NCBI GenBank assembly: GCA_030696085.1
Contig: JAUYNL010000070.1
Coordinates: forward strand, 1 to 64,000
Reading direction: 5' to 3'
Source of the DNA: Luteolibacter sp.
Lineage (GTDB): Bacteria > Verrucomicrobiota > Verrucomicrobiia > Verrucomicrobiales > Akkermansiaceae
DNA: 64,000 nucleotides
The position numbers and the translations under genes are program-made. The notes beneath the pieces are model-generated. The model was given only the letters and a program-made list of their open reading frames with translations, ran no database searches and was not told the DNA's origin. Of this stretch, positions 1 to 64,000 are shown one piece after another (position 1 is the first letter of the stretch; the number at the start of each line of letters is the position of its first letter).

Positions 1-214
1 TCATTGCTCCGCAAGACCACCGTCTGAGGTGCGGTGGCGATCATGTCGTCACTACCATGGCAAAATGAGCGGCTTTGTCTATCCAAAATTGCGGAATCCC
101 TGACCATCAATGCCTACTCGATTTCCCGCCAATCGCCCTGATTCCACTGCCCATTCCACTTGCCCTCACCGGCCGGTGCCTTAGCATCCCGCGTTTCCCC
201 AAGCCAAGCCGCTG

Positions 215-3200
215 ATGAACCGAATTTTCGTCGAAAAAAAGCCCGCCCACAATGCCGCGGCGCGCCACCTCCTGCACGACCTCCGTGAATCCCTTGGTCT
301 GCCCGGCCTCAAAAGCGTCCGAGTCGTCCAGCGCTACGACATCATCGGCCTGAGCGACGCCGAATTCACCGAAGCGGCCACCCACATCCTCTCCGAACCG
401 CAGGTGGACGATATGTTCGCCACCCTCACCCTCGCCGAAAACGAGAGCGCCTTCGCCGTCGAATACCTTCCGGGCCAGTTCGACCAACGCGCGGACTCCG
501 CCGCACAATGCGTGCAGATCCTCACCGGCAAGGACCGTCCTGACGTTTTCTCCGCCCAAGTCATCATCCTCAATGGTGCGCTTTCCTCAGACGATGTCGC
601 CGCTGTTAAAAACTACGTCATCAATGCCGTCGATTCCCACGAAGTCCCTGTAGAGGCGGTCTGTGACCGTCGCACTTCATCATCTCCCGCCGATGTCGCC
701 ATCCTTACCGGCTTCAACACCCGGGACGCATCCTCCATCCGCGCCACTTTCGGCCTCGCCATGTCCGCCGCAGACGTCGCCTTCTGCCAGTCCTACTTCC
801 GCGATGAGGAAAAACGCGATCCCAGCATCACCGAGCTGAAAATGCTCGACACCTATTGGTCCGACCACTGCCGCCACACCACATTTCTAACAAAGATCGA
901 GGATGTCACCTTTGACGAAGGCACCGAGGTCATCCAGCGCGCCTGGCAAAGCTACCTCGCCACCCGCGAAAAACTCGGCCGTTCCGACAAGCCCGTCACC
1001 CTGATGGACATCGCCCTCATCGGCATGCGCGAGCTCCGCGCCTCCGGCGAGCTCGACAACCTGGAAGTCTCCGAGGAAGTCAACGCCGCCTCCATCGTGG
1101 TCCCGGTGAAAATCGACGGCCGCCCCGAGGAGGACTGGCTCGTGATGTTCAAGAACGAAACCCACAACCACCCCACCGAGATCGAGCCCTTCGGTGGAGC
1201 CGCCACCTGCCTCGGCGGCTGCATCCGAGATCCGCTTTCCGGACGTTCTTATGTCTATCAGGCCATGCGTGTCACCGGCGCGGGCGATCCTCTAACACCC
1301 TTCTCCGAAACACTCCCCGGCAAGCTTCCGCAGAAAAAAATCTGCCAGGTCGCCGCACACGGTTACTCATCCTACGGCAACCAGATCGGCCTCGCCACCG
1401 GCCAGGTCGCGGAAGTCTATCACCCCGGCTACGTCGCCAAGCGCCTTGAAATCGGCGCGGTCGTCGCCGCCGCACCACGCTCGCAAGTCTTGCGCGGCAC
1501 GCCCGCTCCCGGCGATGTGATCCTGCTCATCGGCGGCCGCACAGGCCGCGATGGCGTCGGCGGAGCCACCGGCTCCTCCAAGGAACACACCGACACCGCG
1601 CTGGAAAACTCCGCCGAAGTCCAGAAAGGCGACGCTCCCACCGAACGCAAGATCCAACGCCTCTTCCGCAACCCGGAACTCACCCGCAAAATCAAAATCT
1701 GCAATGACTTCGGCGCCGGCGGCGTCTCGGTCGCCATCGGCGAAATCGCTCCTTCCCTCGAAATCAACCTCGATGCCATCCCCAAAAAATACGACGGACT
1801 CGACGGCACCGAACTCGCCATTTCCGAATCCCAGGAACGCATGGCCGTCTGTGTCGATCCCTCGGAAATCGCCTGCTTCATCGCCGAGGCCGACAAGGAA
1901 AACCTCGAGTGCGTCCACGTCGCCAACGTCACCGACAGCGGCCGCCTCGTCATGACCTGGCGCGGCAAAACCATCGTCAACTTGAGCCGCGCCTTCCTCG
2001 ATACCAACGGAGTCCAACAAACCGCGAAGATCCACGTCAAAGGAGCGACCCTCCAGTCTTCCACTGCTCACTGCTCGCTGCTCACTGATCACTTATCTTC
2101 CCTCAACATCTGCTCCCAGCGCGGTCTCGGCGAGATGTTCGACGGCTCCGTGGGCGCCGCCACCGTGCTCTGGCCCTTCGGCGGCAAACACCAGATCACC
2201 CCGCCGGACGCGATGGCCGCCAAGCTTCCTTTGTTAGAAGGCGATACCGACTGCGCCACCTTCATGGCCTGGGGCTTCGATCCCCATCTATCCGAAAAAT
2301 CCCCCTTCCACGGCGCGGTTTACGCCATCACCGAATCCGTCTGCAAGGCCGTGGCCGCCGGTGCGCGCCTCGCCGACATCCGGCTCACCCTTCAGGAGTA
2401 TTTTCCGAAACTCGGCAATGACCCCGTCCGCTGGGGGCTGCCCCTCGCCGCTCTGTTAGGTGCCTGGCACGCCCAGCACTCGCTGCGACTCGCGGCCATC
2501 GGCGGCAAGGACTCCATGTCCGGATCGTTCAACGAACTCGACGTCCCGCCCACTCTCGTTTCCTTCGCACTGGCCCCGGGAAAAGCCAGCCTCGCCCTCT
2601 CCCCGGAGTTCAAAAAAGCGGGCTCCACCATTTCCCTGGTGAGAGTCCCGATCGATGCGGACCATCTTCCGGATTTCGAGGCCCTCAAGCAGGTCGCCGA
2701 TCAACTTCACCAGCTCAACGCCGGTGGCAAACTCCTCGCCCTCCACCACATCGGCAAGGCGGGCCTCGCCGCCGCCCTCGCTAAAATGGCCTTTGGCAAC
2801 CGCATCGGCTTCGAACGGAGCACTGACTACAGTCCGCCCGATCTCCAAGCGCCGCGCTACTTCCAATTCCTCATCGAGCACACCGATCCCCCGCCCTCTT
2901 CCCTCAACGCCACTGGAATCGGCACCACCACCCCCGAAGCCACCCTCATCCTCGGCGGAGACACCCATTTCCTAAGCGATCTCCAGGCCGCCTGGGAATC
3001 CACCCTCGAGCCGGTCTATCCGACCCGACCGGAGGCCGTCCCGGAGATCATGGATCGTTGCACAAAGATGGTGAATGCTCCGCTCTTCTCACCATCCACC
3101 ATCCACCATCCACCATCCGCCATCTCACGACCCAAGGTCATCATCCCGGCCTTCCCCGGCACGAACTCGGAATACGACTCCGCCAAGACCTTCCGCGAAG

Positions 3201-4015
3201 CCGGGGCTGAGGCCGAAATCCTCGTCTTCCGCAATCTATCGGCCAGTCACATCGAGCAATCCCTGGCAGCACTCGCGGAAAAAATCCGCCATTCGCAAAT
3301 CCTCATGTTCCCCGGAGGTTTCAGCGCGGGCGACGAACCGGACGGCTCCGCCAAGTTCATCGCCACCATCATCCGCAGTCCTCGCGTGGCGGATGCCATC
3401 ATGGATCTGCTCCAGAACCGTGACGGCCTCATCCTCGGTGTCTGCAATGGCTTCCAGGCACTCATCAAAACCGGCCTCGTGCCCTACGGACGGATTGTGG
3501 ATCGTGGATCGAAGATCATAAATGGCGGATGTGATGTCCAAAGGCCCGCCTCATCCGCTTTTTCCCTCCACCATCCACCATCCGCGATTCACGATCCGTC
3601 GGCACAACCGACTCTCGTACACAACCAAATCGGCCGCCACATCTCGCGCTACGCTCACACCCGCGTCACCAGCACGCTCTCTCCCTGGCTTGCCAATAGC
3701 ACCGTCGGAGACATCCACACGATCCCACTCTCCCACGGCGAAGGCCGCTTCTTCGCCACCCCGGATGTGATCGCCCAACTCGCCGACAGCGGCCAGATCG
3801 CCACCCAATACTGCGACACATCAGGCATGCCCTCGATGAACATCGCCCACAACCCGAACGGCTCGCTCGCCGCCATCGAAGCCATCACCTCTCCCTGCGG
3901 CCGGGTGCTCGGCAAAATGGGCCACACCGAGCGATCCGGCAAGCACGTCGCCAAGAACATCCCCGGCAACAAACACCAGCCGGTCTTTACGGCTGGTGTC
4001 GCCTACTTCGGCTGA
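215..4015 (+). CDS. purL: Phosphoribosylformylglycinamidine synthase, single chain
   Basis: The 1266-residue product makes FGAM from FGAR, glutamine and ATP in step four of purine synthesis in the cytoplasm. It has the long single-chain layout: an N-terminal PurS-like part, two AIRS-type synthetase halves (the first carries the FKNETHNHP signature near residue 315) and a C-terminal class I glutamine amidotransferase. Catalytic residues appear as Cys1077 (GVCNGFQ), His1237 and Glu1239 (GHTER). The protein resembles the Bacteroides/Clostridium type rather than the E. coli type. Three short heptamer-repeat blocks are read through in frame (residues about 617-628, 959-970 and 1093-1128), adding Ser/His/Pro-rich stretches absent from the conserved family pattern. 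No other purine gene lies nearby. The ATG at 215 is the first start before the conserved region; no clear ribosome binding site is visible. Confidence 0.96.
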   Translation: MNRIFVEKKPAHNAAARHLLHDLRESLGLPGLKSVRVVQRYDIIGLSDAEFTEAATHILSEPQVDDMFATLTLAENESAFAVEYLPGQFDQRADSAAQCVQILTGKDRPDVFSAQVIILNGALSSDDVAAVKNYVINAVDSHEVPVEAVCDRRTSSSPADVAILTGFNTRDASSIRATFGLAMSAADVAFCQSYFRDEEKRDPSITELKMLDTYWSDHCRHTTFLTKIEDVTFDEGTEVIQRAWQSYLATREKLGRSDKPVTLMDIALIGMRELRASGELDNLEVSEEVNAASIVVPVKIDGRPEEDWLVMFKNETHNHPTEIEPFGGAATCLGGCIRDPLSGRSYVYQAMRVTGAGDPLTPFSETLPGKLPQKKICQVAAHGYSSYGNQIGLATGQVAEVYHPGYVAKRLEIGAVVAAAPRSQVLRGTPAPGDVILLIGGRTGRDGVGGATGSSKEHTDTALENSAEVQKGDAPTERKIQRLFRNPELTRKIKICNDFGAGGVSVAIGEIAPSLEINLDAIPKKYDGLDGTELAISESQERMAVCVDPSEIACFIAEADKENLECVHVANVTDSGRLVMTWRGKTIVNLSRAFLDTNGVQQTAKIHVKGATLQSSTAHCSLLTDHLSSLNICSQRGLGEMFDGSVGAATVLWPFGGKHQITPPDAMAAKLPLLEGDTDCATFMAWGFDPHLSEKSPFHGAVYAITESVCKAVAAGARLADIRLTLQEYFPKLGNDPVRWGLPLAALLGAWHAQHSLRLAAIGGKDSMSGSFNELDVPPTLVSFALAPGKASLALSPEFKKAGSTISLVRVPIDADHLPDFEALKQVADQLHQLNAGGKLLALHHIGKAGLAAALAKMAFGNRIGFERSTDYSPPDLQAPRYFQFLIEHTDPPPSSLNATGIGTTTPEATLILGGDTHFLSDLQAAWESTLEPVYPTRPEAVPEIMDRCTKMVNAPLFSPSTIHHPPSAISRPKVIIPAFPGTNSEYDSAKTFREAGAEAEILVFRNLSASHIEQSLAALAEKIRHSQILMFPGGFSAGDEPDGSAKFIATIIRSPRVADAIMDLLQNRDGLILGVCNGFQALIKTGLVPYGRIVDRGSKIINGGCDVQRPASSAFSLHHPPSAIHDPSAQPTLVHNQIGRHISRYAHTRVTSTLSPWLANSTVGDIHTIPLSHGEGRFFATPDVIAQLADSGQIATQYCDTSGMPSMNIAHNPNGSLAAIEAITSPCGRVLGKMGHTERSGKHVAKNIPGNKHQPVFTAGVAYFG
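2063..2097. repeat. Heptamer tandem repeat inside purL
   Basis: Five consecutive 7-base units follow the consensus ACTGCTC, with the last two units diverged. Because five units are 35 bases, the repeat shifts codon phase from unit to unit; the reading frame stays open and encodes a Thr/His/Cys/Leu-rich stretch at residues 617-628. It lies in the linker just before the conserved SQRGLGEMFD segment of the second synthetase half. This is seen directly in the sequence; its origin is not. Confidence 0.8.
3090..3124. repeat. Heptamer tandem repeat inside purL, linker to amidotransferase
   Basis: Five 7-base units of consensus CACCATC, four of them identical, encode an STIHHPPSAI-like stretch at residues 959-970. 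The block sits between the synthetase part and the start of the glutamine amidotransferase domain (PKVIIPAFPGTNSEYDS), a place where an insertion should be structurally tolerated. Confidence 0.85.
3491..3598. repeat. Imperfect inverted pair of heptamer repeats inside purL
   Basis: Two heptamer-periodic arms lie at 3491-3532 (GGATCGT-like units) and 3568-3598 (CCACCAT-like units). The first 21 bases of the left arm match the reverse complement of the right arm's end at 17 positions, so the element can fold into a hairpin. It is 108 bases long, exactly 36 codons, and is translated as residues 1093-1128 between the conserved GLVPYG and PTLVHNQIGRH segments of the amidotransferase domain. It looks like a REP-like or miniature palindromic element inserted in frame. 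Confidence 0.75.
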
Positions 4016-4144
4016 TTCATCGCCACATCTGCGGCCACCCCGAAGAACCAAAGGCGTGACATCACATATCCGGCTTGGCAGTTATCGGGAATTCCGGTGA
4101 CGAAGCCTGTAAGCCCCGCCGGAAACCCTGCGTAACCCAATCCC

Positions 4145-5026
4145 ATGCAACGCCGCACATTCCTCATGACCACCGCCATCACCGCCGCCGCCACCTCGCT
4201 GGCCACCCGCCTCGGTGCCGCTGAAGCCGCCGCCCCCGGCAGCCGCATCCACCATTCCGTCTGCAAATGGTGCTACAATTCCATCCCGCTCGAAGATCTC
4301 TGTATCGCCGGCAAGGAATTCGGCCTCAAGTCCATCGAACTGCTCATGCCCGGTGACTTGCCCATCCTGCAAAAACACGGCATGACCTGCGCGATGATCT
4401 CCTTTCCCACCGCCACCACCCCCGCGGGCCAGAAAGTGGGCACCATCACCCACGCCTTCAACCGTCTGGAATACCACGACACCCTTGTCGCCACCTACGA
4501 GGCCCACCTCAAGGCCTCCGCCGCGGTCGGGGCCAAACAAGTCATCTGCTTTTCCGGCAACCGCGATGGCATGAGCGACGAACAAGGCCTCGAAAACTGC
4601 GCCATCGGTCTCAAGCGCCTGATGCCGCTGGCGGAAAAACTGGGCATCACCCTGGTCATGGAGCTGCTCAACTCCAAGGTGAACCACAAGGACTACCAGT
4701 GCGACCACACCGCCTGGGGCGTGGCGCTCTGCAAGAAGATCGGCAGCCCGAATTTCAAATTGCTCTATGACATCTATCACATGCAGATCATGGAGGGCGA
4801 TGTGATCGCCACCATCAAGTCCAGCCACGATTGCATCTCCCACTATCACACCGGCGGCGTCCCCGGACGCAACGAGATCGACGATACCCAGGAGCTTTTC
4901 TATCCCGCCATCATGCGCGCCATCGCCGATACCGGCTATCAGGGATTCGTCGGCCAGGAATTCATTCCAAAGCGCCCGGACAAGCTTGCCAGCCTGAAAC
5001 AAGGCGTGCAGATCTGCAGCATCTGA
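4145..5026 (+). CDS. TAT-exported hydroxypyruvate isomerase-like TIM barrel protein
   Basis: The 293-residue product belongs to the xylose isomerase-like TIM-barrel superfamily, closest in pattern to hydroxypyruvate isomerase (Hyi). An N-terminal twin-arginine-type leader (RRTFLM, then an Ala/Thr-rich hydrophobic stretch to about residue 28) points to export. Likely metal and catalytic residues are Glu173 (MELLNSK), Asp209 (LYDIYHMQ), His235 (YHTGGVPGRNEID) and Glu272 (GQEFIPK). Exported members of this superfamily are common in Verrucomicrobia and Planctomycetes, and most are of unknown substrate, so a carbohydrate-related isomerase or epimerase role is inferred. It stands alone, about 130 bases after purL on the same strand. 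Confidence 0.85.
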   Translation: MQRRTFLMTTAITAAATSLATRLGAAEAAAPGSRIHHSVCKWCYNSIPLEDLCIAGKEFGLKSIELLMPGDLPILQKHGMTCAMISFPTATTPAGQKVGTITHAFNRLEYHDTLVATYEAHLKASAAVGAKQVICFSGNRDGMSDEQGLENCAIGLKRLMPLAEKLGITLVMELLNSKVNHKDYQCDHTAWGVALCKKIGSPNFKLLYDIYHMQIMEGDVIATIKSSHDCISHYHTGGVPGRNEIDDTQELFYPAIMRAIADTGYQGFVGQEFIPKRPDKLASLKQGVQICSI

Positions 5027-5203
5027 ACCGGCAGGCGTGGCCGTCCCTATCGGCGGAAATTTCTGTTTCAACGGATTCTTTGCCGCCCTACGCACATTCG
5101 TACTTGTGATTCGGCGCGCTCCGCATATTTTGTCACTGCCTTCGAAGCGGAATGACAATCGTGGTTCCGCCGGAGGTCGCAAATTTCACAACATTCAAGT
5201 CCC

Positions 5204-5377
5204 ATGAAAAATTTCGAGAGAATCACCCTTGCCACCACCGCCGCCGCCTACGCCGGCTATCTGATCCAACAAGCCGTGCGCGCCCGCGCCGAACGCGTCT
5301 TCCGCCTCGCCGCCGGAGAGTCCCCCTACGAGCGGACCCATCCCAAGCCCCAGAGCCGCAAGCACGCCACCGCGTGA
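5204..5377 (+). CDS. Possible small protein of 57 residues
   Basis: An ATG-initiated frame of 57 codons begins MKNFERITLATTAAAYAGYL and ends with a basic tail (KPQSRKHATA). The first 25 residues could form a short membrane segment. It lies in an otherwise empty 479-base stretch between the TIM-barrel gene and the ATPase gene; I see nothing else in 5027-5203 or 5378-5505. No clear ribosome binding site precedes it and I do not recognise the family. It could be a small membrane protein or chance. Confidence 0.35.
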   Translation: MKNFERITLATTAAAYAGYLIQQAVRARAERVFRLAAGESPYERTHPKPQSRKHATA

Positions 5378-5505
5378 AGCATTGCGCGCCCTAGCGCCGT
5401 CAGGCGTGGCATTTCCACAGCGCTCCTGCGGAGATGTTGATGCATCCGCATTTCCCCCGCATTCCCGCTGGCAATTTCCGCGGCTTGTAGCAGCATGGCC
5501 GCATC

Positions 5506-7911
5506 ATGAACGCGTCTCCCTCCGCCTATGAGAAACTCGGCCAGTTCTATCTCGGCCGCGGCTACAATCCGGACACCAAACAGGCCGACGGCGACCTGCT
5601 GCTCTATGACTCGAAGGACCTGGTGACCCACGGCGTGGTGCTCGGCATGACCGGCTCCGGCAAGACCGGCCTCTGCCTCGCGCTTTTGGAGGAGGCCGCC
5701 ATGGATAACATCCCGGCCATCGTCATCGATCCAAAGGGCGATATCTCCAACCTGCTGCTGACCTTTCCCGAGCTCGACGGCAAAAGTTTCCGCCCGTGGA
5801 TCAACGAGGACGACGCCGCGAAAAAAGGCATTTCTCCCGATGAACACGCGGAAAAAACCGCGGCCATGTGGAAGAACGGCCTCGCCGAATGGGGGCAGTC
5901 GCCGGAGCGCATCAGCCAGCTCCGCGACAAGGTGGACATCACCATCTTCACCCCCGGCAGCAAGGCGGGCATTCCGGTTTCCATCCTCAGCTCGCTCGAA
6001 GCGCCGTCCTTCGAAATCATGGACGACGGCGAGCTGCTGGGCGAACGGATCGAAAGCACCGTCTCCTCCCTGCTCTCGCTCGTCGGCGTGGATGCGGATC
6101 CGGTGCAAAGTCCGGAAGCCGTCCTGCTGTCCGCCATCTTCCAGGGAGAATGGACCGCCGGGCGCAACATCACCCTCGAAACCCTCATCCGGCACATTCA
6201 AAGCCCGTCTTTCGACAAGGTCGGCGTGATCGACCTCGAATCCTTCCTGCCGGAAAAATCCCGACAACCGCTGGCGCTGAAATTCAACAATCTGCTGGCA
6301 TCGCCCGGTTTCGCATCGTGGCTGGAGGGCCCGCCGCTCGACATTGCGAAAATGCTGCACACGCCCGCCGGAAAGCCGCGCATCTCGATCTTCTCCATCG
6401 CCCATCTCGGCGATTCGGAGCGCATGTTCTTCGTCAGCCTGCTGCTCAACCAGATGCTCGGCTGGATGCGCGCGCAGAACGGCACCACCTCGCTGCGCGC
6501 GCTGCTCTACATGGATGAAATTTTCGGTTTCCTGCCGCCATCCGCGAATCCGCCGTCCAAGCGGCCGATGATGACCCTCCTCAAACAAGGCCGCGCCTTC
6601 GGCCTCGGCTGCCTGCTCGCCACCCAGAACCCGGTGGACCTCGACTACAAGGCGCTCTCCAACATCGGCACCTGGTTCCTCGGCCGCCTCCAGACCGAGC
6701 GCGACAAACTCCGCGTGCTGGACGGACTCGAAGGCGCCGCCGGATCGCAGAACGCCGGCTTCGACCGCGCCTCGATGGAACGCCTGATTTCCGGCCTCGG
6801 CAACCGCGTGTTCCTGATGAACAACGTGCATGAGGACGGGCCGGCGCTGTTCCATGTGCGCTGGGTGATGAGTTATCTAACCGGACCGCTCACCCGCGGC
6901 CAGATCAAGAAGCTGATGGACCCGAAACGCGCGGATTTCGATGCCCCCGCGAAACCCGCCGCCGCCGCGAATCCGATGGCCATTCCCGGCATGTCCGCGC
7001 CTTCCGCCGCCGCTGCCCGCCCCACTGTGGGCGCGGGTGTGAAAGAGATCTTCGTGAGACCCGTCGGCGGCGGAAACGACATCATCTATCAGCCACACCT
7101 GCTGCGCGCGGCCACCGTGCATTTCTCATCCGCCAGGGCGGGAGTGGATGCCAGCCGCGCCGTGCGCCTGGTCAATCCCATCACCGCCAGCGGCATCGAC
7201 TGGGAGACGCAGGTCGAGCCGCCCGCCGGGCTCGACGCGGCCGGAGCCAGGCCTGTGGAAGGCGCGGGCTTCGGGGAGCTCCCCGGCTTCGCGATGAATG
7301 CGGCGAATTACAAACAGGTGGAAAAGGATTTCGCGGAATCGCTCTTCCGCAGCGAGCGCGCCGAAATTTTCTACTGCCCGGCGCTCAAGACCTGGTCGAA
7401 ATTCGACGAGAGCGAGGGCGATTTCCGCGCCCGCCTGATGCACGAGGCCCATGAGGCGCGCGATGCCGCCGTGGAGAAAATCCGCGCCGCCGCCGCGAAA
7501 AAAATCGAAATATTGGAAACGCGCATGCGCACGGCGGAAAGCCGCCTCGCCAAGGAAAAGGCCGAGGCCAACGCAGCGAAGATGCAGGCCGGCGTCTCGC
7601 TGCTCGGCGGCATCCTCGGCACGCTGTTAGGACGCAAGACCTCGGCCGCTGCCATCACCCGCGGCAGCTCCGCCATCGGCAGGGCCACCACCGCCTACAA
7701 GCAGCATCAGGACGTCGCCAGCGCCGGTGCCCGGATCGAGGACCTCGGCACCGGAATCGCAGCCATCCAGGCCGAGACCGAGGCGGAGGCGGAAAAAATC
7801 GCGGATTCCTTCGACCCTACTTCCATCGCCCTTGAAAGCGAGCCGCTCAAGCCGACCAAAACCAACGTGAAAGTCGATCAAATCGCCCTGCTGTGGTTGC
7901 CCGCAGAGTGA
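5506..7911 (+). CDS. HerA/DUF853-like P-loop ATPase with C-terminal coiled coil
   Basis: This 801-residue cytoplasmic protein has a Walker A motif at residues 47-54 (GMTGSGKT), a downstream VIDPKGD segment and a Walker B at Asp337-Glu338 (LLYMDEIFGF), followed by an RGxGLGxLLATQNPVD-type sensor region near residue 370. This layout is that of the DUF853/HerA-type ATPases of the FtsK-HerA superfamily. An Ala/Pro-rich linker around residues 485-515 joins it to a C-terminal part containing a charged coiled coil (about 640-700) and a short glycine-rich segment. Family members are usually annotated only as ATP-binding proteins; a DNA-translocating or membrane-remodelling role is inference. The gene appears monocistronic or leads into the epimerase gene 30 bases downstream. 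Confidence 0.85.
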   Translation: MNASPSAYEKLGQFYLGRGYNPDTKQADGDLLLYDSKDLVTHGVVLGMTGSGKTGLCLALLEEAAMDNIPAIVIDPKGDISNLLLTFPELDGKSFRPWINEDDAAKKGISPDEHAEKTAAMWKNGLAEWGQSPERISQLRDKVDITIFTPGSKAGIPVSILSSLEAPSFEIMDDGELLGERIESTVSSLLSLVGVDADPVQSPEAVLLSAIFQGEWTAGRNITLETLIRHIQSPSFDKVGVIDLESFLPEKSRQPLALKFNNLLASPGFASWLEGPPLDIAKMLHTPAGKPRISIFSIAHLGDSERMFFVSLLLNQMLGWMRAQNGTTSLRALLYMDEIFGFLPPSANPPSKRPMMTLLKQGRAFGLGCLLATQNPVDLDYKALSNIGTWFLGRLQTERDKLRVLDGLEGAAGSQNAGFDRASMERLISGLGNRVFLMNNVHEDGPALFHVRWVMSYLTGPLTRGQIKKLMDPKRADFDAPAKPAAAANPMAIPGMSAPSAAAARPTVGAGVKEIFVRPVGGGNDIIYQPHLLRAATVHFSSARAGVDASRAVRLVNPITASGIDWETQVEPPAGLDAAGARPVEGAGFGELPGFAMNAANYKQVEKDFAESLFRSERAEIFYCPALKTWSKFDESEGDFRARLMHEAHEARDAAVEKIRAAAAKKIEILETRMRTAESRLAKEKAEANAAKMQAGVSLLGGILGTLLGRKTSAAAITRGSSAIGRATTAYKQHQDVASAGARIEDLGTGIAAIQAETEAEAEKIADSFDPTSIALESEPLKPTKTNVKVDQIALLWLPAE

Positions 7912-7925
7912 AAATCCGTTTACCC

Positions 7926-7941
7926 GGAGCGGATCCGCTCC
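7926..7941. promoter_or_regulatory. Perfect 16-bp palindrome abutting a start codon
   Basis: The sequence GGAGCGGATCCGCTCC is a perfect palindrome lying between the ATPase stop codon and the ATG at 7942. As DNA it could be an operator for a dimeric regulator; as RNA it could fold only into a short stem with a tight loop next to the start. Function is not established. Confidence 0.35.
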
Positions 7942-8850
7942 ATGGTCTCCCCCATGCAGGACAAACCACGGGTTGCGATCATCGGAGTCACCGGATTCAT
8001 CGGTCGCGGGCTGCCGGACTTGCTGGCGGCCGAGGGTTTCGCCTGCACCGGCGTGAGCCGCTCAGGCGGCGGATCGGTGGCGGGCATCGACCTTTGGCAG
8101 ACGCCCGCCCAGCTCGATCTGGCAGGCCATTATGCCGTGATCAATCTGGCGGGCGAGCCGATCGAGCGCCGCTGGACCACGGATAACCGCCGGAGTTTCC
8201 ATGAGAGCCGGGTGGGCGTGACCCGCCAGGTGGTGGAGGCCATCCGCGTGCTGCCTGCGGAGGCCAGGCCGAGGGTGCTCGTCAACACTTCCGCTGTTGG
8301 AATCTATGGCGATCGCGGTGATGAAATCCTCACCGAGTCCGCCTCGGCGGGCGATGGCTATCTGGCGGAACTCTGCCAGGAGTGGGAGGCGGCGGCCATT
8401 GAGGCCGGAGCGCTCGGTGTGCGGGTCGTGCGCCCGCGTTTCGGCGTGGTGCTGGGCCAGGACGGCGCGGCCTTCCAGAAACTGCTGCTCGTTTTCAAAT
8501 CCGGCCTCGGCGGCAGGCTCGGCTCAGGCCGCCAGTGGATGGCGTGGATCCATCTCGATGACCTGCACGCCGCGCTGGTCCACGCGCTAGTCTCGGACAC
8601 TCTGATGGGAGCCGCCAATTTCACAGCCCCCTCGCCGGAACGAAACGTGAATTTCACCCGCAAGTTCGCAGCCGCCCTGCATCGCCCGGCCGTGCTGCCG
8701 GTGCCGGCTTTCGCCCTGAAACTCGCACTCGACGGCTTCGGCGGCGTCCTGCTGGCCGGGCAGCGCGCCCTGCCCGCCGCGCTGGAGGCCGATGGTTTCC
8801 GCTTCCGCCATGCCACGCTGGAATCCGCCTTCGCCGAACTCCTGTCCTGA
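7942..8850 (+). CDS. TIGR01777-family NAD(P)-dependent epimerase/dehydratase
   Basis: The 302-residue product is an extended short-chain dehydrogenase of the SDR39U1/YfcH type. It shows the N-terminal nucleotide-binding motif GVTGFIG (about residues 14-20), the AVINLAGEPI segment characteristic of this subfamily, and a long C-terminal part with the family-typical MAWIHLDDLHAAL. The function of the subfamily is poorly defined; members often neighbour cell-division or photolyase genes, which is not the case here. An alternative ATG at 7954 would give a protein beginning MQDKPRVAIIG, which fits the family start equally well. Confidence 0.9.
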   Translation: MVSPMQDKPRVAIIGVTGFIGRGLPDLLAAEGFACTGVSRSGGGSVAGIDLWQTPAQLDLAGHYAVINLAGEPIERRWTTDNRRSFHESRVGVTRQVVEAIRVLPAEARPRVLVNTSAVGIYGDRGDEILTESASAGDGYLAELCQEWEAAAIEAGALGVRVVRPRFGVVLGQDGAAFQKLLLVFKSGLGGRLGSGRQWMAWIHLDDLHAALVHALVSDTLMGAANFTAPSPERNVNFTRKFAAALHRPAVLPVPAFALKLALDGFGGVLLAGQRALPAALEADGFRFRHATLESAFAELLS

Positions 8851-8909
8851 CTGTGCGGAAATTTGCGCCTTGAACGCGGAGGATCGCGGAATCAGGGTGT
8901 TTCCAGTCG

Positions 8910-10676
8910 ATGCCGAAGATTGGAGATGAAACGGAAATGATCTACGAGGGGATTCCCGCATCCCCCGGAATCGCCATCGCTCCGTTGCATGTGATCGCCC
9001 GCGGTTTCTCCGCTCCCGAAGTATATGAAATCGAGGAGTCCGAGATCCCTCGCGAGCAGGAGCGTTTCCGTCAGGCGGTTGAAATCACCAAACGCCAGTT
9101 GATCGAACTCCAAAGCCGCCTGGAAGACCTGTCGGGTGAAGATGAGAGCGGGATTTTCGAGGCGCATGCGATGATGATCGAGGACCGCGCCGTGGTGGAA
9201 CGCGTGCTCGCCGCCATCGCCAGCCGCCTGCAAAACGCCGACTACGCGTTTTATGCCGTGATGCAGAACTTCCTCGAGGCCATGCGCCGCATCCCGGATC
9301 CCTATCTGCGCGAGCGCACCGCGGACATCGAGGACGTCGCCCAGCGGGTGCTGCGGAATTTCTCGCCGGATGGCGACTCCCGCCACATGGGGCCGGACGA
9401 CCGCCATATTCTCGTCGCTTATGACCTCGCGCCATCCGACACCGCATCGATGAACCGCCGCCATGTGCTGGGCTTCGCCACCGAGCAGGGCAGCGTGAAC
9501 TCCCATACCGCCATTCTCGCACGGGCCTTCGGCATCCCCGCCGTAGTCGGGCTGGAGGGATCCGTGATCGATCTGGTGGCGCTCACTCCTGCGATTCTCG
9601 ACGGCTACTCAGGCAAGCTCATCCTGCATCCCGCGCCCGACACGCTGGCACGCTACCGAAAACTCAGCGACGCGAAGGCACGCGTCCGCAGTTCGTTGGA
9701 GGCAAAACGCGGTGCGGCCACCGAGACCATCGATGGCAGGGCGATCACGGTTTCCGCGAACGTCGAAATCATCGATGAACTGCCGCTGGTCAAACGCAGC
9801 GGCGCGAAGGGCATCGGCCTCTATCGGACGGAATACCTCCTGCTCAACGGCGAGGAAATGCCGGACGAAAAGGAACAGGCGCTGATTTATTCCAAGATCG
9901 CCCGGGAAATGACGCCCCACGGCGTGATCATCCGGACGCTGGATGCCGGCGGCGACAAGCTGCCTGTGGAGCCGCTCACCGAGCCCGAACCCAACCCCTT
10001 CCTCGGCTGGCGCGGCATCCGCGTTTCCCTGGCGCGGCCGGCGATGTTCCGCGAACAAATCCGTGCAGTCCTGCAGGCCAGCGCCTGCGGCAAGGTATCC
10101 GTCATGTTCCCGATGATCTCCGGCTTGTCGGAAGTCTGGCGCTGCAAGGAAATGGTGCGCCGCTGCATGGACGAGTTGGACAAGGAGGGCATTCCCTTCG
10201 ACCACGATCTTCCCGTCGGCATCATGATCGAGGTGCCCGCCGCCGCCCTCTGCGCCGATCTGCTCGCCCCGGAAGTGGACTTTTTCTCCATCGGCACCAA
10301 TGATCTGATCCAATACACCGTCGCTGCGGACCGTGTGAACCCGCATGTGGCCGACCTCTACCGGCCGACCCACCCCGCCGTGATCCGGCTGATCAAGCGC
10401 ACCATCGATGCCGCAAACGACAACGGCATCTGGACCGGCATCTGCGGTGAAATGGCCGGAGACATCCAACTCACGCCACTGCTCATCGGTCTCGGCGTGG
10501 AGGAGCTTTCCGTCGGCCCGCAGCAAGTGCCCAGAGTCGGCCAGGCGATCCGCTCGCTGAGTTTCGCCGAATGCGCCGCCATGGCCGACGAGGCCCTGCG
10601 CCACAACCGCAGCCTGGGCGTGCTCGACCTCTCGCTCAGTCTGGCCCGCAAGCATTATGGCGAATTGCTCGACTGA
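8910..10676 (+). CDS. ptsI: Phosphoenolpyruvate-protein phosphotransferase (enzyme I of the PTS)
   Basis: Enzyme I passes phosphate from PEP to HPr as the first step of the phosphotransferase system. The 588-residue protein has the helical HPr-binding part and phospho-histidine domain, with active-site His199 in NSHTAILAR, then a TIM-barrel PEP-binding domain with LYRTEYLL, RTLDAGGDK and the acid-base Cys512 in ICGEMAGD. The true start may be the ATG at 8937 (MIYEGIPASPGIAIAP), which matches the usual enzyme I N-terminus better. No HPr, HPr kinase or sugar permease gene lies next to it, so it may serve a regulatory PTS; that is inference. Confidence 0.95.
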   Translation: MPKIGDETEMIYEGIPASPGIAIAPLHVIARGFSAPEVYEIEESEIPREQERFRQAVEITKRQLIELQSRLEDLSGEDESGIFEAHAMMIEDRAVVERVLAAIASRLQNADYAFYAVMQNFLEAMRRIPDPYLRERTADIEDVAQRVLRNFSPDGDSRHMGPDDRHILVAYDLAPSDTASMNRRHVLGFATEQGSVNSHTAILARAFGIPAVVGLEGSVIDLVALTPAILDGYSGKLILHPAPDTLARYRKLSDAKARVRSSLEAKRGAATETIDGRAITVSANVEIIDELPLVKRSGAKGIGLYRTEYLLLNGEEMPDEKEQALIYSKIAREMTPHGVIIRTLDAGGDKLPVEPLTEPEPNPFLGWRGIRVSLARPAMFREQIRAVLQASACGKVSVMFPMISGLSEVWRCKEMVRRCMDELDKEGIPFDHDLPVGIMIEVPAAALCADLLAPEVDFFSIGTNDLIQYTVAADRVNPHVADLYRPTHPAVIRLIKRTIDAANDNGIWTGICGEMAGDIQLTPLLIGLGVEELSVGPQQVPRVGQAIRSLSFAECAAMADEALRHNRSLGVLDLSLSLARKHYGELLD

Positions 10677-10743
10677 GATCGCCACGAATGTGCCCGCAAT
10701 CCCGCTTGCCCCAGCCGGGCATTGCACCTAGTTTGCCCGTCCC

Positions 10744-12891
10744 ATGCTGGATTGGATCGCACACCGCCCGCCCCGCCGGTTCGCAGCCTTGCTGGGTTCG
10801 CTGGCCTTGATGCTGGCACCCGCCGCGCCCGGCCAGGGCACGCCGCCGCCCGCGCCCGCGCAGTTCGATCCATCCGACGTCTATTTCCAAGGTTATCTGG
10901 CGGTGCGCTCCGCCGAGCAGCTCGAAGCCGCCGGAGATTACGCCGGGGCGATGGAGAAACTCGAAAAAGCCAAGCAGTTGTTCAGCGCGGTGAAGACCTA
11001 TCACCCGGAGTGGAAAGCGGCCATGGTCGGCGGCCGCCACCAGAAGACCCAGGAAACCATCGGCCGCGTGCGCCCGCTCGCCGAGGAGGCCATGCGCAAA
11101 AACCGCAATGCCGTGGCCGAACTCGAAGGCGGCGTGAAACAAAGCGGCCGCCTGATCGATCCCGCGGAAAACGTGCTGCCCCTCACGCCCGGAATTCTTG
11201 AGGTGAATCCGCTTGCCGCCCGCCGCCTCAAGGATGCCGAAAGCGAACTCCAGCGCCTGCGGGATTTGAATCAAAGCAACCGCGGCACCACGAACCGCCA
11301 GATCGAAGACCTGCAAGCCCGCCTCCGTTCCGCGGAAACCACCGTGCAGGGCCTGCGCTCGCAGCTCTTGGCCGCTCCCGTGCAGCAGGAAATGACCACT
11401 CTCAACAAGCGCATCGAAACGCTCGAACAGGAACGCGAGGCCATGGCCATGGCGCTCACCCAAAGCAACGGCGCCCACACCGAAGCCATGGCCCGCATCG
11501 CCACCCTCGAAACGGACTTAAACGACATGCGGCAGAAACACGCCGACTTGCAGCGCAACCTCAGCACCGAGCGAAAAGTCGCCAACTCCGTGGTTTCCGG
11601 CCAACGCCGCCAGCTCGACGCCCTCGAACGCGAACTCACCCTGAAAAACTCCGAGCTCGCCAAGGCCAACGAACGCATCGGCGGCCTGATGAACGAACTC
11701 AAGGAAAGCCGCGAGGCGTTCTCACAACTGCGCGATGAGCGGGATTCCCTGCTCCAGGAGCGCGACCAGATGGCCGCCCTGCTCAAACTCAACGAAGCCG
11801 GCCGCATCCAGGAACTGATCGAACAAAACATGGGTCTCGCCAAAAACCTGCGCGAGGCCAACGAAAAAGTGGACCGCATGTTCCGTGAGAGCAATGCCGA
11901 CAAGGACGCCTACACCGACGCCCTGCGCGATCTCGCCATCGCCAAATCCCAGATCAACCGCCTCCATCAGGAAAAACGCGAACAGGACAAACGCCTGCTA
12001 GATCTGGAAAACCGCCTCAAAACCGAGGAATCCGCCCTCGCCCAGGGCCAGGTGGCCGCGGACCCGGCCGAAGTAGAGATGCTGCGCGATATCATCAGGC
12101 GCCAGCTCCGCGTGCGGGAACGCCGCCGCCAGGCGCGTGATTTGTTGGTGGAGGCCGCCAAGGACCTCGGCGGCAAGGATCCGCGCCTCGCCCAGGCCAT
12201 CGAGTTGTTCAACGCCCAGGAAATCGCGCTTTCGCCAGAGGAACAGAAACTCGTCGCGGACAAGCAGGTGGACGGCGAGTTCGTCTCACCCTTCGCCCGT
12301 GATCGCGCCACGGTCGGCCTGGCCACCACTGAACTCAACCGCGATATCGCCGTGTTTGAGCGCACCGCGGAAAAATCGTTTGTCGCCGGTCGCCTGCTGC
12401 CGACGCGCGAACTTTTCCAGATGATTCTCGAACAAAACCCCGGTCACACACCCTCGCTGTGCAAGCTCGGCATCGTCCACCTGCGCCTCGATGAGCCGTC
12501 CGCCGCGGTGGATGCCTTCCGCCGCGCCGTCGAGCTGGACGGCAGCAACCCCTACGCCTCGCGCATGCTGGGATTCTCCCTGATGCGCCTCGGCGAACTT
12601 CCCGCCGCGGAGCAGGAGGTGAGACGCTCCGTGAAGCTCGCGCCCACCGATGCGAAAAGCCAGATGTTGCTGGCCACCTTGTGCTACCGCCTCGGTCGCG
12701 CGGGCGAGGCGGAGTCCCATTTCAAGGCCGCGATCACCGCCGATCCGATGCCCAGCGAGCCCTACTACAACCTGGCCCTGCTGTGCTCGCGGGACCGCCG
12801 CATGGAGGACGCAAAAACCTATTATCAACAAGCCCTCGAGCGCGGCGCCGTGCCGGACCCCGCGCTTGAAAAGAAACTGGCCAAACCATGA
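10744..12891 (+). CDS. Secreted coiled-coil protein with C-terminal TPR repeats
   Basis: The 715-residue product starts with a basic region and a hydrophobic signal segment (about residues 15-32, ending APG). It continues with an alpha-helical region and a long heptad-rich coiled coil (about 155-450, rich in Glu, Arg, Leu and Gln), and ends with about four tetratricopeptide repeats (roughly 560-700, with motifs such as PSAAVDAFRRAVELD). It is probably periplasmic or envelope-associated and acts as a scaffold. Its stop overlaps the ATG of the following lipoprotein gene by four bases (ATGA), so the two are translationally coupled and probably act together. I do not recognise a named family. Confidence 0.8.
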   Translation: MLDWIAHRPPRRFAALLGSLALMLAPAAPGQGTPPPAPAQFDPSDVYFQGYLAVRSAEQLEAAGDYAGAMEKLEKAKQLFSAVKTYHPEWKAAMVGGRHQKTQETIGRVRPLAEEAMRKNRNAVAELEGGVKQSGRLIDPAENVLPLTPGILEVNPLAARRLKDAESELQRLRDLNQSNRGTTNRQIEDLQARLRSAETTVQGLRSQLLAAPVQQEMTTLNKRIETLEQEREAMAMALTQSNGAHTEAMARIATLETDLNDMRQKHADLQRNLSTERKVANSVVSGQRRQLDALERELTLKNSELAKANERIGGLMNELKESREAFSQLRDERDSLLQERDQMAALLKLNEAGRIQELIEQNMGLAKNLREANEKVDRMFRESNADKDAYTDALRDLAIAKSQINRLHQEKREQDKRLLDLENRLKTEESALAQGQVAADPAEVEMLRDIIRRQLRVRERRRQARDLLVEAAKDLGGKDPRLAQAIELFNAQEIALSPEEQKLVADKQVDGEFVSPFARDRATVGLATTELNRDIAVFERTAEKSFVAGRLLPTRELFQMILEQNPGHTPSLCKLGIVHLRLDEPSAAVDAFRRAVELDGSNPYASRMLGFSLMRLGELPAAEQEVRRSVKLAPTDAKSQMLLATLCYRLGRAGEAESHFKAAITADPMPSEPYYNLALLCSRDRRMEDAKTYYQQALERGAVPDPALEKKLAKP

Positions 12892-13475
12892 GGCCCCACC
12901 CCGCCATGCTCCTGCCGCTGCTTCTGCTGGCCGCTTCCTGCGCCTCGGATTCGGGGGACAGCGCCACCACCAAGGCGGAACCGATCAAGCCGCTCAGCCA
13001 GCGCCTGAACGAAAGCAACGGCTACAAGGTGGATGACGAGGGAAACTGGGTGCCCAAAACCGACAAGCGCAGCCCCTTCGAATCCCAGGGCGAGTCCCCC
13101 TATTTCAAAGGCGAATACGGCAAGAAGGAATTCAAGACCGGCGATTACTCGAAAAAATCCTGGTGGGGAAACAAGGACTACGGCCGCCAGGAATACGCCG
13201 GGAAAACCGATGGCAGCCGCTTTCAGAAAAACTCACGCTTCGATGACAAGGGTGCCCGGGAAGCCGGCTCGGCCGCCGACGTTCCGGATACCTATCAGAC
13301 CGATACCTACGCCACCTCCGCCGCCCGCGAGGCCGGCACCCGCGGCATCGCCAAACCATCTGACGCGGAAACCGACGTCCGCCGCAGGGTTTTCAAGGAG
13401 GAACCGGAAGTCATCGACTGGCGGGAGCAACGGTCCCTCAGTCTGGAGGAGTCGAAAGGGATTCTGGGGCGCTGA
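12888..13475 (+). CDS. Putative lipoprotein, Lys/Gly/Tyr-rich
   Basis: The 195-residue product has a signal peptide ending in the lipobox LAASC (Cys18), so it should be lipid-anchored in the envelope. The mature part is strongly polar and low in complexity, with repeated Tyr-Gly-Lys-Lys or Asp-Tyr-containing segments between residues 60 and 110, and ends in a charged helix. It overlaps the upstream coiled-coil/TPR gene by four bases. Its 3' end overlaps the convergent gene ending at 13438 by 38 bases. No known family is recognised. Confidence 0.75.
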   Translation: MRPHPAMLLPLLLLAASCASDSGDSATTKAEPIKPLSQRLNESNGYKVDDEGNWVPKTDKRSPFESQGESPYFKGEYGKKEFKTGDYSKKSWWGNKDYGRQEYAGKTDGSRFQKNSRFDDKGAREAGSAADVPDTYQTDTYATSAAREAGTRGIAKPSDAETDVRRRVFKEEPEVIDWREQRSLSLEESKGILGR

Positions 13476-14148
13476 CGGGTTTCGCATCGGCGAGCGCCCG
13501 CTGTAGTGATTCCAGCAGCGCTTTTTTCAGCGTTTCCCAGCGCAATGGCCGGCCTTCGAGGAAAAACGTCTGCGAGACGGTAAGCCGGACCTGGGCATAT
13601 TGGTCCGCCGGATAGGCCCTTTGCAGGAAGGCTTCCAGCGCTGTCGGTTTCGCCGCCCGCGCGTGCAGCACATCGATTTCCGCCGCGTGCAGATGGCCGC
13701 GCCAGGCAGCGGCGATACTCTCCGCGATCGGGGCCGCCGCCGGCGTTTCCAGCAGCACGCGCCCGTCGATGGTCGGGGAGGTGTGGATCATCACATGCAG
13801 CACCGCGGCATGCCGCCGCAAGTCCTCCGCGATGCGCTGGCAAAGCTGGGTGCGGAAGGGCCGTTCGTGACGGTCCGCCACCTTGGCCCGCGTGGCCTCG
13901 GGCAGTTTCAGCGAAAAGCGGCTCCAGCGCGGGTCGCCATCCTCCTGCAAGTCGATCAACAGGCGCGTTACATCGCCATGCACCAGGGGCGTGCGGAATT
14001 TCATGGCGAAACCCTGCGCCAGATTCAAGGAACCCGGCTCCCACCCCTCTGCGGAAACCACCACATCCTCGAAGCCGCGAAAAATCTCGCGATAGGCCTC
14101 CGGCACCGCACAAGTCGCGTTTTCACTGCTAAAAAGTAATGCTGTCAT
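13438..14148 (-). CDS. N-formylglutamate amidohydrolase-like protein
   Basis: The 236-residue product shows the pattern of the N-formylglutamate amidohydrolase (FGase) family: an N-terminal LLFSSENATCAVP corresponding to the family's metal-site 'CEHaGnxVP' segment, WEPGSLNLAQ, PLVHGDVTRLLIDLQ and a later VMIHTSPTIDGR strand. The usual histidine of the first motif is replaced by Asn, so activity on formylglutamate is doubtful. The ATG at 14148 is chosen because the conserved region begins there; an upstream ATG at 14178 is possible and directly abuts the stop of the SGNH hydrolase gene, with which it probably forms an operon. Confidence 0.7.
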   Translation of the reverse strand: MTALLFSSENATCAVPEAYREIFRGFEDVVVSAEGWEPGSLNLAQGFAMKFRTPLVHGDVTRLLIDLQEDGDPRWSRFSLKLPEATRAKVADRHERPFRTQLCQRIAEDLRRHAAVLHVMIHTSPTIDGRVLLETPAAAPIAESIAAAWRGHLHAAEIDVLHARAAKPTALEAFLQRAYPADQYAQVRLTVSQTFFLEGRPLRWETLKKALLESLQRALADAKPVSAPESLSTPPD

Positions 14149-14178
14149 GCCTTGGATCAATCCGCCCGCGGCATCCAA

Positions 14179-15498
14179 TCACGGTCTGGGGGCCACCGCC
14201 AACCTGTAAAACACATGCTCCCCACCCGATGGAAAAACCCACCAGGTTCCATCCGCCGCCGTTTCGATGCGCTTGGGCGGCACAGGCTGCCACGCGCTGA
14301 GCGAATCCGATTCCTCCACAGTGATTGCGGCGAATTTCATCGCACTCACCGACGGCGTGAAACCCATCAGTCCGCCGATTCCGAATGCAAACGGCGAATT
14401 CGCCACCAACGGCGGAGTCCCGAGCACGAATTCGGTCAGATTCGGCAGGCCGTCGCCATCAGGGTTCTGAAACATCCCGCCGACGGTTCCGGCCCAGTCG
14501 AGATAAGGTTGGTCTGGGTCGAGACCGAGAACGGAGGCAAGAATTTCACGATTGCCCAGTCGCGGAATTTGGCTGCCGGTGGCGCGGTTCAGAGCGTCCA
14601 CGATCTGATCGGCAATGAGCGCCTGGGCCATCGCCGCCGGATGGAAGCCGTCCTTGCAAAACACATGCAGCGGCGGGTTTTCCGGGTGCGGCCCGAAATT
14701 GAAATCCGTCCCGTTGAGGTGCAACGGCACCTGGTCGAAAATCCGGTCGGTCAGGGTGTCGATGCGCGCCACCGTCGCCCCTCGGGCTGTGGCCATCGCG
14801 ATCAACGAGGCGTTCATCGCCGCGATCCGCGCACGCGCCACCACCTGTTTCGCGGGATCGGTGTAGTTTTCCGCCACCTCGGGAGTGGCACCGACATCCG
14901 GAACCGTGGCGATGATGATCGGCAGGCCGGGCTCGCGGCTTCTCACGTAATCATGGAGCCAGGCGACGTTGGAAACCACATTGGCGAGCAGCGCCGGGGG
15001 GGCCGGATTGTTGAAAATCCCGTGGTAATCCGACTTGAGGTCATTGCCGCCGAGGAAAATCACCACCGCATCTACCTCTCCCAGATGCCGATCCAGCGCG
15101 AGACGCGTCGGATACCAGAGCGAGATGATCGGATCCCCGGAGAAAGTGTCCGTCCAGTCCGATTGGCACACATCCACCCAGTCCCAGGTTCTGAAAGACG
15201 GCACGCCATAGTTGGTTTTGTATCCGCCATTGCGGAGGTCCGGATAAGAAAACAAGGAGGACTGATAAGCACCCATCGAAAACCCGGCGGCGCGGCGCGC
15301 GGCGAGGATTTCGGGCCAGTTTTCCACATTGGCGTTGAGCGGATTGGAATCCGGCGCGCTGAAAGGCACTTCAAAGGTGTATTCCTCGGTCAGGCTGTCG
15401 CCGATGGGCAGCACCCGCAGCGGCGCGGCGGCCAGCGGAATCCAGACGGTGGTGGCCATCCAACAGCAGGGCAGCCACCAGCGCATTTGATTGAACAT
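14179..15498 (-). CDS. Secreted SGNH/GDSL hydrolase with C-terminal Verrucomicrobia-type module
   Basis: The 439-residue protein has a signal peptide (to about residue 25), then the catalytic block I GDSLT with Ser35, a block III GGND (FLGGNDLKSDYHG) and block V DGFHP supplying Asp and His. It should be an extracytoplasmic esterase or carbohydrate deacetylase. After about residue 335 comes a DGDGLPNLTEFVLGTPP segment and a short beta-rich domain ending HVFYRLAV. The same kind of tail occurs twice in the giant RCC1 protein of this window and appears to be a lineage-typical accessory module. The gene lies directly upstream of the FGase-like gene. Confidence 0.85.
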   Translation of the reverse strand: MFNQMRWWLPCCWMATTVWIPLAAAPLRVLPIGDSLTEEYTFEVPFSAPDSNPLNANVENWPEILAARRAAGFSMGAYQSSLFSYPDLRNGGYKTNYGVPSFRTWDWVDVCQSDWTDTFSGDPIISLWYPTRLALDRHLGEVDAVVIFLGGNDLKSDYHGIFNNPAPPALLANVVSNVAWLHDYVRSREPGLPIIIATVPDVGATPEVAENYTDPAKQVVARARIAAMNASLIAMATARGATVARIDTLTDRIFDQVPLHLNGTDFNFGPHPENPPLHVFCKDGFHPAAMAQALIADQIVDALNRATGSQIPRLGNREILASVLGLDPDQPYLDWAGTVGGMFQNPDGDGLPNLTEFVLGTPPLVANSPFAFGIGGLMGFTPSVSAMKFAAITVEESDSLSAWQPVPPKRIETAADGTWWVFPSGGEHVFYRLAVAPRP

Positions 15499-15653
15499 GC
15501 GCCAATCTACACAGGGTTGAGGATCCTACCACCGCCTTTCACCGGATCGCCAAACGCATGAAGGCCGCTTGAAATCGTGACGAAGGCATTTCCGGCAGCC
15601 GCGAACTGAAATCAGGAGCCTGCCGCTTCCATCATTGTCCTGAAAGCGGCATC

Positions 15654-15680
15654 TTGCCAGCCGGGGGATTGCCGTATAGT
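15654..15680 (+). promoter_or_regulatory. Possible promoter for the small-gene pair
   Basis: TTGCCA (15654-15659) and TATAGT (15675-15680) resemble -35 and -10 elements, but with a short 15-base spacer. The ATG of the next gene follows eight bases after the -10 box, which would give a leaderless or nearly leaderless transcript. Tentative. Confidence 0.3.
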
Positions 15681-15688
15681 TTGATGCC

Positions 15689-15886
15689 ATGTCCGCGAAG
15701 CCTAAACCCGGAAGCCCGTTTGAGAACAATCCCTTGGCGCAGGCGATCCTCCGTGAAGGATTGCTGATTCAAGACCGTTTCTCAGCCGCGCCTGTTTATG
15801 CCAAGACCGGCAAAGGATACCTAAAAAGTGTGGGAGTGAGGGAGATTGAGGAAATTAAAAAGATCTCGAAGAAAAACGGCCGATGA
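15689..15886 (+). CDS. Small hypothetical protein (65 residues)
   Basis: The short basic protein has no signal peptide and no recognised motif; its C-terminus is a lysine-rich helix (EEIKKISKKNGR). The stop codon overlaps the start of the next gene (ATGA at 15883-15886), which argues that both are real and co-translated. The pair could be a regulatory or toxin-antitoxin-like module by size and coupling alone; nothing in the sequence proves that. Confidence 0.55.
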   Translation: MSAKPKPGSPFENNPLAQAILREGLLIQDRFSAAPVYAKTGKGYLKSVGVREIEEIKKISKKNGR

Positions 15887-16266
15887 ATTCGCGCGCATGG
15901 CTGGCGGATGTTCCCTGGGAAATGGTGGTTTGGCAGAACGAGCAACTCTGCAAACCGAAGAACGCCCACCATGAGCCCACGTCGGATGGACATGCCGAGT
16001 GCAGGGAACTGTGGGAAGAATCACGGATGAAAATGATGAGCCTCGATGAGATGGTGGATCTCTGCCGCGTATGTCACCGCCTCGCGCCTTTCACCAACTA
16101 TAACGGCAACACTTTTTCCGCCATCGCGCGGGCCTTGATCGATACGCTGGATATTCCCAGCGACACGGCGGTCCTCGCCCGCAGCCTGGCTGGCCACATC
16201 GTGGCGGGAGTCGCCAGCGATGAGGAAGTTCTGGCCTTCAGAAAGTTCTGCGAAGGGCTGGACTAG
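15883..16266 (+). CDS. Hypothetical cysteine/histidine-containing protein (127 residues)
   Basis: This soluble protein carries Cys/His residues arranged as C, HH, H, C in its first 50 residues and a CRVCH further on. With no signal peptide the CRVCH is unlikely to bind haem; a small zinc site is more plausible. The C-terminal half is a predicted helical bundle. It is translationally coupled to the upstream 65-residue gene and ends about 95 bases before ychF. No family is recognised. Confidence 0.55.
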   Translation: MNSRAWLADVPWEMVVWQNEQLCKPKNAHHEPTSDGHAECRELWEESRMKMMSLDEMVDLCRVCHRLAPFTNYNGNTFSAIARALIDTLDIPSDTAVLARSLAGHIVAGVASDEEVLAFRKFCEGLD

Positions 16267-16360
16267 GATTTCACACCCCCACGGGCCGGTGCCTGCAAAT
16301 CCCGCCGCGCGGCGGATTTTTCTCGTCCTCGCGCCGCCCGCCCCTCACTTTCCCGCCGCA

Positions 16361-17482
16361 ATGCTCAAGGCTGGAATCGTAGGACTACCCAACGTCGGAA
16401 AATCGACACTCTTCAACGCCGTCACCCGCACCCGCAAGGCGGAGGCGGCGAACTATCCCTTCTGCACCATCGATCCGAACGTCGGCATCGTCATCGTGCC
16501 GGACGCGCGCCTCGCCGTGCTTTCGAAGATTTCCGGTTCGCACAAGCTCGTGCCCACCGCCATCGAGTTCGTGGACATCGCCGGGCTGGTCAAGGGTGCC
16601 TCCGAAGGCGCGGGCCTCGGCAACCAGTTCCTCGCCACCATCCGCGAAACCGACGCCATCGTCCAAGTCGTGCGTTGTTTCGAAAACGACGACATCATCC
16701 ACGAACTCGGCACCGTCGATCCCATCCGCGACATCGAGATCATCAACGCCGAGCTCATCCTCGCCGACATGGCCTCGCTCGAAAAACGCCGCGTCTCCCG
16801 CGAGAAAAAAGCCAAGGGCGGCGACAAGGAAGCCAAGAAGGAAGTCGAGCTCATCGATATCATCCTGCCCCATCTCGATCAGGGCAAACCCGCGCTCACC
16901 ATCGACTTCAGCGATGAGGACGACGCCGTGGTCCGCGAGTTCTATCTGCTTTCCTCCAAGCGCACCATTTACGCCTGCAACGTCGCCGAGGACGAACTCG
17001 CCGGAGCCACCGAAAACCCGGACTCCCACCCGCAGGTCGCGCGCGTCCGCAAGTTCGCCGCCGAGCACAGCGGCTCGGAAGCCGTCGTCATTTCCGCCAG
17101 GATCGAGGAGGAGCTCAGCGAGCTCTCCCCGGAGGAATCCGCCGAGTTTCTAAAAGACATGGGCGTTACCGACTCCGGCGTCTCCGCCCTCATCCGCGCC
17201 GTCTATCACCTGTTGGGCCTGCGCACCTACCTCACCACCGGCGTCCAGGAAACCCGCGCCTGGACCATCCACGAGGGCGACAAGGCCCCCGCCGCCGCCG
17301 GCGTCATCCACACCGACTTCGAGCGCGGCTTCATCGCCGCGGAAGTCGTGCACTACGACGACCTCGTTTCCCTCGGTTCCAAGAACGCCGCCAAGGAAGC
17401 CGGCAAGCTCCGCATCGAGGGCAAGGAATACATCGTCAAGGACGGCGACGTCATCGAGTTCCGCTTCAATGTCAGCAAGTAG
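16361..17482 (+). CDS. ychF: Redox-regulated ATPase/GTPase YchF (Ola1 family)
   Basis: The 373-residue protein is the universally conserved YchF, an Obg-family P-loop protein that hydrolyses ATP and binds ribosomes. Visible features are the G1 motif GLPNVGKS (residues 8-15), the DIAGLVKGAS G3 region, a coiled-coil insertion around residue 150 and a C-terminal TGS domain ending in EYIVKDGDVIEFRFN. The ATG at 16361 is chosen because family members begin MLKAGIVGLPNVGKS; an in-frame upstream ATG at 16220 would add 47 residues with no similarity and overlap the previous gene. Confidence 0.96.
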   Translation: MLKAGIVGLPNVGKSTLFNAVTRTRKAEAANYPFCTIDPNVGIVIVPDARLAVLSKISGSHKLVPTAIEFVDIAGLVKGASEGAGLGNQFLATIRETDAIVQVVRCFENDDIIHELGTVDPIRDIEIINAELILADMASLEKRRVSREKKAKGGDKEAKKEVELIDIILPHLDQGKPALTIDFSDEDDAVVREFYLLSSKRTIYACNVAEDELAGATENPDSHPQVARVRKFAAEHSGSEAVVISARIEEELSELSPEESAEFLKDMGVTDSGVSALIRAVYHLLGLRTYLTTGVQETRAWTIHEGDKAPAAAGVIHTDFERGFIAAEVVHYDDLVSLGSKNAAKEAGKLRIEGKEYIVKDGDVIEFRFNVSK

Positions 17483-17537
17483 CCGCGCGGCGCTCTAAAT
17501 CCTTGTCGTCGGTGATGCGGGCGGTTACGCAAAGCCC

Positions 17538-18242
17538 ATGCTTGCCGAAGTACGCGCGTTGTTGATTCTCCAGGACCGTGACCGCCGTTTGCTGGCGCTT
17601 GCCAAGGACCTCGAAAAACTCCCCCAGGACGAGGCCCGGGCGAAGACCAAACTGGCGGGCAACGAGGCCGCAGTGAAAAAAGCCCACGACGCGGTGCTCG
17701 AGTGCGAGTTGCGCCTCAAGCGCCTCGAACTGGATGTCGGCACGCGCCGCACGACCATCCAGCGCCTCAAGATCCAGCAGTTTGAAACGCGCAAGAACGA
17801 GGAATACCAGGCGCTCGCCCATGAGGTGACACGATACGAAAAGGACGCGGATGACCTCGAAACCCGCGAATTGGAAATCATGGAGGAAATGGACACGCTG
17901 CGGGCCGCCCACAAGGCGGCGGAAGCCGCGCTCGCCCACACCCGCACCCTGGTGGACGAGGATCTCGCCTCCATCACCACCCGCCACGCCCGCATGGAAG
18001 CCGAGCGGGCGGAACTCACCGCGGAGCGCGAGCAACTCGCCACCCAGGTCCCGGAAGCCATTCTCCCGCTCTATCACCGCCTCATGAAATCCAAGGGCGG
18101 AGTGGCCGTGTCCCCGATGCACGAGGGGAAATGCGGCGGCTGCCACATGAAACTCATCGCCTCCACCGTCGTCGCCGTCCAGACCGCCAAGGAAATCACC
18201 CGCTGCGAAGACTGCGGGCGCATCCTCTACGTCGAGGATTGA
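17538..18242 (+). CDS. Coiled-coil protein with C4 zinc ribbon (CT398/DUF164 type)
   Basis: The 234-residue cytoplasmic protein is mainly a long antiparallel coiled coil followed by a C-terminal zinc ribbon with Cys199, Cys202, Cys223 and Cys226 (KCGGCHMK ... RCEDCGRILY). This layout matches the widespread zinc-ribbon family typified by Chlamydia CT398 and often called DUF164. CT398 interacts with RpoN and secretion components, but the general function is not settled. It converges with the HAD gene, leaving 14 bases between stop codons. Confidence 0.85.
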   Translation: MLAEVRALLILQDRDRRLLALAKDLEKLPQDEARAKTKLAGNEAAVKKAHDAVLECELRLKRLELDVGTRRTTIQRLKIQQFETRKNEEYQALAHEVTRYEKDADDLETRELEIMEEMDTLRAAHKAAEAALAHTRTLVDEDLASITTRHARMEAERAELTAEREQLATQVPEAILPLYHRLMKSKGGVAVSPMHEGKCGGCHMKLIASTVVAVQTAKEITRCEDCGRILYVED

Positions 18243-18256
18243 GCGGTTTGAAAAAA

Positions 18257-18874
18257 TCAGCAGGACGAGGAAGTCAGCGGCGAGGGCACCGCGATGACCT
18301 GCATACCGGCGCGTTGCGCGGCCAGAATCCCGGAAGGTGCGTCTTCCAATGCGAGGCAGCGGCCCGGCAAAACCCCCAGCAGGCGGGCTGCGTGCAAAAA
18401 GATATCGGGAGCCGGTTTCCCCTCGCTCACATCATCGGCCGTCACCACTTCATCGAACCAATCGGAAACGCCCACCACGCGCAGCGTCTTTTCCACCACC
18501 ATGCGGGAGCCACCGCTGGCGATGGCCATCGGGACTTTCCCGCGCAGCGACTCCGCGAACGCCGCGACCTCGTCGATCAATGTGATCGAATGAATGCGCT
18601 TTAGGAAAGCCTCGCGTTTGGCGAAGGCCACCGCTTCCGGGTCCAGATGCAGATCATACTCATCATTGAGTTCCACAACGATGTCGCGCGTCGGGCGACC
18701 GCCCATCGCGAGAAACACATCCTCCTTGAAAACTCCACCCGCTCCGTAGAGCGCGAGCGCCTCGCACCAGGCGTCGAAATGGGCGGGCATGGAATCGACA
18801 AGCGTTCCGTCACAATCGAAAATCACGGCGTCAAAGCCGCTTTTGGGGAGGGATATAGAACCGATGCTGACCAT
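18257..18874 (-). CDS. HAD-superfamily phosphatase, beta-phosphoglucomutase/YqaB-like
   Basis: The 205-residue protein has the HAD nucleophile motif FDCDGTLVDS (Asp20, Asp22), the IASGG motif II, the conserved lysine in EGKPAPDIF and the acidic EDAPSGI motif IV, with an alpha-helical cap between motifs I and II. It is most like beta-phosphoglucomutases and the YqaB fructose-1-phosphate phosphatases. The exact substrate cannot be told from sequence. It appears to be a single-gene unit. Confidence 0.9.
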   Translation of the reverse strand: MVSIGSISLPKSGFDAVIFDCDGTLVDSMPAHFDAWCEALALYGAGGVFKEDVFLAMGGRPTRDIVVELNDEYDLHLDPEAVAFAKREAFLKRIHSITLIDEVAAFAESLRGKVPMAIASGGSRMVVEKTLRVVGVSDWFDEVVTADDVSEGKPAPDIFLHAARLLGVLPGRCLALEDAPSGILAAQRAGMQVIAVPSPLTSSSC

Positions 18875-19634
18875 AGCGGCGGTGGGCTTATAGGCTCACT
18901 TCGCAAGTGGCAAGCACAGTCACCCTGAAAAATTTCACTTCCTTGACAAAACCGTCCGCCAAGTGGCTGGAACCTCCTGTCCCGGGCCGTCTCAGGGAAT
19001 GGCCAGGCCACCTCGGTTTCAGGATCCGGGAGGGGTTTGTCACATCATGGCGCATGGCTTCGGCGGAAAGCGTATTTCCCTCTGATAAGCAACCATCCTG
19101 TGAGATGCCATTGTGAAAAAGAAACGGGCGCGAACCGTTTCCGATCCGCGCCCGTGGTAGCACATTTCCCCCCAAAGATCCCGTTTGGCTTCACCGGCTT
19201 TCCATCGACTTCCCCCCGGAGTTCGATAGTGCCTGTGGCAAAGTTGCGCGGAATCAAAGAATATGTCGGAAAGGTTTTCAGTCTGCCGTAGCTCGCTATT
19301 GCCTTTCGTTGGAGATAAATTGCCCTTAATTTTCCGGTTTTAGAAGTATTTTAGGCACTCGTTTCCGGCCAACTGGCCCCATTTCCGGCCACGGCGGCCC
19401 ATTCCCTGCACAACATCAGGCCCGGCGGCCAGAGGACCAGCGGCGACAACAACGGCGTTGGCGTGACGCAGGTCATCCAATCCGACAACGGCATCGGGCA
19501 AACCGTCAAGCCACCCTGCCCGCAGGCAATGCAGGCGCTTTGTCCGCCTGCGCGGCTTTTGATCGTTCGCACATTTTTCGCATTCGTGAAAACTCGGTCA
19601 TGACAAACCCGCCGTGATCCCTACACTCCCCCTC
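18875..19634. other. Gene-poor gap between the HAD gene and dnaX
   Basis: About 760 bases hold no frame I can support. Since dnaX is often preceded by the SRP RNA gene in other bacteria, I looked for the conserved SRP domain IV loop on both strands and did not find it. The stretch 19240-19360 is AT-richer than its surroundings and could hold promoters. A minus-strand terminator-like hairpin lies at 19124-19155. A TTG-initiated minus-strand frame of 70 codons (19045-19257) overlaps this hairpin and is not convincing. Confidence 0.5.
19120..19155 (-). terminator. Hairpin with T-rich tail on the minus strand
   Basis: ACGGGCGCG at 19124-19132 and CGCGCCCGT at 19147-19155 form a perfect 9-bp stem with a 14-base loop. 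Read on the minus strand the stem is followed by TTCTTTTTC, the pattern of an intrinsic terminator. No confident minus-strand gene lies upstream of it, so it may end a small RNA or an unrecognised short gene. Confidence 0.4.
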
Positions 19635-21101
<1,467 letters not shown>

Positions 21102-21125
21102 AAACCAGCAACTCATAAAATTTCC

Positions 21126-21431
21126 ATGAACATCGCCAAACTCATGAAACAAGCCCAGCAGATGCAAGCCGGGCTGGCCGCCAAACAAGAGGAACTCGCC
21201 ACCCAGACCGTCGAATCCTCGGTCGGCGGTGGCAAGGTCCAGGTCACGGCCACCTGCGCCGGTGATGTGCTCTCGATCAAGATCGATCCCACGCTGGTCG
21301 ATCCATCCGATGTCGAGTTTCTGGAGGAACTCGTGCTCAAGGGCGTGCAGGAAGCCATCAGCACCGGCAAGGAAAAGACCGCCGCCGAAATGAAAAAACT
21401 CACCGGCGGCCTCGGCATCCCGGGCCTCTGA
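21126..21431 (+). CDS. ybaB: YbaB/EbfC family nucleoid-associated protein
   Basis: The 101-residue protein forms a small DNA-binding dimer in its family. It has the typical pattern of an N-terminal helix with MKQAQQMQAGLAAKQEEL, a central beta sheet (GGGKVQVTATCAGDVLSIKIDP) and a C-terminal helix ending in the conserved KKLTGGLGIPGL. The order dnaX-ybaB is widely conserved, although the usual recR does not follow here. Confidence 0.95.
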   Translation: MNIAKLMKQAQQMQAGLAAKQEELATQTVESSVGGGKVQVTATCAGDVLSIKIDPTLVDPSDVEFLEELVLKGVQEAISTGKEKTAAEMKKLTGGLGIPGL

Positions 21432-21432
21432 G

Positions 21433-21463
21433 ATTTCAAATTTCAAATTTGAGATTTCAAATC
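21433..21463. repeat. Heptamer tandem repeat after ybaB
   Basis: Four 7-base units of consensus ATTTCAA, one diverged to ATTTGAG, plus three bases of a fifth begin two bases after the ybaB stop codon. The array contains the palindrome TCAAATTTGA, so it could fold locally. The 7-base periodicity is shared with the repeats in purL although the unit differs. Confidence 0.75.
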
Positions 21464-21476
21464 ATCCCCACCACCC

Positions 21477-22475
21477 ATGTCCGCACTCCGCAGCCGCACA
21501 GGATGGACATTCGTGGGGCTATCCCTGCTGCTCCACCTGCTCACCGTGTTCTGCTTTTCCCGGCAGCCGGACCGTTTCGCGGCCTTCACCGTGCTACCCA
21601 TCTGGGTTTGGGGTGGGATCGGACTGCTGCTTTCCATGGTCGCGTTTTATTTTCTGCGCGCCTCACTCTCACTGGTCATGACCGCCGTGTGGGCGGTCAC
21701 CCTGCTCGTCGGCGCGGATGAGGCCCGTGTGCTCGCCCATTTCGATAAATCACCGCCGCAACCCGGCAAGGCGGCTCCGCATCAGCAAACTCCCGTCCTG
21801 CGGGTGGCCACCTTCAACTGCGCGGGCTTTCGCTATGGTGATCCTTCCGCGGACATTGCCGCGTGGCAACCTGACATCGTCCTGCTTCAGGATGTCTATC
21901 CGCATCAGGCCCGGCTCATCGCCGATGTCCTCTACGGCGGCCACGGCGACTACCGGACTCACCAGACCAATGCCGTCCTCACCCGTTGGAAAATCCAGCG
22001 CGAGGTCCGCAATCCCACCTTCCGCGACCAACAGGTCACCATCGCCCTGCCGGACGGAAGCACCATCGAGGTCGTCAATGTCCACCTCACCTCCGCGGCC
22101 ACCGATCTTCGGTTCTGGAAACGTTCCACCTGGTCCCAGCACCGCGCCAACCGTGCCATTCGCCGCCAGGAACTCTCGATGGTTCAGCAGGTTCTCGAAC
22201 AAACCACCGCGTTCCCCAACTCCCCCACCCTCTTTGGCGGTGATTTCAACGCCTCCGCCACGGATGTCGTACACCGCCAGCTCACCCGCGATTTCATCGA
22301 TGCCTTCGCCACCGCAGGCACGGGCTGGGGAAATACCTTCCAACGCCGTTTCCCGATCCTGCGCATCGATCACCTCTACACCACCCGCCACTTCACACCA
22401 CTGCGCTGCCGCGCCGTCATGACCCGCCATAGCGATCACCGCATGGTCATCGCCGATTGCCTGCCAGGCAGATAG
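21477..22475 (+). CDS. Membrane-anchored endonuclease/exonuclease/phosphatase family protein
   Basis: The 332-residue protein has two or three N-terminal transmembrane helices (within residues 10-80) followed by an EEP-superfamily catalytic domain. Motifs visible are VATFNCAG at the domain start, QDVYPHQ in the position of the metal-binding Glu motif, a central NVHLTS, GGDFNA with the catalytic Asp and Asn, and the final HSDHRMV with the catalytic His. It may act on nucleic acids, phospholipids or inositol phosphates; the periplasmic placement of the domain is inferred. It converges with the carbonic anhydrase gene, with three bases between stops. Confidence 0.85.
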   Translation: MSALRSRTGWTFVGLSLLLHLLTVFCFSRQPDRFAAFTVLPIWVWGGIGLLLSMVAFYFLRASLSLVMTAVWAVTLLVGADEARVLAHFDKSPPQPGKAAPHQQTPVLRVATFNCAGFRYGDPSADIAAWQPDIVLLQDVYPHQARLIADVLYGGHGDYRTHQTNAVLTRWKIQREVRNPTFRDQQVTIALPDGSTIEVVNVHLTSAATDLRFWKRSTWSQHRANRAIRRQELSMVQQVLEQTTAFPNSPTLFGGDFNASATDVVHRQLTRDFIDAFATAGTGWGNTFQRRFPILRIDHLYTTRHFTPLRCRAVMTRHSDHRMVIADCLPGR

Positions 22476-22478
22476 GCC

Positions 22479-23126
22479 TCAACCGACATCGGGGATTTCA
22501 TCCACCGCCGGATCACTGTGGTAAAAACCAAGGGGTTTCTCGATCGAAGGAGCGAGTGGCTGGATGATGCCATTATCAAGACGGTAGATCCAACTGTGGA
22601 TGGATATTTCCTGACCTCGTTCCCACGCATCTTCGACGATGGTCGTATGGGCCACATGGCGCGCCTGAGCCAACACGTTGAGCTCGCATAGCCGGTCTGC
22701 CGCCGCCGCGGGAGGAAGTGCGTCGAGCTCCTTGCGGTGCATGCGGCGAAGGGCGCGGATCCCGGAAAGCCAGTTATCGATCATGCCGTGGCGGAAATTT
22801 TCCAGCGCCGCCCGCACGCCGCCGCAGCCATAGTGACCGCAGACGATGATGTGGCGCACTTTCAGCACATCCACGGCATATTGCAGCACGGCGAGCAGGT
22901 TGAAATCCGTCTCGGCGACGACGTTGGCGACGTTCCGGTGCACGAACACCTCGCCAGGCGCGAGGCCGGTGATCTGGTTGGCCGGCACCCGGCTGTCCGA
23001 GCAACCGATCCACAAATACTGCGGCATCTGCTGGTCGGCGAGTCTGGTGAAAAATTCCGGATCCTCGGCGTGAACGGCAGCCGCCCACACGCGATTTTTC
23101 TGCAAAAGATTTTCAAGGGGCTTCAT
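22479..23126 (-). CDS. can: Beta-class carbonic anhydrase
   Basis: The 215-residue enzyme interconverts CO2 and bicarbonate. The zinc ligands Cys42, Asp44, His98 and Cys101 (IGCSDSRVP, CGHYGCGG) fall at the same positions as in E. coli Can, and sequence similarity runs over the whole length, including FVHRNVAN and the LCELNV segment. Cys42-Asp44-Arg46 supports the type II beta-CA layout that shows bicarbonate control. It is a single gene between two unrelated units. Confidence 0.96.
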   Translation of the reverse strand: MKPLENLLQKNRVWAAAVHAEDPEFFTRLADQQMPQYLWIGCSDSRVPANQITGLAPGEVFVHRNVANVVAETDFNLLAVLQYAVDVLKVRHIIVCGHYGCGGVRAALENFRHGMIDNWLSGIRALRRMHRKELDALPPAAAADRLCELNVLAQARHVAHTTIVEDAWERGQEISIHSWIYRLDNGIIQPLAPSIEKPLGFYHSDPAVDEIPDVG

Positions 23127-23216
23127 GGCGGTCTGGAACCCACACTCAAGCGGGAATCATTGCGCTCGTCCATCGCTGGTTTTGAACCGCTGGCGATTTT
23201 TCGGGCGCTTTCGGTT

Positions 23217-23978
23217 TCAAATCATGTCGCGCGAAACGCGATATCCCGCCGCACAGCGCGGGCACTGGATCCTGATGGTGTCGGCATCGGCGAACAATTC
23301 GTCGAGCCGGTCCCGCCAGCCGCCGAGCACCGGCAGGATCTGCGCCAGCGTGCAGCCGCAATGAAAACGGAAGCGGCGGGTTTCCAACAGCTTGGTTTCC
23401 TCGGCGCGGTCGATTTTCGACACCGCTTCCGCATCGAGAGACTCCAGCCACGCCAGGTCGCAATCCGGTTGCGCCGCGACAAGGGCGAAGTGCTCATCCG
23501 CCAGGCGAAAGGCCCGGGCCGGGCGCCCCTCGGACTGCGAGTAATACTGTGAAATCCACTCAATGGCATCCTTGCCGCGGACTTCCAGCGTGGAAGTCCG
23601 CGGCTCAGGTAGATTGGGCGAGGTGGTTTGCGAGTAGAAAAAATTCCGATCCGGTTCGCGCACATCCTCGGTGAAAATTCTGCCGGTGATGGATTCGGAA
23701 ACCGAACCACCCGTTACAAACAGGTTCAAACGCGGTGCCCGCAGGTTCACCGTCCAGGCGATGGTCTCCGCCCACGGGCGCGCAACGAGATGCAAGACCA
23801 GCATCGTCAGCGAATCCTTGAGCATCTCATCGAGCTCCGAGGAGTGGCGGATGCCGTGCTGCATGAGATGCAGGTAATAGTCGGTGTAGATCGGCGTGAA
23901 CTGCCCGCGCAGCACCAGCGCGTTGCGTTTTCGGACAAATACGGATTCGACCGTTGTGAAATCTTCGACGGACTGCAT
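23217..23978 (-). CDS. hslO: Hsp33 redox-regulated chaperone
   Basis: Hsp33 holds unfolding proteins under oxidative stress when its zinc centre is oxidised. The C-terminal redox switch is present as FHCGC (CXC) and, 29 residues later, QCPRC (CXXC). The N-terminal domain has the expected FVRKRNALVLRG-like beginning and central IEWISQYYSQSEG linker. The start at 23978 (MQSVEDFTTVESVF) is preferred; an upstream ATG at 24026 would add a hydrophobic stretch that would be odd for a cytoplasmic chaperone. Confidence 0.9.
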   Translation of the reverse strand: MQSVEDFTTVESVFVRKRNALVLRGQFTPIYTDYYLHLMQHGIRHSSELDEMLKDSLTMLVLHLVARPWAETIAWTVNLRAPRLNLFVTGGSVSESITGRIFTEDVREPDRNFFYSQTTSPNLPEPRTSTLEVRGKDAIEWISQYYSQSEGRPARAFRLADEHFALVAAQPDCDLAWLESLDAEAVSKIDRAEETKLLETRRFRFHCGCTLAQILPVLGGWRDRLDELFADADTIRIQCPRCAAGYRVSRDMI

Positions 23979-24178
23979 GAACAGACGGGATAATGCCGGA
24001 GCAATGAGCGAGACAACCACGAGCACCAGAGGTATCCGGTAATCTGCGATTTATGGATCCGCGCGGCTGATACGAGTGATGCTTGTGACTTGCCGACGTG
24101 CAAAAAAGTATCGGTCCGATGCGCTCCGTCAATGGCAATCCAACCCGCCCTGGCGGTAGTCACCCCACCTCCATGCGG

Positions 24179-25174
24179 TCACGCGGCGAAGTGTTTTTGG
24201 GAGAACGCGATCTTTTCGGCATGTCCCACACCGGGGTGCAGGGCGTGTTGATTTACCACCGGTTCGAGCCGCCGCAGCAGGCCCACGCCGTTGGCCATCT
24301 GGATGGCGAGGCCGGGGCGGGCGTTGACCTCGATCATGAGCGGGCCTAGCGTTTCATCGATCATGATGTCCGCACCCAGATAGCCGAGACCGGTCATTTC
24401 CTGGCAGGTCACGGCGATGTCGAGGATCTTGCCCCAGCCGGGCATGCGGATGCCAATCAGGTCCACATCCACATCCGGATGTTTGAAAAGCGGCTTGCCA
24501 TGATGGACGGCGCGGATGGTCAGGCCGGTGGCCAGATCGATGCCGATGCCCAGCGCTCCCTGGTGGAGATTCGCGCGACCGTCCGACTCGCGGGTGGCGG
24601 CACGCAGCATGGCCATCACCGGATAACCGTGGAGCATGACGATGCGGATGTCCGGCGCGCCCTGATAGCTAATTTCAGTTAGAACCCTGGCGGGCCGCAC
24701 GCGGTATTCCACCAGCGCGTTGTCCCGCTGGCCGCCGAGACTGAAAAGCCCCGCGAGGATGTTGGCGAGGTGATGGCGCACCTCGTCACCCGTGAGGGCG
24801 GCTCCACTGGGCTTGAGATAGCGCCCCCGGTCATCGCGGCCATCGATGACGAGCACGCCCTTGCCGCCGGAGCCGCAGGCCGGCTTGATCACGAAGGAGG
24901 GATGCGCGGAGAGCTTGCTTTCAAACCTCGCGGCATCGCGCGGGGAACGCACGACCGTGTAGGTCTCGGGGGCCGATAGGCCGTGCGCCTCGGCGAGCGC
25001 CTTGGTCTGGAGCTTGTCATCGACAAGGCGGTAGAGTTTCCGTGGATTGTTAGGCAGCAGGTAGCGGGCGTTGCGCATGTTGATGCCGACCACGCCGCGC
25101 GCGCGCAGTTCCCGCGGGGTGAGCAGCCAGCGGTGCCACCATTTTCCGGATTCCAACGGACTGTCTTCATGCAT
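24179..25174 (-). CDS. Alpha-L-glutamate ligase-like ATP-grasp protein (RimK-related)
   Basis: The 331-residue protein is an ATP-grasp ligase related to RimK, of the subfamily known as alpha-L-glutamate ligase-like. It shows the ATP-grasp hallmarks FVIKPACGSGGKGV, VEYRVRPARVLTEISYQG, the DIRIVMLHGYPVMAMLRAA segment and the metal-binding EVNARPGLAIQMANG near the C-terminus. Such enzymes join amino acids through amide bonds. It is the last gene of a three-gene operon with a membrane-bound inactive transglutaminase and a retropepsin-like protease (16 and 30 base gaps), a neighbourhood described for amidoligase systems. The acceptor molecule is unknown. Confidence 0.88.
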   Translation of the reverse strand: MHEDSPLESGKWWHRWLLTPRELRARGVVGINMRNARYLLPNNPRKLYRLVDDKLQTKALAEAHGLSAPETYTVVRSPRDAARFESKLSAHPSFVIKPACGSGGKGVLVIDGRDDRGRYLKPSGAALTGDEVRHHLANILAGLFSLGGQRDNALVEYRVRPARVLTEISYQGAPDIRIVMLHGYPVMAMLRAATRESDGRANLHQGALGIGIDLATGLTIRAVHHGKPLFKHPDVDVDLIGIRMPGWGKILDIAVTCQEMTGLGYLGADIMIDETLGPLMIEVNARPGLAIQMANGVGLLRRLEPVVNQHALHPGVGHAEKIAFSQKHFAA

Positions 25175-25190
25175 GGAAAAAACGGGGATG

Positions 25191-26717
25191 TCAGGAGTGG
25201 GCGAAGGTTTTAAAGCGGATCAACTCGGAAATCCGATAGCCGGTGTAGCGGCCGATGAGCAGGATGCCGGCCAGCAGCACCAGCAGCAGTTCCGGGAAAT
25301 AGAAAGCCCAGTATTGGATCTGGCCGATCTTCATGAAGAGGTAGGCAAGCACCGCCACCACCACGGATCCGCCCACCTGGGTGAGGGCGCTGTGTTTCCC
25401 CTCCTCCTCCCAGATCAGGGACATGCGCTCGATCGTCCAGGCGATGATGATCATGGGAAACAGGGTGATCTGCACGCCGCCGCTCATGCCCATGCGGTAG
25501 CTGACCACACTCATGAGCATCATCAGCAGCGTGACGATCACCACGCAGGCCGCCACGCGCGGCACGACCAGCAGGTTGAGCCGGGAGAGCAGGAAGCGAA
25601 ACCAAAGCCCTGCGGCGATGAGCACGGCGAACATGATGAGTCCGCGGGCCAGCGGGATTTCCAACAGCGCGAGCGCCAGCAGCACCGGCATGAAGGTGCC
25701 CAGCGTGGGTATGCCGATGATGTTGCGCAGCACCACCACCACGAAGGCTCCCAGCGGGATGAGCACGATGTAGCGGAAGACCGCGCGTTCTGATAGAGGC
25801 AGGCCGAGGATGGTGGATACCAGCAGTGGAGAATGCCGCAGATCAGCGAGACTGGCCATCGGGATGCGTTCCTTCGCCACGGTGAAAACCACTCGGGAGC
25901 CCTCACCCCCGGTCACATCCAGCAGCGGGCCGCCGCCGCGGTGCCAGACGAAGAAGCTATGTCCGTCGAGCACGGCGCCCGGGTTCATCGGATCGCGCAC
26001 TTTCCAATAGGCCCCATCGCAATACTCGACGAGAGGGACGGGAGGTCTGCTGCCGCCATCCTCTTCGAGTTTCACCCCATAGGCGATGCGTGCCGGAACA
26101 TTGGCCATTTCCAACAGATCGATGCCCATGAGGATCATCGCGTTGTGTTTGAATTCCTTCTCGTAGTGGCGTTTCACAAGCAGGAATTCCTGCGAGGTGT
26201 CGGCATTGCGGATTTGATCGAAAATCGCGACAAAAAGCGAATCGGGATCGGAGGTAAGGGCCTTGGCGCGGTTGACGATGGCGTTGGCGGCCTCTGCCAG
26301 AGAACCTGAGAATCCCGGATTGCCGGGCTCGGGAGCGGTGGCGGGCAGCGGTTCGCCGCCGCTGGATGTGGAATCAGGGATGCGCACCCGGTAATAAAGC
26401 GCCTGGCTTTCCTCACGATTCTCGGCGGACCATACCGCGGTGTATTCACCGAGATCACTCTCGATGTGGTAGTGATAGCCGAGCGAACCGGATTCCGATT
26501 CGGTTTTTTGTTCGACGGCTGCGGCGGGCAGCGCCAGGCGGGCCTTGAGGCTTTTGCCGGTGGCGAGGAAGGAAATGCGAGCCTCGATCTGCCAGTCGTG
26601 GACCTGCTCTCCCTTCCAGAACGGGACGCCCAGACGCAGCGTCTTGTAAGCTGCGATTCCGCCACCTAACAGGACAAGGAAAACCACCGCCACCATCAGT
26701 TTTGCCCGTGTGCTCAT
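25191..26717 (-). CDS. Inactive transglutaminase fused to seven-helix membrane domain (UUP1/7TM)
   Basis: The 508-residue protein has one N-terminal transmembrane helix (about residues 7-25), a large extracytoplasmic domain of the inactive transglutaminase type (about 30-270) and a C-terminal block of about seven transmembrane helices (about 290-490). A catalytic Cys-His-Asp triad is not evident in the outer domain, consistent with the family name. In other bacteria this protein is always found with the RimK-like ligase and retropepsin-like protease that flank it here, so it probably forms the membrane scaffold or sensor of that system. Confidence 0.85.
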   Translation of the reverse strand: MSTRAKLMVAVVFLVLLGGGIAAYKTLRLGVPFWKGEQVHDWQIEARISFLATGKSLKARLALPAAAVEQKTESESGSLGYHYHIESDLGEYTAVWSAENREESQALYYRVRIPDSTSSGGEPLPATAPEPGNPGFSGSLAEAANAIVNRAKALTSDPDSLFVAIFDQIRNADTSQEFLLVKRHYEKEFKHNAMILMGIDLLEMANVPARIAYGVKLEEDGGSRPPVPLVEYCDGAYWKVRDPMNPGAVLDGHSFFVWHRGGGPLLDVTGGEGSRVVFTVAKERIPMASLADLRHSPLLVSTILGLPLSERAVFRYIVLIPLGAFVVVVLRNIIGIPTLGTFMPVLLALALLEIPLARGLIMFAVLIAAGLWFRFLLSRLNLLVVPRVAACVVIVTLLMMLMSVVSYRMGMSGGVQITLFPMIIIAWTIERMSLIWEEEGKHSALTQVGGSVVVAVLAYLFMKIGQIQYWAFYFPELLLVLLAGILLIGRYTGYRISELIRFKTFAHS

Positions 26718-26747
26718 GATCGAGTGTTTCTCCCGGTTTGCCTGGGA

Positions 26748-27467
26748 TCAGCGCGAGACCTTCTGCTCGGCGATGTGGGTGCGGCCGGGATCCACCCAGC
26801 CGAGGTCCTTGAGGGTGCTGCGGCCGATGAGCACCGGAGCGAGCATGTTGTTGCGGTTGTTGAGTGTGAACTCGCCGCGCAGCTTGCGCTCGCCGATTTG
26901 AAAGGACAGGCGCACGACCTCGCGGGCGACGGATTCCGAATTGGGTTCCTTGATCCGGGCGGTGCGCACCAGTGGTGCCTCGATGCGCGTGCGGATGGGT
27001 TTTTTCTGTCTCACATCGGTGACGATAAAGCGGACCCATTTCTTGCCATCGCGCTCGAACAACTCCTTTTCCTCGGCATGGATCGAACTGGTGAGCGCGC
27101 CGGTATCGAGCTTGGCCAGGAGTTTCTCCTGCACGCCGGCGATCAGGACATATTCGCGCCAGCCATAGACGCGAACCGGTTCCGGGTTGACCGGCAGGGC
27201 GATGGCGGCTTCCGCCTCGGCGGCTTCCGCGGAGCCTTCGTCTTCCGCATCATCCGCGGGCGGCGCGGTTTGGAGTTTGGTTTCGGCCACGGGGGCTGCG
27301 TCCGCCTCCTTGGGAGTCACTGCGGGTTTCGAGGGAAGCACTTTGGGGGCCGTTTCAGGTTTCGCAGGCACCTGCGGAGCGGCCAATGCGAATCCCGGGA
27401 GCATCATGAGGATACCCAGGAAGCGCGGAAAATGGCTGGTGAAAAGGATGGATTTGGATTGGCTCAC
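26748..27467 (-). CDS. Exported retropepsin-like aspartic protease (PF05618 type)
   Basis: The 239-residue product carries a signal peptide (to about residue 31), an Ala/Pro/Glu-rich linker and a C-terminal domain beginning near residue 100 with GWREYVLIAG. The domain contains LAKLDTGALTSS, the DTGA aspartic-protease motif, and MLAPVLIGRSTL, matching the family called ATP-dependent zinc protease in databases but related to retropepsins. It is the first gene of the ATP-grasp/UUP1 operon and may cut the product or a partner of that system in the periplasm. Confidence 0.85.
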   Translation of the reverse strand: MSQSKSILFTSHFPRFLGILMMLPGFALAAPQVPAKPETAPKVLPSKPAVTPKEADAAPVAETKLQTAPPADDAEDEGSAEAAEAEAAIALPVNPEPVRVYGWREYVLIAGVQEKLLAKLDTGALTSSIHAEEKELFERDGKKWVRFIVTDVRQKKPIRTRIEAPLVRTARIKEPNSESVAREVVRLSFQIGERKLRGEFTLNNRNNMLAPVLIGRSTLKDLGWVDPGRTHIAEQKVSR

Positions 27468-27598
27468 GCGCGGCGACTATCACCACCGGATTCAGATGAT
27501 TGCAATGGAAAAGCCGTGGGAATTCGGGGACTCATCCCCGCCCCGATGGGAAAGAATCAAATCGACCCTGCGCGAAATCTCACCTAGCTCTCCTTCAC

Positions 27599-28441
27599 GT
27601 GCATTCCGACTCCTCCTCCGCCAGAATTTCGCGAGACTCCGCCAGTCCGCGCGGATCGGCATCATGGTTGCGCCTGCCATGGGATCTGGTGGTGATGGCG
27701 GGCGGCCTGCTTTACTGGGGAGTGTTCGGCGGCTTGCTCACCTTGATCGGCGGCCCGCTGCATCTCATGCTGCCACGGCCGACCGGCGAACGGCTCGGCC
27801 GCTTTCTGTTACGTCATTTGTTCCGCTGTTTCGTGGTCTATCTGCGGCTCGCGCAACTGGTCCGGGTGGATAGCACGGCGCTTGAAAATCTGGGGAAACA
27901 TTCCGGCCCCGCCATCATCGCGCCAAACCACACCTCGCTGTGGGACGTGGTCTTCCTCATCGCCCGCCTGCAACGCGGAGTCTGTGTGATGAAACAATCC
28001 ATCCTGAACAATCCGGTCCTCGGTGGAGGAGCGCGGCTGGCGGGATACATCGCCAATGACGGACGCACCCGCATGATCCGCCACGCATCTACCGCACTGA
28101 AAGCCGGCGGCCAGCTCCTGTTGTTTCCCGAAGGCACCCGCACCCGGCCGGACGCGCGCTGGATCAATCCCCTCAAAGGCGGCTGCGCCATCATCGCAAT
28201 CCACAGCGGCGCACCGGTGTATCCGGTGTTCATTCGCAGCGACACGCGCTATCTCGAAAAGGGATGGCCCCTGGTAAAACGCCCGGTGTTTCCCATCCAC
28301 ATGCGCATCGAAGCGGGCGAGGCGCTGATTCCCGCACCCGGCGAATCCGCCCAGGCATTCACCGAACGTCTCCAGGCCGTTTTCGAACGGGAACTCTCCA
28401 AACCGGACCCGCTGCGGCGCGAAGACTTCAAGAGTCGCTGA
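27599..28441 (+). CDS. 1-acyl-glycerol-3-phosphate acyltransferase-like protein (PlsC family)
   Basis: The product (about 280 residues from the GTG at 27599) is a membrane acyltransferase. It has an N-terminal hydrophobic segment (VVMAGGLLYWGVFGGLLTLI), the catalytic NHTSLWD (HX4D) motif and the FPEGTRT substrate-binding motif. The GTG start is chosen because the longer frame from 27500 adds 33 residues of implausible composition and would leave only about 30 bases to the divergent upstream gene. It is followed by a glycosyltransferase and a methyltransferase, so it may acylate a polyene or other lipid rather than phosphatidic acid; that is inference. Confidence 0.85.
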   Translation: MHSDSSSARISRDSASPRGSASWLRLPWDLVVMAGGLLYWGVFGGLLTLIGGPLHLMLPRPTGERLGRFLLRHLFRCFVVYLRLAQLVRVDSTALENLGKHSGPAIIAPNHTSLWDVVFLIARLQRGVCVMKQSILNNPVLGGGARLAGYIANDGRTRMIRHASTALKAGGQLLLFPEGTRTRPDARWINPLKGGCAIIAIHSGAPVYPVFIRSDTRYLEKGWPLVKRPVFPIHMRIEAGEALIPAPGESAQAFTERLQAVFERELSKPDPLRREDFKSR

Positions 28442-28497
28442 TCCTCTCTCCGCCGTGCTTGCCCCCGCCCGCCCCTGGGCTTACAACCCCGCCACCG

Positions 28498-29283
28498 ATG
28501 GCCGCCGCAGTCCGCCCCCTCATCCTCATTCCCAGCTACAACACCGGCCGCATCCTGCGTGAAACCGTTGCCGGCGTCCTGCATCTCGGGACCCCCGTGT
28601 GGGTCGTCATCGATGGCTCCACTGATGGTTCACCCGAGATGCTTCGCGAGTTCGAGTCCCCGCATCACGCGGATTTCCGCCTAATGTTCCTTCCTCAAAA
28701 CTCCGGCAAGGGCGCGGCGGTGCTACACGCCCTGCGTGAGGCACATCGCACGGGATTCACGCATGTTCTGACCATGGATGCAGACGGCCAGCACCCGGCG
28801 GAGCGGATTCCGGCGTTCCTGAAACTTTCCGCCGCCCATCCTGAGGCTGCGGTTTTTGGCAAGCCCGTTTTCGATTCCTCCGCCCCGGCGCTGCGGGTGA
28901 ATGGCCGCAAACTTTCCAACTTCTGGGCCAATCTCGAAACGCTCGGCTGGGGCGTGGGCGACTCGCTTTTCGGCATGCGGCTCTATCCTGCGACCGGCCT
29001 TCTGGCGGTGATGGAAAACACCGGCCATGCGCGCCGCTTCGATTTCGATCCCGAGGTGGCAGTGCGCCTGGCATGGCGCGGCGTGCCCATTCTGAACCTG
29101 CCCACCCCCGTCCGCTATCCGGGCAAGGACGAGGGCGGCGTCTCGCAATTCCGCTACTTCAGGGACAACCGTCTGCTCGTCTGGATGCATTTCAGGCTGT
29201 TTTTCGGTTTTCTGCTCCGTCTTCCCACCCTCATCGCCCGGGGCCGCAATCCCTTGGCCATCCATCCGCCCGCCATCCCGTGA
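28498..29283 (+). CDS. Family 2 glycosyltransferase, aryl-polyene-cluster type
   Basis: The 261-residue GT-A protein begins LILIPSYNTGRI, has the GKGAAVLHALREA segment and the metal-binding DAD at residues 94-96 (MDADGQHP), and then WANLETLGWGVGDSLFGMRLYP and FDFDPEVAVRLAWRGVP. The later NRLLVWMHFRLFFGFLLRLP region recalls the GT2 enzymes found in aryl polyene and flexirubin-like gene clusters. Its stop overlaps the GTG start of the methyltransferase (GTGA), so the two are coupled. No ketosynthase or acyl carrier protein gene lies in this window. Confidence 0.88.
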   Translation: MAAAVRPLILIPSYNTGRILRETVAGVLHLGTPVWVVIDGSTDGSPEMLREFESPHHADFRLMFLPQNSGKGAAVLHALREAHRTGFTHVLTMDADGQHPAERIPAFLKLSAAHPEAAVFGKPVFDSSAPALRVNGRKLSNFWANLETLGWGVGDSLFGMRLYPATGLLAVMENTGHARRFDFDPEVAVRLAWRGVPILNLPTPVRYPGKDEGGVSQFRYFRDNRLLVWMHFRLFFGFLLRLPTLIARGRNPLAIHPPAIP

Positions 29284-29930
29284 CCGATCTATCAGTCAGC
29301 AACATCCCCGCGCTGTTTCCCGGTCGCTGGAGCCGCCACTACGCCGCCTCCAAGCTGCGCACCGATCCGCTTTACACCGCTCTCGCCCGCGATCTGCGGG
29401 ACGCGCGGCTGCCGCTGCTGGACATCGGCTGCGGCGTCGGACTCAGCGCGCTTTTCCTGCGCGCGCACGGCATCGCCTTCCCCATCCACGGCATCGACTA
29501 CGACGAGCGCAAAATCCTATCCGCCCGATCTGTGGCGGATGCAGCCGGCATTTCCGATGCCACCTTCGCCCGGCACGACGCGCGCGGCGGCCTGCCCGAG
29601 CATCAGGGCAACGTCTGTATCCTCGACATTCTCCAGTTTTTCGATGCCGGCGAACAGGAATCCCTGCTCCGTCTCGCCGTCACGCGCGTCGCGCCCGGAG
29701 GACTGCTGCTCATCCGCTCCGGCATCCGGGATGACTCCTGGCGCTTCAAGATTACCGTCGCCGGTGATCTTCTGGCCAAAGCCAGCCGCTGGATGAAGGC
29801 AGCGCCCACCCATTACCCGGCGGCGGCGGATTTCCAACGCATTCTATCACCATTCGGCGAGCTGGAAATCTCCCCGCTCTGGGGCAAAACTCCCTTCAAC
29901 AACCATTGGATCGCCCTCCGGCGCCGCTGA
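29280..29930 (+). CDS. SAM-dependent methyltransferase, aryl-polyene-cluster type
   Basis: The 216-residue class I methyltransferase has motif I LLDIGCGVGLSALFLR, an acidic GIDYDERKI motif II and a late APGGLLLIRSGIRDDSWRF. The C-terminal RWMKAAPTHYP and PLWGKTPFNNHW segments match the methyltransferase that accompanies GT2 and acyltransferase genes in aryl polyene clusters, from memory of that family. The GTG start at 29280 overlaps the glycosyltransferase stop; longer frames upstream lie inside that gene and look non-coding. Confidence 0.85.
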   Translation: MTDLSVSNIPALFPGRWSRHYAASKLRTDPLYTALARDLRDARLPLLDIGCGVGLSALFLRAHGIAFPIHGIDYDERKILSARSVADAAGISDATFARHDARGGLPEHQGNVCILDILQFFDAGEQESLLRLAVTRVAPGGLLLIRSGIRDDSWRFKITVAGDLLAKASRWMKAAPTHYPAAADFQRILSPFGELEISPLWGKTPFNNHWIALRRR

Positions 29931-29978
29931 TTCTTTTCCATGCTTGGCAGCCCCTGAATTTCACGAGACACTGCCGAT

Positions 29979-30767
29979 ATGCAGACCGCACCCTACCTCA
30001 AGGAACTCTTCGACCTCTCTGGAAAAACCGCCGTCGTGATTGGCGGAACCGGTGAGCTTTGCGGCACCATGGCCGTCGGGCTCGCCCGCGCCGGAGCCGA
30101 GGTCGTGCTCGGCGGACGAATCCCTGAAAAAGCCGAAAGCCGGCTGGCCGAAATCAAATCCTACGGCGGCAAAGGCTACTTCGTGCCTGTCGATGTGACC
30201 TCGCGCGAGTCACTCCAGCACCTGCTAGACACCGTGCTCGAACGCTCCGGCCAGGTGGACATCCTCATCAATGGCGCGGGAACCAACTCCCCCACCCCGT
30301 TTCTTGACATTCCCGAGGACGAATACCAGCGCATCATCGACACCAATCTCAGCGCTGTCTTCCGCGCCTGCCAGGTATTCGGCCGCTATTTCGTCGAGGA
30401 ATCCCGCGCCGCCTCCATCATCAACCTTGGATCGATCTCCGGCCTCAATCCGCTTTCACGCGTCTTCACCTACTCGCTCTCCAAGGCCGCGGTCCACAAT
30501 CTCACCCGCAATCTCGCCCGGGAGTGGGCCGACAAGGACATCCGCGTGAACACCCTGGTGCCAGGCTTCTTCCCGGCGGAACAAAACCGCAAGGTGCTCG
30601 ATGAATCGCGCGTTCTCGACATCCTCCGCCACACCCCTTCCTCACGCTTCGGAAATTCCGAAGAGCTCATCGGTGCCACCCTTCTGCTCGCTTCGCCCAC
30701 CGCCGGTTCCTTCATCACCGGCATGGAAATGATCGTCGATGGCGGCTTCAATGCCATGAGCATCTGA
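29979..30767 (+). CDS. Short-chain dehydrogenase, D-mannonate oxidoreductase-like
   Basis: The 262-residue classical SDR has the cofactor motif GGTGELCG (residues 22-29), the NGAG structural motif and the catalytic Ser152, Tyr165 and Lys169. The C-terminal [19 protein letters not shown] resembles SDR-type D-mannonate oxidoreductases (fructuronate reductases), but the substrate cannot be fixed from sequence. It follows the methyltransferase by 48 bases and precedes the alkyltransferase gene by 11 bases, so it may be part of the same transcript. Confidence 0.9.
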
Positions 30768-30778
30768 GAACCGCCACC

Positions 30779-31333
30779 GTGAAACTCAAGGTCGCCACAC
30801 CTGCGGAAATCAAGTCTCGCGGCCATGGCATGACGCTTCGCGCGGCCATCGCCGAAAGCCCTTTCGGTGACTGCCTCATCGCGGATTCGCCGCATGGCAT
30901 CTGCCATCTATCATTTTTCGACGAGGGCGGCCGCGATAGCGCCATCGCCGAAATGCGGGCCGAATGGCCGCTGGCGCAGATGCTCTGGAATGACAAGGTC
31001 GCCGCGGATTTGATCCGGAAGGTTTTCACGCGCGCTGAGGGAGCCGCGCCGCCTCTGGAACTTTTTGTGCGGGCCACGGATTTCCAGCACCGCGTCTGGC
31101 GCGCCCTGCTGTGCGTCCCGTCCGGCACGCTTGTCAGTTATGGCGGGCTCGCCGCCGCCGCGGGCCACCCGCAGGCCACCCGCGCCACCGGCACGGCCGT
31201 GGGCAGCAATCCCATTTCCTTCCTCATTCCCTGCCACCGCGTGATCCGCGCAAACGGCGACTACGGCCAATACCGCTGGGGCGCGGCACGGAAACGCGCC
31301 ATCATCGCCTGGGAAAGCGCCCATGCCACCTGA
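30779..31333 (+). CDS. Methylated-DNA--protein-cysteine S-methyltransferase
   Basis: The 184-residue suicide DNA-repair protein removes O6-alkyl groups from guanine. The active site is Cys152 in IPCHRVI, and the preceding SYGGLAAAAGHPQATRATGTAVGSNPISF carries the helix-turn-helix and arginine finger typical of the family. It has the Ogt/Ada C-terminal layout without the Ada N-terminal domain. Translation starts at a GTG. It sits three bases upstream of xerD. Confidence 0.94.
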   Translation: MKLKVATPAEIKSRGHGMTLRAAIAESPFGDCLIADSPHGICHLSFFDEGGRDSAIAEMRAEWPLAQMLWNDKVAADLIRKVFTRAEGAAPPLELFVRATDFQHRVWRALLCVPSGTLVSYGGLAAAAGHPQATRATGTAVGSNPISFLIPCHRVIRANGDYGQYRWGAARKRAIIAWESAHAT

Positions 31334-31336
31334 ACG

Positions 31337-32221
31337 ATGGAAAAGGAAAGCGACACGTTCATCAGATATCTCGCCACCGAACGCGGGCTTTCGGAAGCCT
31401 ATCAGCTGTCAGTGCGCCAGACGCTCGATGCCCTCGGCGGCCACCTGAAAAAACACGGCACGGTGCTGCGGGATGTGGGCACCGATGAACTCGCCATTTT
31501 CCTCGCCCAACGGAAAACCGCGGGACTCAATGCAGCCTCGCTGCGCATCACCACCGTCCATCTGAAGGTGTTTTTCCGCTGGCTGGCCGCCAGGGAGCGC
31601 CTGGAGATGGATCCTGCGGAACCGCTGCTGGCACCGCGCCCGGACCAGACACTGCCGGAAACCCTGCACGCCAGTGAAGTGGCGGGACTTCTCGATTCCA
31701 TCGATCCCTCCGCGCCACTCGGCCGCCGCGACCGTGCGATCCTGGAGTTGTTCTATTCCGCCGGCCTGAGGCTTTCCGAGTTGTGCAAACTGCGCCTTGA
31801 AATGATGGATGCCGACGAGGGATTCCTGCGCATCACCGGCAAGGGAAACAAAACGCGCGTTGCAAGAGTCGGCACGAAAGCCCTCGAAGCCATCGCCGAT
31901 TACCTGACCAACGAGCGGCGGAACCTGGTCAAGCCCCGCACTTCCTCACACGTCTTCCTCAGCGTCCGCGGCGGGCCGCTCTCGCCGGACCGTGTCCGCC
32001 AGATCGTCAAGCAACGCGCAAAACTGGCAGGCATCGATCAGAACATCTATCCGCACCTGCTGCGCCACTCGTTCGCCACCCACCTGCTGGAAGGCGGCGC
32101 GGACTTGCGCGTGATCCAGGAGTTGTTAGGCCACGCCGATATTTCCACCACGCAGATCTACACGCATGTGGACCGCCAGCGCCTGAAAGCCACCCATAAG
32201 CGCTTCCATCCGCGCGGCTGA
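31337..32221 (+). CDS. xerD: Tyrosine recombinase XerC/XerD
   Basis: The 294-residue recombinase resolves chromosome dimers at dif with its partner. The catalytic set is Arg145 (GLRLSELC), Lys169, His240 and Arg243 (HLLRHSFATHLL), His266 (LLGHADIS) and Tyr275 (TTQIYTHV). An N-terminal SAM-like core-binding domain covers residues 1-95. The C-terminal KRFHPRG is more like XerD than XerC, but the assignment between the two is not certain. No integron or prophage feature surrounds it, so a housekeeping role is likely. Confidence 0.92.
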   Translation: MEKESDTFIRYLATERGLSEAYQLSVRQTLDALGGHLKKHGTVLRDVGTDELAIFLAQRKTAGLNAASLRITTVHLKVFFRWLAARERLEMDPAEPLLAPRPDQTLPETLHASEVAGLLDSIDPSAPLGRRDRAILELFYSAGLRLSELCKLRLEMMDADEGFLRITGKGNKTRVARVGTKALEAIADYLTNERRNLVKPRTSSHVFLSVRGGPLSPDRVRQIVKQRAKLAGIDQNIYPHLLRHSFATHLLEGGADLRVIQELLGHADISTTQIYTHVDRQRLKATHKRFHPRG

Positions 32222-32227
32222 TCGATC

Positions 32228-32950
32228 TCAGCCCTTCGGCTTCACAGGCACCGGTTCGCCGAAGGGCTGGATATTCAGCGGAGGCGCGGTGTCGGACGAG
32301 GGCTCTGCGGCGGAATCGGCAGGTTTTCCGGGCTCCGCCGGTTTTTCGGGCGCGGCCGATTTTTCAGTTTCCACAGGTGGGACCGGCGCGCTTGCTTCGG
32401 CGGCCTTCTCCTCCATGCGGATCGCCTGGAAGAGGCGATTGTAATTGTGGCGCACGGCGGCTGGAAACGACACCCGGCCGGCTTCCACGATTTTCTCCCG
32501 CAGCAGCTTCGCGGAAAGGTTCGCGACCAGGTCCGTGCCGATCTGCACGGCGCGATCCATGCCCACCGCCTGCGGGCCCGCGCCAGCGACACCAAGGATC
32601 AAATCACTGGAAATGGAGCGCCCCTGGATGGCGATGTTGGTCTGGGCGGATTCGACCATGCCCTTTGCGTTCACGGTAAGTTCCAGAGTCGCGTGATCAT
32701 CGGAGGAGAGCCAGCCACGGACGTGGTCGATGCGCACGGAAACAAAAATCCCCCCGTCCGGAGTGGGGCTGATCTCGGGCTTGTAGGTTCGGTAGGTGGC
32801 ACCCGAGAGGGGATATTCCGCAGCTTGTTTCGCGCGCTTCGTCCAGCCTCCAAGGCTCTTGCCCAAGGCTTCCTCATCGATTCTCACCTGCCCCACCGCG
32901 CCAAGCAGCGTGGCGCAGATCGCGATGACGGACCAAAAAACGTGTTTCAT
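32228..32950 (-). CDS. Exported hypothetical protein with Pro/Ala/Glu-rich tail
   Basis: The 240-residue protein has an N-terminal signal segment (MKHVFWSVIAICATLLGAVG), a mixed alpha/beta domain up to about residue 175 and a low-complexity tail rich in Pro, Ala, Glu and Lys. No motif or family is recognised. It converges with xerD, leaving six bases between the stops, and stands alone. The 232 bases on its upstream side hold no gene. Confidence 0.65.
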   Translation of the reverse strand: MKHVFWSVIAICATLLGAVGQVRIDEEALGKSLGGWTKRAKQAAEYPLSGATYRTYKPEISPTPDGGIFVSVRIDHVRGWLSSDDHATLELTVNAKGMVESAQTNIAIQGRSISSDLILGVAGAGPQAVGMDRAVQIGTDLVANLSAKLLREKIVEAGRVSFPAAVRHNYNRLFQAIRMEEKAAEASAPVPPVETEKSAAPEKPAEPGKPADSAAEPSSDTAPPLNIQPFGEPVPVKPKG

Positions 32951-33183
32951 AATGCGTGAGGGTGTTTCGCCCCGATAATACCCGGAGCGGCGGCCTTTTA
33001 TTCATGGGACCTGTTGAAAAATCAGGAAAAAATGACGGACCGCCCGGACCTGTGCGGGAGCCAGGACGCAAGGACCATGCCCGTATATGCAGCATCGCGC
33101 AAGCACAAGGACCCCGCGCCACGGCTGCCATGCATCCGGTTTCGCTCCCAATTTCGGCCATGAGCCCCCCTCTTCGCCTTGCT

Positions 33184-36100
33184 TCACCACGAAACCGCGA
33201 CTCTGCCGAAGCGTCTTCCGCCTGCGGGATTCGGCATTGGGTCCTCTACCACACAGCGTTCCCAGCCGCCACCGATTAAGGATTTCCCGATTTGAGATTC
33301 TTCGACGGAAATCCAATCTTCGGCAGACAGTCCGCTGGCAAACTGAGGCGTGTAGGTGAGCAGGCCATCCGTACGGCGCAGATACTCGATCCGCAGCTTC
33401 GGATTTCCCAATCCGTCCCGCGCCACCTGCATCGCGGGCAGACCTGCGGTATCACCCTGGCCGAACACCAGGGAAAGCGGCGGCCCGGGATTTTTCGGAT
33501 CCAGATTGAAGGCGTATTCGATCATGCCGGGAGTACCGTCACCATCCAGATCCGCAGTTCTGAAGTCATCGAAAACGAGATCGCTCGTGCCAAAAACCGA
33601 TTCCTCCATAGCCCTGGTGATGCCATCGACATCCTGATCCAGCGCGCCGCTCTCATCGGCATACACGACCGCCACCCTTGCGAATCGCCGCGGCGCATTC
33701 GCCGTGGTGAGCGTGTCCTCCACCACACAGCGCTCCCAGCCGGTGCCCGCAGGCGATATGATCACCCGATCTTCCGCCGATTCCCAGTTTCCCGCATCCA
33801 AGCTGCTGGCGAACGCTGCCGTGTATCTCATGCCGCTCCCCACACGCCGGATATACTCGATGCGCAGTCGCTGATGCTCCGGTCCCGCTGCCACCAGATC
33901 GATCACGGGAAGTCCCACCTCGGATTGCGCGCCGGCAACGAGACGCAAGGGCGGCCCGGCAACCTTGGGATTCATGTTGAAGGCGTATTCGATCACTCCG
34001 CTGACCCCGTCTTTGTCGGCATCCGCGGTGTTTGGATTGTCGAAATACAAGTCGCTGGTGCCAAAGACATCCTCCTCCATCGCCTCGCTCATGCCGTCGT
34101 GGTCGGCATCTTCCGTCCTGTCATCCAGGAGTAGCAGTTGGAAATCCTGCACGAATGAATTCCCGCCGGCATCCACTGCCGTCACGCGGATGAAAAGACG
34201 CGGGTCTCCATCATCGAAGTCCGCGTTCAACACCGCGCGGGTCTTCAACTTGTCACCGACAATGACGAAACGGAAGTCGTCCGCAGAGGCGGCGCCGGCC
34301 TCCAAGCGGAAGACATGGCTGTCACCGGCGTTCGGATCCACCGCTCCCAGTGTTCCCACCACGCTTCCTGCGGCTGCGTTTTCCATGATGGTATTTCCGC
34401 TCAGAGTGATCTGGGTCGGCGGCACTCCATCCGCCGTATTGAACCAGAACACCCGGCTGAGCATTCCTTGGTCGGTATCCGCGGAGATTCTAACCGCCCT
34501 GCGCTGGCCGGTGACGACCGCTCCGCTGATCGTGCCTGCCGGTGAGGTGAGCGCAAGGCCCTGCGGCAGTCCCATCGCCGTGAAGGCCGACGCAGTTGCG
34601 TTCTGCACCGCGATGACCTTGTTGACCGCTTCCCCTGGCCAGGAACGGATGGTGGAAATATCGCTGAATCCGGGAAATCCGGTGCTCTGTCGAATCGCCA
34701 GGTTATAAATTTCCCCGGCGGAGATCTTGCGGATCTGCACGGCTTCCTGCGGGATCTTCGTTTGTCCGTCCGCGCCATCACCCCACGTCGTTAGATATCC
34801 GTTGGCACCCAGCGCCACACTATGCCGCCACCCGGCGGCGATCGCGGTGACACCCGGCACCACCTGGGGAATGATCGTCTGGCCGTGATCCGCATCCCCC
34901 CATGCCACCACTCTTCCGTCGTGCCTGAGGGCGAGACTGTGATAACCGCCCGCCGCGATTGCAACCACCCCGTCCAAATCCACCGGCACCACATTGATAT
35001 CATGCCAATCGGAGCCCCACGCCACCACGGTTCCATCACTCTTCAACGCAAGGCTATGGAAGCCACCCGCCGCGATGGCCACCACACCCGCGAGCCCGGC
35101 GGGCACCGTCGCCTGACCATAGGCATCATATCCCCAGGCAATGACGCTGCCATCGTTCTTGAGAGCCAGACTGTGGTAAGCACCGGCGGCGACCGCCACC
35201 ACGCCTGATAGATCGGCTGGCACATCGCACTGGTTCTCAAGATTGCTTCCCCAGGCGCTCAGCGTGCCATTTCTCCGGAGCGCCATGCTGTGGTGCTTTC
35301 CAGCCGACACGGCGACCGCGTCGGACAATCCCGGTGGTGGCGTTGCCTGACCTTCATCGTTGTTCCCCCAGCCGATGATGCCGCCACTGCCGGTCAGCGC
35401 GAGCGAATGCGACCCGCCGACCGACAGATCCACGGCATTCTGCAAGCCGACGGGAAGCACCATGGGTGCGCCAGCGCCGCTGCCCCAGGCCATCACCATC
35501 CGGCCGTTGGGAACATTGGTCTCATTTTTCGGCAAGCTCCCGCGCCTGACTTCAAAGCCATCGCCGAAACCATCACCATCGCTGTCATACACCAGGTCCG
35601 AGGTGGCTAGCAGGGTTTCCTCCGCCTCGGTAAGGCCATCCCCATCGGCATCCTCGGTGATGTCGTCCTGAAACTGGATGGTGAGCGATTGTTCAAGTGG
35701 AGTGAGCGAGCCATCCCTCGCCCTCACCCGGATCGAAAACGGCGCCGCGTTCGTCTCGTAATCCCGGTCGAGATCCGGACCGGGCAACAACTGGTCGCCC
35801 TCGATCCGGAACCGCCAGTTGTCCTCGGATCCCGCGCCATCGACCCACTCGAACGAATGACTGTCGCCCGCGTCCGGATCCACCGCGGATAGAGTGCCGA
35901 TCACCGTGCCGGCCGGGCTGTTTTCCGTGACACTTGCCGGACTCAGCGAGATCGAAGATGCCGGCTGGCCTTGCGCCACTCCGATCCACGCGGACTGACT
36001 GATCATGCCGCGGTCGGTTTTGACCTGAATGAGCACGCTGCGCCGCAGCGCCGTGTCCACCGTACCCGTGAGTAGCCCCGTCCCGGAATCGAGCGACAAT

Positions 36101-37656
36101 TCCTGCGGCAGGCCGATGGCGGAGAATTCCAATTCCGAATCCCCGGCATCCGAAACCAGCACCTGGTGGGAGATCGCCGCGCCCGGCGTGGATAGAATCC
36201 GCGGACTGCTGGAGATTTGCGGGTAGCCGGCGCCATCGCGCACCGCCATGCTGTGCAGGATGCCTGCGGAAATGATCCTCACGCCGGACAATGCCGCGTT
36301 TGGCACGGTGGTCTGGCCATGGCTGTTGAATCCCCAGGCCACCACTTTTCCCTTCACCTCGCCTTCGTTTCGGAGCGCCAGACTGTGGAATCCACCCGCC
36401 GCCACCGCAGTCACTTCCTGCAAGCCGGCAGGCACCGAAGTCTGGCCGTTCGAATTGAGTCCCCAGGCCACCACGCTGCCATCGCTTTTGAGCGCGAGGC
36501 AGTGAAACCGGCCTGCCGCGATGGCGATGATGTCGCACAATCCCGCCGGCACCGTGGCATCCACCCAGCGGGTTCCGTTGAACGTGCTGCCCCAGGCGAA
36601 CACCGTGCCATCCCCCCGCAGCGCGAGGCTCTGGAATCCACCTGCGGAGATGGCGACGACATCCTGAAGATCCGCAGGCGGCTCCACCTCGCCATATGGA
36701 TTGTATCCCCATGCGACCACCGTGCCATTATCCCGCAGCGCGAGGCCATGTGCCGCCCCCGCTGCGATCGCCGCCACATGGTTCAGCCCGTTGGGCACCT
36801 GGAGCTGGCCCTCATCGTCATAGCCCCAGGCCACCACCGTGCCATTGTGCCTCAGCGCCAGACTGAAGGCGGAATCATCGAGCCAGGAATCTCCGCCCGC
36901 CGCCACCGCAATCACTTTATCCAAATCAGCGGGCACGTCGGTTTGGCCGAACCAATCGATGCCGCCCCAGGCACGCACCTCTCCGTCCGTTCCCAATGCG
37001 AGGCTGTGGGTATGCCCCGTGGACAGCATGCAAAACTCGCCGCTCGCCGGCACCGCCTGCTCGCCGTTGAGGGATCTGCCCCAGCCAAGCACTGAAGTCT
37101 GCGGCCATTGATCGGGATGCAGCGGATCGGTGCCGGCCGCAATTTCCGCTGCATCCCCCACCCCGTCGCCATCACTATCGTAGAGCAGGTCGCTGGTTCC
37201 GTATTCGAGCTCCAACCACTCCGTCAGTCCGTCCCGATCCACATCCTCGTTCGGATCATTGGCCAGTGGAATGTGGATCGACTGTTCGAAGGCAAGTCCC
37301 GTGGCATCGGTGGCCCGCACGCGGATCTGCCAGCCCTCGTTGGGTTCCACTTCGTAATCGAAAGTCACGGGGCCGCGCAGGATGACTTCGTTTCCGTAAA
37401 GGTAGAAATCGAGATTGTCGTCGCTTCCCTCACCCGCCACCAACTGGTAAAAATGCCATCCGGGCGAGTCCGGATCCACGGCGCTGAGCACTCCCACGAT
37501 CGTTTCGGCCGGGCTGGTCTCGAGCAAGGTGCCAGGGCTCAGTTGAATCGCGGTCGGCGGTGCTGCGGCATGGACCGCCGCCACGGTGAATGCCCACAAC
37601 ACGCCAGCACTCGCCACAAGGGAGCGTGTTCGCACTGGCCAAAACAGAGCTTGCAT
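33184..37656 (-). CDS. Giant secreted protein with two RCC1 propeller blocks and cadherin-like domains
   Basis: The 1490-residue protein starts with a signal peptide (to about residue 30). The order seen is: cadherin-like domain, acidic DxDxDG calcium-binding linker, seven RCC1-type repeats (pattern VVAWGxNxxGQTxVPAGLxxVxAIAAGxxHSLAL), an Ig-like segment, a second cadherin-like domain and acidic linker, seven more RCC1-type repeats, another Ig-like segment, a third cadherin-like domain, and two tandem C-terminal modules with FGTSDLxFD and EYAFNxxPK motifs. Seven repeats make one RCC1 propeller, so two propellers are likely. An extracellular adhesin or binding scaffold is inferred. The ATG at 37656 is chosen because it places the signal peptide at the N-terminus; a frame start at 37725 exists. 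Confidence 0.85.
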   Translation of the reverse strand: MQALFWPVRTRSLVASAGVLWAFTVAAVHAAAPPTAIQLSPGTLLETSPAETIVGVLSAVDPDSPGWHFYQLVAGEGSDDNLDFYLYGNEVILRGPVTFDYEVEPNEGWQIRVRATDATGLAFEQSIHIPLANDPNEDVDRDGLTEWLELEYGTSDLLYDSDGDGVGDAAEIAAGTDPLHPDQWPQTSVLGWGRSLNGEQAVPASGEFCMLSTGHTHSLALGTDGEVRAWGGIDWFGQTDVPADLDKVIAVAAGGDSWLDDSAFSLALRHNGTVVAWGYDDEGQLQVPNGLNHVAAIAAGAAHGLALRDNGTVVAWGYNPYGEVEPPADLQDVVAISAGGFQSLALRGDGTVFAWGSTFNGTRWVDATVPAGLCDIIAIAAGRFHCLALKSDGSVVAWGLNSNGQTSVPAGLQEVTAVAAGGFHSLALRNEGEVKGKVVAWGFNSHGQTTVPNAALSGVRIISAGILHSMAVRDGAGYPQISSSPRILSTPGAAISHQVLVSDAGDSELEFSAIGLPQELSLDSGTGLLTGTVDTALRRSVLIQVKTDRGMISQSAWIGVAQGQPASSISLSPASVTENSPAGTVIGTLSAVDPDAGDSHSFEWVDGAGSEDNWRFRIEGDQLLPGPDLDRDYETNAAPFSIRVRARDGSLTPLEQSLTIQFQDDITEDADGDGLTEAEETLLATSDLVYDSDGDGFGDGFEVRRGSLPKNETNVPNGRMVMAWGSGAGAPMVLPVGLQNAVDLSVGGSHSLALTGSGGIIGWGNNDEGQATPPPGLSDAVAVSAGKHHSMALRRNGTLSAWGSNLENQCDVPADLSGVVAVAAGAYHSLALKNDGSVIAWGYDAYGQATVPAGLAGVVAIAAGGFHSLALKSDGTVVAWGSDWHDINVVPVDLDGVVAIAAGGYHSLALRHDGRVVAWGDADHGQTIIPQVVPGVTAIAAGWRHSVALGANGYLTTWGDGADGQTKIPQEAVQIRKISAGEIYNLAIRQSTGFPGFSDISTIRSWPGEAVNKVIAVQNATASAFTAMGLPQGLALTSPAGTISGAVVTGQRRAVRISADTDQGMLSRVFWFNTADGVPPTQITLSGNTIMENAAAGSVVGTLGAVDPNAGDSHVFRLEAGAASADDFRFVIVGDKLKTRAVLNADFDDGDPRLFIRVTAVDAGGNSFVQDFQLLLLDDRTEDADHDGMSEAMEEDVFGTSDLYFDNPNTADADKDGVSGVIEYAFNMNPKVAGPPLRLVAGAQSEVGLPVIDLVAAGPEHQRLRIEYIRRVGSGMRYTAAFASSLDAGNWESAEDRVIISPAGTGWERCVVEDTLTTANAPRRFARVAVVYADESGALDQDVDGITRAMEESVFGTSDLVFDDFRTADLDGDGTPGMIEYAFNLDPKNPGPPLSLVFGQGDTAGLPAMQVARDGLGNPKLRIEYLRRTDGLLTYTPQFASGLSAEDWISVEESQIGKSLIGGGWERCVVEDPMPNPAGGRRFGRVAVSW

Positions 37657-37749
37657 ATTGGGGGGATGAATACCGCTCTCAGTATTCCAGATGCAATGGT
37701 TCCGATATCCGCCCCGGAATCTCAAGGCAAAAAACCGGAAATACAGTTA

Positions 37750-37800
37750 GGATTCGCTGATTATTAGCGATTTATAAAACATCGAACCACCGAACAAACG
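37750..37800 (-). promoter_or_regulatory. AT-rich possible promoter region of the giant RCC1 gene
   Basis: Between the cytochrome operon end and the RCC1 gene an AT-rich stretch holds, on the minus strand, TTGTTC followed 15 bases later by TATAAA, and next to it a 5-bp inverted repeat TCGCT/AGCGA (37754-37758 and 37766-37770). These could be a promoter with a flanking operator, or the end signal of the upstream operon; there is no T-run. Tentative. Confidence 0.25.
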
Positions 37801-37827
37801 TACCCTTGACGCAAGCTGCGCGGTATC

Positions 37828-39708
37828 TCAGGCCCCTTTCTGGCATTCAAAACCCGCAGCTGTGACATCGCGCGGCAGGGCCTCGCGGAAACTCCGCCAG
37901 CATTTCGACGGCAGGCGGGTGAGCAGGATCAGGACGACCTGAAAGATGATGAAAGCGACCAGCCATGGAAATGCCTTGTCCATGAAGCCGTAGGAATGGA
38001 GACCCACACCGAGCATGTTCACGCCGAACCATGAGAAGGCGGTGATCGCATTGCCAAAGATGGCCATGGCCATGATGCCGCGCTGGCGGATGAATCCACC
38101 CCAGCGGGCGTGGAGGATCAACGCACACCACAGCACGATGAGCAGAGCACCGTTCTCCTTGGGATCCCAGCCCCAGAAGCGGCCCCACGATTGGTCCGCC
38201 CAGATGCCGCCGAGCACCGTGCCCACGAAGCTGAATAGCGTGGCGAAACAAACGATGCCATACACCATGCCCGTGAGTTTCCTGGCGCTCTCGCGCGTCA
38301 ACAGGCGGGTGAACAGGCCAAGCACGACGTAGGCGATGGCCAGGAAACCCGCGAGAAACATCGCCGAGTAGCCTGCGGTGATGACCACCACATGCGTGGC
38401 GAGCCAGATGTTGCTGTCCAGCACGGCCTGCATCATTTCCAGGGTGTCCCCGCTGGACCCCAGATGGTGGGCGATGATGAGCGTGATGAAACCGACCATG
38501 CCGGAACTGGCGGAGCCGATCCCGTCGCGATACAGATGTTCCAGCACCAGACCGAGCGCCACGGCCCCCCAGCCAACGAAGATGGCGGAGGAATACAGAT
38601 TGGTGACTGGCGGGCGCCCTTGCAGATACATCCGCGAGAACATGCCGAACGAGTGAACCGCCAGCGCGAGCAACAACAGCAGGAAGGCCGTCTTGCGCAG
38701 GCCTTTGGGACAAACCAGCCAGGAAAGACAGGCCAGCAGGAAGGCTCCCACGTAGAGCACCATGCTGTGATAGAAAGGTTCCATCTGGTTGAAGCGCAGT
38801 TCGTAGGACGTGCGGCCCGCCCATTCCGGGTGCTCGATGTTGAGCAGGCCCGCGTATTCGCGCGTGACCTTGGAAAACTTGGCGGGATCGTTGGCGCGGA
38901 AGGCATCGCCCATGTCCGCCAGGGCGGACACCGAGGCCGGAATCTGGTCCGGGGACTTCACCCGCATCAGGGCGGCTCCGGTGGTGAGCCAGTCGTCCTC
39001 CCCGCCACCGGCGGGCGGCGCGACGACCATCAGATAGGAGAACTGCGACTGGCGCTCGTAGCGCGAAACTGCGGCGCGGAGTAAGGCCAGGCGATCACTG
39101 TCGAGTGCGCCGGAACCATCGCCGGGGTTCGCAGCCCCGGCTGCCACGGCTTTGGCATAAGTGTCGATTTCCTTGCCGAACCCGGCGGTTCCTTCCTGAT
39201 GGATACTGCTCTTGAGCCGCTGATAGAGCTGGATCGAGTTGCCGAGATTGAAGATGGCGGCTTGGAACGGCGTGCGTTTTGCGGACTCCATATCGGCCGC
39301 CAGCCTGCCTTCTTCGGTGATCTTGGCGAGATGCGGTTTGAGTTCGTCGTAGGTGCAGTATTTCTTGTCCGCCTGCGGGAAGCCGAACATGCCGAGCACT
39401 TCCTGGTTGGCAACAGCGAAAACCGGATAGGCATCCGCTTTCGCGGGATGGAACAACACATCCGCCAGCCAGCGCGATGCGCTGAGTTTGCCGCCCTCGG
39501 GCAGGCGCAGCGTCTGCTTGCCGCGCAGGATGAGCAGCGAGGTGCGGGCGACAGTGTCCATCGGTTTGATGCGACCGCCGGCCAGCACGGGAATGCGGTT
39601 GAAGGCTGAGAGATCGAACTCCCCGGGATCGGTCTTGGGATACATCCACGACGCGCCGATCCACAGGGCGGCCAAAAACAAAACAAGGTAGGGAACGAGG
39701 CGGTTCAT
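37828..39708 (-). CDS. ccsA: Cytochrome c biogenesis protein CcsA (System II)
   Basis: CcsA/ResC is the haem-handling membrane half of the System II cytochrome c synthetase and works with ResB. The 626-residue protein has an N-terminal helix, a large extracytoplasmic part (about 25-310) and about eight C-terminal transmembrane helices. The haem-binding tryptophan-rich WWD-type motif is visible as SWGRFWGWDPKENGALL near residue 520. Its start overlaps the resB stop (ATGA), so the pair is coupled. It closes a 15-kb run of minus-strand genes that encodes many c-type cytochromes, which fits a dedicated or co-expressed maturation system. Confidence 0.93.
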   Translation of the reverse strand: MNRLVPYLVLFLAALWIGASWMYPKTDPGEFDLSAFNRIPVLAGGRIKPMDTVARTSLLILRGKQTLRLPEGGKLSASRWLADVLFHPAKADAYPVFAVANQEVLGMFGFPQADKKYCTYDELKPHLAKITEEGRLAADMESAKRTPFQAAIFNLGNSIQLYQRLKSSIHQEGTAGFGKEIDTYAKAVAAGAANPGDGSGALDSDRLALLRAAVSRYERQSQFSYLMVVAPPAGGGEDDWLTTGAALMRVKSPDQIPASVSALADMGDAFRANDPAKFSKVTREYAGLLNIEHPEWAGRTSYELRFNQMEPFYHSMVLYVGAFLLACLSWLVCPKGLRKTAFLLLLLALAVHSFGMFSRMYLQGRPPVTNLYSSAIFVGWGAVALGLVLEHLYRDGIGSASSGMVGFITLIIAHHLGSSGDTLEMMQAVLDSNIWLATHVVVITAGYSAMFLAGFLAIAYVVLGLFTRLLTRESARKLTGMVYGIVCFATLFSFVGTVLGGIWADQSWGRFWGWDPKENGALLIVLWCALILHARWGGFIRQRGIMAMAIFGNAITAFSWFGVNMLGVGLHSYGFMDKAFPWLVAFIIFQVVLILLTRLPSKCWRSFREALPRDVTAAGFECQKGA

Positions 39709-40874
39709 GGCGCTGTGGCGGTTTTTTTGCGGCGGGAGAAGCCGATGAGATGGAAAAGAAACTGATAGATAAGACCGATGGACACGATCACGCAGGCAAC
39801 GTAAGGGGCTTGGTAGCTGGGATTGCGCACGACCTGAAGAATGGTGCCGCTGTTGTCCGGCTCGAATCCGGACTGATAGTAGGTATCGCCGCGGTAGCGC
39901 AGCGGATGGTTCATGAAGATGAGCACCTGGCGGCTATCGTCCACCTCGAGATCCGATAGATTGACCTTGCTGGAGAAGTTTTTCGGGATCTGGGTGCCGG
40001 GATAGGTTTCATGGGTGAAGTCCAGCAAGGTCAGGCTGTAGGGTTTGTAGTAGCGGGCGGGCCTGAGCTGGAGGCTCCATCTGCGTCCGCCGAACTCGAA
40101 ATTCTGCGGGGCGGCCAGGGCGTCGGAGACGAGCCAGGTGCCGAGCGAATCTCCGCCCTTGACGGGGATGATTTCAAGCACGGCGCTCATCGAATCGCGA
40201 TCATTCATCCTGGTGGCGCGGGCGGCGGCGGTCACCGAGACGCGCTGGCCGGTTCCCTGACTGGCGGCGGGCACCGATGTGCCGCCCTGGCCGATCATTC
40301 CAAGTTTCGAGTTTTGATAGAACCCGCGCACTGCCAGTTGGAAGGGCAGCGATTCATGGGTGATGGTGCCGCCAGACGCCAGACGTTCGCCGGGCACTGC
40401 GGTGACCTGCTCGGTTTCCGGATCGGTTTGGTCGATGACGGCGAACTCCATTTTCATGCTGTCCTCCGAGTAGTTGCTATTACCGCCTTCCTTGATGCGC
40501 ATGAAGCTGTGCACCGAGAACAAATCGGTGGCGAGGCCGCCGGCCAGCATGATGATGAGCCCGAGGTGGGTGAGCTGGATGCCGATTTTTTTCCACGCCC
40601 AGGAGAAGCGGCGGATGTGCGCGGCAATCAGGTTGCCCAGCAAGACCGCGCCAATGAGGTGGCCGCCGGGAAACACGGGCAGAGTGAAGTTTCCGGCAGG
40701 TGCCTGCCACCACACGAACCAGCTTTGAAAATACTCATCCTGCACCAGATAGAGGCCGAAGCGCACCTGCGCCAGCGTTCCCGCGAAGACCAGCACCAGC
40801 GCGGCGGCGAGGCAGAACACCGTAAGCCGCAGCGAGGACACGCCTTCTATCAATTGATTGAGAACTTTCATCAT
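39705..40874 (-). CDS. resB: Cytochrome c biogenesis protein ResB (System II)
   Basis: ResB (Ccs1) is the partner of CcsA in attaching haem to apocytochromes c. The 389-residue protein begins with LRLTVFCLAAALVLVFAGTLAQV, the typical first helix, has further helices near residues 60-110, a large extracytoplasmic domain with family-like segments such as VNLSDLEVDDSRQVLIFMNHPLRYRGDTYYQS, and a final helix near residues 355-380. It overlaps both neighbours by four bases, which implies tight co-translation of lipoprotein, ResB and CcsA. Confidence 0.92.
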   Translation of the reverse strand: MMKVLNQLIEGVSSLRLTVFCLAAALVLVFAGTLAQVRFGLYLVQDEYFQSWFVWWQAPAGNFTLPVFPGGHLIGAVLLGNLIAAHIRRFSWAWKKIGIQLTHLGLIIMLAGGLATDLFSVHSFMRIKEGGNSNYSEDSMKMEFAVIDQTDPETEQVTAVPGERLASGGTITHESLPFQLAVRGFYQNSKLGMIGQGGTSVPAASQGTGQRVSVTAAARATRMNDRDSMSAVLEIIPVKGGDSLGTWLVSDALAAPQNFEFGGRRWSLQLRPARYYKPYSLTLLDFTHETYPGTQIPKNFSSKVNLSDLEVDDSRQVLIFMNHPLRYRGDTYYQSGFEPDNSGTILQVVRNPSYQAPYVACVIVSIGLIYQFLFHLIGFSRRKKTATAP

Positions 40875-42037
40875 TCAGTGGTGTTGAAACGGATGGACTT
40901 GAGAAAAGTCATGAATTTGGTCTTTTCAGCAGCGACCAGGGCATCCGGGCCTGTGAATTTGAAAAACCAGGTCTCGCCCGCGTGCAGGATCCAGCCGGCG
41001 GCACAGCGGCTTTGGGCACCGGTGGCATCGATCACCTTGAGCGTCCTGGGACCGGCGGTGACTTCGCTGACCGTGGTGGCGAGCGCCGTTTCATCGATAG
41101 GCTCCAGGCCGATTTGTCCGCGCCAGCGGTTGACGTTGGCGAGATCTCCACCGACATCGCCGGGAAAATGGGTGACGGCGAGTTCTCCCTTCGAGCCATC
41201 CGTTCCGGTGACCGCGATGGTGGCGTAGCGGGCGGCGCTGCCCACTCCCACGGTCCAGCGGTCCGGAAGTTGCCAGGTGACCGGCCCGTCTGCCGCCGGG
41301 GTGGATGAAGCGGACGGCGGCGTGAAGTCCTCTCCGGGCGGGGTGCCGTGCATCGGCACTTTTCCGGGTGCGGCAGGTTTGGCCGATTGCACCCATTGGA
41401 TGAAATTGGATTTTTGCGCGGCGGTGAGCGCTGCGTTGCCGCGCATTTTGAAGAACCAGATGCTGTCATTCGTATGGGAGATCACCCCGAGAATGCGTCC
41501 GTCCTTTTTCGCATCGCCGCCTTCGGGGAGTCCTTCGAGATCGACCAACAGAGCGCTTCCAAGCTGGGTGACGAGGGTTTCCGCGGACTGGCGGAATGCG
41601 GCCTCGTCCACGGGCGGCAATCCGAGTTGGGCGCGCCAGCGGTTGGTGTTGTCCAGATCACTGCCCGCGTTGCCACCGAGAATGATCAGGGAAACATCTC
41701 CGGCCGCACCGTCCCCGCCCTCGACGAGGTAGCTGAGCTGACGCATGGCGGAGGCCGCCTGTTTTTTCCAGCCTTCCGGAGGACTGTCAGTCGCGGACGG
41801 GCCGCCTCCGAGGGCACCGAGCGCCGACAATTGATCGGCAGTCATTCCGGCATGCGGGTCACCGTCAGGCGTGCCCGGCACTGCGGCGGCGGGTGGCATG
41901 CCCGCGTGCGGGTTCGCGGTCGTCGCTGGCTCTGCCGGGGCTTCCCTGGCGATGCGATAGACTTTGATTTCCTTGTCTTGTTTGCAGGACGCGGCGGTGA
42001 GGATGATGAATCCGGCGAGAAAAATAGAGGATCTCAT
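40871..42037 (-). CDS. Putative lipoprotein with two related domains, in cytochrome operon
   Basis: The 388-residue protein starts with a lipoprotein signal ending LTAASC (Cys17) and a Pro/Ala-rich spacer. It then holds two diverged copies of a domain of about 125 residues: each contains a GGDLxNxNRWRxQxGLxPxDE segment followed about 60 residues later by a W-F-F-K motif (DSIWFFKMRG and ETWFFKFTG). Domains of this pattern are, as far as I recall, common in uncharacterised Planctomycetes and Verrucomicrobia lipoproteins. It overlaps resB by four bases. A role in cytochrome maturation or haem delivery is possible from context only. Confidence 0.75.
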   Translation of the reverse strand: MRSSIFLAGFIILTAASCKQDKEIKVYRIAREAPAEPATTANPHAGMPPAAAVPGTPDGDPHAGMTADQLSALGALGGGPSATDSPPEGWKKQAASAMRQLSYLVEGGDGAAGDVSLIILGGNAGSDLDNTNRWRAQLGLPPVDEAAFRQSAETLVTQLGSALLVDLEGLPEGGDAKKDGRILGVISHTNDSIWFFKMRGNAALTAAQKSNFIQWVQSAKPAAPGKVPMHGTPPGEDFTPPSASSTPAADGPVTWQLPDRWTVGVGSAARYATIAVTGTDGSKGELAVTHFPGDVGGDLANVNRWRGQIGLEPIDETALATTVSEVTAGPRTLKVIDATGAQSRCAAGWILHAGETWFFKFTGPDALVAAEKTKFMTFLKSIRFNTTE

Positions 42038-42139
42038 TGAGGCAGTTCGTGCGATATGTGGATACTTAAAACTAATGGGAGTTGCGTCAATCCGGAAGTC
42101 GGAAACGGGCAGCAAATCAGATATTCCAAGCCTTCAGGC

Positions 42140-43813
42140 TCACGCGTCACCAGAGTCGGGTGGTGTGAGTTCGCGGCGGGTCGGCTCGCTGACGCGAGTC
42201 TGTCGGGCACGCAGCAGGGTAAAGGCCACGGAGACCACCAGCAGCACGGTGCCAAGCGCAAGGAACGAGACAATCCGCTGGACCCCCGCCAGTCTCCCGA
42301 TGCCGATGAAGAGCAGATAGGCCACGGCAAGCAACAAGGTGCCGTGCCCCATCCAGCGGTATTTCCGTGATTTGCCAACCAGCCAGATCCCGTAATAGCC
42401 CACGGCAAGGCCGATCCATGAGGGAGCCACCCAGGCGCCTGGCGCGATGTGATGGAGAGCGTGCGGGAAAATGAAGAACGCGCAGGTCAGGTAGGCGTTG
42501 CGCATCAGCTCGGATTTCAGTTCCAGCCGGTGCTTCTGCCGGTTGAGGACGGCAGCACTGATCAGCGCGACCAGCCCGAAACCCAAACTGATGCCGTTCT
42601 CGTCCTTTGCCACCACCATGTAGCAGGCGACCACGGCCAGGTAGATCATGAAATTTGCAACGACGATGAAACGCGAGCGGAACCAGATGGCGGTGGAAAC
42701 CACCAGCAAACTCTGCAGCGAGAGCCAGACGAACAGCTCCGGCAGGCCGCTGGCCCGGATCAGCGCCATGGTCAGCGCACCGTATCCTGTCATCGCATAG
42801 ATGAAGGTCGCAAACCGGCTTTGCTCGCGCACCCAGAACATCACCGCTATTCCTAACAAAACTATCGACATGACCAGATTTGCCATCACAAAGTTCCCGC
42901 CATGGGCGATCAGCGTGTGCAGCAGAAACATCGCGTAGCCCACCGCATTCGATACCGCGCCGACCTGCGCCACGGCGTCCTCGGTGGCGTGCCTGCGGCG
43001 CAAGGTCATCGCCAGCGCATTAAGAATCATCCATCCCGGCAGGAACCACACGCCCGCAAAGGGACCGGCCGCCACTTCAAGACGATTGCCGAATAGTGGA
43101 TTGCCGAGCGCCCAGAGCAGGTAGGCGGGAAATGCGCCGCAACCCGCCATCACCACCAGCCACGGCCAGTCGCGCGATTGTGCCGAGACCGCTGCGGCAA
43201 GCAGCACCGCCGTCACCATGCCTAAGAAATACCAGGGAGTTCCAGCCGCAAGTGCCGCCGCCAGACCGGTCAACAGCGCCACAACCGTTAGATAGGCCGA
43301 ACGGCGCGACCAGGCGATGGCGAAGTTGATCGCGAATGCCAGCGAAAGCGCCGCGCAGGCCGCGAAGGATGAAGGTGCCAGCAGCGGCTCCGCGCCGAAG
43401 GAACACAAGCGCAGGGTCGCGAAAAACAACAATCCCATGCCGGCTGCGCGGAAATTGCTCGATATCAGGGGCAGTGAAGCATGCAGCCACGAGGCAAGCC
43501 CTAGCAACGCCAGCGCCAGCAGCCACCCGGCAGTGGATGGCAGTACCGCGGGAAACTGCGGCCACGGCTGCGAGAGCGTCAGGGCCGCGCCGATCGCCAG
43601 CGCCATGATGCCGATCCGGGCGAAGAGCGTCTGCCCCACCGCCATCTCAAACTCACCTTCGACCGGGGCGGCGATGGCTGTCTCGAAGCTACATTTTTCC
43701 GCCGGAGCCTCCTCATGAAGACCGAGCAGCAGTTCCACCCGGGCGAGCCGTTGCTCCAAGCGGGCAAGCCTCTCCGCTTGGTCTTCAGGTAGCTGAGGAG
43801 AGACGGGGTCCAT
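42140..43813 (-). CDS. DUF2339-like polytopic membrane protein
   Basis: The 557-residue protein has a short N-terminal coiled coil (residues 10-35), then a hydrophobic segment FARIGIMALAIGAALTL typical of the start of DUF2339 proteins, and about 14 or more transmembrane helices over the rest of the chain. DUF2339 proteins have no established biochemical role. It sits inside the cytochrome operon, 57 bases after the unknown CGCG protein gene and about 100 bases before the lipoprotein gene; whether it takes part in electron transfer or envelope assembly is unknown. Confidence 0.7.
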   Translation of the reverse strand: MDPVSPQLPEDQAERLARLEQRLARVELLLGLHEEAPAEKCSFETAIAAPVEGEFEMAVGQTLFARIGIMALAIGAALTLSQPWPQFPAVLPSTAGWLLALALLGLASWLHASLPLISSNFRAAGMGLLFFATLRLCSFGAEPLLAPSSFAACAALSLAFAINFAIAWSRRSAYLTVVALLTGLAAALAAGTPWYFLGMVTAVLLAAAVSAQSRDWPWLVVMAGCGAFPAYLLWALGNPLFGNRLEVAAGPFAGVWFLPGWMILNALAMTLRRRHATEDAVAQVGAVSNAVGYAMFLLHTLIAHGGNFVMANLVMSIVLLGIAVMFWVREQSRFATFIYAMTGYGALTMALIRASGLPELFVWLSLQSLLVVSTAIWFRSRFIVVANFMIYLAVVACYMVVAKDENGISLGFGLVALISAAVLNRQKHRLELKSELMRNAYLTCAFFIFPHALHHIAPGAWVAPSWIGLAVGYYGIWLVGKSRKYRWMGHGTLLLAVAYLLFIGIGRLAGVQRIVSFLALGTVLLVVSVAFTLLRARQTRVSEPTRRELTPPDSGDA

Positions 43814-43870
43814 GAGGTGAGGTGCGCGGCATGGCGCGGGTTTCCCGATTCAACCGGGCGCGGGACCGCA

Positions 43871-44326
43871 TCAGCCGCATCCGCAGCCACCGGCAAGCTG
43901 ATCGGCCAGTTCGCAAATCGATTCGTAATAGTCATCCTTCTCCATGCCGAGGGCGGCGGCACCGAAGGTTTCGGCATCCTCGCTGGAGGCGAAGTCGCCG
44001 TAGTTGACCGCCACGAGCTGATAGAGCACCAGGTGTGGCACGCGCTGGAGCTGGGTCATGAAAACCGGATGCACGCGGATTTCAAATCCCTCCTCGGGTT
44101 TTTCGCCGTGCGGGTGGGCATAGGCGGCTTCACCGTCGTGCAGGCCATCCGCAGTGAATTTCACCTCGCAGGGATAGCGGACGAGCGCGCGGTCCAGCAG
44201 AATTTCCTGAAGTTCCTTCCAGCCGATTTTCGGCCCGAAACGCCCGCGAATTTCCAAGCCCTTGTCGGCGACATGCTCATTGAGGGATCGCTTGGCATCC
44301 TCGGCAGTGGGGTGGCTTTGCGTCAT
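43871..44326 (-). CDS. Hypothetical protein ending in Cys-Gly-Cys-Gly
   Basis: The 151-residue soluble protein has no signal peptide. Recognisable parts are an N-terminal helix, a strand-rich centre (GWKELQEILLDRALVRYPCEVKF) and a C-terminal helix followed by a GGCGCG tail. The tail could bind metal or undergo thiol chemistry. The gene lies 23 bases downstream of the NrfD-like gene in the cytochrome operon. I do not recognise the family; by position it could be an assembly factor for the iron-sulfur or haem proteins. Confidence 0.7.
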   Translation of the reverse strand: MTQSHPTAEDAKRSLNEHVADKGLEIRGRFGPKIGWKELQEILLDRALVRYPCEVKFTADGLHDGEAAYAHPHGEKPEEGFEIRVHPVFMTQLQRVPHLVLYQLVAVNYGDFASSEDAETFGAAALGMEKDDYYESICELADQLAGGCGCG

Positions 44327-44349
44327 GCGGAAGAAACGTGTGACGGGTT

Positions 44350-45630
44350 TCAGTGTGCTTCAATCGCCGTTTCCACCTTGGGTGGCAGGCCGTCTTCAAG
44401 CACCCCGCAGCCTTCATTGGCACGCGCGAGCCGGCCTTGCAGGATCGGCACCGCCATCCGCAGCAGGATCGTGTAAACCAGCAGGCCGAAGGCCCAGATG
44501 CCGAACGAGATCAAGGTTTCATTGGTCGATGGCTGGTATTCCACGATCATGCCCAGAGTGCTCGGCACGAATCCGGGGATGACCATGCCCATGCCTTTCT
44601 CGATCCAGATGCCGATGATCGACAGCACACAGGCGAGGTTGAGCCACTTGAGGCTGCGGCTCACCGGCAGCACCAGCAGGAACATCGCGATCAGGTTGAA
44701 GACAATCGCCGTCCAGATCCATGGCACCAGCGCGTTGTGGCCGTGCAGGCCGAAGAACAAGTATTTGGCCGAGGCCACATGCGTGGCACCGGTGTAGAAT
44801 TCCTTGAACAACTCGTTGATGAGCAGGAATACGTTGATGATCATCGAAACCTGGACGATCGAGCGCAGCGTGAGCAGCGCCTTGTCGCTGATCGGGTAAT
44901 GGGTGACCGCGCGGATGACTTGCAGCGCCAGGATGATCAGCGCGGGCCCTGCGGTGAACGCGGAGGCGAGGAAACGCGGGCCGACGATCGACGAGTTCCA
45001 GAACGGCCGCCCGCCGAGACCGACGTAAAGGAAAGCGGTGACGGTGTGGATCGAGACTGCCCAGGCGATGGCGATGAACACGAAGGGAATGTAGAACCAA
45101 CGCGACGGCGTGCGGCCGCAGTAGCGGCAATAAAGCAGATAGCCGCAAATGTGGACGTTGAGCAGCAGGTAGCCATTGAGCACCACCACGTCCCAACTCA
45201 GCATCGAGGCGGGAAAGTTCAATTGCCCGATGCCGGGAATCAGGTGCCAGAAGCGGTCCGGCCGCCCGAGGTCCACGGTGACGAAGGCGAGGCACATCAG
45301 GATGGCGGCGACGGCAAGCAACTCGCCGAAAACCACCAGGTCGTGGAGCTCCTTGTTTCGATAAATATACACGGGAATGACCATCATCACGGCGGCGGCG
45401 GCGACACCGACGAGGAAGGTGAAGTTGCCGATGTAAACACCCCACGAAACCTCATCGCCCATGCCGGTGACGATCAGTCCGTGGACGAATTGCTTGCAGT
45501 AGGCGTTGATGCCAAGAAGCACGATGGCGGTGAGCAGTCCCATCCAGGCGTAGTAGCGCCAATCGCCGACGAAGGCGATTCTCGCACAGCGGGTCAGGAA
45601 CGTGATGTAGTTGCGAACGGCTTGGGTCAT
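44350..45630 (-). CDS. NrfD/PsrC-type quinone-interacting membrane subunit
   Basis: The 426-residue integral membrane protein has about ten transmembrane helices and segments typical of NrfD/DsrP/HybB-like proteins, such as WGVYIGNFTFLVGVAAAAVM, AFVTVDLGRPDRFWH, FPASMLSWDVVVLNGYL, and the FKEFYTG and IWIEKGMGMVIPGF regions near the C-terminus. Such subunits exchange electrons with quinones and pass them to a partner ferredoxin-like subunit, which is encoded by the overlapping upstream gene (ATGA). With the tetraheme cytochrome further upstream it forms a set resembling the Geobacter Cbc4 complex. No molybdopterin subunit is present. Confidence 0.92.
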   Translation of the reverse strand: MTQAVRNYITFLTRCARIAFVGDWRYYAWMGLLTAIVLLGINAYCKQFVHGLIVTGMGDEVSWGVYIGNFTFLVGVAAAAVMMVIPVYIYRNKELHDLVVFGELLAVAAILMCLAFVTVDLGRPDRFWHLIPGIGQLNFPASMLSWDVVVLNGYLLLNVHICGYLLYCRYCGRTPSRWFYIPFVFIAIAWAVSIHTVTAFLYVGLGGRPFWNSSIVGPRFLASAFTAGPALIILALQVIRAVTHYPISDKALLTLRSIVQVSMIINVFLLINELFKEFYTGATHVASAKYLFFGLHGHNALVPWIWTAIVFNLIAMFLLVLPVSRSLKWLNLACVLSIIGIWIEKGMGMVIPGFVPSTLGMIVEYQPSTNETLISFGIWAFGLLVYTILLRMAVPILQGRLARANEGCGVLEDGLPPKVETAIEAH

Positions 45631-46574
45631 ACGTCAAAGTAGTAAAAGAATCTGGGAGAGGTTCCGAGTTCCTCCTTGAGCTGGATGAACACCCGTTTGG
45701 TGGAGAGAATTTTGCTGACCTCGCTCTCGGGATCGAGGATGTTGCCGAATTTTCGGGCACCGGCCGGGCACACTTCGAGGCAGGCCGGGTAGCGGCCGGT
45801 GCGCGTGCGCTGGACGCAGAAATGACATTTCTCCATGACGCCGATCTTGCGCGGGCGGTTGCCGAGATAGGCCATCTCCGGATTGAGGCGTTCCTTGGGA
45901 ATCGAGGGTTTTGCGAAATTGAAATGGCGCGCGCCGTAGGGACAGGCGGCCATGCAGTAGCGGCAACCGATGCACCAATCATAGTCGATCACGGTGATGC
46001 CGTCCTTTTCCTGCCAGGTGGCGTTGACCGGACAAACCTTGACACAGGGAGGATTCTCACATTGCTGGCATTGCACCGGCATGTAGAAGAAGCCTTTTTC
46101 AGGAACTTTTTCCGGATCGTAGTTGTGATCGGACTTCTCAATATCGAGCGAGCCGTGCGGCATTTTGAGCACGCGGATGTATTGGATTTCCGGGCTGCGC
46201 GACTGGTTGTTCTCGGCCACGCAGGCATGCACGCACTTGCGGCAGCCGATGCAGCGGGTGAGGTTGAGCGCATAGACGAACTCGACACCGTCCATCGGCC
46301 GGAGGTCGCGGACGTGGGGGCGCACGTCGTATTGCTTTTCAACTTCGCGGGAGATGCGCGCAAGTACCTTGGCCATGTCGGCGGGCGACATTTCCTTGTA
46401 ATGCTTTTGGAGGAACTCCTCGGTGGAGGTGAACTTTTCAAGGTCCATCAGCGGCTTGAGACTGGCGGCCAGCGCGGCGGCCCCTGCACCGAAGATGGCG
46501 GACGAGCGCAGGAAACTGCGGCGGCGCATCGAGGGAGCCGGGGCTTTTCCGGGGGCATCGGATTGCGAATTCAT
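45627..46574 (-). CDS. TAT-exported 4x[4Fe-4S] ferredoxin-like subunit (NrfC/DmsB/HybA type)
   Basis: The 315-residue protein has a twin-arginine signal (RRRSFLR, residues 17-23, then an Ala-rich hydrophobic stretch). It carries sixteen cysteines in four groups: 108/111/114/118, 169/172/177/181, 201/204/207/211 and 250/253/265/269, the layout of NrfC/HybA/DmsB-type electron-transfer subunits with four [4Fe-4S] clusters. It is expected on the outer face of the inner membrane, between the NrfD-like subunit encoded next and the tetraheme cytochrome encoded just before (three-base gap). Confidence 0.93.
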   Translation of the reverse strand: MNSQSDAPGKAPAPSMRRRSFLRSSAIFGAGAAALAASLKPLMDLEKFTSTEEFLQKHYKEMSPADMAKVLARISREVEKQYDVRPHVRDLRPMDGVEFVYALNLTRCIGCRKCVHACVAENNQSRSPEIQYIRVLKMPHGSLDIEKSDHNYDPEKVPEKGFFYMPVQCQQCENPPCVKVCPVNATWQEKDGITVIDYDWCIGCRYCMAACPYGARHFNFAKPSIPKERLNPEMAYLGNRPRKIGVMEKCHFCVQRTRTGRYPACLEVCPAGARKFGNILDPESEVSKILSTKRVFIQLKEELGTSPRFFYYFDV

Positions 46575-46577
46575 AGG

Positions 46578-47234
46578 TCAGTGAGTGTTGGATTCGCCGA
46601 AATGGGCGGTGGCGACGGGATTCACGCGCAGATGGTTGGGGCGCGGAGCGGGCGCGCGCTGGGGAAACTTCGGCGAGTGGGGATTGTGGCAATTCACGCA
46701 ATCCTGTTTGTGATACTCGCCTTTGGATCGGTCCCAGTAGCCGCTGGTGCGGCCATGCGAGCCATGTTCCCAATCGCGGTGGGTCGGACCATGGCAACTG
46801 CCGCAGAGCTGGGTGCTTTCCTCAAACTTCAAGGAATGACCGTCGCGCGTTTGCAGGACCAGCAGGTTTTCGCTGTTGTGGCAGTTGAAGCAATCGTTGT
46901 TGCGGCCGTGGCTGCCGTGGCCCATGACAATGTTTTCGTGTTCATCGGGCACTACCACATGGTTGTCCTTGTCGTAGGTCAGCTCGAGTTTCTTGCCCTC
47001 TTCGTGGCATTCATAACAACTGAAGGCCAAAAGTTCGTCCTCATCTTCCTTTTTGACCAGATCCGCGTAGGAGCGCCGCCAGGTTTGGGGCTGGAGGAAC
47101 TCTTCATCCACCAATGGAAGTTGCCGCACCGGTTCGACGCGCCCCCAGAGGTCCAGGGAGAACGAAATCACCAGTGCCGCAAACACCACTCCGAGGGTGG
47201 TCAAGGCGAGACGGATTTTTTTGGGATCATTCAT
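46578..47234 (-). CDS. Membrane-anchored tetraheme cytochrome c
   Basis: The 218-residue protein has an N-terminal membrane anchor (about residues 8-27) and four CXXCH haem motifs at Cys73, Cys115, Cys144 and Cys179, with paired histidines (HGSHGR twice) that can act as distal ligands. It should lie in the periplasm next to the iron-sulfur subunit. The ATG at 47234 is favoured; an ATG at 47270 would add 12 residues before the anchor. The upstream 110-base gap holds a 9-bp hairpin with one G-U pair (47294-47316) without a T-tail. Confidence 0.9.
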   Translation of the reverse strand: MNDPKKIRLALTTLGVVFAALVISFSLDLWGRVEPVRQLPLVDEEFLQPQTWRRSYADLVKKEDEDELLAFSCYECHEEGKKLELTYDKDNHVVVPDEHENIVMGHGSHGRNNDCFNCHNSENLLVLQTRDGHSLKFEESTQLCGSCHGPTHRDWEHGSHGRTSGYWDRSKGEYHKQDCVNCHNPHSPKFPQRAPAPRPNHLRVNPVATAHFGESNTH

Positions 47235-47344
47235 GGACTTGTGGTGGATGCGATTGGTGGTGACAGGCACCCGGATGGGACGCGGACGCGGGCGGCGGCT
47301 TCGGTGTGAAACCGCCTGCCCGGAGTGCCGCGGACTTGATTCGA

Positions 47345-47665
47345 TTATTTGAGGGAGCGGACGTATTTTACGACGGCGGCGATATCGTCATCGCTGAGGC
47401 CCTTGATCGGCTTCATGCGTTGCTTGCCGTCTTCGATCACGCCTTCCTTGATTGACTTGACGACCTGTTCGTCGCTGAGTTTTTTCTGCTCCACGGTCAG
47501 GTCCTTGATCTTGAGTTTTTTGCCCATGGGGGTGGCACCCTTGCCGTCCGCGCCGTGGCATTTCGCGCAATTTTTCGAATACACTTCCGCGCCGTCGGCG
47601 GCGCTCGCACTCGTTGCAGTGGCGACAAAGGCCGCGGTGGCGGCAATCATGATGATGCTTTTCAT
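47345..47665 (-). CDS. Small periplasmic monoheme cytochrome c
   Basis: The 106-residue class I cytochrome has a signal peptide ending ASA (about residue 22), one haem motif CAKCH and a probable axial Met in the QRMKPIKG segment. It is a likely soluble electron shuttle in the periplasm. It is clearly paralogous to the other monoheme cytochrome of the operon (ending at 49447): both share a YxKxCAxCHGxDGxGxTxMGKK stretch. The 166-base gap upstream may hold a separate promoter. Confidence 0.92.
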   Translation of the reverse strand: MKSIIMIAATAAFVATATSASAADGAEVYSKNCAKCHGADGKGATPMGKKLKIKDLTVEQKKLSDEQVVKSIKEGVIEDGKQRMKPIKGLSDDDIAAVVKYVRSLK

Positions 47666-47831
47666 GGATGTTTGGTTGTTTGATTTTGATTCGAAACAGA
47701 AACGGGCAAAATGAAACGATTGCTCGTTCTATCCGATAGCATGAAGGATCAATTTCCCGAAGAAACCAGCAACGCCAAAATCGTTGATGCGGAAGAAATG
47801 AAAAAATCCGCGCATATAGGACTTACGGGTC

Positions 47832-49319
47832 CTATTCCATGTTCTGGCCGTTGTGGCACTCGGCGCAGTTCGGTTCCAGGTATTCCGAATCCAGATGGAA
47901 GAAGTCGTGGCCCTTGAGATTGACCTTCTCCAATTCCGCACCGGCTCCCTGGGCGGTGATCAGGTGGCAGGCGTTGCAATCGCTGCCCTTGATGGTCTTG
48001 CCACGGTCTTCGTTGAAAAGGTTGCCGGCATGGCAGCGGAAACAGCCGTTGGTTTCCTTGTGGCCGATGTGATCCGGGTAGGCGCGCCAGTCGGCCTTCA
48101 TTTCAGGGTAGAAATTGTTTTCGTAAATGACGAGAACCTCTTTGATCAGTGCATCCACGCGCGGATCGTCCGGGTATTCGGCATGCAGGAAGGCCGCTAT
48201 TTTCTCGTTTGCCTCGGCGCGGGTGGAATAGGGCTGGACGAGCGCTTCAACCACCTTGGCCTTGGCCCAGGGGATCGACGGGGCGATGCGGCCCATCGCC
48301 ATGGCCTGATCCACTGCGGCATTGGGACTGAGGAATTTGTGTGCCGGGCGGTTGTGGCAATCCATGCAGTCCATCGCCCGGATGGGGTGCTTGGAAATGT
48401 CGTCCTTGAAGTCCTCGCTGCGGTATTCGGTGACCTTGCCGTCGGCATCGGTGACGCGCACCCAGGGGATTTGCTGGCGCTCGGGATCCAGCGCTATGAA
48501 CTCGATCTTGTTGGAAACATTCATGTGCGAGTGAATGCCCTCGACCACGCCATGCACGGGATCGCTGCCGCCGACCTTGAGGACCATCTGCACGGTGAAG
48601 GGCGAGTTGGTTTCATCGGCCAGGAAGCGCTTGAATTTCCGGTGCACGTTGCCGATGTGTTTTTCCGACCAATGGCAGGACTGGCAGGTTTCCTCGGCCG
48701 GGCGCTGGTTGACGTTGTGAAGCCGGACCGGCCGGTCGAAATTCCCCAGCACGGTGCGGTAGAGCTGGCGCACGCCGCTCACCTTGGTGCGGATGTAATT
48801 GCCGGCTCCCGGTCCCACATGGCAGGCGACACAGGCGACCTGGGCATGGGCGGAATGCTGGTATGCATTGTATTGCGGCTCCATCGGGACGTGGCAGGTC
48901 GCCCCGCAGAAGGAATTGGTTTCCGTGAGATGATAGGTCTGGTAGCTGCCGAGCGCGGTGAGGAAGATGAATCCAAAGCTGCCGATGACGAACGCAGTCA
49001 GCAGGCGGCGGTCGCGCCTGCGCGAGAGATTGACATGCAGGATGAACGGAGTCTGCACACCCGCTAGCGCCTTGCGGACTTGGCACGTTTCCAGGATGTA
49101 GCCAAGCAGAACCAAGCCCAAGCCCGCAAACAGGAACATTGGAGTCACCACGTAGGCGAGGATGCCCATGTAGGGGTTGGCGTGGACGGCGAACAGGTCC
49201 ACCGCGAAGAGCAGCATGAACGCAAACAGCGCGGCCACGACGAGCACCGCGCCAGAGAGACTCAGCCAGTTGCGCAGGCGGCTGAGATGGCTTGCTTTGA
49301 GTGGAGGTTTCTCATTCAT
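47832..49319 (-). CDS. Seven-heme NapC/NirT-type inner-membrane cytochrome, ImcH-like
   Basis: The 495-residue protein has three N-terminal transmembrane helices (about 19-41, 50-75 and 106-127) and seven haem motifs: Cys138 in an unusual CX3CH form (CGATCH), then CXXCH at Cys163, 212, 318, 426, 448 and 485. The region after the first haem (HVPMEPQYNAYQHSAH, CVACHVGPGAGNYIRTK) is typical of NapC/NirT-type quinol dehydrogenases. Length, three helices and seven haems closely resemble Geobacter ImcH, the quinol oxidase used with high-potential extracellular acceptors. The ATG at 49319 is chosen since the earlier ATG at 49376 lies across the terminator hairpin. Confidence 0.9.
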   Translation of the reverse strand: MNEKPPLKASHLSRLRNWLSLSGAVLVVAALFAFMLLFAVDLFAVHANPYMGILAYVVTPMFLFAGLGLVLLGYILETCQVRKALAGVQTPFILHVNLSRRRDRRLLTAFVIGSFGFIFLTALGSYQTYHLTETNSFCGATCHVPMEPQYNAYQHSAHAQVACVACHVGPGAGNYIRTKVSGVRQLYRTVLGNFDRPVRLHNVNQRPAEETCQSCHWSEKHIGNVHRKFKRFLADETNSPFTVQMVLKVGGSDPVHGVVEGIHSHMNVSNKIEFIALDPERQQIPWVRVTDADGKVTEYRSEDFKDDISKHPIRAMDCMDCHNRPAHKFLSPNAAVDQAMAMGRIAPSIPWAKAKVVEALVQPYSTRAEANEKIAAFLHAEYPDDPRVDALIKEVLVIYENNFYPEMKADWRAYPDHIGHKETNGCFRCHAGNLFNEDRGKTIKGSDCNACHLITAQGAGAELEKVNLKGHDFFHLDSEYLEPNCAECHNGQNME

Positions 49320-49350
49320 GGAATTTGTTTTTCCGTAGTTGTGAGTGATC

Positions 49351-49384
49351 AAAAAATAGCGGCATCCCGGAAACAAGATGCCGC
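49351..49384 (-). terminator. Intrinsic terminator inside the cytochrome gene block
   Basis: On the minus strand GCGGCATC and GATGCCGC (49384-49377 and 49366-49359) form a perfect 8-bp stem with a 10-base loop, followed by TATTTTTT. It lies after the monoheme cytochrome gene and 32 bases before the ImcH-like start, so it should end or attenuate the mtrA/mtrB-like transcript and separate it from the inner-membrane part. Confidence 0.8.
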
Positions 49385-49446
49385 CTGAGCAACCGGGTTG
49401 GTGATGGAGAGAGGGCGCTCTAACAGCACATCAACCGGGATGGTGG

Positions 49447-49755
49447 TTATTTTTTGAACTTGCGGATGTAAGCCACGAGCTCCTTGGCCTCGGCTTCGGT
49501 CACCTTGTCCTTGTAGGTCTTCATCTTGCCCATGCCTTCGAGGATCGCCTTGACGCCTTCGGCATCGGACCATTTCTGGCCTTCCTCGGTGGTGTAGTCA
49601 ATGACTTTGCTTTTCTTGCCCATGGCCGTCTGGCCCCTGCCATCCTTGCCGTGGCAGGATGCACAACTCTTGTTGTAGATCGCCTCGGCATCGCCGAAGG
49701 CAAGGGGCGAGAGCGCGAGAAGCGCCAAGAATGTGGTGGAAGATGGGCATTTCAT
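49447..49755 (-). CDS. Small periplasmic monoheme cytochrome c, paralogue
   Basis: The 102-residue protein has a signal peptide (to about residue 21, ending AFG), one haem motif CASCH at Cys31 and a likely axial Met in GMGKMKTY. It resembles the second monoheme cytochrome of the operon and could carry electrons between the inner-membrane dehydrogenases and the MtrA-like cytochrome. The ATG at 49755 gives a normal signal peptide; an upstream ATG at 49821 would add 22 residues. It follows the outer-membrane barrel gene by 78 bases and is followed by a strong terminator. Confidence 0.9.
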   Translation of the reverse strand: MKCPSSTTFLALLALSPLAFGDAEAIYNKSCASCHGKDGRGQTAMGKKSKVIDYTTEEGQKWSDAEGVKAILEGMGKMKTYKDKVTEAEAKELVAYIRKFKK

Positions 49756-49833
49756 GGGGATATGGGATGGGTTTGAGGTGAAAACCGACCAAAGAACCCG
49801 AAGCATGAAGCCACGAACCAACCGTGAGCGGTT

Positions 49834-52008
49834 TTAGAACTGGAAGCGCAGGCCGGTCATGAGCGAATGGGCTCCTGCGGAAAGATTGGCGTAGGAGTCG
49901 TCCTCGTAGTAATCGAACTGATAGCCGACGACGAGTTGTTTGGTATCGTCGATGTCATAGGCGGCGCCGAGCGAGAAGGTGTGGAGCACGTTGTCAAGCG
50001 AATCATCCACGGTCGCCAGTTCGTCGGCGACATCGCCGCTGGCGAGATTGCCGTCAGAGAGTGTCATGGTATAGGATGCCAGCAGTTTGAGATTTTCGCT
50101 CAACTGGTAGTCACCGCCAAAGGTGAGCATGTAAACATCGATGGTGGAGTCCGTGTAAATGCCGGGTTCAAAGACCGTATTCGCTTCAAACCGACGGCTC
50201 TTGCTTTCAAAATAGAGCAGGTCCGCATCCATCTGCATCCAGTCGAATCCGGCGTAGAGGTTCAGATCCTTGGAGGGATTGTAGCTGACCATGGCCCCGG
50301 CGGACTGGAGGGTGTTGCTGACATCCTGGGCATAGGAGAGGAGCGGCGCCACTTTATCATTGAACCGCAGGTCGTTGTTTTCCGCACTGCGGTAGTTGTA
50401 GTATGCCGACCAGACGAGACCGTTTTCCGCCGTGTAGGTGACTGCGGATTTCAGACCGAGCACTTCCTCGGGATCGGTGACGAGGCCGGTTTCATCGGCG
50501 GTGCGATAAACACCGGTCACGCGGAAATTGTAGCCATTCCAGTTGAGCGCGCTCCAGCGCAGATACATTTCGTCATAGACGGTATCCGTGCGGTAGAGTG
50601 AGACGCCTGGGTGAATCTCGGCGGGAGTGATGCTGCTGTAAGTCAAATCGCGTGATTTGTCCATGTGGCGCCAGCCGAGGGCGAAGGTGGAGCCCCATCC
50701 TTCCGGACGAACCAAGGCCGCCAGGTCGGTGTCCCATGACTCGATATCGTTGATTCGAGTGCCGAGGGTTTGTCCCAGGTTGATGTTGGTCAGGGTTCCG
50801 GCCGGAAAGGTCGAATTGTTTTCACGCTGGGCCCAACGCACCTCGCCTTCCATTCCGAACACGGGGGTGAACGAGGTGTCGAAGTTGATGAACGCCTCCT
50901 GATTGACGATTTCCCCGGTATTGTAGTCCTGAGCCGACACATAGGAAGGGAAGGATTCCTGCTTGAGGCGGAAATCAAGATAACCGGCCGAGACGTTGGT
51001 ATGATCACCGAACTGACGCTTCAGATTGAGCGAATTGGTCAAGCGGCTGGCGTCCGGGATATAGCCCACAGGGCGGGTGGGATTGGTCACCGTGTATGGC
51101 GGTGAGACGATCGGAGTGAGGTCGCCAAGCATGGCGGTGCGCACGCGGTTGTCGAAGCGTTCGTAGCTACCGAGGTAGTTGATGTCGAACCAATCGCCGG
51201 GTGAAGCCTGCACTTTGAGAGTAAAGCGGTTCATGTTTTCATCCACATCCCGCGAGTAGGTGCGCCAGCGTTCGTTGACACGCGTGCCACCGGAACCACC
51301 GCTGAGATCGCTGCCGCCGAGCACATAGGATTGCATGGCAAGACCGTCACGCAGGTATCCGTCCCAAGCGATGTCGATCCGGGTCTTCTCGCCGAGCGCA
51401 CCGGGCTTGATCTGGAAATTCGCGCCGTAGCTGAAGCGGTCCACGAAATAATCCGTGTCGGAGGAATCAAAATTGTTCCGCGAAAGAAAGCCGGAATTGG
51501 TGTTGGCGTTGGTGGGGTTGTATCTGGAATCCACACCGACGTTGGGGCCGAAGAGCCCTTCGACGACATTCGGAGAGAATTGGTAGCCGAGGCTGCCGGT
51601 AGTGGTGCGCAGGAAGTTGTAGTAGGAAGTCAGTGCGAAGGCCTCCTCATCCCATAACAACTCGCCGCCGTGGCGGTAAAACCCCTCGCCCCAGCGGGTG
51701 ACGCTGAGCGACTTGTCATCGCCGTAGGCGTAGTTCAGATCGAAGTCCACATCGGCATAGAAACCCGAGCGGTAGTTGCCGTTGTAGCCCTTGCGGACGT
51801 TGTAGCGGTCCAGATAGGTGTAGCCGGAGTGGCCGGGGGCGTCGAAATAGTCGAAGCCGTAGAGTTTCGTGGTGATGCTGCCGGTAAAGTCACCTTGGGA
51901 GGCTGCGGGCTGGACCTCGGGTTCCGCCACCGGACCGGCCAAGACTGGTTGAAGGGCGAGGCAACCGAGTCCTACCAGAGGAAGATAAAGATAACCTGTC
52001 GTTTTCAT
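49834..52008 (-). CDS. MtrB/PioB/DmsF-type outer-membrane beta-barrel
   Basis: The 724-residue protein has a signal peptide (to about residue 25) and then alternating short amphipathic strands rich in Tyr, Trp and Gly, ending in a C-terminal phenylalanine (SLMTGLRFQF), as expected for a barrel inserted by BamA. Length and strand pattern fit the MtrB/PioB porins that sheath a periplasmic multiheme cytochrome. The mature part contains no cysteine, so the CXXC of Shewanella MtrB is absent. It lies 21 bases after the MtrA-like gene, the diagnostic gene pair. Identification rests on the context as well as the pattern. Confidence 0.85.
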   Translation of the reverse strand: MKTTGYLYLPLVGLGCLALQPVLAGPVAEPEVQPAASQGDFTGSITTKLYGFDYFDAPGHSGYTYLDRYNVRKGYNGNYRSGFYADVDFDLNYAYGDDKSLSVTRWGEGFYRHGGELLWDEEAFALTSYYNFLRTTTGSLGYQFSPNVVEGLFGPNVGVDSRYNPTNANTNSGFLSRNNFDSSDTDYFVDRFSYGANFQIKPGALGEKTRIDIAWDGYLRDGLAMQSYVLGGSDLSGGSGGTRVNERWRTYSRDVDENMNRFTLKVQASPGDWFDINYLGSYERFDNRVRTAMLGDLTPIVSPPYTVTNPTRPVGYIPDASRLTNSLNLKRQFGDHTNVSAGYLDFRLKQESFPSYVSAQDYNTGEIVNQEAFINFDTSFTPVFGMEGEVRWAQRENNSTFPAGTLTNINLGQTLGTRINDIESWDTDLAALVRPEGWGSTFALGWRHMDKSRDLTYSSITPAEIHPGVSLYRTDTVYDEMYLRWSALNWNGYNFRVTGVYRTADETGLVTDPEEVLGLKSAVTYTAENGLVWSAYYNYRSAENNDLRFNDKVAPLLSYAQDVSNTLQSAGAMVSYNPSKDLNLYAGFDWMQMDADLLYFESKSRRFEANTVFEPGIYTDSTIDVYMLTFGGDYQLSENLKLLASYTMTLSDGNLASGDVADELATVDDSLDNVLHTFSLGAAYDIDDTKQLVVGYQFDYYEDDSYANLSAGAHSLMTGLRFQF

Positions 52009-52029
52009 GGTTGTTGTTCGGATTGGCGG

Positions 52030-52827
52030 TTAGTAGCGGAGGTGTTGGTCGGTGGTGCTGCCATGGATGGATCCGTGGCAGGAGGTGCAGTTTCTAAGAG
52101 CCGCGCCCGAGACGGTCGCCCCGCCGCCGTTGCCTGCGGCATTGTGGCCGTGGCGGTTCTGGGCGATGCTGTGGCATTGGAGGCAGAGCATCGGCTGGCT
52201 GGCGGTGAGCATTTTGCGGATCGGCGAGCCGTGCGGGTTGTGGCAGTTGGTGCAGTTTTCGGCGACCGGCGGGTGTTCGAAGACGTGCGGACCTTGTTTG
52301 TCCTGGTGGCAGGAGGTGCAGAGACGGGTGGTGCTGGAGAGCGTGGTGCGCTTGTCACCGTGATGATCGTGGCAACTGGTGCAGTCCATCGCGCCTTCCT
52401 TGATGGGATGGTGGGAGGCCATGTTGAATCGGGCGTTCACATCCTGGTGGCAGGCGATGCAGTTGCTGGTGCCTTTTTTGATGAGACTCTTGTCACCGCC
52501 GCTTTCGGCGTGTTTGGAGCCGGGTCCGTGGCATGCTTCGCAGCCGCGTTCGAGGCCCTTGTTGCCGGTGGTGATGATCTTGCCGTGAGTGCGGTCGTGG
52601 AAATTTGAGAGAATATCGCCGTGGCATTCCTTGCAGGTTTCCGAGCCGACAAATGAGGCCCCTGGGATGCTAGGAGTATTCACCAGGGCGCGACCGCCGG
52701 TGGCGCAGGACATCAGGATCAGACCCGCCGACGCCCCGCCTCCCGCGATCCACAGGAAGTTCTGACGCAGGTTGCGAATCCAGCGGCTGGCAGCCGAGGC
52801 CCATGGGAGATTCCAAGCGATTTTCAT
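52030..52827 (-). CDS. Octaheme MtrA/DmsE/PioA-like periplasmic cytochrome
   Basis: The 265-residue protein has a hydrophobic leader with a lipobox-like LMSC (Cys41) and eight CXXCH motifs at Cys65, 96, 123, 149, 170, 192, 215 and 247. The spacing and segments such as GSETCKECH, EHPPVAENCTNCHNPHGS and LCLQCHSIAQ match DmsE/MtrA proteins. Those normally hold ten haems, so this member is two short. It should span the MtrB-like barrel and conduct electrons through the outer membrane. It is the first gene of the cytochrome block. Confidence 0.9.
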   Translation of the reverse strand: MKIAWNLPWASAASRWIRNLRQNFLWIAGGGASAGLILMSCATGGRALVNTPSIPGASFVGSETCKECHGDILSNFHDRTHGKIITTGNKGLERGCEACHGPGSKHAESGGDKSLIKKGTSNCIACHQDVNARFNMASHHPIKEGAMDCTSCHDHHGDKRTTLSSTTRLCTSCHQDKQGPHVFEHPPVAENCTNCHNPHGSPIRKMLTASQPMLCLQCHSIAQNRHGHNAAGNGGGATVSGAALRNCTSCHGSIHGSTTDQHLRY

Positions 52828-53144
52828 GGAGTGTGGTTTGGTGGGTTGTTACTGAAATTTCTAACAGGATCTAATTGCCGGATGATACGCGAAAACACCT
52901 GCGGCCCATCAATGCCAAAAGTCGGCATTTTTACCGCCAGGCTTGGAATGAGCTGTGCATTGGGTTGTGGATTTTTCGCCATTGCGGTGCAAGTGGACTC
53001 CCATCTGTGTGCGCTGAGGTACGTGGAATGGCAGGACAGTGACAGCCGCGCTCGAAGGCGCTACGCATATATTCTCACAATCCGCGCATTTCGGACGTCG
53101 GCCTGGTAGATTTCCGCGAAACTCTCACCGGGAGAGGTCGCCGC
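52828..53144 (-). promoter_or_regulatory. Upstream region of the cytochrome operon
   Basis: This 317-base stretch separates the peptidase genes from the MtrA-like gene. It holds an inverted repeat AATGCC/GGCATT (52911-52916 and 52924-52929) and, on the minus strand, TTGATG (52912-52907) and TATCAT (52887-52882) with a long 19-base spacer, which may be a weak promoter about 50 bases from the start codon. The repeat overlaps the putative -35 box and could be an operator. No gene is supported here. Confidence 0.35.
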
Positions 53145-53948
53145 TCACCATCTGCCAATCGCTCCCGAGACGACGAGCACGGTTTTCTCACCAGGCCGGA
53201 GGAGTTTTTTCCCAACGGGGGTCTGCGGGAAAAGCGCCTCCAGGCACGTTGGCTTTCCGGCGCTGTCCGACAAGACCGCGCGCTCTGGAATTCCGATCCG
53301 GCCTTCGCACGGCCTGCCGCCCCAGGGATCGATGTAACTGACGGGAAATGAGCGGGCGCCTTTCTCCAACTTGCGGGGAATGGCGGTGAGCGTCACGAAA
53401 TGGACATCGATGACGACCGCTTGCACGGAGCCGCCGGGTTGAGGGCGCATGGCATGCCGGCGCAGGCTGAGGATGGGCGGCAGGCCCTTGGCAAGGGAGC
53501 TTTCCATGCGCTTGTGGACGCGGCGCAGAAGTTGCTCCGGGCTTTCGCGGGCTTTGAGGAAAAACACTTCCTCGCTGAGCTGCGGGAGGTAGTGGCCGTG
53601 GATCATCTCATCGGCCATGTCCCGGAGATCGGAGAGGCCGACGCCGCGGCGGCTCCAGCGCGGGCGGCCGGGAAGGTGTCGGGACGGCCGCATGCCGATC
53701 TCACGGATGATGGTGAAGATGCGCTCGCGATCGTTTTTTTCGGTGACGGCGTCCGCGGCGCGCTGCCAGTTGGCGTTTCCAAAACGGAAGGCATTCAGCA
53801 AGGCGGCGGGGCCGCAGGCATTGCCGGAAACCAGCAACTGATTCGCTGGCTGCGCCTTGGAATTAGGAACCTCGCGCGTCCCGGGCGCGGCCATTGCCGA
53901 CAACGCGAGCCACGGAAGCAGCGTGCTACTGAGAACCCACCGGCGCAT
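53145..53948 (-). CDS. Secreted C39-like papain-fold peptidase (putative)
   Basis: The 267-residue product has a signal peptide (to about residue 21) and a CGPAALLNAF motif with Cys45, followed by His183 (IDVHFVTLTAI) and Asp207 (YIDPWGG), the order and spacing expected of a C39-like cysteine peptidase. Other parts are not recognisable. The ATG at 53948 gives a good signal peptide; a longer frame from 53984 exists. It overlaps the end of the subtilase gene by 23 bases, so both are co-transcribed and both act outside the cytoplasm. Confidence 0.65.
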   Translation of the reverse strand: MRRWVLSSTLLPWLALSAMAAPGTREVPNSKAQPANQLLVSGNACGPAALLNAFRFGNANWQRAADAVTEKNDRERIFTIIREIGMRPSRHLPGRPRWSRRGVGLSDLRDMADEMIHGHYLPQLSEEVFFLKARESPEQLLRRVHKRMESSLAKGLPPILSLRRHAMRPQPGGSVQAVVIDVHFVTLTAIPRKLEKGARSFPVSYIDPWGGRPCEGRIGIPERAVLSDSAGKPTCLEALFPQTPVGKKLLRPGEKTVLVVSGAIGRW

Positions 53949-55548
53949 AGGTTCCCACACGGCGGTCGTTCGAGGGTTCCGCATCGGTCAGCCCGCCGGA
54001 AAGCGTGACCTGCGAATCAATGGTGAAACGGCTCGTCGAAGTGGCGGGCGACAGGGTAATCGGAACCCGGACGGTGGTCACCGCATCAGGGGCGAGAGAC
54101 GTTAGATTCACCGCCTGCATTCCTCCTCCGGTGTTGATATTGACGGTGGTGTTGACCAAAGTCTCAGTCCCTTGGTTTTGTATCAGAATCTCGACTTGGC
54201 CGTAGGGGTGACCCGCGTCTGGACCGATAATGGTGTGGGAATTGATTGCAGCGTCGTAGATGCCTGGGGTGCCGGCGTTCTCGATCCGGCCAATATCAGG
54301 TGTACCCACGCCGCTCTCGTTGTCCTTACCAGCCTTTCCGGTGTCGTTCGAATAGGTGAAGACCTCGACCAACGCCTCATGGACGTTGAGATCCTTCTCC
54401 GTCATGACTGCGGCGGTCGAACCCAGAACGATGGGGGCGCTGAACGAAGTGCCCGTGACACTCACCACCTCATCGCCAATGCCTGCGGCATAAATACCAT
54501 ATCCCGGGGCGGCGATATCGAGCGAGGAGCCAGTGTTTGAAAAAGCCATGATATTTCCGTCCGCATCCACGGATCCGACAGTGACCACCCCTGGGTAAGC
54601 GCCCGGAAGAGCTACCTGATCGATGCCGTTGTTTCCAGAAGGAGCGAAAATGAGCGCTCCCTTGTCGGTGGCATACTGGATGGCGTTTCGAACCAACGCG
54701 CTGTCCCCAAAGCCGCCCATGGAAATATTGATCAACTTGGCTCCGGCATCGACTGCGGCGATGATGCCCTGTGCGAGCAAATAGCTGTCCGATTGGCCGT
54801 TGTCATCGGCGACGCGGATATCAAGAATCCAGGATGCGGGTGCGACTCCAGGCGTTAGAGCATCGCTGCCGATGATCATTGAAGCCACTGCCGTGCCGTG
54901 TCCGTTCTGAGTCGAGAGATCTGCCGGAAGGGGAACCAGATTGATCGAAGTGATATTGGTTTTGAAAGCCGGATGGGCGGCCACGCCGGTATCGAGAATG
55001 GCGATCAGCACTCCCTTGCCCCAGTTCGAATTATCGCCAGTGATTCCCAGCCATTCCAGCAGGTGGTTTCCCAGGGCCACCGCGCCGGGCTGCACCGATC
55101 CTTGCGGAAGATCCGGAACATTCACCGGGAAGATGAACGAAAGCTCCTCATCGCCATCCAACAGGAACGCCAGATCCGCAACATCGGAAAACCCGATGCG
55201 CAGGGCGTTGAGCGCGTCCAGCCTTCCCAACAGATCAATCCCCTTGCCCATTCGTTTCAGGAAAGCCTCCATGGCCGCCTTATCCTTGAACACCAGCACC
55301 CGCTGACCCTCCAGAGCGCCCAGCAATCGCGCCTCAAGGTCGCCTGGCCTTGAAGGCGGGCGCTCCGCCTTGCTGAACTTCGGTGCGGGTTCATCCTCCC
55401 CCGTGCGATTTGAAGGAATCTGAGAAGCCACCGCCTCCCGCTTTGGCTCCCGTTGCGGAGCAGCCGTGCCCGCAAGCCAATACCCGAGCAGCGCGACCAG
55501 CACGAAACCCAATCCCAACAGCCAGTGGCGGACGCTCATCGCACGCAA
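53926..55548 (-). CDS. Membrane-anchored subtilisin-like serine protease (S8)
   Basis: The 540-residue protein starts with an uncleaved-looking or signal hydrophobic helix (about 8-28), a Pro/Glu/Arg-rich linker and a propeptide-like region (70-150). The S8 catalytic domain has Asp186 (ILDTGVAAHPAF), His217 (NGHGTAVASM), oxyanion Asn307 (PSGNNG) and Ser368 (GTSFSAP). A C-terminal beta-sandwich of the CARDB type (about 430-530) follows. It should act in the periplasm or outside. It is coupled to the downstream C39-like peptidase gene. Confidence 0.92.
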   Translation of the reverse strand: MRAMSVRHWLLGLGFVLVALLGYWLAGTAAPQREPKREAVASQIPSNRTGEDEPAPKFSKAERPPSRPGDLEARLLGALEGQRVLVFKDKAAMEAFLKRMGKGIDLLGRLDALNALRIGFSDVADLAFLLDGDEELSFIFPVNVPDLPQGSVQPGAVALGNHLLEWLGITGDNSNWGKGVLIAILDTGVAAHPAFKTNITSINLVPLPADLSTQNGHGTAVASMIIGSDALTPGVAPASWILDIRVADDNGQSDSYLLAQGIIAAVDAGAKLINISMGGFGDSALVRNAIQYATDKGALIFAPSGNNGIDQVALPGAYPGVVTVGSVDADGNIMAFSNTGSSLDIAAPGYGIYAAGIGDEVVSVTGTSFSAPIVLGSTAAVMTEKDLNVHEALVEVFTYSNDTGKAGKDNESGVGTPDIGRIENAGTPGIYDAAINSHTIIGPDAGHPYGQVEILIQNQGTETLVNTTVNINTGGGMQAVNLTSLAPDAVTTVRVPITLSPATSTSRFTIDSQVTLSGGLTDAEPSNDRRVGTYAPVGSQ

Positions 55549-55622
55549 TCAACCCCGGGATTCGGGAAAAGTCACGCCGTTCCTCAAACGCTTCTGGAAT
55601 CAGCCCTTGAATTTGGTTCGCC

Positions 55623-56195
55623 ATGGCCGATCCCATCCATCATCTCAAGCGCGTGATGAACACCTCCGTCCCGCCCCCCGACACGCACCGCATGCCCCCG
55701 CCCGCAGCGGACGGACGCTGGTTTCTGGTGGCTCTGGGCCTCGCAACCGCCCTGATCGGCGCGCTTTTCATCTGGCTGATGGCGCGCAGCTTCCTCCGCG
55801 CCCGGGAAATGCGCGCCTGGCCGGAAGTCGAATGCGTGATCCTCAGCACCAAAATTCAGGAACGCCTGCACGACCCCCAATCCCCGCGCGAATACCGCGT
55901 CGATGTCACCTTCGGCTACGAATGGCAGGGTGCCCCACACACCGGCGGGCGACTCACCCTGCGCGGCAACCCGTGGTCGTCCAATCGCGTCCTCACGGCA
56001 CAACGCGCCGCCCAATACCCGCCCGGAACCACCACCACCTGCCGAGTCGATCCTGGCAATCCGGGCTTCGCCGTGCTCAAGCCCGACTCGCTCGCTCCCG
56101 GCTACTCGATCTGGTTTCCCGCCTTGTTTGTCATCGGCGGGCTTGGCATCTCCGGCCGCGCGCTCCTGCGGCAGCAAGGAAAAACACGTTTGTGA
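55623..56195 (+). CDS. DUF3592 membrane protein
   Basis: The 190-residue protein has two transmembrane helices (about 32-55 and 160-180) around a soluble domain beginning WPEVECVILSTKI and containing the PGTTTTCRVDPGNPGFAVL segment, the typical DUF3592 pattern. The function of this family is unknown. The start may be at an internal ATG (MNTSVPP or MPPPAADG). It is followed, after about 200 bases, by the SNF2 gene. Confidence 0.8.
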   Translation: MADPIHHLKRVMNTSVPPPDTHRMPPPAADGRWFLVALGLATALIGALFIWLMARSFLRAREMRAWPEVECVILSTKIQERLHDPQSPREYRVDVTFGYEWQGAPHTGGRLTLRGNPWSSNRVLTAQRAAQYPPGTTTTCRVDPGNPGFAVLKPDSLAPGYSIWFPALFVIGGLGISGRALLRQQGKTRL

Positions 56196-56400
56196 AAATG
56201 CGGCGGAACTGCGGGCGATTACCGCCGCAAAACCCGTATTTCCTTACAAGGATCAAATGCGCACAGCTTTCCACAATCCTTGCCACAAGGTTTTTGTTGA
56301 TTGATCTAAATTTCATGGATTAACCTCGCGCCCCGCAGCTTCGTGTCCCGGCATTTCGTCAGACAGGAAATGCGCGGAACCATTTTCCCACCTAGACGCG

Positions 56401-59400
56401 ATGAATCCTGACCGAGCCACCCTCAATTTCCTCAACAGCTTCCCGGAGGAATCCCGCAAACGCGGCGAAATGCTACAAAAAGATGGAGCCGTAACCCAGA
56501 TCTTCGGCAATCATCTCTTCATCCAGGGCCGCGTCGAGGACGAGAGCGGCACCTTCCGCACCAGTCTCCGCCTCCAGGGCAACCGCTGGTTTGGCTCCTG
56601 CACCGCCGAGGATGAGATCATCGCCGGAGCATGCCAGTACGCCACCATGATGGAGCGCATGCACCGCGGCGAGGACCTCCCGGAATCACCTAACGAATTC
56701 GACGACACCCCCGTGCTCGACATCATCGAGGAAAAACTCGGTCGTGAACTCGATGACAAGGAGGCGGATTTCGTCACCAAAATCGAAAAGCGCTACCGCC
56801 GCTACGTCATTGAGGGGGAACTCCACGATCACGACATGGTGCGCATCAGCCCGCGCTGGGAAATCACCACTTACGAGCCGCTTGAACTCTGGCCGATGCC
56901 ACCTGGTGACATCCTCGAATTCTGGAACTACATCGCCTACGCCTTCTACAAGAAGAAGCTCCCCTATCCGGAGTTCATGAGCACCATCACCGATCTCGGC
57001 CACGTGCAGAAGAAAATGGCGGACTGGGAGCAGGAACGCGAAGTCGCCGCATGGTATGAGCGCATCGAACAGGTCAACGAACGCCCGCCGCAGGACGAAC
57101 CGATCACCGTCGTCTTCCGCCTCGTCGCCACCATCAACGAGGCCCGCATGGAGGTGAAGGAGACCAGGGCGACCACCTGGCTGCAGCTCCGCGAGAAAAA
57201 CGACATCGAGCACTACTTCAATCTCCACCACGAAGGCGCACTTCTGATGGACGCCTCCAGCCAGACCCTCTGGGAGCACTACCTCGCCTTCTATCGGAAA
57301 TTCGGCGATACCACGCTGGACTTCGATCAGGAGGAGTCCTGCCGCTTCATGAACCGGGTCTTCCGCCAGCCCGCGCTCAGGGGATACATCGTCAATCTCG
57401 ACGAAAAGGAATTCAAGGTCGTGGATGACGGCCTCCGCTGGGTCTGCGAGGACGATCCTTACGATGGCAAGAGCTTCGCCCTCCAACTCGTCACCGCCGG
57501 CGGCGAGAATGTCTCCCACTCGGTGCGCCTGCTGCCAGGCCGCAAGGAGCTCTATCAGTCCGATGAAACCGTGTTCCCCGGCCCGCCCCGCTGGCTGGAG
57601 GAAACCGACGTAATGCCCCGCTACCTCATCCCCAAGCGTGTCATCGACTCGCTCGAAGGCGTCGAATTCCTCCGCAAGATCGGAGCCACCCTCCCGGAAT
57701 CCCTGCGCAAGCGCGTGGTGGATCTCGAACTCAAACCGAAGTTCGAGATGAAACTCATCGCCGGCCTCACCGCCGCCGAGACCGAGCACCTCGTCATCGA
57801 CGTCACCGCCGTCGAGACCAAGGGCCGCCGCACCGAGCGCCTCACCAAGGACGGCTGGGAACTCTCCGAGCAACATCCCGTCAAGGGCAGGCAACTCCTC
57901 CGCTTCGCCCGCGAGGCCCTCTATCCTGTGCCTCCCATCCTCGACGAAATGGGCCTCTCCTATGACGAGAAACTGATCTCGTTCAAATCCCGCATCACCA
58001 AGCAGTTCCCCGAACGCTTCGCGGAGTGGATCAAGAACATGCCCGCCGATATCGAGCTCGATATCGACCTGCGCCTCCGCTCCATCCTCGCCGATCCCGT
58101 CACCGCCGCCGTGCGCTTCGAAGTCGTCGGCCAGGACATCGACTGGTTCGATCTGCGCATCGTCATCGACGTCCAGGGCGTCAACCTCTCCAAAGCCCAG
58201 ATCCGCCAGCTCGTCGCCGCCCGCGGCGGATACGTCCGCATGGAGGACGGCACCTGGATGCGGCTGGAAATCAAACTCGATGCCGACCAGCGCGAGGCCG
58301 TCACCCGCCTCGGACTCGATCCCTTCGATCTTTCCGGTGAAACCCACCGGATGCACGCCCTACAGCTCGCCGATCCCAAGGCCGCCGAGGTGTTCGATCC
58401 TAAGGCATGGGAGCGCATCAAGAACCGCGCCGGGGACATCCAGCTCGAAGTCAACCCGGACCTTCCCGATGGCCTCAACGCCACGCTGCGTCCCTATCAG
58501 ATCGATGGCTTCAAGTTCCTCGCCTACCTCTCCGTCAACAACTTCGGCGGCATCCTCGCCGATGACATGGGGCTCGGCAAAACCATCCAGTCGCTCACCT
58601 ATCTGCTCTGGCTCTTCGAAGAACAGCGGAAAACCAGCGCACAGAAAAAACCCGCGCTCGTCGTCTGTCCGAAATCCGTGCTCGATGTCTGGTTCAGCGA
58701 GGCCGGAAAATTCACCCCGCAACTCAAGGTCAAGATCCTCAAGAATCGCGACGACATCAATGTGGATTTCATTCAAAACCACATCGACATCCTCGTGCTC
58801 AACTACGCCCAGCTCCGCGTCTGCGGCGAGGAACTCAACGGCATCAAGTGGCTCACCACCATCCTCGACGAAGGACAGCAGATCAAGAACCCCGATTCCA
58901 AGGCCGCAAAGTGCGCCCGCGAGCTGGATTCCCAGAACCGCCTGGTACTCACCGGCACGCCGATCGAAAACCGCCTGCTCGACATGTGGTCGCTGATGGC
59001 CTTCGCCATGCCCGGCGTGCTCGGCAGCCGCGCCTACTTCAAGAAACGCTTCGACAAGCGCAAGGACCCGCTCAGCCAGATGCGCCTCGCCTCCAGGCTC
59101 CGCCCCTTCCTGCTGCGCCGCACCAAGCTCCAGGTCGCCCAGGACCTGCCGCCGCGGACGGAAGAAGAGGTTTACTCAAAGATGGAGGGCATCCAGCTCG
59201 AACTCTACAAAAACGAGCTCAAGCGCATCCAGAAAGCCTTGTTAGGCCTCGATTCCGACGAGGCGGTGAAGAAAAACTCCTTCGCCATCCTCCAGGGCCT
59301 CATGCGCCTGCGCCAGATCTGCTGCCACCCCGGACTCATCGATCCGAAATACCTCAAGGAGGAGTCCGCCAAGATGGAGTCGCTTTTCTATCTGCTAGAC

Positions 59401-59901
59401 CAGCTCCACGAGGAGGGACACAAGGTGCTCGTCTTCTCGCAGTTCGTCTCCATGCTCGACCTCATCAAGGCGCGCCTCGAACTGGAAAACCGCCCCTACA
59501 ACTACCTTACCGGCCAGACCAAGGACCGCAAAGGCGAGATCGAACGTTTCCAGACCACCAAGGACCCCTCTGTCTTCATGCTCTCGCTGAAAGCCGGCGG
59601 CTCGGGACTCAACCTCACCTCGGCGTCCTACGTCATCCTCTACGATCCATGGTGGAACCCCGCCGTGGAAAACCAGGCCATCGACCGCACGCACCGCATC
59701 GGTCAGAAAAACAAGGTCATCGCCTACCGACTCCTCACCCGGGAAACCGTCGAGGAGAAGATCCGCATCCTCCAGCACCAAAAGACCCAGCTCGTCACCA
59801 ACGTGCTCGGCGATGAAGGCTTCGCCTCCAACCTCGGCCTCGATGACCTGCAATTCATCCTCACCCACACCATCGACGAGGACGAACCCGAGAAAAAGTA
59901 A
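56401..59901 (+). CDS. SNF2-family DEAD/DEAH-like helicase
   Basis: The 1166-residue protein has a large N-terminal part beginning with a degenerate SWIM-like segment (FGSCTAEDEIIAGAC) and an SNF2 motor at the C-terminus: Walker A DDMGLGKT (721-728), DEGQ box at 823-826, LTGTPIENR, the C-terminal helicase domain with FSQFVSMLD, SLKAGGSGLNLT, and motif VI AIDRTHRIGQ near residue 1098. Bacterial SNF2 proteins translocate on duplex DNA; RapA-like or chromatin-like tasks are inferred. No restriction or phage-defence partner is adjacent, so a housekeeping role is more likely. Confidence 0.93.
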   Translation: MNPDRATLNFLNSFPEESRKRGEMLQKDGAVTQIFGNHLFIQGRVEDESGTFRTSLRLQGNRWFGSCTAEDEIIAGACQYATMMERMHRGEDLPESPNEFDDTPVLDIIEEKLGRELDDKEADFVTKIEKRYRRYVIEGELHDHDMVRISPRWEITTYEPLELWPMPPGDILEFWNYIAYAFYKKKLPYPEFMSTITDLGHVQKKMADWEQEREVAAWYERIEQVNERPPQDEPITVVFRLVATINEARMEVKETRATTWLQLREKNDIEHYFNLHHEGALLMDASSQTLWEHYLAFYRKFGDTTLDFDQEESCRFMNRVFRQPALRGYIVNLDEKEFKVVDDGLRWVCEDDPYDGKSFALQLVTAGGENVSHSVRLLPGRKELYQSDETVFPGPPRWLEETDVMPRYLIPKRVIDSLEGVEFLRKIGATLPESLRKRVVDLELKPKFEMKLIAGLTAAETEHLVIDVTAVETKGRRTERLTKDGWELSEQHPVKGRQLLRFAREALYPVPPILDEMGLSYDEKLISFKSRITKQFPERFAEWIKNMPADIELDIDLRLRSILADPVTAAVRFEVVGQDIDWFDLRIVIDVQGVNLSKAQIRQLVAARGGYVRMEDGTWMRLEIKLDADQREAVTRLGLDPFDLSGETHRMHALQLADPKAAEVFDPKAWERIKNRAGDIQLEVNPDLPDGLNATLRPYQIDGFKFLAYLSVNNFGGILADDMGLGKTIQSLTYLLWLFEEQRKTSAQKKPALVVCPKSVLDVWFSEAGKFTPQLKVKILKNRDDINVDFIQNHIDILVLNYAQLRVCGEELNGIKWLTTILDEGQQIKNPDSKAAKCARELDSQNRLVLTGTPIENRLLDMWSLMAFAMPGVLGSRAYFKKRFDKRKDPLSQMRLASRLRPFLLRRTKLQVAQDLPPRTEEEVYSKMEGIQLELYKNELKRIQKALLGLDSDEAVKKNSFAILQGLMRLRQICCHPGLIDPKYLKEESAKMESLFYLLDQLHEEGHKVLVFSQFVSMLDLIKARLELENRPYNYLTGQTKDRKGEIERFQTTKDPSVFMLSLKAGGSGLNLTSASYVILYDPWWNPAVENQAIDRTHRIGQKNKVIAYRLLTRETVEEKIRILQHQKTQLVTNVLGDEGFASNLGLDDLQFILTHTIDEDEPEKK

Positions 59902-60011
59902 GCGGCGAAGGAACCGCGGAGCGCGAACTCCAGTTCATTGCCTTTCAGGCCATGGGGAGACGATCTGTTTGACCCAAGGCAGTGGGGGCTCCGGGATGGT
60001 TTTGGCCGGGT

Positions 60012-61313
60012 TTAGCTGAAAATCGCGGTGACGGGTTTGCCCGTGTCGGCGATTTTGAAGGGCCGCCGGCTTGGCGACATCAGGACTTCCTCGTGGGAAA
60101 TGCCGAGCGCGTGGGCGATGGTGGCGTTGAAATCCTGCACCGTGACGATCCCATCCTTGACCTTGCCGCCCGCCGCATCGGTGAGGCCGTGTTTGATGCC
60201 GCCCTTGACGCCGCCACCGGCGAGAACACAGGAAAACGCCGAAGGGTGGTGATCCCGCCCGCCCTGGTGTTCGGTTTTGATTTCCGGGGTGCGGCCGAAC
60301 TCGGTGGCTACGACCACCAGTGTTTCGTGAAGTTTCCCGCAGGCATCCAGATCGGCGATCAAGGCGGCGAAGGCCTGGTCGAAGTCCCGGCAACGGCCCT
60401 CGACGCCGGTGAAGTTGTCATAGTGGGTGTCCCAGCCGCCGAGCTGCACCTCCACGAAGCGCACGCCGTGCTCCACCAGGCGGCGGGCGAGCATGCACCC
60501 TTGGGCGAAGCGGCCCGGCCCATACAAGTCGCGGGTGGCCTGCGGTTCCTCGCGCAGGTCGAAGGCTTTCAAATCCTTGGAATTCATCAACGCGACCGCC
60601 TCGCGGTAGAGTTCCTCGTAGGCTTTCACGTCGGCATTCGGGTAACGGCTGTGGAAGCGGCGGTTCAGTTTGTCGGCCAGCGAGAGCCGGCGCTCGAAAT
60701 CCTCGGGGGTGACCGCTCCGGCGCGATGCGAATCCTTGAGTCCCTCTTCCGGACTGCCGATCGGCGCGGCGGAGTATTTCGCACCGAAAAACCCGCCGCC
60801 GGTGAGGTCCGGCGAGCTATCGATGGCGACAAAACCCGGCAACTCGGGATGCAGGCGGCCACCGAGACGCAGCACCCAGGATCCGAGCGATGGATGCTTG
60901 ATGGTACCGCGCATTCCATAACTCGTGTGCATGATGTACGCCCCTTGCTCGTGGGCTCCCTGGGTGGAGTTCATCGAGTTGATGACACAAACCTTGTCCA
61001 TGACTCCGGCGGTCTTTTTCAGATAGTGGCCGAGCATCACGTCGTCCGCCTTGGTGGGAATGGCTTCGGTTTTGCCCATCACATCCTTTTTCTTCGGTTT
61101 CGGATCGAAGGTGTCGATATGGCTCATGCCGCCGGCCATGAACAAATAGATAACATGTTTCGCCTTTGCCCTGGGATTCGCGGCGGGTGCGGCACCGGCG
61201 ATGGTGGGGCCGAAAATCGGCAGCAGATGCACGCCCAGCAGGGCGCGGGCGGCATTCGACATGAAACACCGGCGGGTCGGTTCGTCGGCCTGGAGCCAGG
61301 GATGTGTGGACAT
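60012..61313 (-). CDS. DUF1501 secreted sulfatase-fold protein
   Basis: The 433-residue product has a twin-arginine-like leader (TRRCFMSNAARALLG) and the DUF1501 pattern: AKHVIYLFMAGGMSHIDTFDPKP near the N-terminus, VEVQLGGWDTHYDN and FGRTPEI ... GRDHHPSAFSCVLAGGGVKGG towards the C-terminus. The family is related to alkaline phosphatase and sulfatase folds and is typical of Planctomycetes and Verrucomicrobia. The ATG at 61313 is chosen because it places the signal correctly and lies seven bases after the stop of the DUF1549 partner gene, with which DUF1501 genes are usually paired. Confidence 0.92.
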   Translation of the reverse strand: MSTHPWLQADEPTRRCFMSNAARALLGVHLLPIFGPTIAGAAPAANPRAKAKHVIYLFMAGGMSHIDTFDPKPKKKDVMGKTEAIPTKADDVMLGHYLKKTAGVMDKVCVINSMNSTQGAHEQGAYIMHTSYGMRGTIKHPSLGSWVLRLGGRLHPELPGFVAIDSSPDLTGGGFFGAKYSAAPIGSPEEGLKDSHRAGAVTPEDFERRLSLADKLNRRFHSRYPNADVKAYEELYREAVALMNSKDLKAFDLREEPQATRDLYGPGRFAQGCMLARRLVEHGVRFVEVQLGGWDTHYDNFTGVEGRCRDFDQAFAALIADLDACGKLHETLVVVATEFGRTPEIKTEHQGGRDHHPSAFSCVLAGGGVKGGIKHGLTDAAGGKVKDGIVTVQDFNATIAHALGISHEEVLMSPSRRPFKIADTGKPVTAIFS

Positions 61314-61320
61314 GGGTTTG

Positions 61321-63207
61321 TTATTGCAGGAACAGGAATTCGGAGGACATGACGAGCGAGGAAACGATGTTGCGGCAGCCGTCCGCGGCACCGCGCACCT
61401 TGATTTCATCGAGCATCCAGGACATTTCCTCGTCAGTAGGCGGACGGCTGAGAATCGAGATGTGGAGGCGGCGGATTTTCTCCGAATCCGATCGCGCCCC
61501 CTCCAGACATTGATAGAGATGGGCCTCCGTGTTGTTCACGAGACGGTCCTGCACGAAGCCGTTCATTAGGGACAGGACCTGGCCGACGTTGGGCTCCCGG
61601 CTGGAGGCGTCCACCACCTCGCGGTCCGAGGCACCGAACAGATAGAGGAAATGGCCGCGCGGCGCTGGCGAAGGCAACTCGGAAGCCCGCACCATCGCAG
61701 TCGCGGAGCGTCGCCCGGCAGGCTTCATCATCATGCCGTCCGTACCGTGCGCATCGCCGCGGCCACGGATTTCGGAAACGAGCTTGGCGAAATAGGCGCG
61801 CAGTTCCGACTCGGTCTTCAGGGCGAGCACCTCTTTGGAGAGCTGGGGCATGGCTTTTTTCCCGGCGAGCACCGGCTTGCCATCCAGATAAATCCCCTCG
61901 TCGAGTGGACCCGCCGGCATGAGGTCGGGATCACCTGAGGCAAGCGTGATGAGCGAATCCCAGATCTGCTCGGACGACAGCCGCTGGATCTTGCGTCCGT
62001 GAAAGTCATCACCGCCCTCCACGATGGACGGATTCGGATTGGTGGCGAACTGGAAGGTGCGGGTGAGAAGCAGGGCGTGCTGGAAGGCGCGGAGGTCGTA
62101 TTTGAAAGCGGCCATCAGTTCCGCCAGCAGATCCATCATCGGTGGATGGTGGGTCTTTCCGGACGGCACGTATTCGTCCACCGGTTCGTAGAGCGCCTTG
62201 CCCATCACACGCTTCCACATGCGGTTGGCGATGACCGCCGGAAAACGCACATCGGTCCGCGCGACCACCCATTCCGCGAGATTCGTCCGGCCGTCGTTTT
62301 CGTCGTGTTTTTCAGACATGCGGATGCTTTTCCCGAAGGGCGTGCGGGCACCGACGATTTCGCCGGGTTTCGCATCGCGGTATTGATAATCCCCCGGCAG
62401 CGGGATGCGTCCCGCGCCACCGCCGCCAAGCGACATGCCATAAATCTGGTCCCACAGGATGCGGGCGATGCGGTATTCCTCGGAGTTGGCGCGCTCTCCA
62501 TCGCCGAGCTCCTTCCATAATGGCTGCATCAACCCGCGGCGCAGCGGTTCCTGGCCATGGGTGAAGGCGGCGAGTTGATAGAAATCATGTCTTTCGGTGC
62601 TGCCGAAGGGATCGTCGTGGCATTGCGCGCACTCCATGCGCTCGCCAAGGAAGATCCGCATCGTGTTGGAAAGGTTGTCCAGCGGCATGCCGCGGTCCCG
62701 CGTGTAGTAGCCGACTGCGGCGGTTTCCGGGTCCCATCCGTCCCCCGCGGAGGAGATCAGGCGGCGGGTGAATTGATCCCACGGCATGTTGTCGGTGATC
62801 GCCTTGCGCACCCAGTGGCGGTAGGGCCCGTTGTTGGCCGAGGAGCCCGCACGGCCGTCTGTCAGGCGCAGCAGATCGAAGGCCCAGTTGGTCATGTGGC
62901 TGGAATATCCCGGCGATTTCAACAGATATTCCACCACTTGCCCGCGCTTCGCCGGATCCTCGATCTCAAGGAATGCCAGCGACTCCTCCGAGGTGGGAAT
63001 CCGGCCGATGGAAACCAGGAAGGCCCGGCGCAGGAAAGTCGCGTCATCAGTCACGGGCGGCACCGGCAGCTTCTTGTTGCGGTAGAACGCGGCCACCTGC
63101 TCGTCGATGCGCCGCGCCGCATCCTTCAGCGCGGCACCATCCGGCAAGGCGTTTCCCGCTGCGGACAGACCGGAAGCAAGAATGGCAAAAATGAAAATTC
63201 GCATCAT
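61321..63207 (-). CDS. DUF1549/DUF1553 secreted protein
   Basis: The 628-residue protein has a signal peptide (to about residue 19) and the DUF1549 pattern (FLRRAFLVSIGRIPTSEE, MTNWAFDLLRL, RIFLGERMECAQCHDDPF) followed by DUF1553 (ANRMWKRVMGKALYEPVDEY, RTFQFATNP, LLMN-like end). The CAQCH is part of the family motif and is not taken as a cytochrome site. This pair (DUF1549/1553 plus DUF1501) is highly expanded in Planctomycetes-Verrucomicrobia and is thought to be linked to polysaccharide use, though its biochemistry is unproven. Confidence 0.92.
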   Translation of the reverse strand: MMRIFIFAILASGLSAAGNALPDGAALKDAARRIDEQVAAFYRNKKLPVPPVTDDATFLRRAFLVSIGRIPTSEESLAFLEIEDPAKRGQVVEYLLKSPGYSSHMTNWAFDLLRLTDGRAGSSANNGPYRHWVRKAITDNMPWDQFTRRLISSAGDGWDPETAAVGYYTRDRGMPLDNLSNTMRIFLGERMECAQCHDDPFGSTERHDFYQLAAFTHGQEPLRRGLMQPLWKELGDGERANSEEYRIARILWDQIYGMSLGGGGAGRIPLPGDYQYRDAKPGEIVGARTPFGKSIRMSEKHDENDGRTNLAEWVVARTDVRFPAVIANRMWKRVMGKALYEPVDEYVPSGKTHHPPMMDLLAELMAAFKYDLRAFQHALLLTRTFQFATNPNPSIVEGGDDFHGRKIQRLSSEQIWDSLITLASGDPDLMPAGPLDEGIYLDGKPVLAGKKAMPQLSKEVLALKTESELRAYFAKLVSEIRGRGDAHGTDGMMMKPAGRRSATAMVRASELPSPAPRGHFLYLFGASDREVVDASSREPNVGQVLSLMNGFVQDRLVNNTEAHLYQCLEGARSDSEKIRRLHISILSRPPTDEEMSWMLDEIKVRGAADGCRNIVSSLVMSSEFLFLQ

Positions 63208-63300
63208 GGGTTTTCAGACATTCCGGGCAACCTAGCCTGAATCCAGATGGAGTCAATTTGATGTTTCCTCGCAAAAACCGTGATTTTTTCGGCAAACCCT

Positions 63301-63327
63301 TGCCAGTCCGGGAACGGTCGTTTAATC
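63301..63327 (+). promoter_or_regulatory. Possible serA promoter
   Basis: TTGCCA (63301-63306) and TTTAAT (63322-63327) resemble -35 and -10 boxes with a short 15-base spacer in the 131-base region between the divergent DUF1549 and serA genes. The start codon follows 11 bases after the -10 box. Tentative. Confidence 0.3.
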
Positions 63328-63338
63328 CCCCTCGCCTA

Positions 63339-64000
63339 TGGCAAACTATCGCGTGCTGGTTTCGGACCCCATCTCGGAAAAGGGCGTGGACGCCCTGCGC
63401 AACGCCCCGGGAATCGACGTGGACGTCAATACCGGCCTCCAGCCGGACGAACTCCTCAAAATCATCGGCGATTACCACGGCCTCGTCGTCCGTTCCCAGA
63501 CGAAAGTGACGCCGGAAGTCTTCTCCGCCGCGAAAAACCTCAAGGTCATCGGTCGCGCCGGGGTGGGTGTGGACAACATCGACCGCTCCGCCGCCACCGA
63601 CCACGGCGTGGTGGTGATGAATACGCCGAGCGGAAACACGATTTCCACCGCCGAGCACGCCTTCACACTGATGCTCTCGCTGGCCCGCAACATCCCACAG
63701 GCGCACGCCTCGATTCTAGCCGGAAAATGGGACCGCAAGTCCTTTGAGGGCGTGGAAATGAACGGCAAGCGCCTCGCCATCCTCGGCATGGGACGCATCG
63801 GCACCGAGTTCGCCAAGCGAGCCCAGGCCTTCGGCATGACCGTCGTTGCCTTCGATCCCTTCCTCACCGCCGCCCGCGCCCAATCGCTCAAAGTCGAGCT
63901 GGCCGAGAGTCCCGAGGATGCGCTCACCGGCGCGGATGTCGTCACCCTCCACATCCCGCTCACCGCGGAAACCAAGCACATCCTCGACGAAAAACGCCTG
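63339..64000 (+). CDS. serA: D-3-phosphoglycerate dehydrogenase, 5' part
   Basis: The first 220 residues of the serine-pathway enzyme are present; the frame runs off the end of the window. The start MANYRVLVSDPISEKGVDAL, the substrate-domain segments LVVRSQTKVTPEV and VIGRAGVGVDNID, the nucleotide-binding GMGRIGTEFAKRA and the DVVTLHIPLTAETKHI segment are all typical. Whether it is the long form with the intervening and ACT domains cannot be seen here. Confidence 0.95.

Follow-up and report, generated by a model that had tools for sequence, protein, structure and literature searches.

The window analysed here, a stretch of 64,000 nucleotides from a Luteolibacter genome, raises the question of whether one verrucomicrobial gene block can encode an electron route from the quinone pool to the outside of the cell and, if so, which way it runs and where its parts come from. 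Our preferred reading, which we consider probable, is of an operon that exports electrons across the cell envelope and is composite by descent. What the analysis shows is its gene content, its motifs and families, a fold match and a recurring gene order; complex formation, electron flow, its direction and its acceptor are inferred. All thirteen minus-strand open reading frames named by the first-pass annotation are present between 37828 and 52827, with intergenic gaps of -4 to 166 bp:

52030..52827, minus strand: octahaem MtrA/DmsE-like cytochrome, 265 aa, 8 CXXCH, predicted lipoprotein (motifs, profiles, 6r2q_A match)
49834..52008, minus strand: outer-membrane beta-barrel, 724 aa, best fold match MtrB (predicted model, fold search)
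49447..49821, minus strand: monohaem cytochrome c, 124 aa, likely shuttle (PF13442, 4.5e-13)
47832..49376, minus strand: ImcH-type inner-membrane cytochrome, 3 TM helices, CX3CH and 6 CXXCH (motifs, TM helices, PF03264 1.6e-11)
47345..47665, minus strand: monohaem cytochrome c, 106 aa, likely shuttle (PF00034, 1.3e-14)
46578..47270, minus strand: tetrahaem cytochrome, 4 CXXCH, one N-terminal hydrophobic helix (motifs, relatives)
45627..46574, minus strand: ferredoxin-like subunit, 16 Cys, Tat-like RRRSFLR start (Cys positions, DsrO model)
44350..45630, minus strand: NrfD/DsrP-type membrane subunit, 426 aa (PF03916 1.1e-35, NF045798)
43871..44326, minus strand: conserved 151-aa protein, function not assigned (relatives only)
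42140..43813, minus strand: DUF2339 membrane protein (PF10101, 1.9e-9)
40871..42115, minus strand: predicted lipoprotein, 414 aa, two tandem Mog1/PsbP-like domains (domain likeness, relatives)
39705..40874, minus strand: ResB, cytochrome c maturation system II (PF05140, 4.4e-19)
37828..39708, minus strand: CcsA, cytochrome c maturation system II (PF01578, 5.8e-23)

The block had been credited with about 21 haem motifs, and the count agrees: 20 CXXCH were found by motif search and one CX3CH in an alignment, divided among the octahaem (8 CXXCH), the ImcH-like protein (6 CXXCH and the CX3CH), the tetrahaem (4) and the two monohaems (1 each). Gene content likewise supports the earlier proposal that a quinol dehydrogenase, an FeS/NrfD module, periplasmic monohaems, an outer-membrane pair and Ccs maturation lie within a single block. 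Such a block is not a product of chance, because the family scores are good (NrfD 1.1e-35, ResB 4.4e-19, Cytochrom_C_asm 5.8e-23, DmsE-type 3.2e-49) and other genomes show the same order of genes. Several TTG or GTG starts were probably called too far upstream, as relatives start near an internal Met; the true starts of the ImcH-like protein and the 414-aa lipoprotein are probably near 49319 and 42037, respectively.

At the outer membrane, the octahaem cytochrome shows clear sequence homology to the MtrA/DmsE family and matches PDB 6r2q_A at 9e-34. Chains A and B of this entry ('Structure of the Mtr complex') correspond to MtrA and MtrB of Shewanella. The octahaem lies below the cut-offs of both the DmsE model TIGR03508 (167.7 bits against 192.2) and the GSU2203 model NF041028 (1.4e-56, 192 bits against 325), and with eight motifs it falls outside the decahaem MtrA/DmsE group, so that for the MtrA-like cytochrome first proposed the kinship stands, with eight haem motifs in place of ten. 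Its Cys41 is invariant in 12 of 12 alignment rows and is, in our reading, lipobox-like, which would make the protein a lipoprotein. The pair thus differs from Shewanella MtrAB in having eight rather than ten haem motifs, in the predicted lipid anchor and in the lack of MtrC from the cluster, none of the 13 genes encoding an MtrC/OmcA-like surface cytochrome.

The barrel resembles MtrB in predicted fold and not by sequence model. No MtrB/PioB model matched it (Pfam at E <=1, NCBIfam at E <=0.1, HMMER filters dropping most matches above about 0.1), the GSU2204 model matches residues 511-594 only (2.9e-8), and searches of the PDB gave one irrelevant match by sequence (E 0.23) and none by two profiles. 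The predicted model has 24 strands of at least 10 residues at a mean pLDDT of 58.5. Foldseek ranked 6r2q_B first (E 7e-12, the next match at 2.7e-7), as did VIA-align (Z 16.1 over 502 residues), where OprC in second place is within 1 Z (Z 15.6 over 366). We therefore assign the MtrB fold on the strength of the top rank of 6r2q_B, at this pLDDT and this narrow distance to the second rank. A barrel outside the MtrB/PioB family had been named in advance as evidence against the first-pass annotation, and half of this has come about: the barrel lies outside these sequence models, yet its fold matches the Mtr barrel and the octahaem matches 6r2q_A. A sequence search of 99 genomes recovered only the barrel itself, with no match in the 98 others (60 of the genus), and a scan of genome contigs with the single barrel confirmed 0 of 16 candidate stretches. 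The named loci gave 27 barrel candidates, 21 of which were used in alignment A5 and 20 in A6; hhalign of the window-type barrel pair against 20 operon barrels (probability 34.8, E 4.1e-4, 496 columns) gives a weak hint of distant kinship.

At the inner membrane, ImcH is described as having three N-terminal TM helices, an adjacent CX3CH and five to nine CXXCH (PMC6295460); the protein encoded here has three TM helices, a CX3CH reading CGATCH in alignment A1, and six CXXCH. The 'seven-haem' quinol dehydrogenase first proposed is thus of ImcH type, its motifs being six CXXCH and one CX3CH. Likened by description, it shares helices, CX3CH and six CXXCH with Geobacter ImcH and has 514 aa, against 495-519 in Geobacter and its kin. 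It is the sole PF03264 match in the genome and has no PDB match at 0.01. Kinship with nitrite reductases was considered and dropped, the NrfH/NapC matches being weak, partial and far below their cut-offs.

The neighbouring cassette shares its tetrahaem/FeS/NrfD layout, and is likened by layout alone, with CbcSTU (Cbc4; PMC10989804). The relatives of its tetrahaem cytochrome adjoin NrfD (49-58% identity), the 16 Cys of the ferredoxin-like subunit leave room for four 4Fe-4S clusters, and the 151-aa protein has no Pfam match at 0.01 and relatives, 55-64% identical, that mostly adjoin this nrfD type. As in DsrJOP, the NrfD subunit is above the DsrP equivalog cut-off NF045798 (423.1 bits against 350); the ferredoxin-like subunit reaches 181.6 bits with the DsrO model (cut-off 200). 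A whole DsrMKJOP complex was rejected, as neither DsrM nor DsrK has a match among the 13 genes. ResB and CcsA together make up system II (PF05140 69.1 bits, cut-off 24.6; PF01578 82.1 bits, cut-off 29.9), with TIGR03144 at 123.5 bits, below its cut-off of 187.6. The 414-aa lipoprotein beside them matches no Pfam family above cut-off; 10 of its 15 relatives in named loci were used in alignment A7.

Finding these layers together outside the groups known for them had been thought unusual. This is not borne out, since verrucomicrobial porin-octahaem clusters are published (PMC5615132) and imcH with an adjoining octahaem-barrel pair recurs in the phylum. He et al. (2017) describe porin-multihaem clusters in Trout Bog MAGs and Opitutus, in which a porin adjoins a periplasmic cytochrome with eight haem sites and is given the same role as proposed here (PMC5615132). 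As far as the description cited allows a comparison, the inner-membrane step is drawn there as 'ET in IM' (PMC5615132), whereas here the block itself includes ImcH and the NrfD module. In contrast to Geobacter, the imcH gene here adjoins an MtrAB-like pair, an arrangement found for none in the cited passages of the 2018 survey (PMC6295460). Among the literature matches listed, which leave subscription papers, preprints and supplements outside, no description of an imcH and octahaem-barrel operon in Verrucomicrobiota was found. Of 387 genomes sampled from the phylum, 32 carry a full-length relative of ImcH; the order octahaem-barrel-monohaem-imcH is also seen again in other genomes, where barrels are known by size and place. 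Octahaem, monohaem and imcH are ordered on one strand within 4.5 kb in 16 of the 19 regions from the genus, 5 of the 20 from the phylum and 15 of 80 named loci, a set without Geobacter records (6 of the 15 being repeats of genus records); the monohaem lies between the other two in all 36 core-order loci, 6 being repeat records.

Comparison with the genus suggests that parts of the operon differ in descent, a feature absent from the first-pass annotation: neither the outer-membrane pair nor the NrfD cassette is of the version seen in genus imcH regions. The trees are 'quick', with SH-aLRT only; each row was cut to the part that aligns with the window protein, subject to limits on E and length (50 rows for the octahaem, 9 for NrfD, 31 for CcsA and 41 of 113 for ImcH); alignments A1, A2 and A3 hold 14, 12 and 11 rows chosen among loci. 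Judged by sequence, the backbone belongs to the genus. ImcH groups with G014 (99, starred) inside the genus clade (100, starred) and CcsA, 85% identical to that of G050, lies within the genus clade (99, starred); the monohaem (one at 55-80% identity), the 414-aa lipoprotein and ResB (66-81%) are assigned by identity and position. A foreign origin of the whole operon was dropped on the two trees.

The octahaem and its barrel appear not to be native. The octahaem, its row flagged as a long branch, groups with a second octahaem copy of G420, a distant Opitutae-type genome (98, starred), apart from the genus clade (99, starred). It is 57% identical to that copy and 41-47% to the genus octahaems; all 8 of its motifs are canonical, whereas the genus octahaems in imcH regions have 7 CXXCH and a CX4CH in 16 of 16 cases. 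Six further genus copies, on contigs other than that of imcH and outside this motif count, are 42-45% identical. The barrel aligns over its whole length with the G420 barrel that adjoins the second octahaem copy (44% over 729 columns, 570 bits), against 34.7 bits and 22% over 206 residues for the best of 17 genus barrels. In our reading the pair is an in-place cassette exchange. It is unlikely that it is instead native and diverged very fast. Outer-membrane cytochromes of Geobacter and Shewanella do evolve fast (PMC12977616), 41-47% is not far under 57%, and an AU test holding the octahaem with its genus, a group chosen after the tree was seen, was not rejected at 0.05 (p-AU 0.066). Against this, the barrel's bit scores differ widely and G420 holds both types, one imcH-linked with CX4CH (L047) and one stand-alone with 8 CXXCH (L167), so that the types are distinct lineages. 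For the tetrahaem-FeS-NrfD cassette the case is weaker; that it may not be native rests on its presence in 0 of 19 genus regions (<=20 kb each) and on identities of 28-31%, where scored, to other FeS/NrfD genes there. Its nine-row NrfD tree has no starred branch and places nothing.

With these parts in hand, one may propose that the ImcH-type cytochrome oxidises quinol at the inner membrane, with the tetrahaem/FeS/NrfD complex probably a second quinol entry point, that the monohaem cytochromes ferry electrons through the periplasm, and that the octahaem lipoprotein within its MtrB-fold barrel conducts them over the outer membrane; the acceptor outside would most likely be Fe(III), Mn(IV) or humic quinones. 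ResB and CcsA would attach the haems. We favour export because the cited passages of PMC6295460 implicate ImcH relatives, to date, in quinol oxidation alone and because the genome has no RuBisCO match. On the same two grounds we hold the reverse to be unlikely, namely that the conduit runs inwards, taking electrons from Fe(II) or reduced humics outside the cell and feeding the quinone pool or oxidases, in spite of the COX1 matches in the genome and of PioAB and MtoAB, for which Fe(II) oxidation has been suggested and which, like the cluster here, lack an extracellular cytochrome (PMC6344600).

An exporting operon of mixed descent could in principle be an assembly or binning chimera, with the outer-membrane pair from another organism. 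The genome is a draft of 110 contigs, available without reads and with a contamination estimate of 2.04%. We nevertheless regard this as improbable: barrel and monohaem are spaced by 12 bp in the usual slot order, there is no GC break (0.572 and 0.622 for octahaem and barrel, 0.549 and 0.593 for the adjoining monohaem and imcH), and among the genomes sampled no possible source has an octahaem closer than 57%, the barrel likewise being without a source. GC, which gives no hint that the pair is foreign, was accordingly dropped as a sign of transfer. Most improbable is that octahaem and barrel work for an extracellular molybdenum reductase of the DMSO type, in the manner of DmsEF, and not for minerals or humics: the octahaem matches the DmsE model, below its cut-off, but no such reductase is among the 13 genes and PF00384 matches only one ORF in the genome, on another contig and of unsettled identity.

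The electron-export reading thus leads to a composite in which the octahaem-barrel pair would occupy the usual slot of the genus backbone while being of a different, rare type, and the tetrahaem-FeS-NrfD cassette would sit between imcH and the lipoprotein-resB-ccsA part. More generally, we lean slightly towards a model in which verrucomicrobial export operons keep their inner-membrane and maturation genes as a fixed backbone and have an exchangeable outer-membrane slot; here the native octahaem(CX4CH)-barrel pair would have been replaced in place by a rare conduit with eight canonical haems and a distinct barrel, and a second quinol-oxidising cassette added, changing the acceptor or working potential without rebuilding the pathway. 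If the exchange is true, it is a natural experiment on acceptor range, with two conduit types on the same chassis, and the outer-membrane conduit moves as a unit, in agreement with Geobacter, where the inner-membrane part is described as mostly vertical and the porin-cytochromes as exchanged (PMC12977616). With a candidate quinol oxidase and porin-cytochromes of the published verrucomicrobial kind in a single operon, the whole pathway becomes open to test, and imcH beside an octahaem-barrel pair offers a marker set for finding electron-exporting Verrucomicrobiota. The genome of the block also carries three COX1 matches, and the organism therefore need not rely on an external acceptor.

The cluster is a real electron-export operon, probably functional as judged from its sequence, and the broad outline of such systems had been described before in the Verrucomicrobiota; what is new is to see the whole operon together, and its outer-membrane module, which was probably exchanged. 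An ORF check of the window recovered the same thirteen closely spaced genes that the first-pass annotation had described, and the roughly 21 haem motifs it had counted consist of 20 CXXCH and one CX3CH.

37828-52827, minus strand: operon; in transcription order octahaem MtrA-like cytochrome, 724-aa barrel, monohaem cytochrome, ImcH-type protein, second monohaem, tetrahaem cytochrome, ferredoxin-like subunit with a Tat-like start, NrfD, 151-aa protein, DUF2339 protein, lipoprotein, ResB, CcsA
43871-44326, minus strand: the 151-aa protein, no Pfam match, C-terminus CGCG; relatives are 55-64% identical and mostly adjoin the same type of NrfD cassette
40871-42115, minus strand: the predicted lipoprotein, 414 aa
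33184-37725, minus strand: 1513-aa protein with RCC1 repeats and a cadherin-like domain, the next gene after the operon's 3' end

The ImcH-type protein, the sole PF03264 match in the genome, resembles the ImcH described in a 2018 survey that we take to be by Zhong and Shi. Its three transmembrane helices, CX3CH and CXXCH set fit that description (PMC6295460); the seven motifs of the proposed seven-haem quinol dehydrogenase are six CXXCH and one CX3CH. NrfD scored 423.1 bits, above the DsrP cut-off of 350, and ResB and CcsA each exceeded their own Pfam cut-offs, bearing out the proposed maturation pair. The octahaem cytochrome is MtrA-like as claimed, being related to the GSU2203 model (1.4e-56), to the DmsE model (3.2e-49), both below cut-off, and to PDB chain 6r2q_A (9e-34). 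The search output labels this chain 'Cystathionine beta-synthase', although the entry title is 'Structure of the Mtr complex', in which MtrA and MtrB would presumably be chains A and B.

For the barrel, the claimed MtrB likeness holds in fold but not in sequence models, since Pfam and NCBIfam searches gave no match to MtrB/PioB models. Its sole related model match was GSU2204 (2.9e-8, residues 511-594 only), the gene of which would, by gene number, neighbour the one behind GSU2203, to which the octahaem matches best. These matches do not single out the window pair, because relatives have them too (GSU2203 in 12 of 12 aligned octahaems, GSU2204 in 3 of 11 aligned barrels). An AlphaFold2 model (22 rows, mean pLDDT 58.5, 24 long strands) found 6r2q_B first both in Foldseek (E 7e-12; BtuB next, 2.7e-7) and in VIA-align (Z 16.1, 4.9 Å, 502 residues; OprC next, Z 15.6 over 366). 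We read the barrel as a putative MtrB-fold protein missed by sequence models, a reading to be taken with care given the model's low pLDDT and how close the two leading Z scores are.

According to the proposed route, both ImcH and the NrfD complex would oxidise quinol, and the monohaems would act as shuttles to the octahaem lipoprotein within the barrel and thence to an external acceptor. We infer export as the direction because ImcH has so far been implicated only in quinol oxidation and a RuBisCO search of the genome gave no match; three COX1 matches indicate that the organism probably respires oxygen too. The 414-aa lipoprotein exceeded no Pfam family cut-off, and its model (pLDDT 75.3) has two tandem copies of a Mog1/PsbP-like domain, with LpqN (Z 11.9), PsbP (10.6) and Mog1 (10.0) each matching one domain in VIA-align and Foldseek giving E values of only 5e-4 and weaker. 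Among the imcH neighbourhoods sampled, a relative shares the region with resB or ccsA in 14 of 80 named loci, 8 of 20 phylum regions and 10 of 19 regions from the organism's genus, totals in which three or more records appear twice. From its position, one may guess that it delivers haem or helps to assemble cytochromes, as a possible new partner of the system II maturation proteins.

The layout had been considered unusual outside the known groups, a view that the comparison does not sustain. ImcH relatives occur in 32 of 387 phylum genomes at E <=1e-109 (67 at E <=0.001, many partial) and in 20 of 73 genus genomes, own included in the 32 and the 20. The order octahaem-monohaem-imcH on one strand within 4.5 kb was found in 16/19 genus regions, 5/20 phylum regions and 15/80 named loci, six of the 15 being records already counted as genus regions; the barrel in such loci was identified by size and place rather than by similarity. 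An octahaem relative lies within reach of imcH in 16/19, 11/20 and 29/80, respectively, and many other loci have imcH without one. The tetrahaem-FeS-NrfD cassette accompanies imcH in nine named loci and two phylum regions, and in none of the 19 genus regions. In some genus members (loci L171:16320-19998, L173, L177, L184, L185) a trihaem-FeS-NrfD-monohaem-DUF2339 cassette near imcH takes its place, with NrfD Pfam-confirmed in L171 only and presumed for the 411-aa genes elsewhere. The named loci span Akkermansiaceae, Opitutae, Pedosphaera, Limisphaerales MAGs and other phyla; in the Acidobacteriota loci L122, L129, L133 and L140, an imcH relative accompanies a ten-CXXCH octahaem relative and an adjoining barrel-size ORF. 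Porin-octahaem clusters are reported from Trout Bog Verrucomicrobia and Opitutus by He et al. 2017 (PMC5615132), and according to a 2025 study EET genes occur in a proportion of 0.83 of the Verrucomicrobiota MAGs from Trout Bog (PMC12285243). The 2018 survey reports no mtrAB adjoining imcH (PMC6295460), and the loci described here differ from it in this.

The operon appears composite. In quick trees, the window ImcH groups with that of G014 (SH-aLRT 99) inside the genus clade (100), and CcsA falls inside the genus clade (99), with 85% identity to G050. The octahaem, on a branch flagged as long, groups (98) with the second copy carried by G420, which belongs to an Opitutae-type family, and so stands apart from the genus clade (99). 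All 16 genus and 11 phylum octahaems in imcH regions carry seven CXXCH and one CX4CH, the last motif where aligned, and the window octahaem, G420's second copy and that of G515 have eight CXXCH; these counts cover imcH-region copies, six further genus copies (42-45% identity) lying on contigs other than that of imcH. CX4CH (mostly CWSAGCH) is also the last motif in 24 of 29 named-locus octahaems, the other five being from Acidobacteriota or Omnitrophota; CXXCH searches overlook such motifs (for example L047:5658-6590 and L061:6512-7351). Aligned over 729 columns, the barrels of the window and G420 share 44% identity (570 bits), against 34.7 bits and 22% over 206 residues for the best of 17 genus barrels. 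Among 200 genomes of G420's family, a two-row profile of the window barrel type gave two full-length matches, one partial match in a third genome and two marginal ones; a search with the barrel itself gave no match in 98 other relatives.

These sequence comparisons lead us to lean slightly towards an in-place exchange of the outer-membrane pair. Fast divergence of the pair, or else a chimeric assembly, would be the alternatives; counted against exchange are an AU test that did not reject a tree holding the octahaem with the genus (p 0.066, 42.7 log units worse, group chosen post hoc) and the lack of a break in GC. Exchange of the pair, itself a reading, would match the contrast described by Starwalt-Lee et al. 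2026 for Geobacter, where inner-membrane cytochromes are mostly vertical and porin-cytochromes are gained and exchanged (PMC12977616).

Across the genome, a CXXCH-like DNA pattern gave 162 matches, against 75 with the reversed control, and among 100 of the 162 matches listed it was dense at two sites, the operon and one gene on contig C50. The latter (1173-4481, minus strand) encodes a multihaem cytochrome with nine CXXCH and a hydrophobic N-terminal stretch, adjoining a GMC oxidoreductase and gluconate 2-dehydrogenase subunit 3, and these genes may encode a sugar dehydrogenase of the periplasm that has a separate outlet for its electrons.
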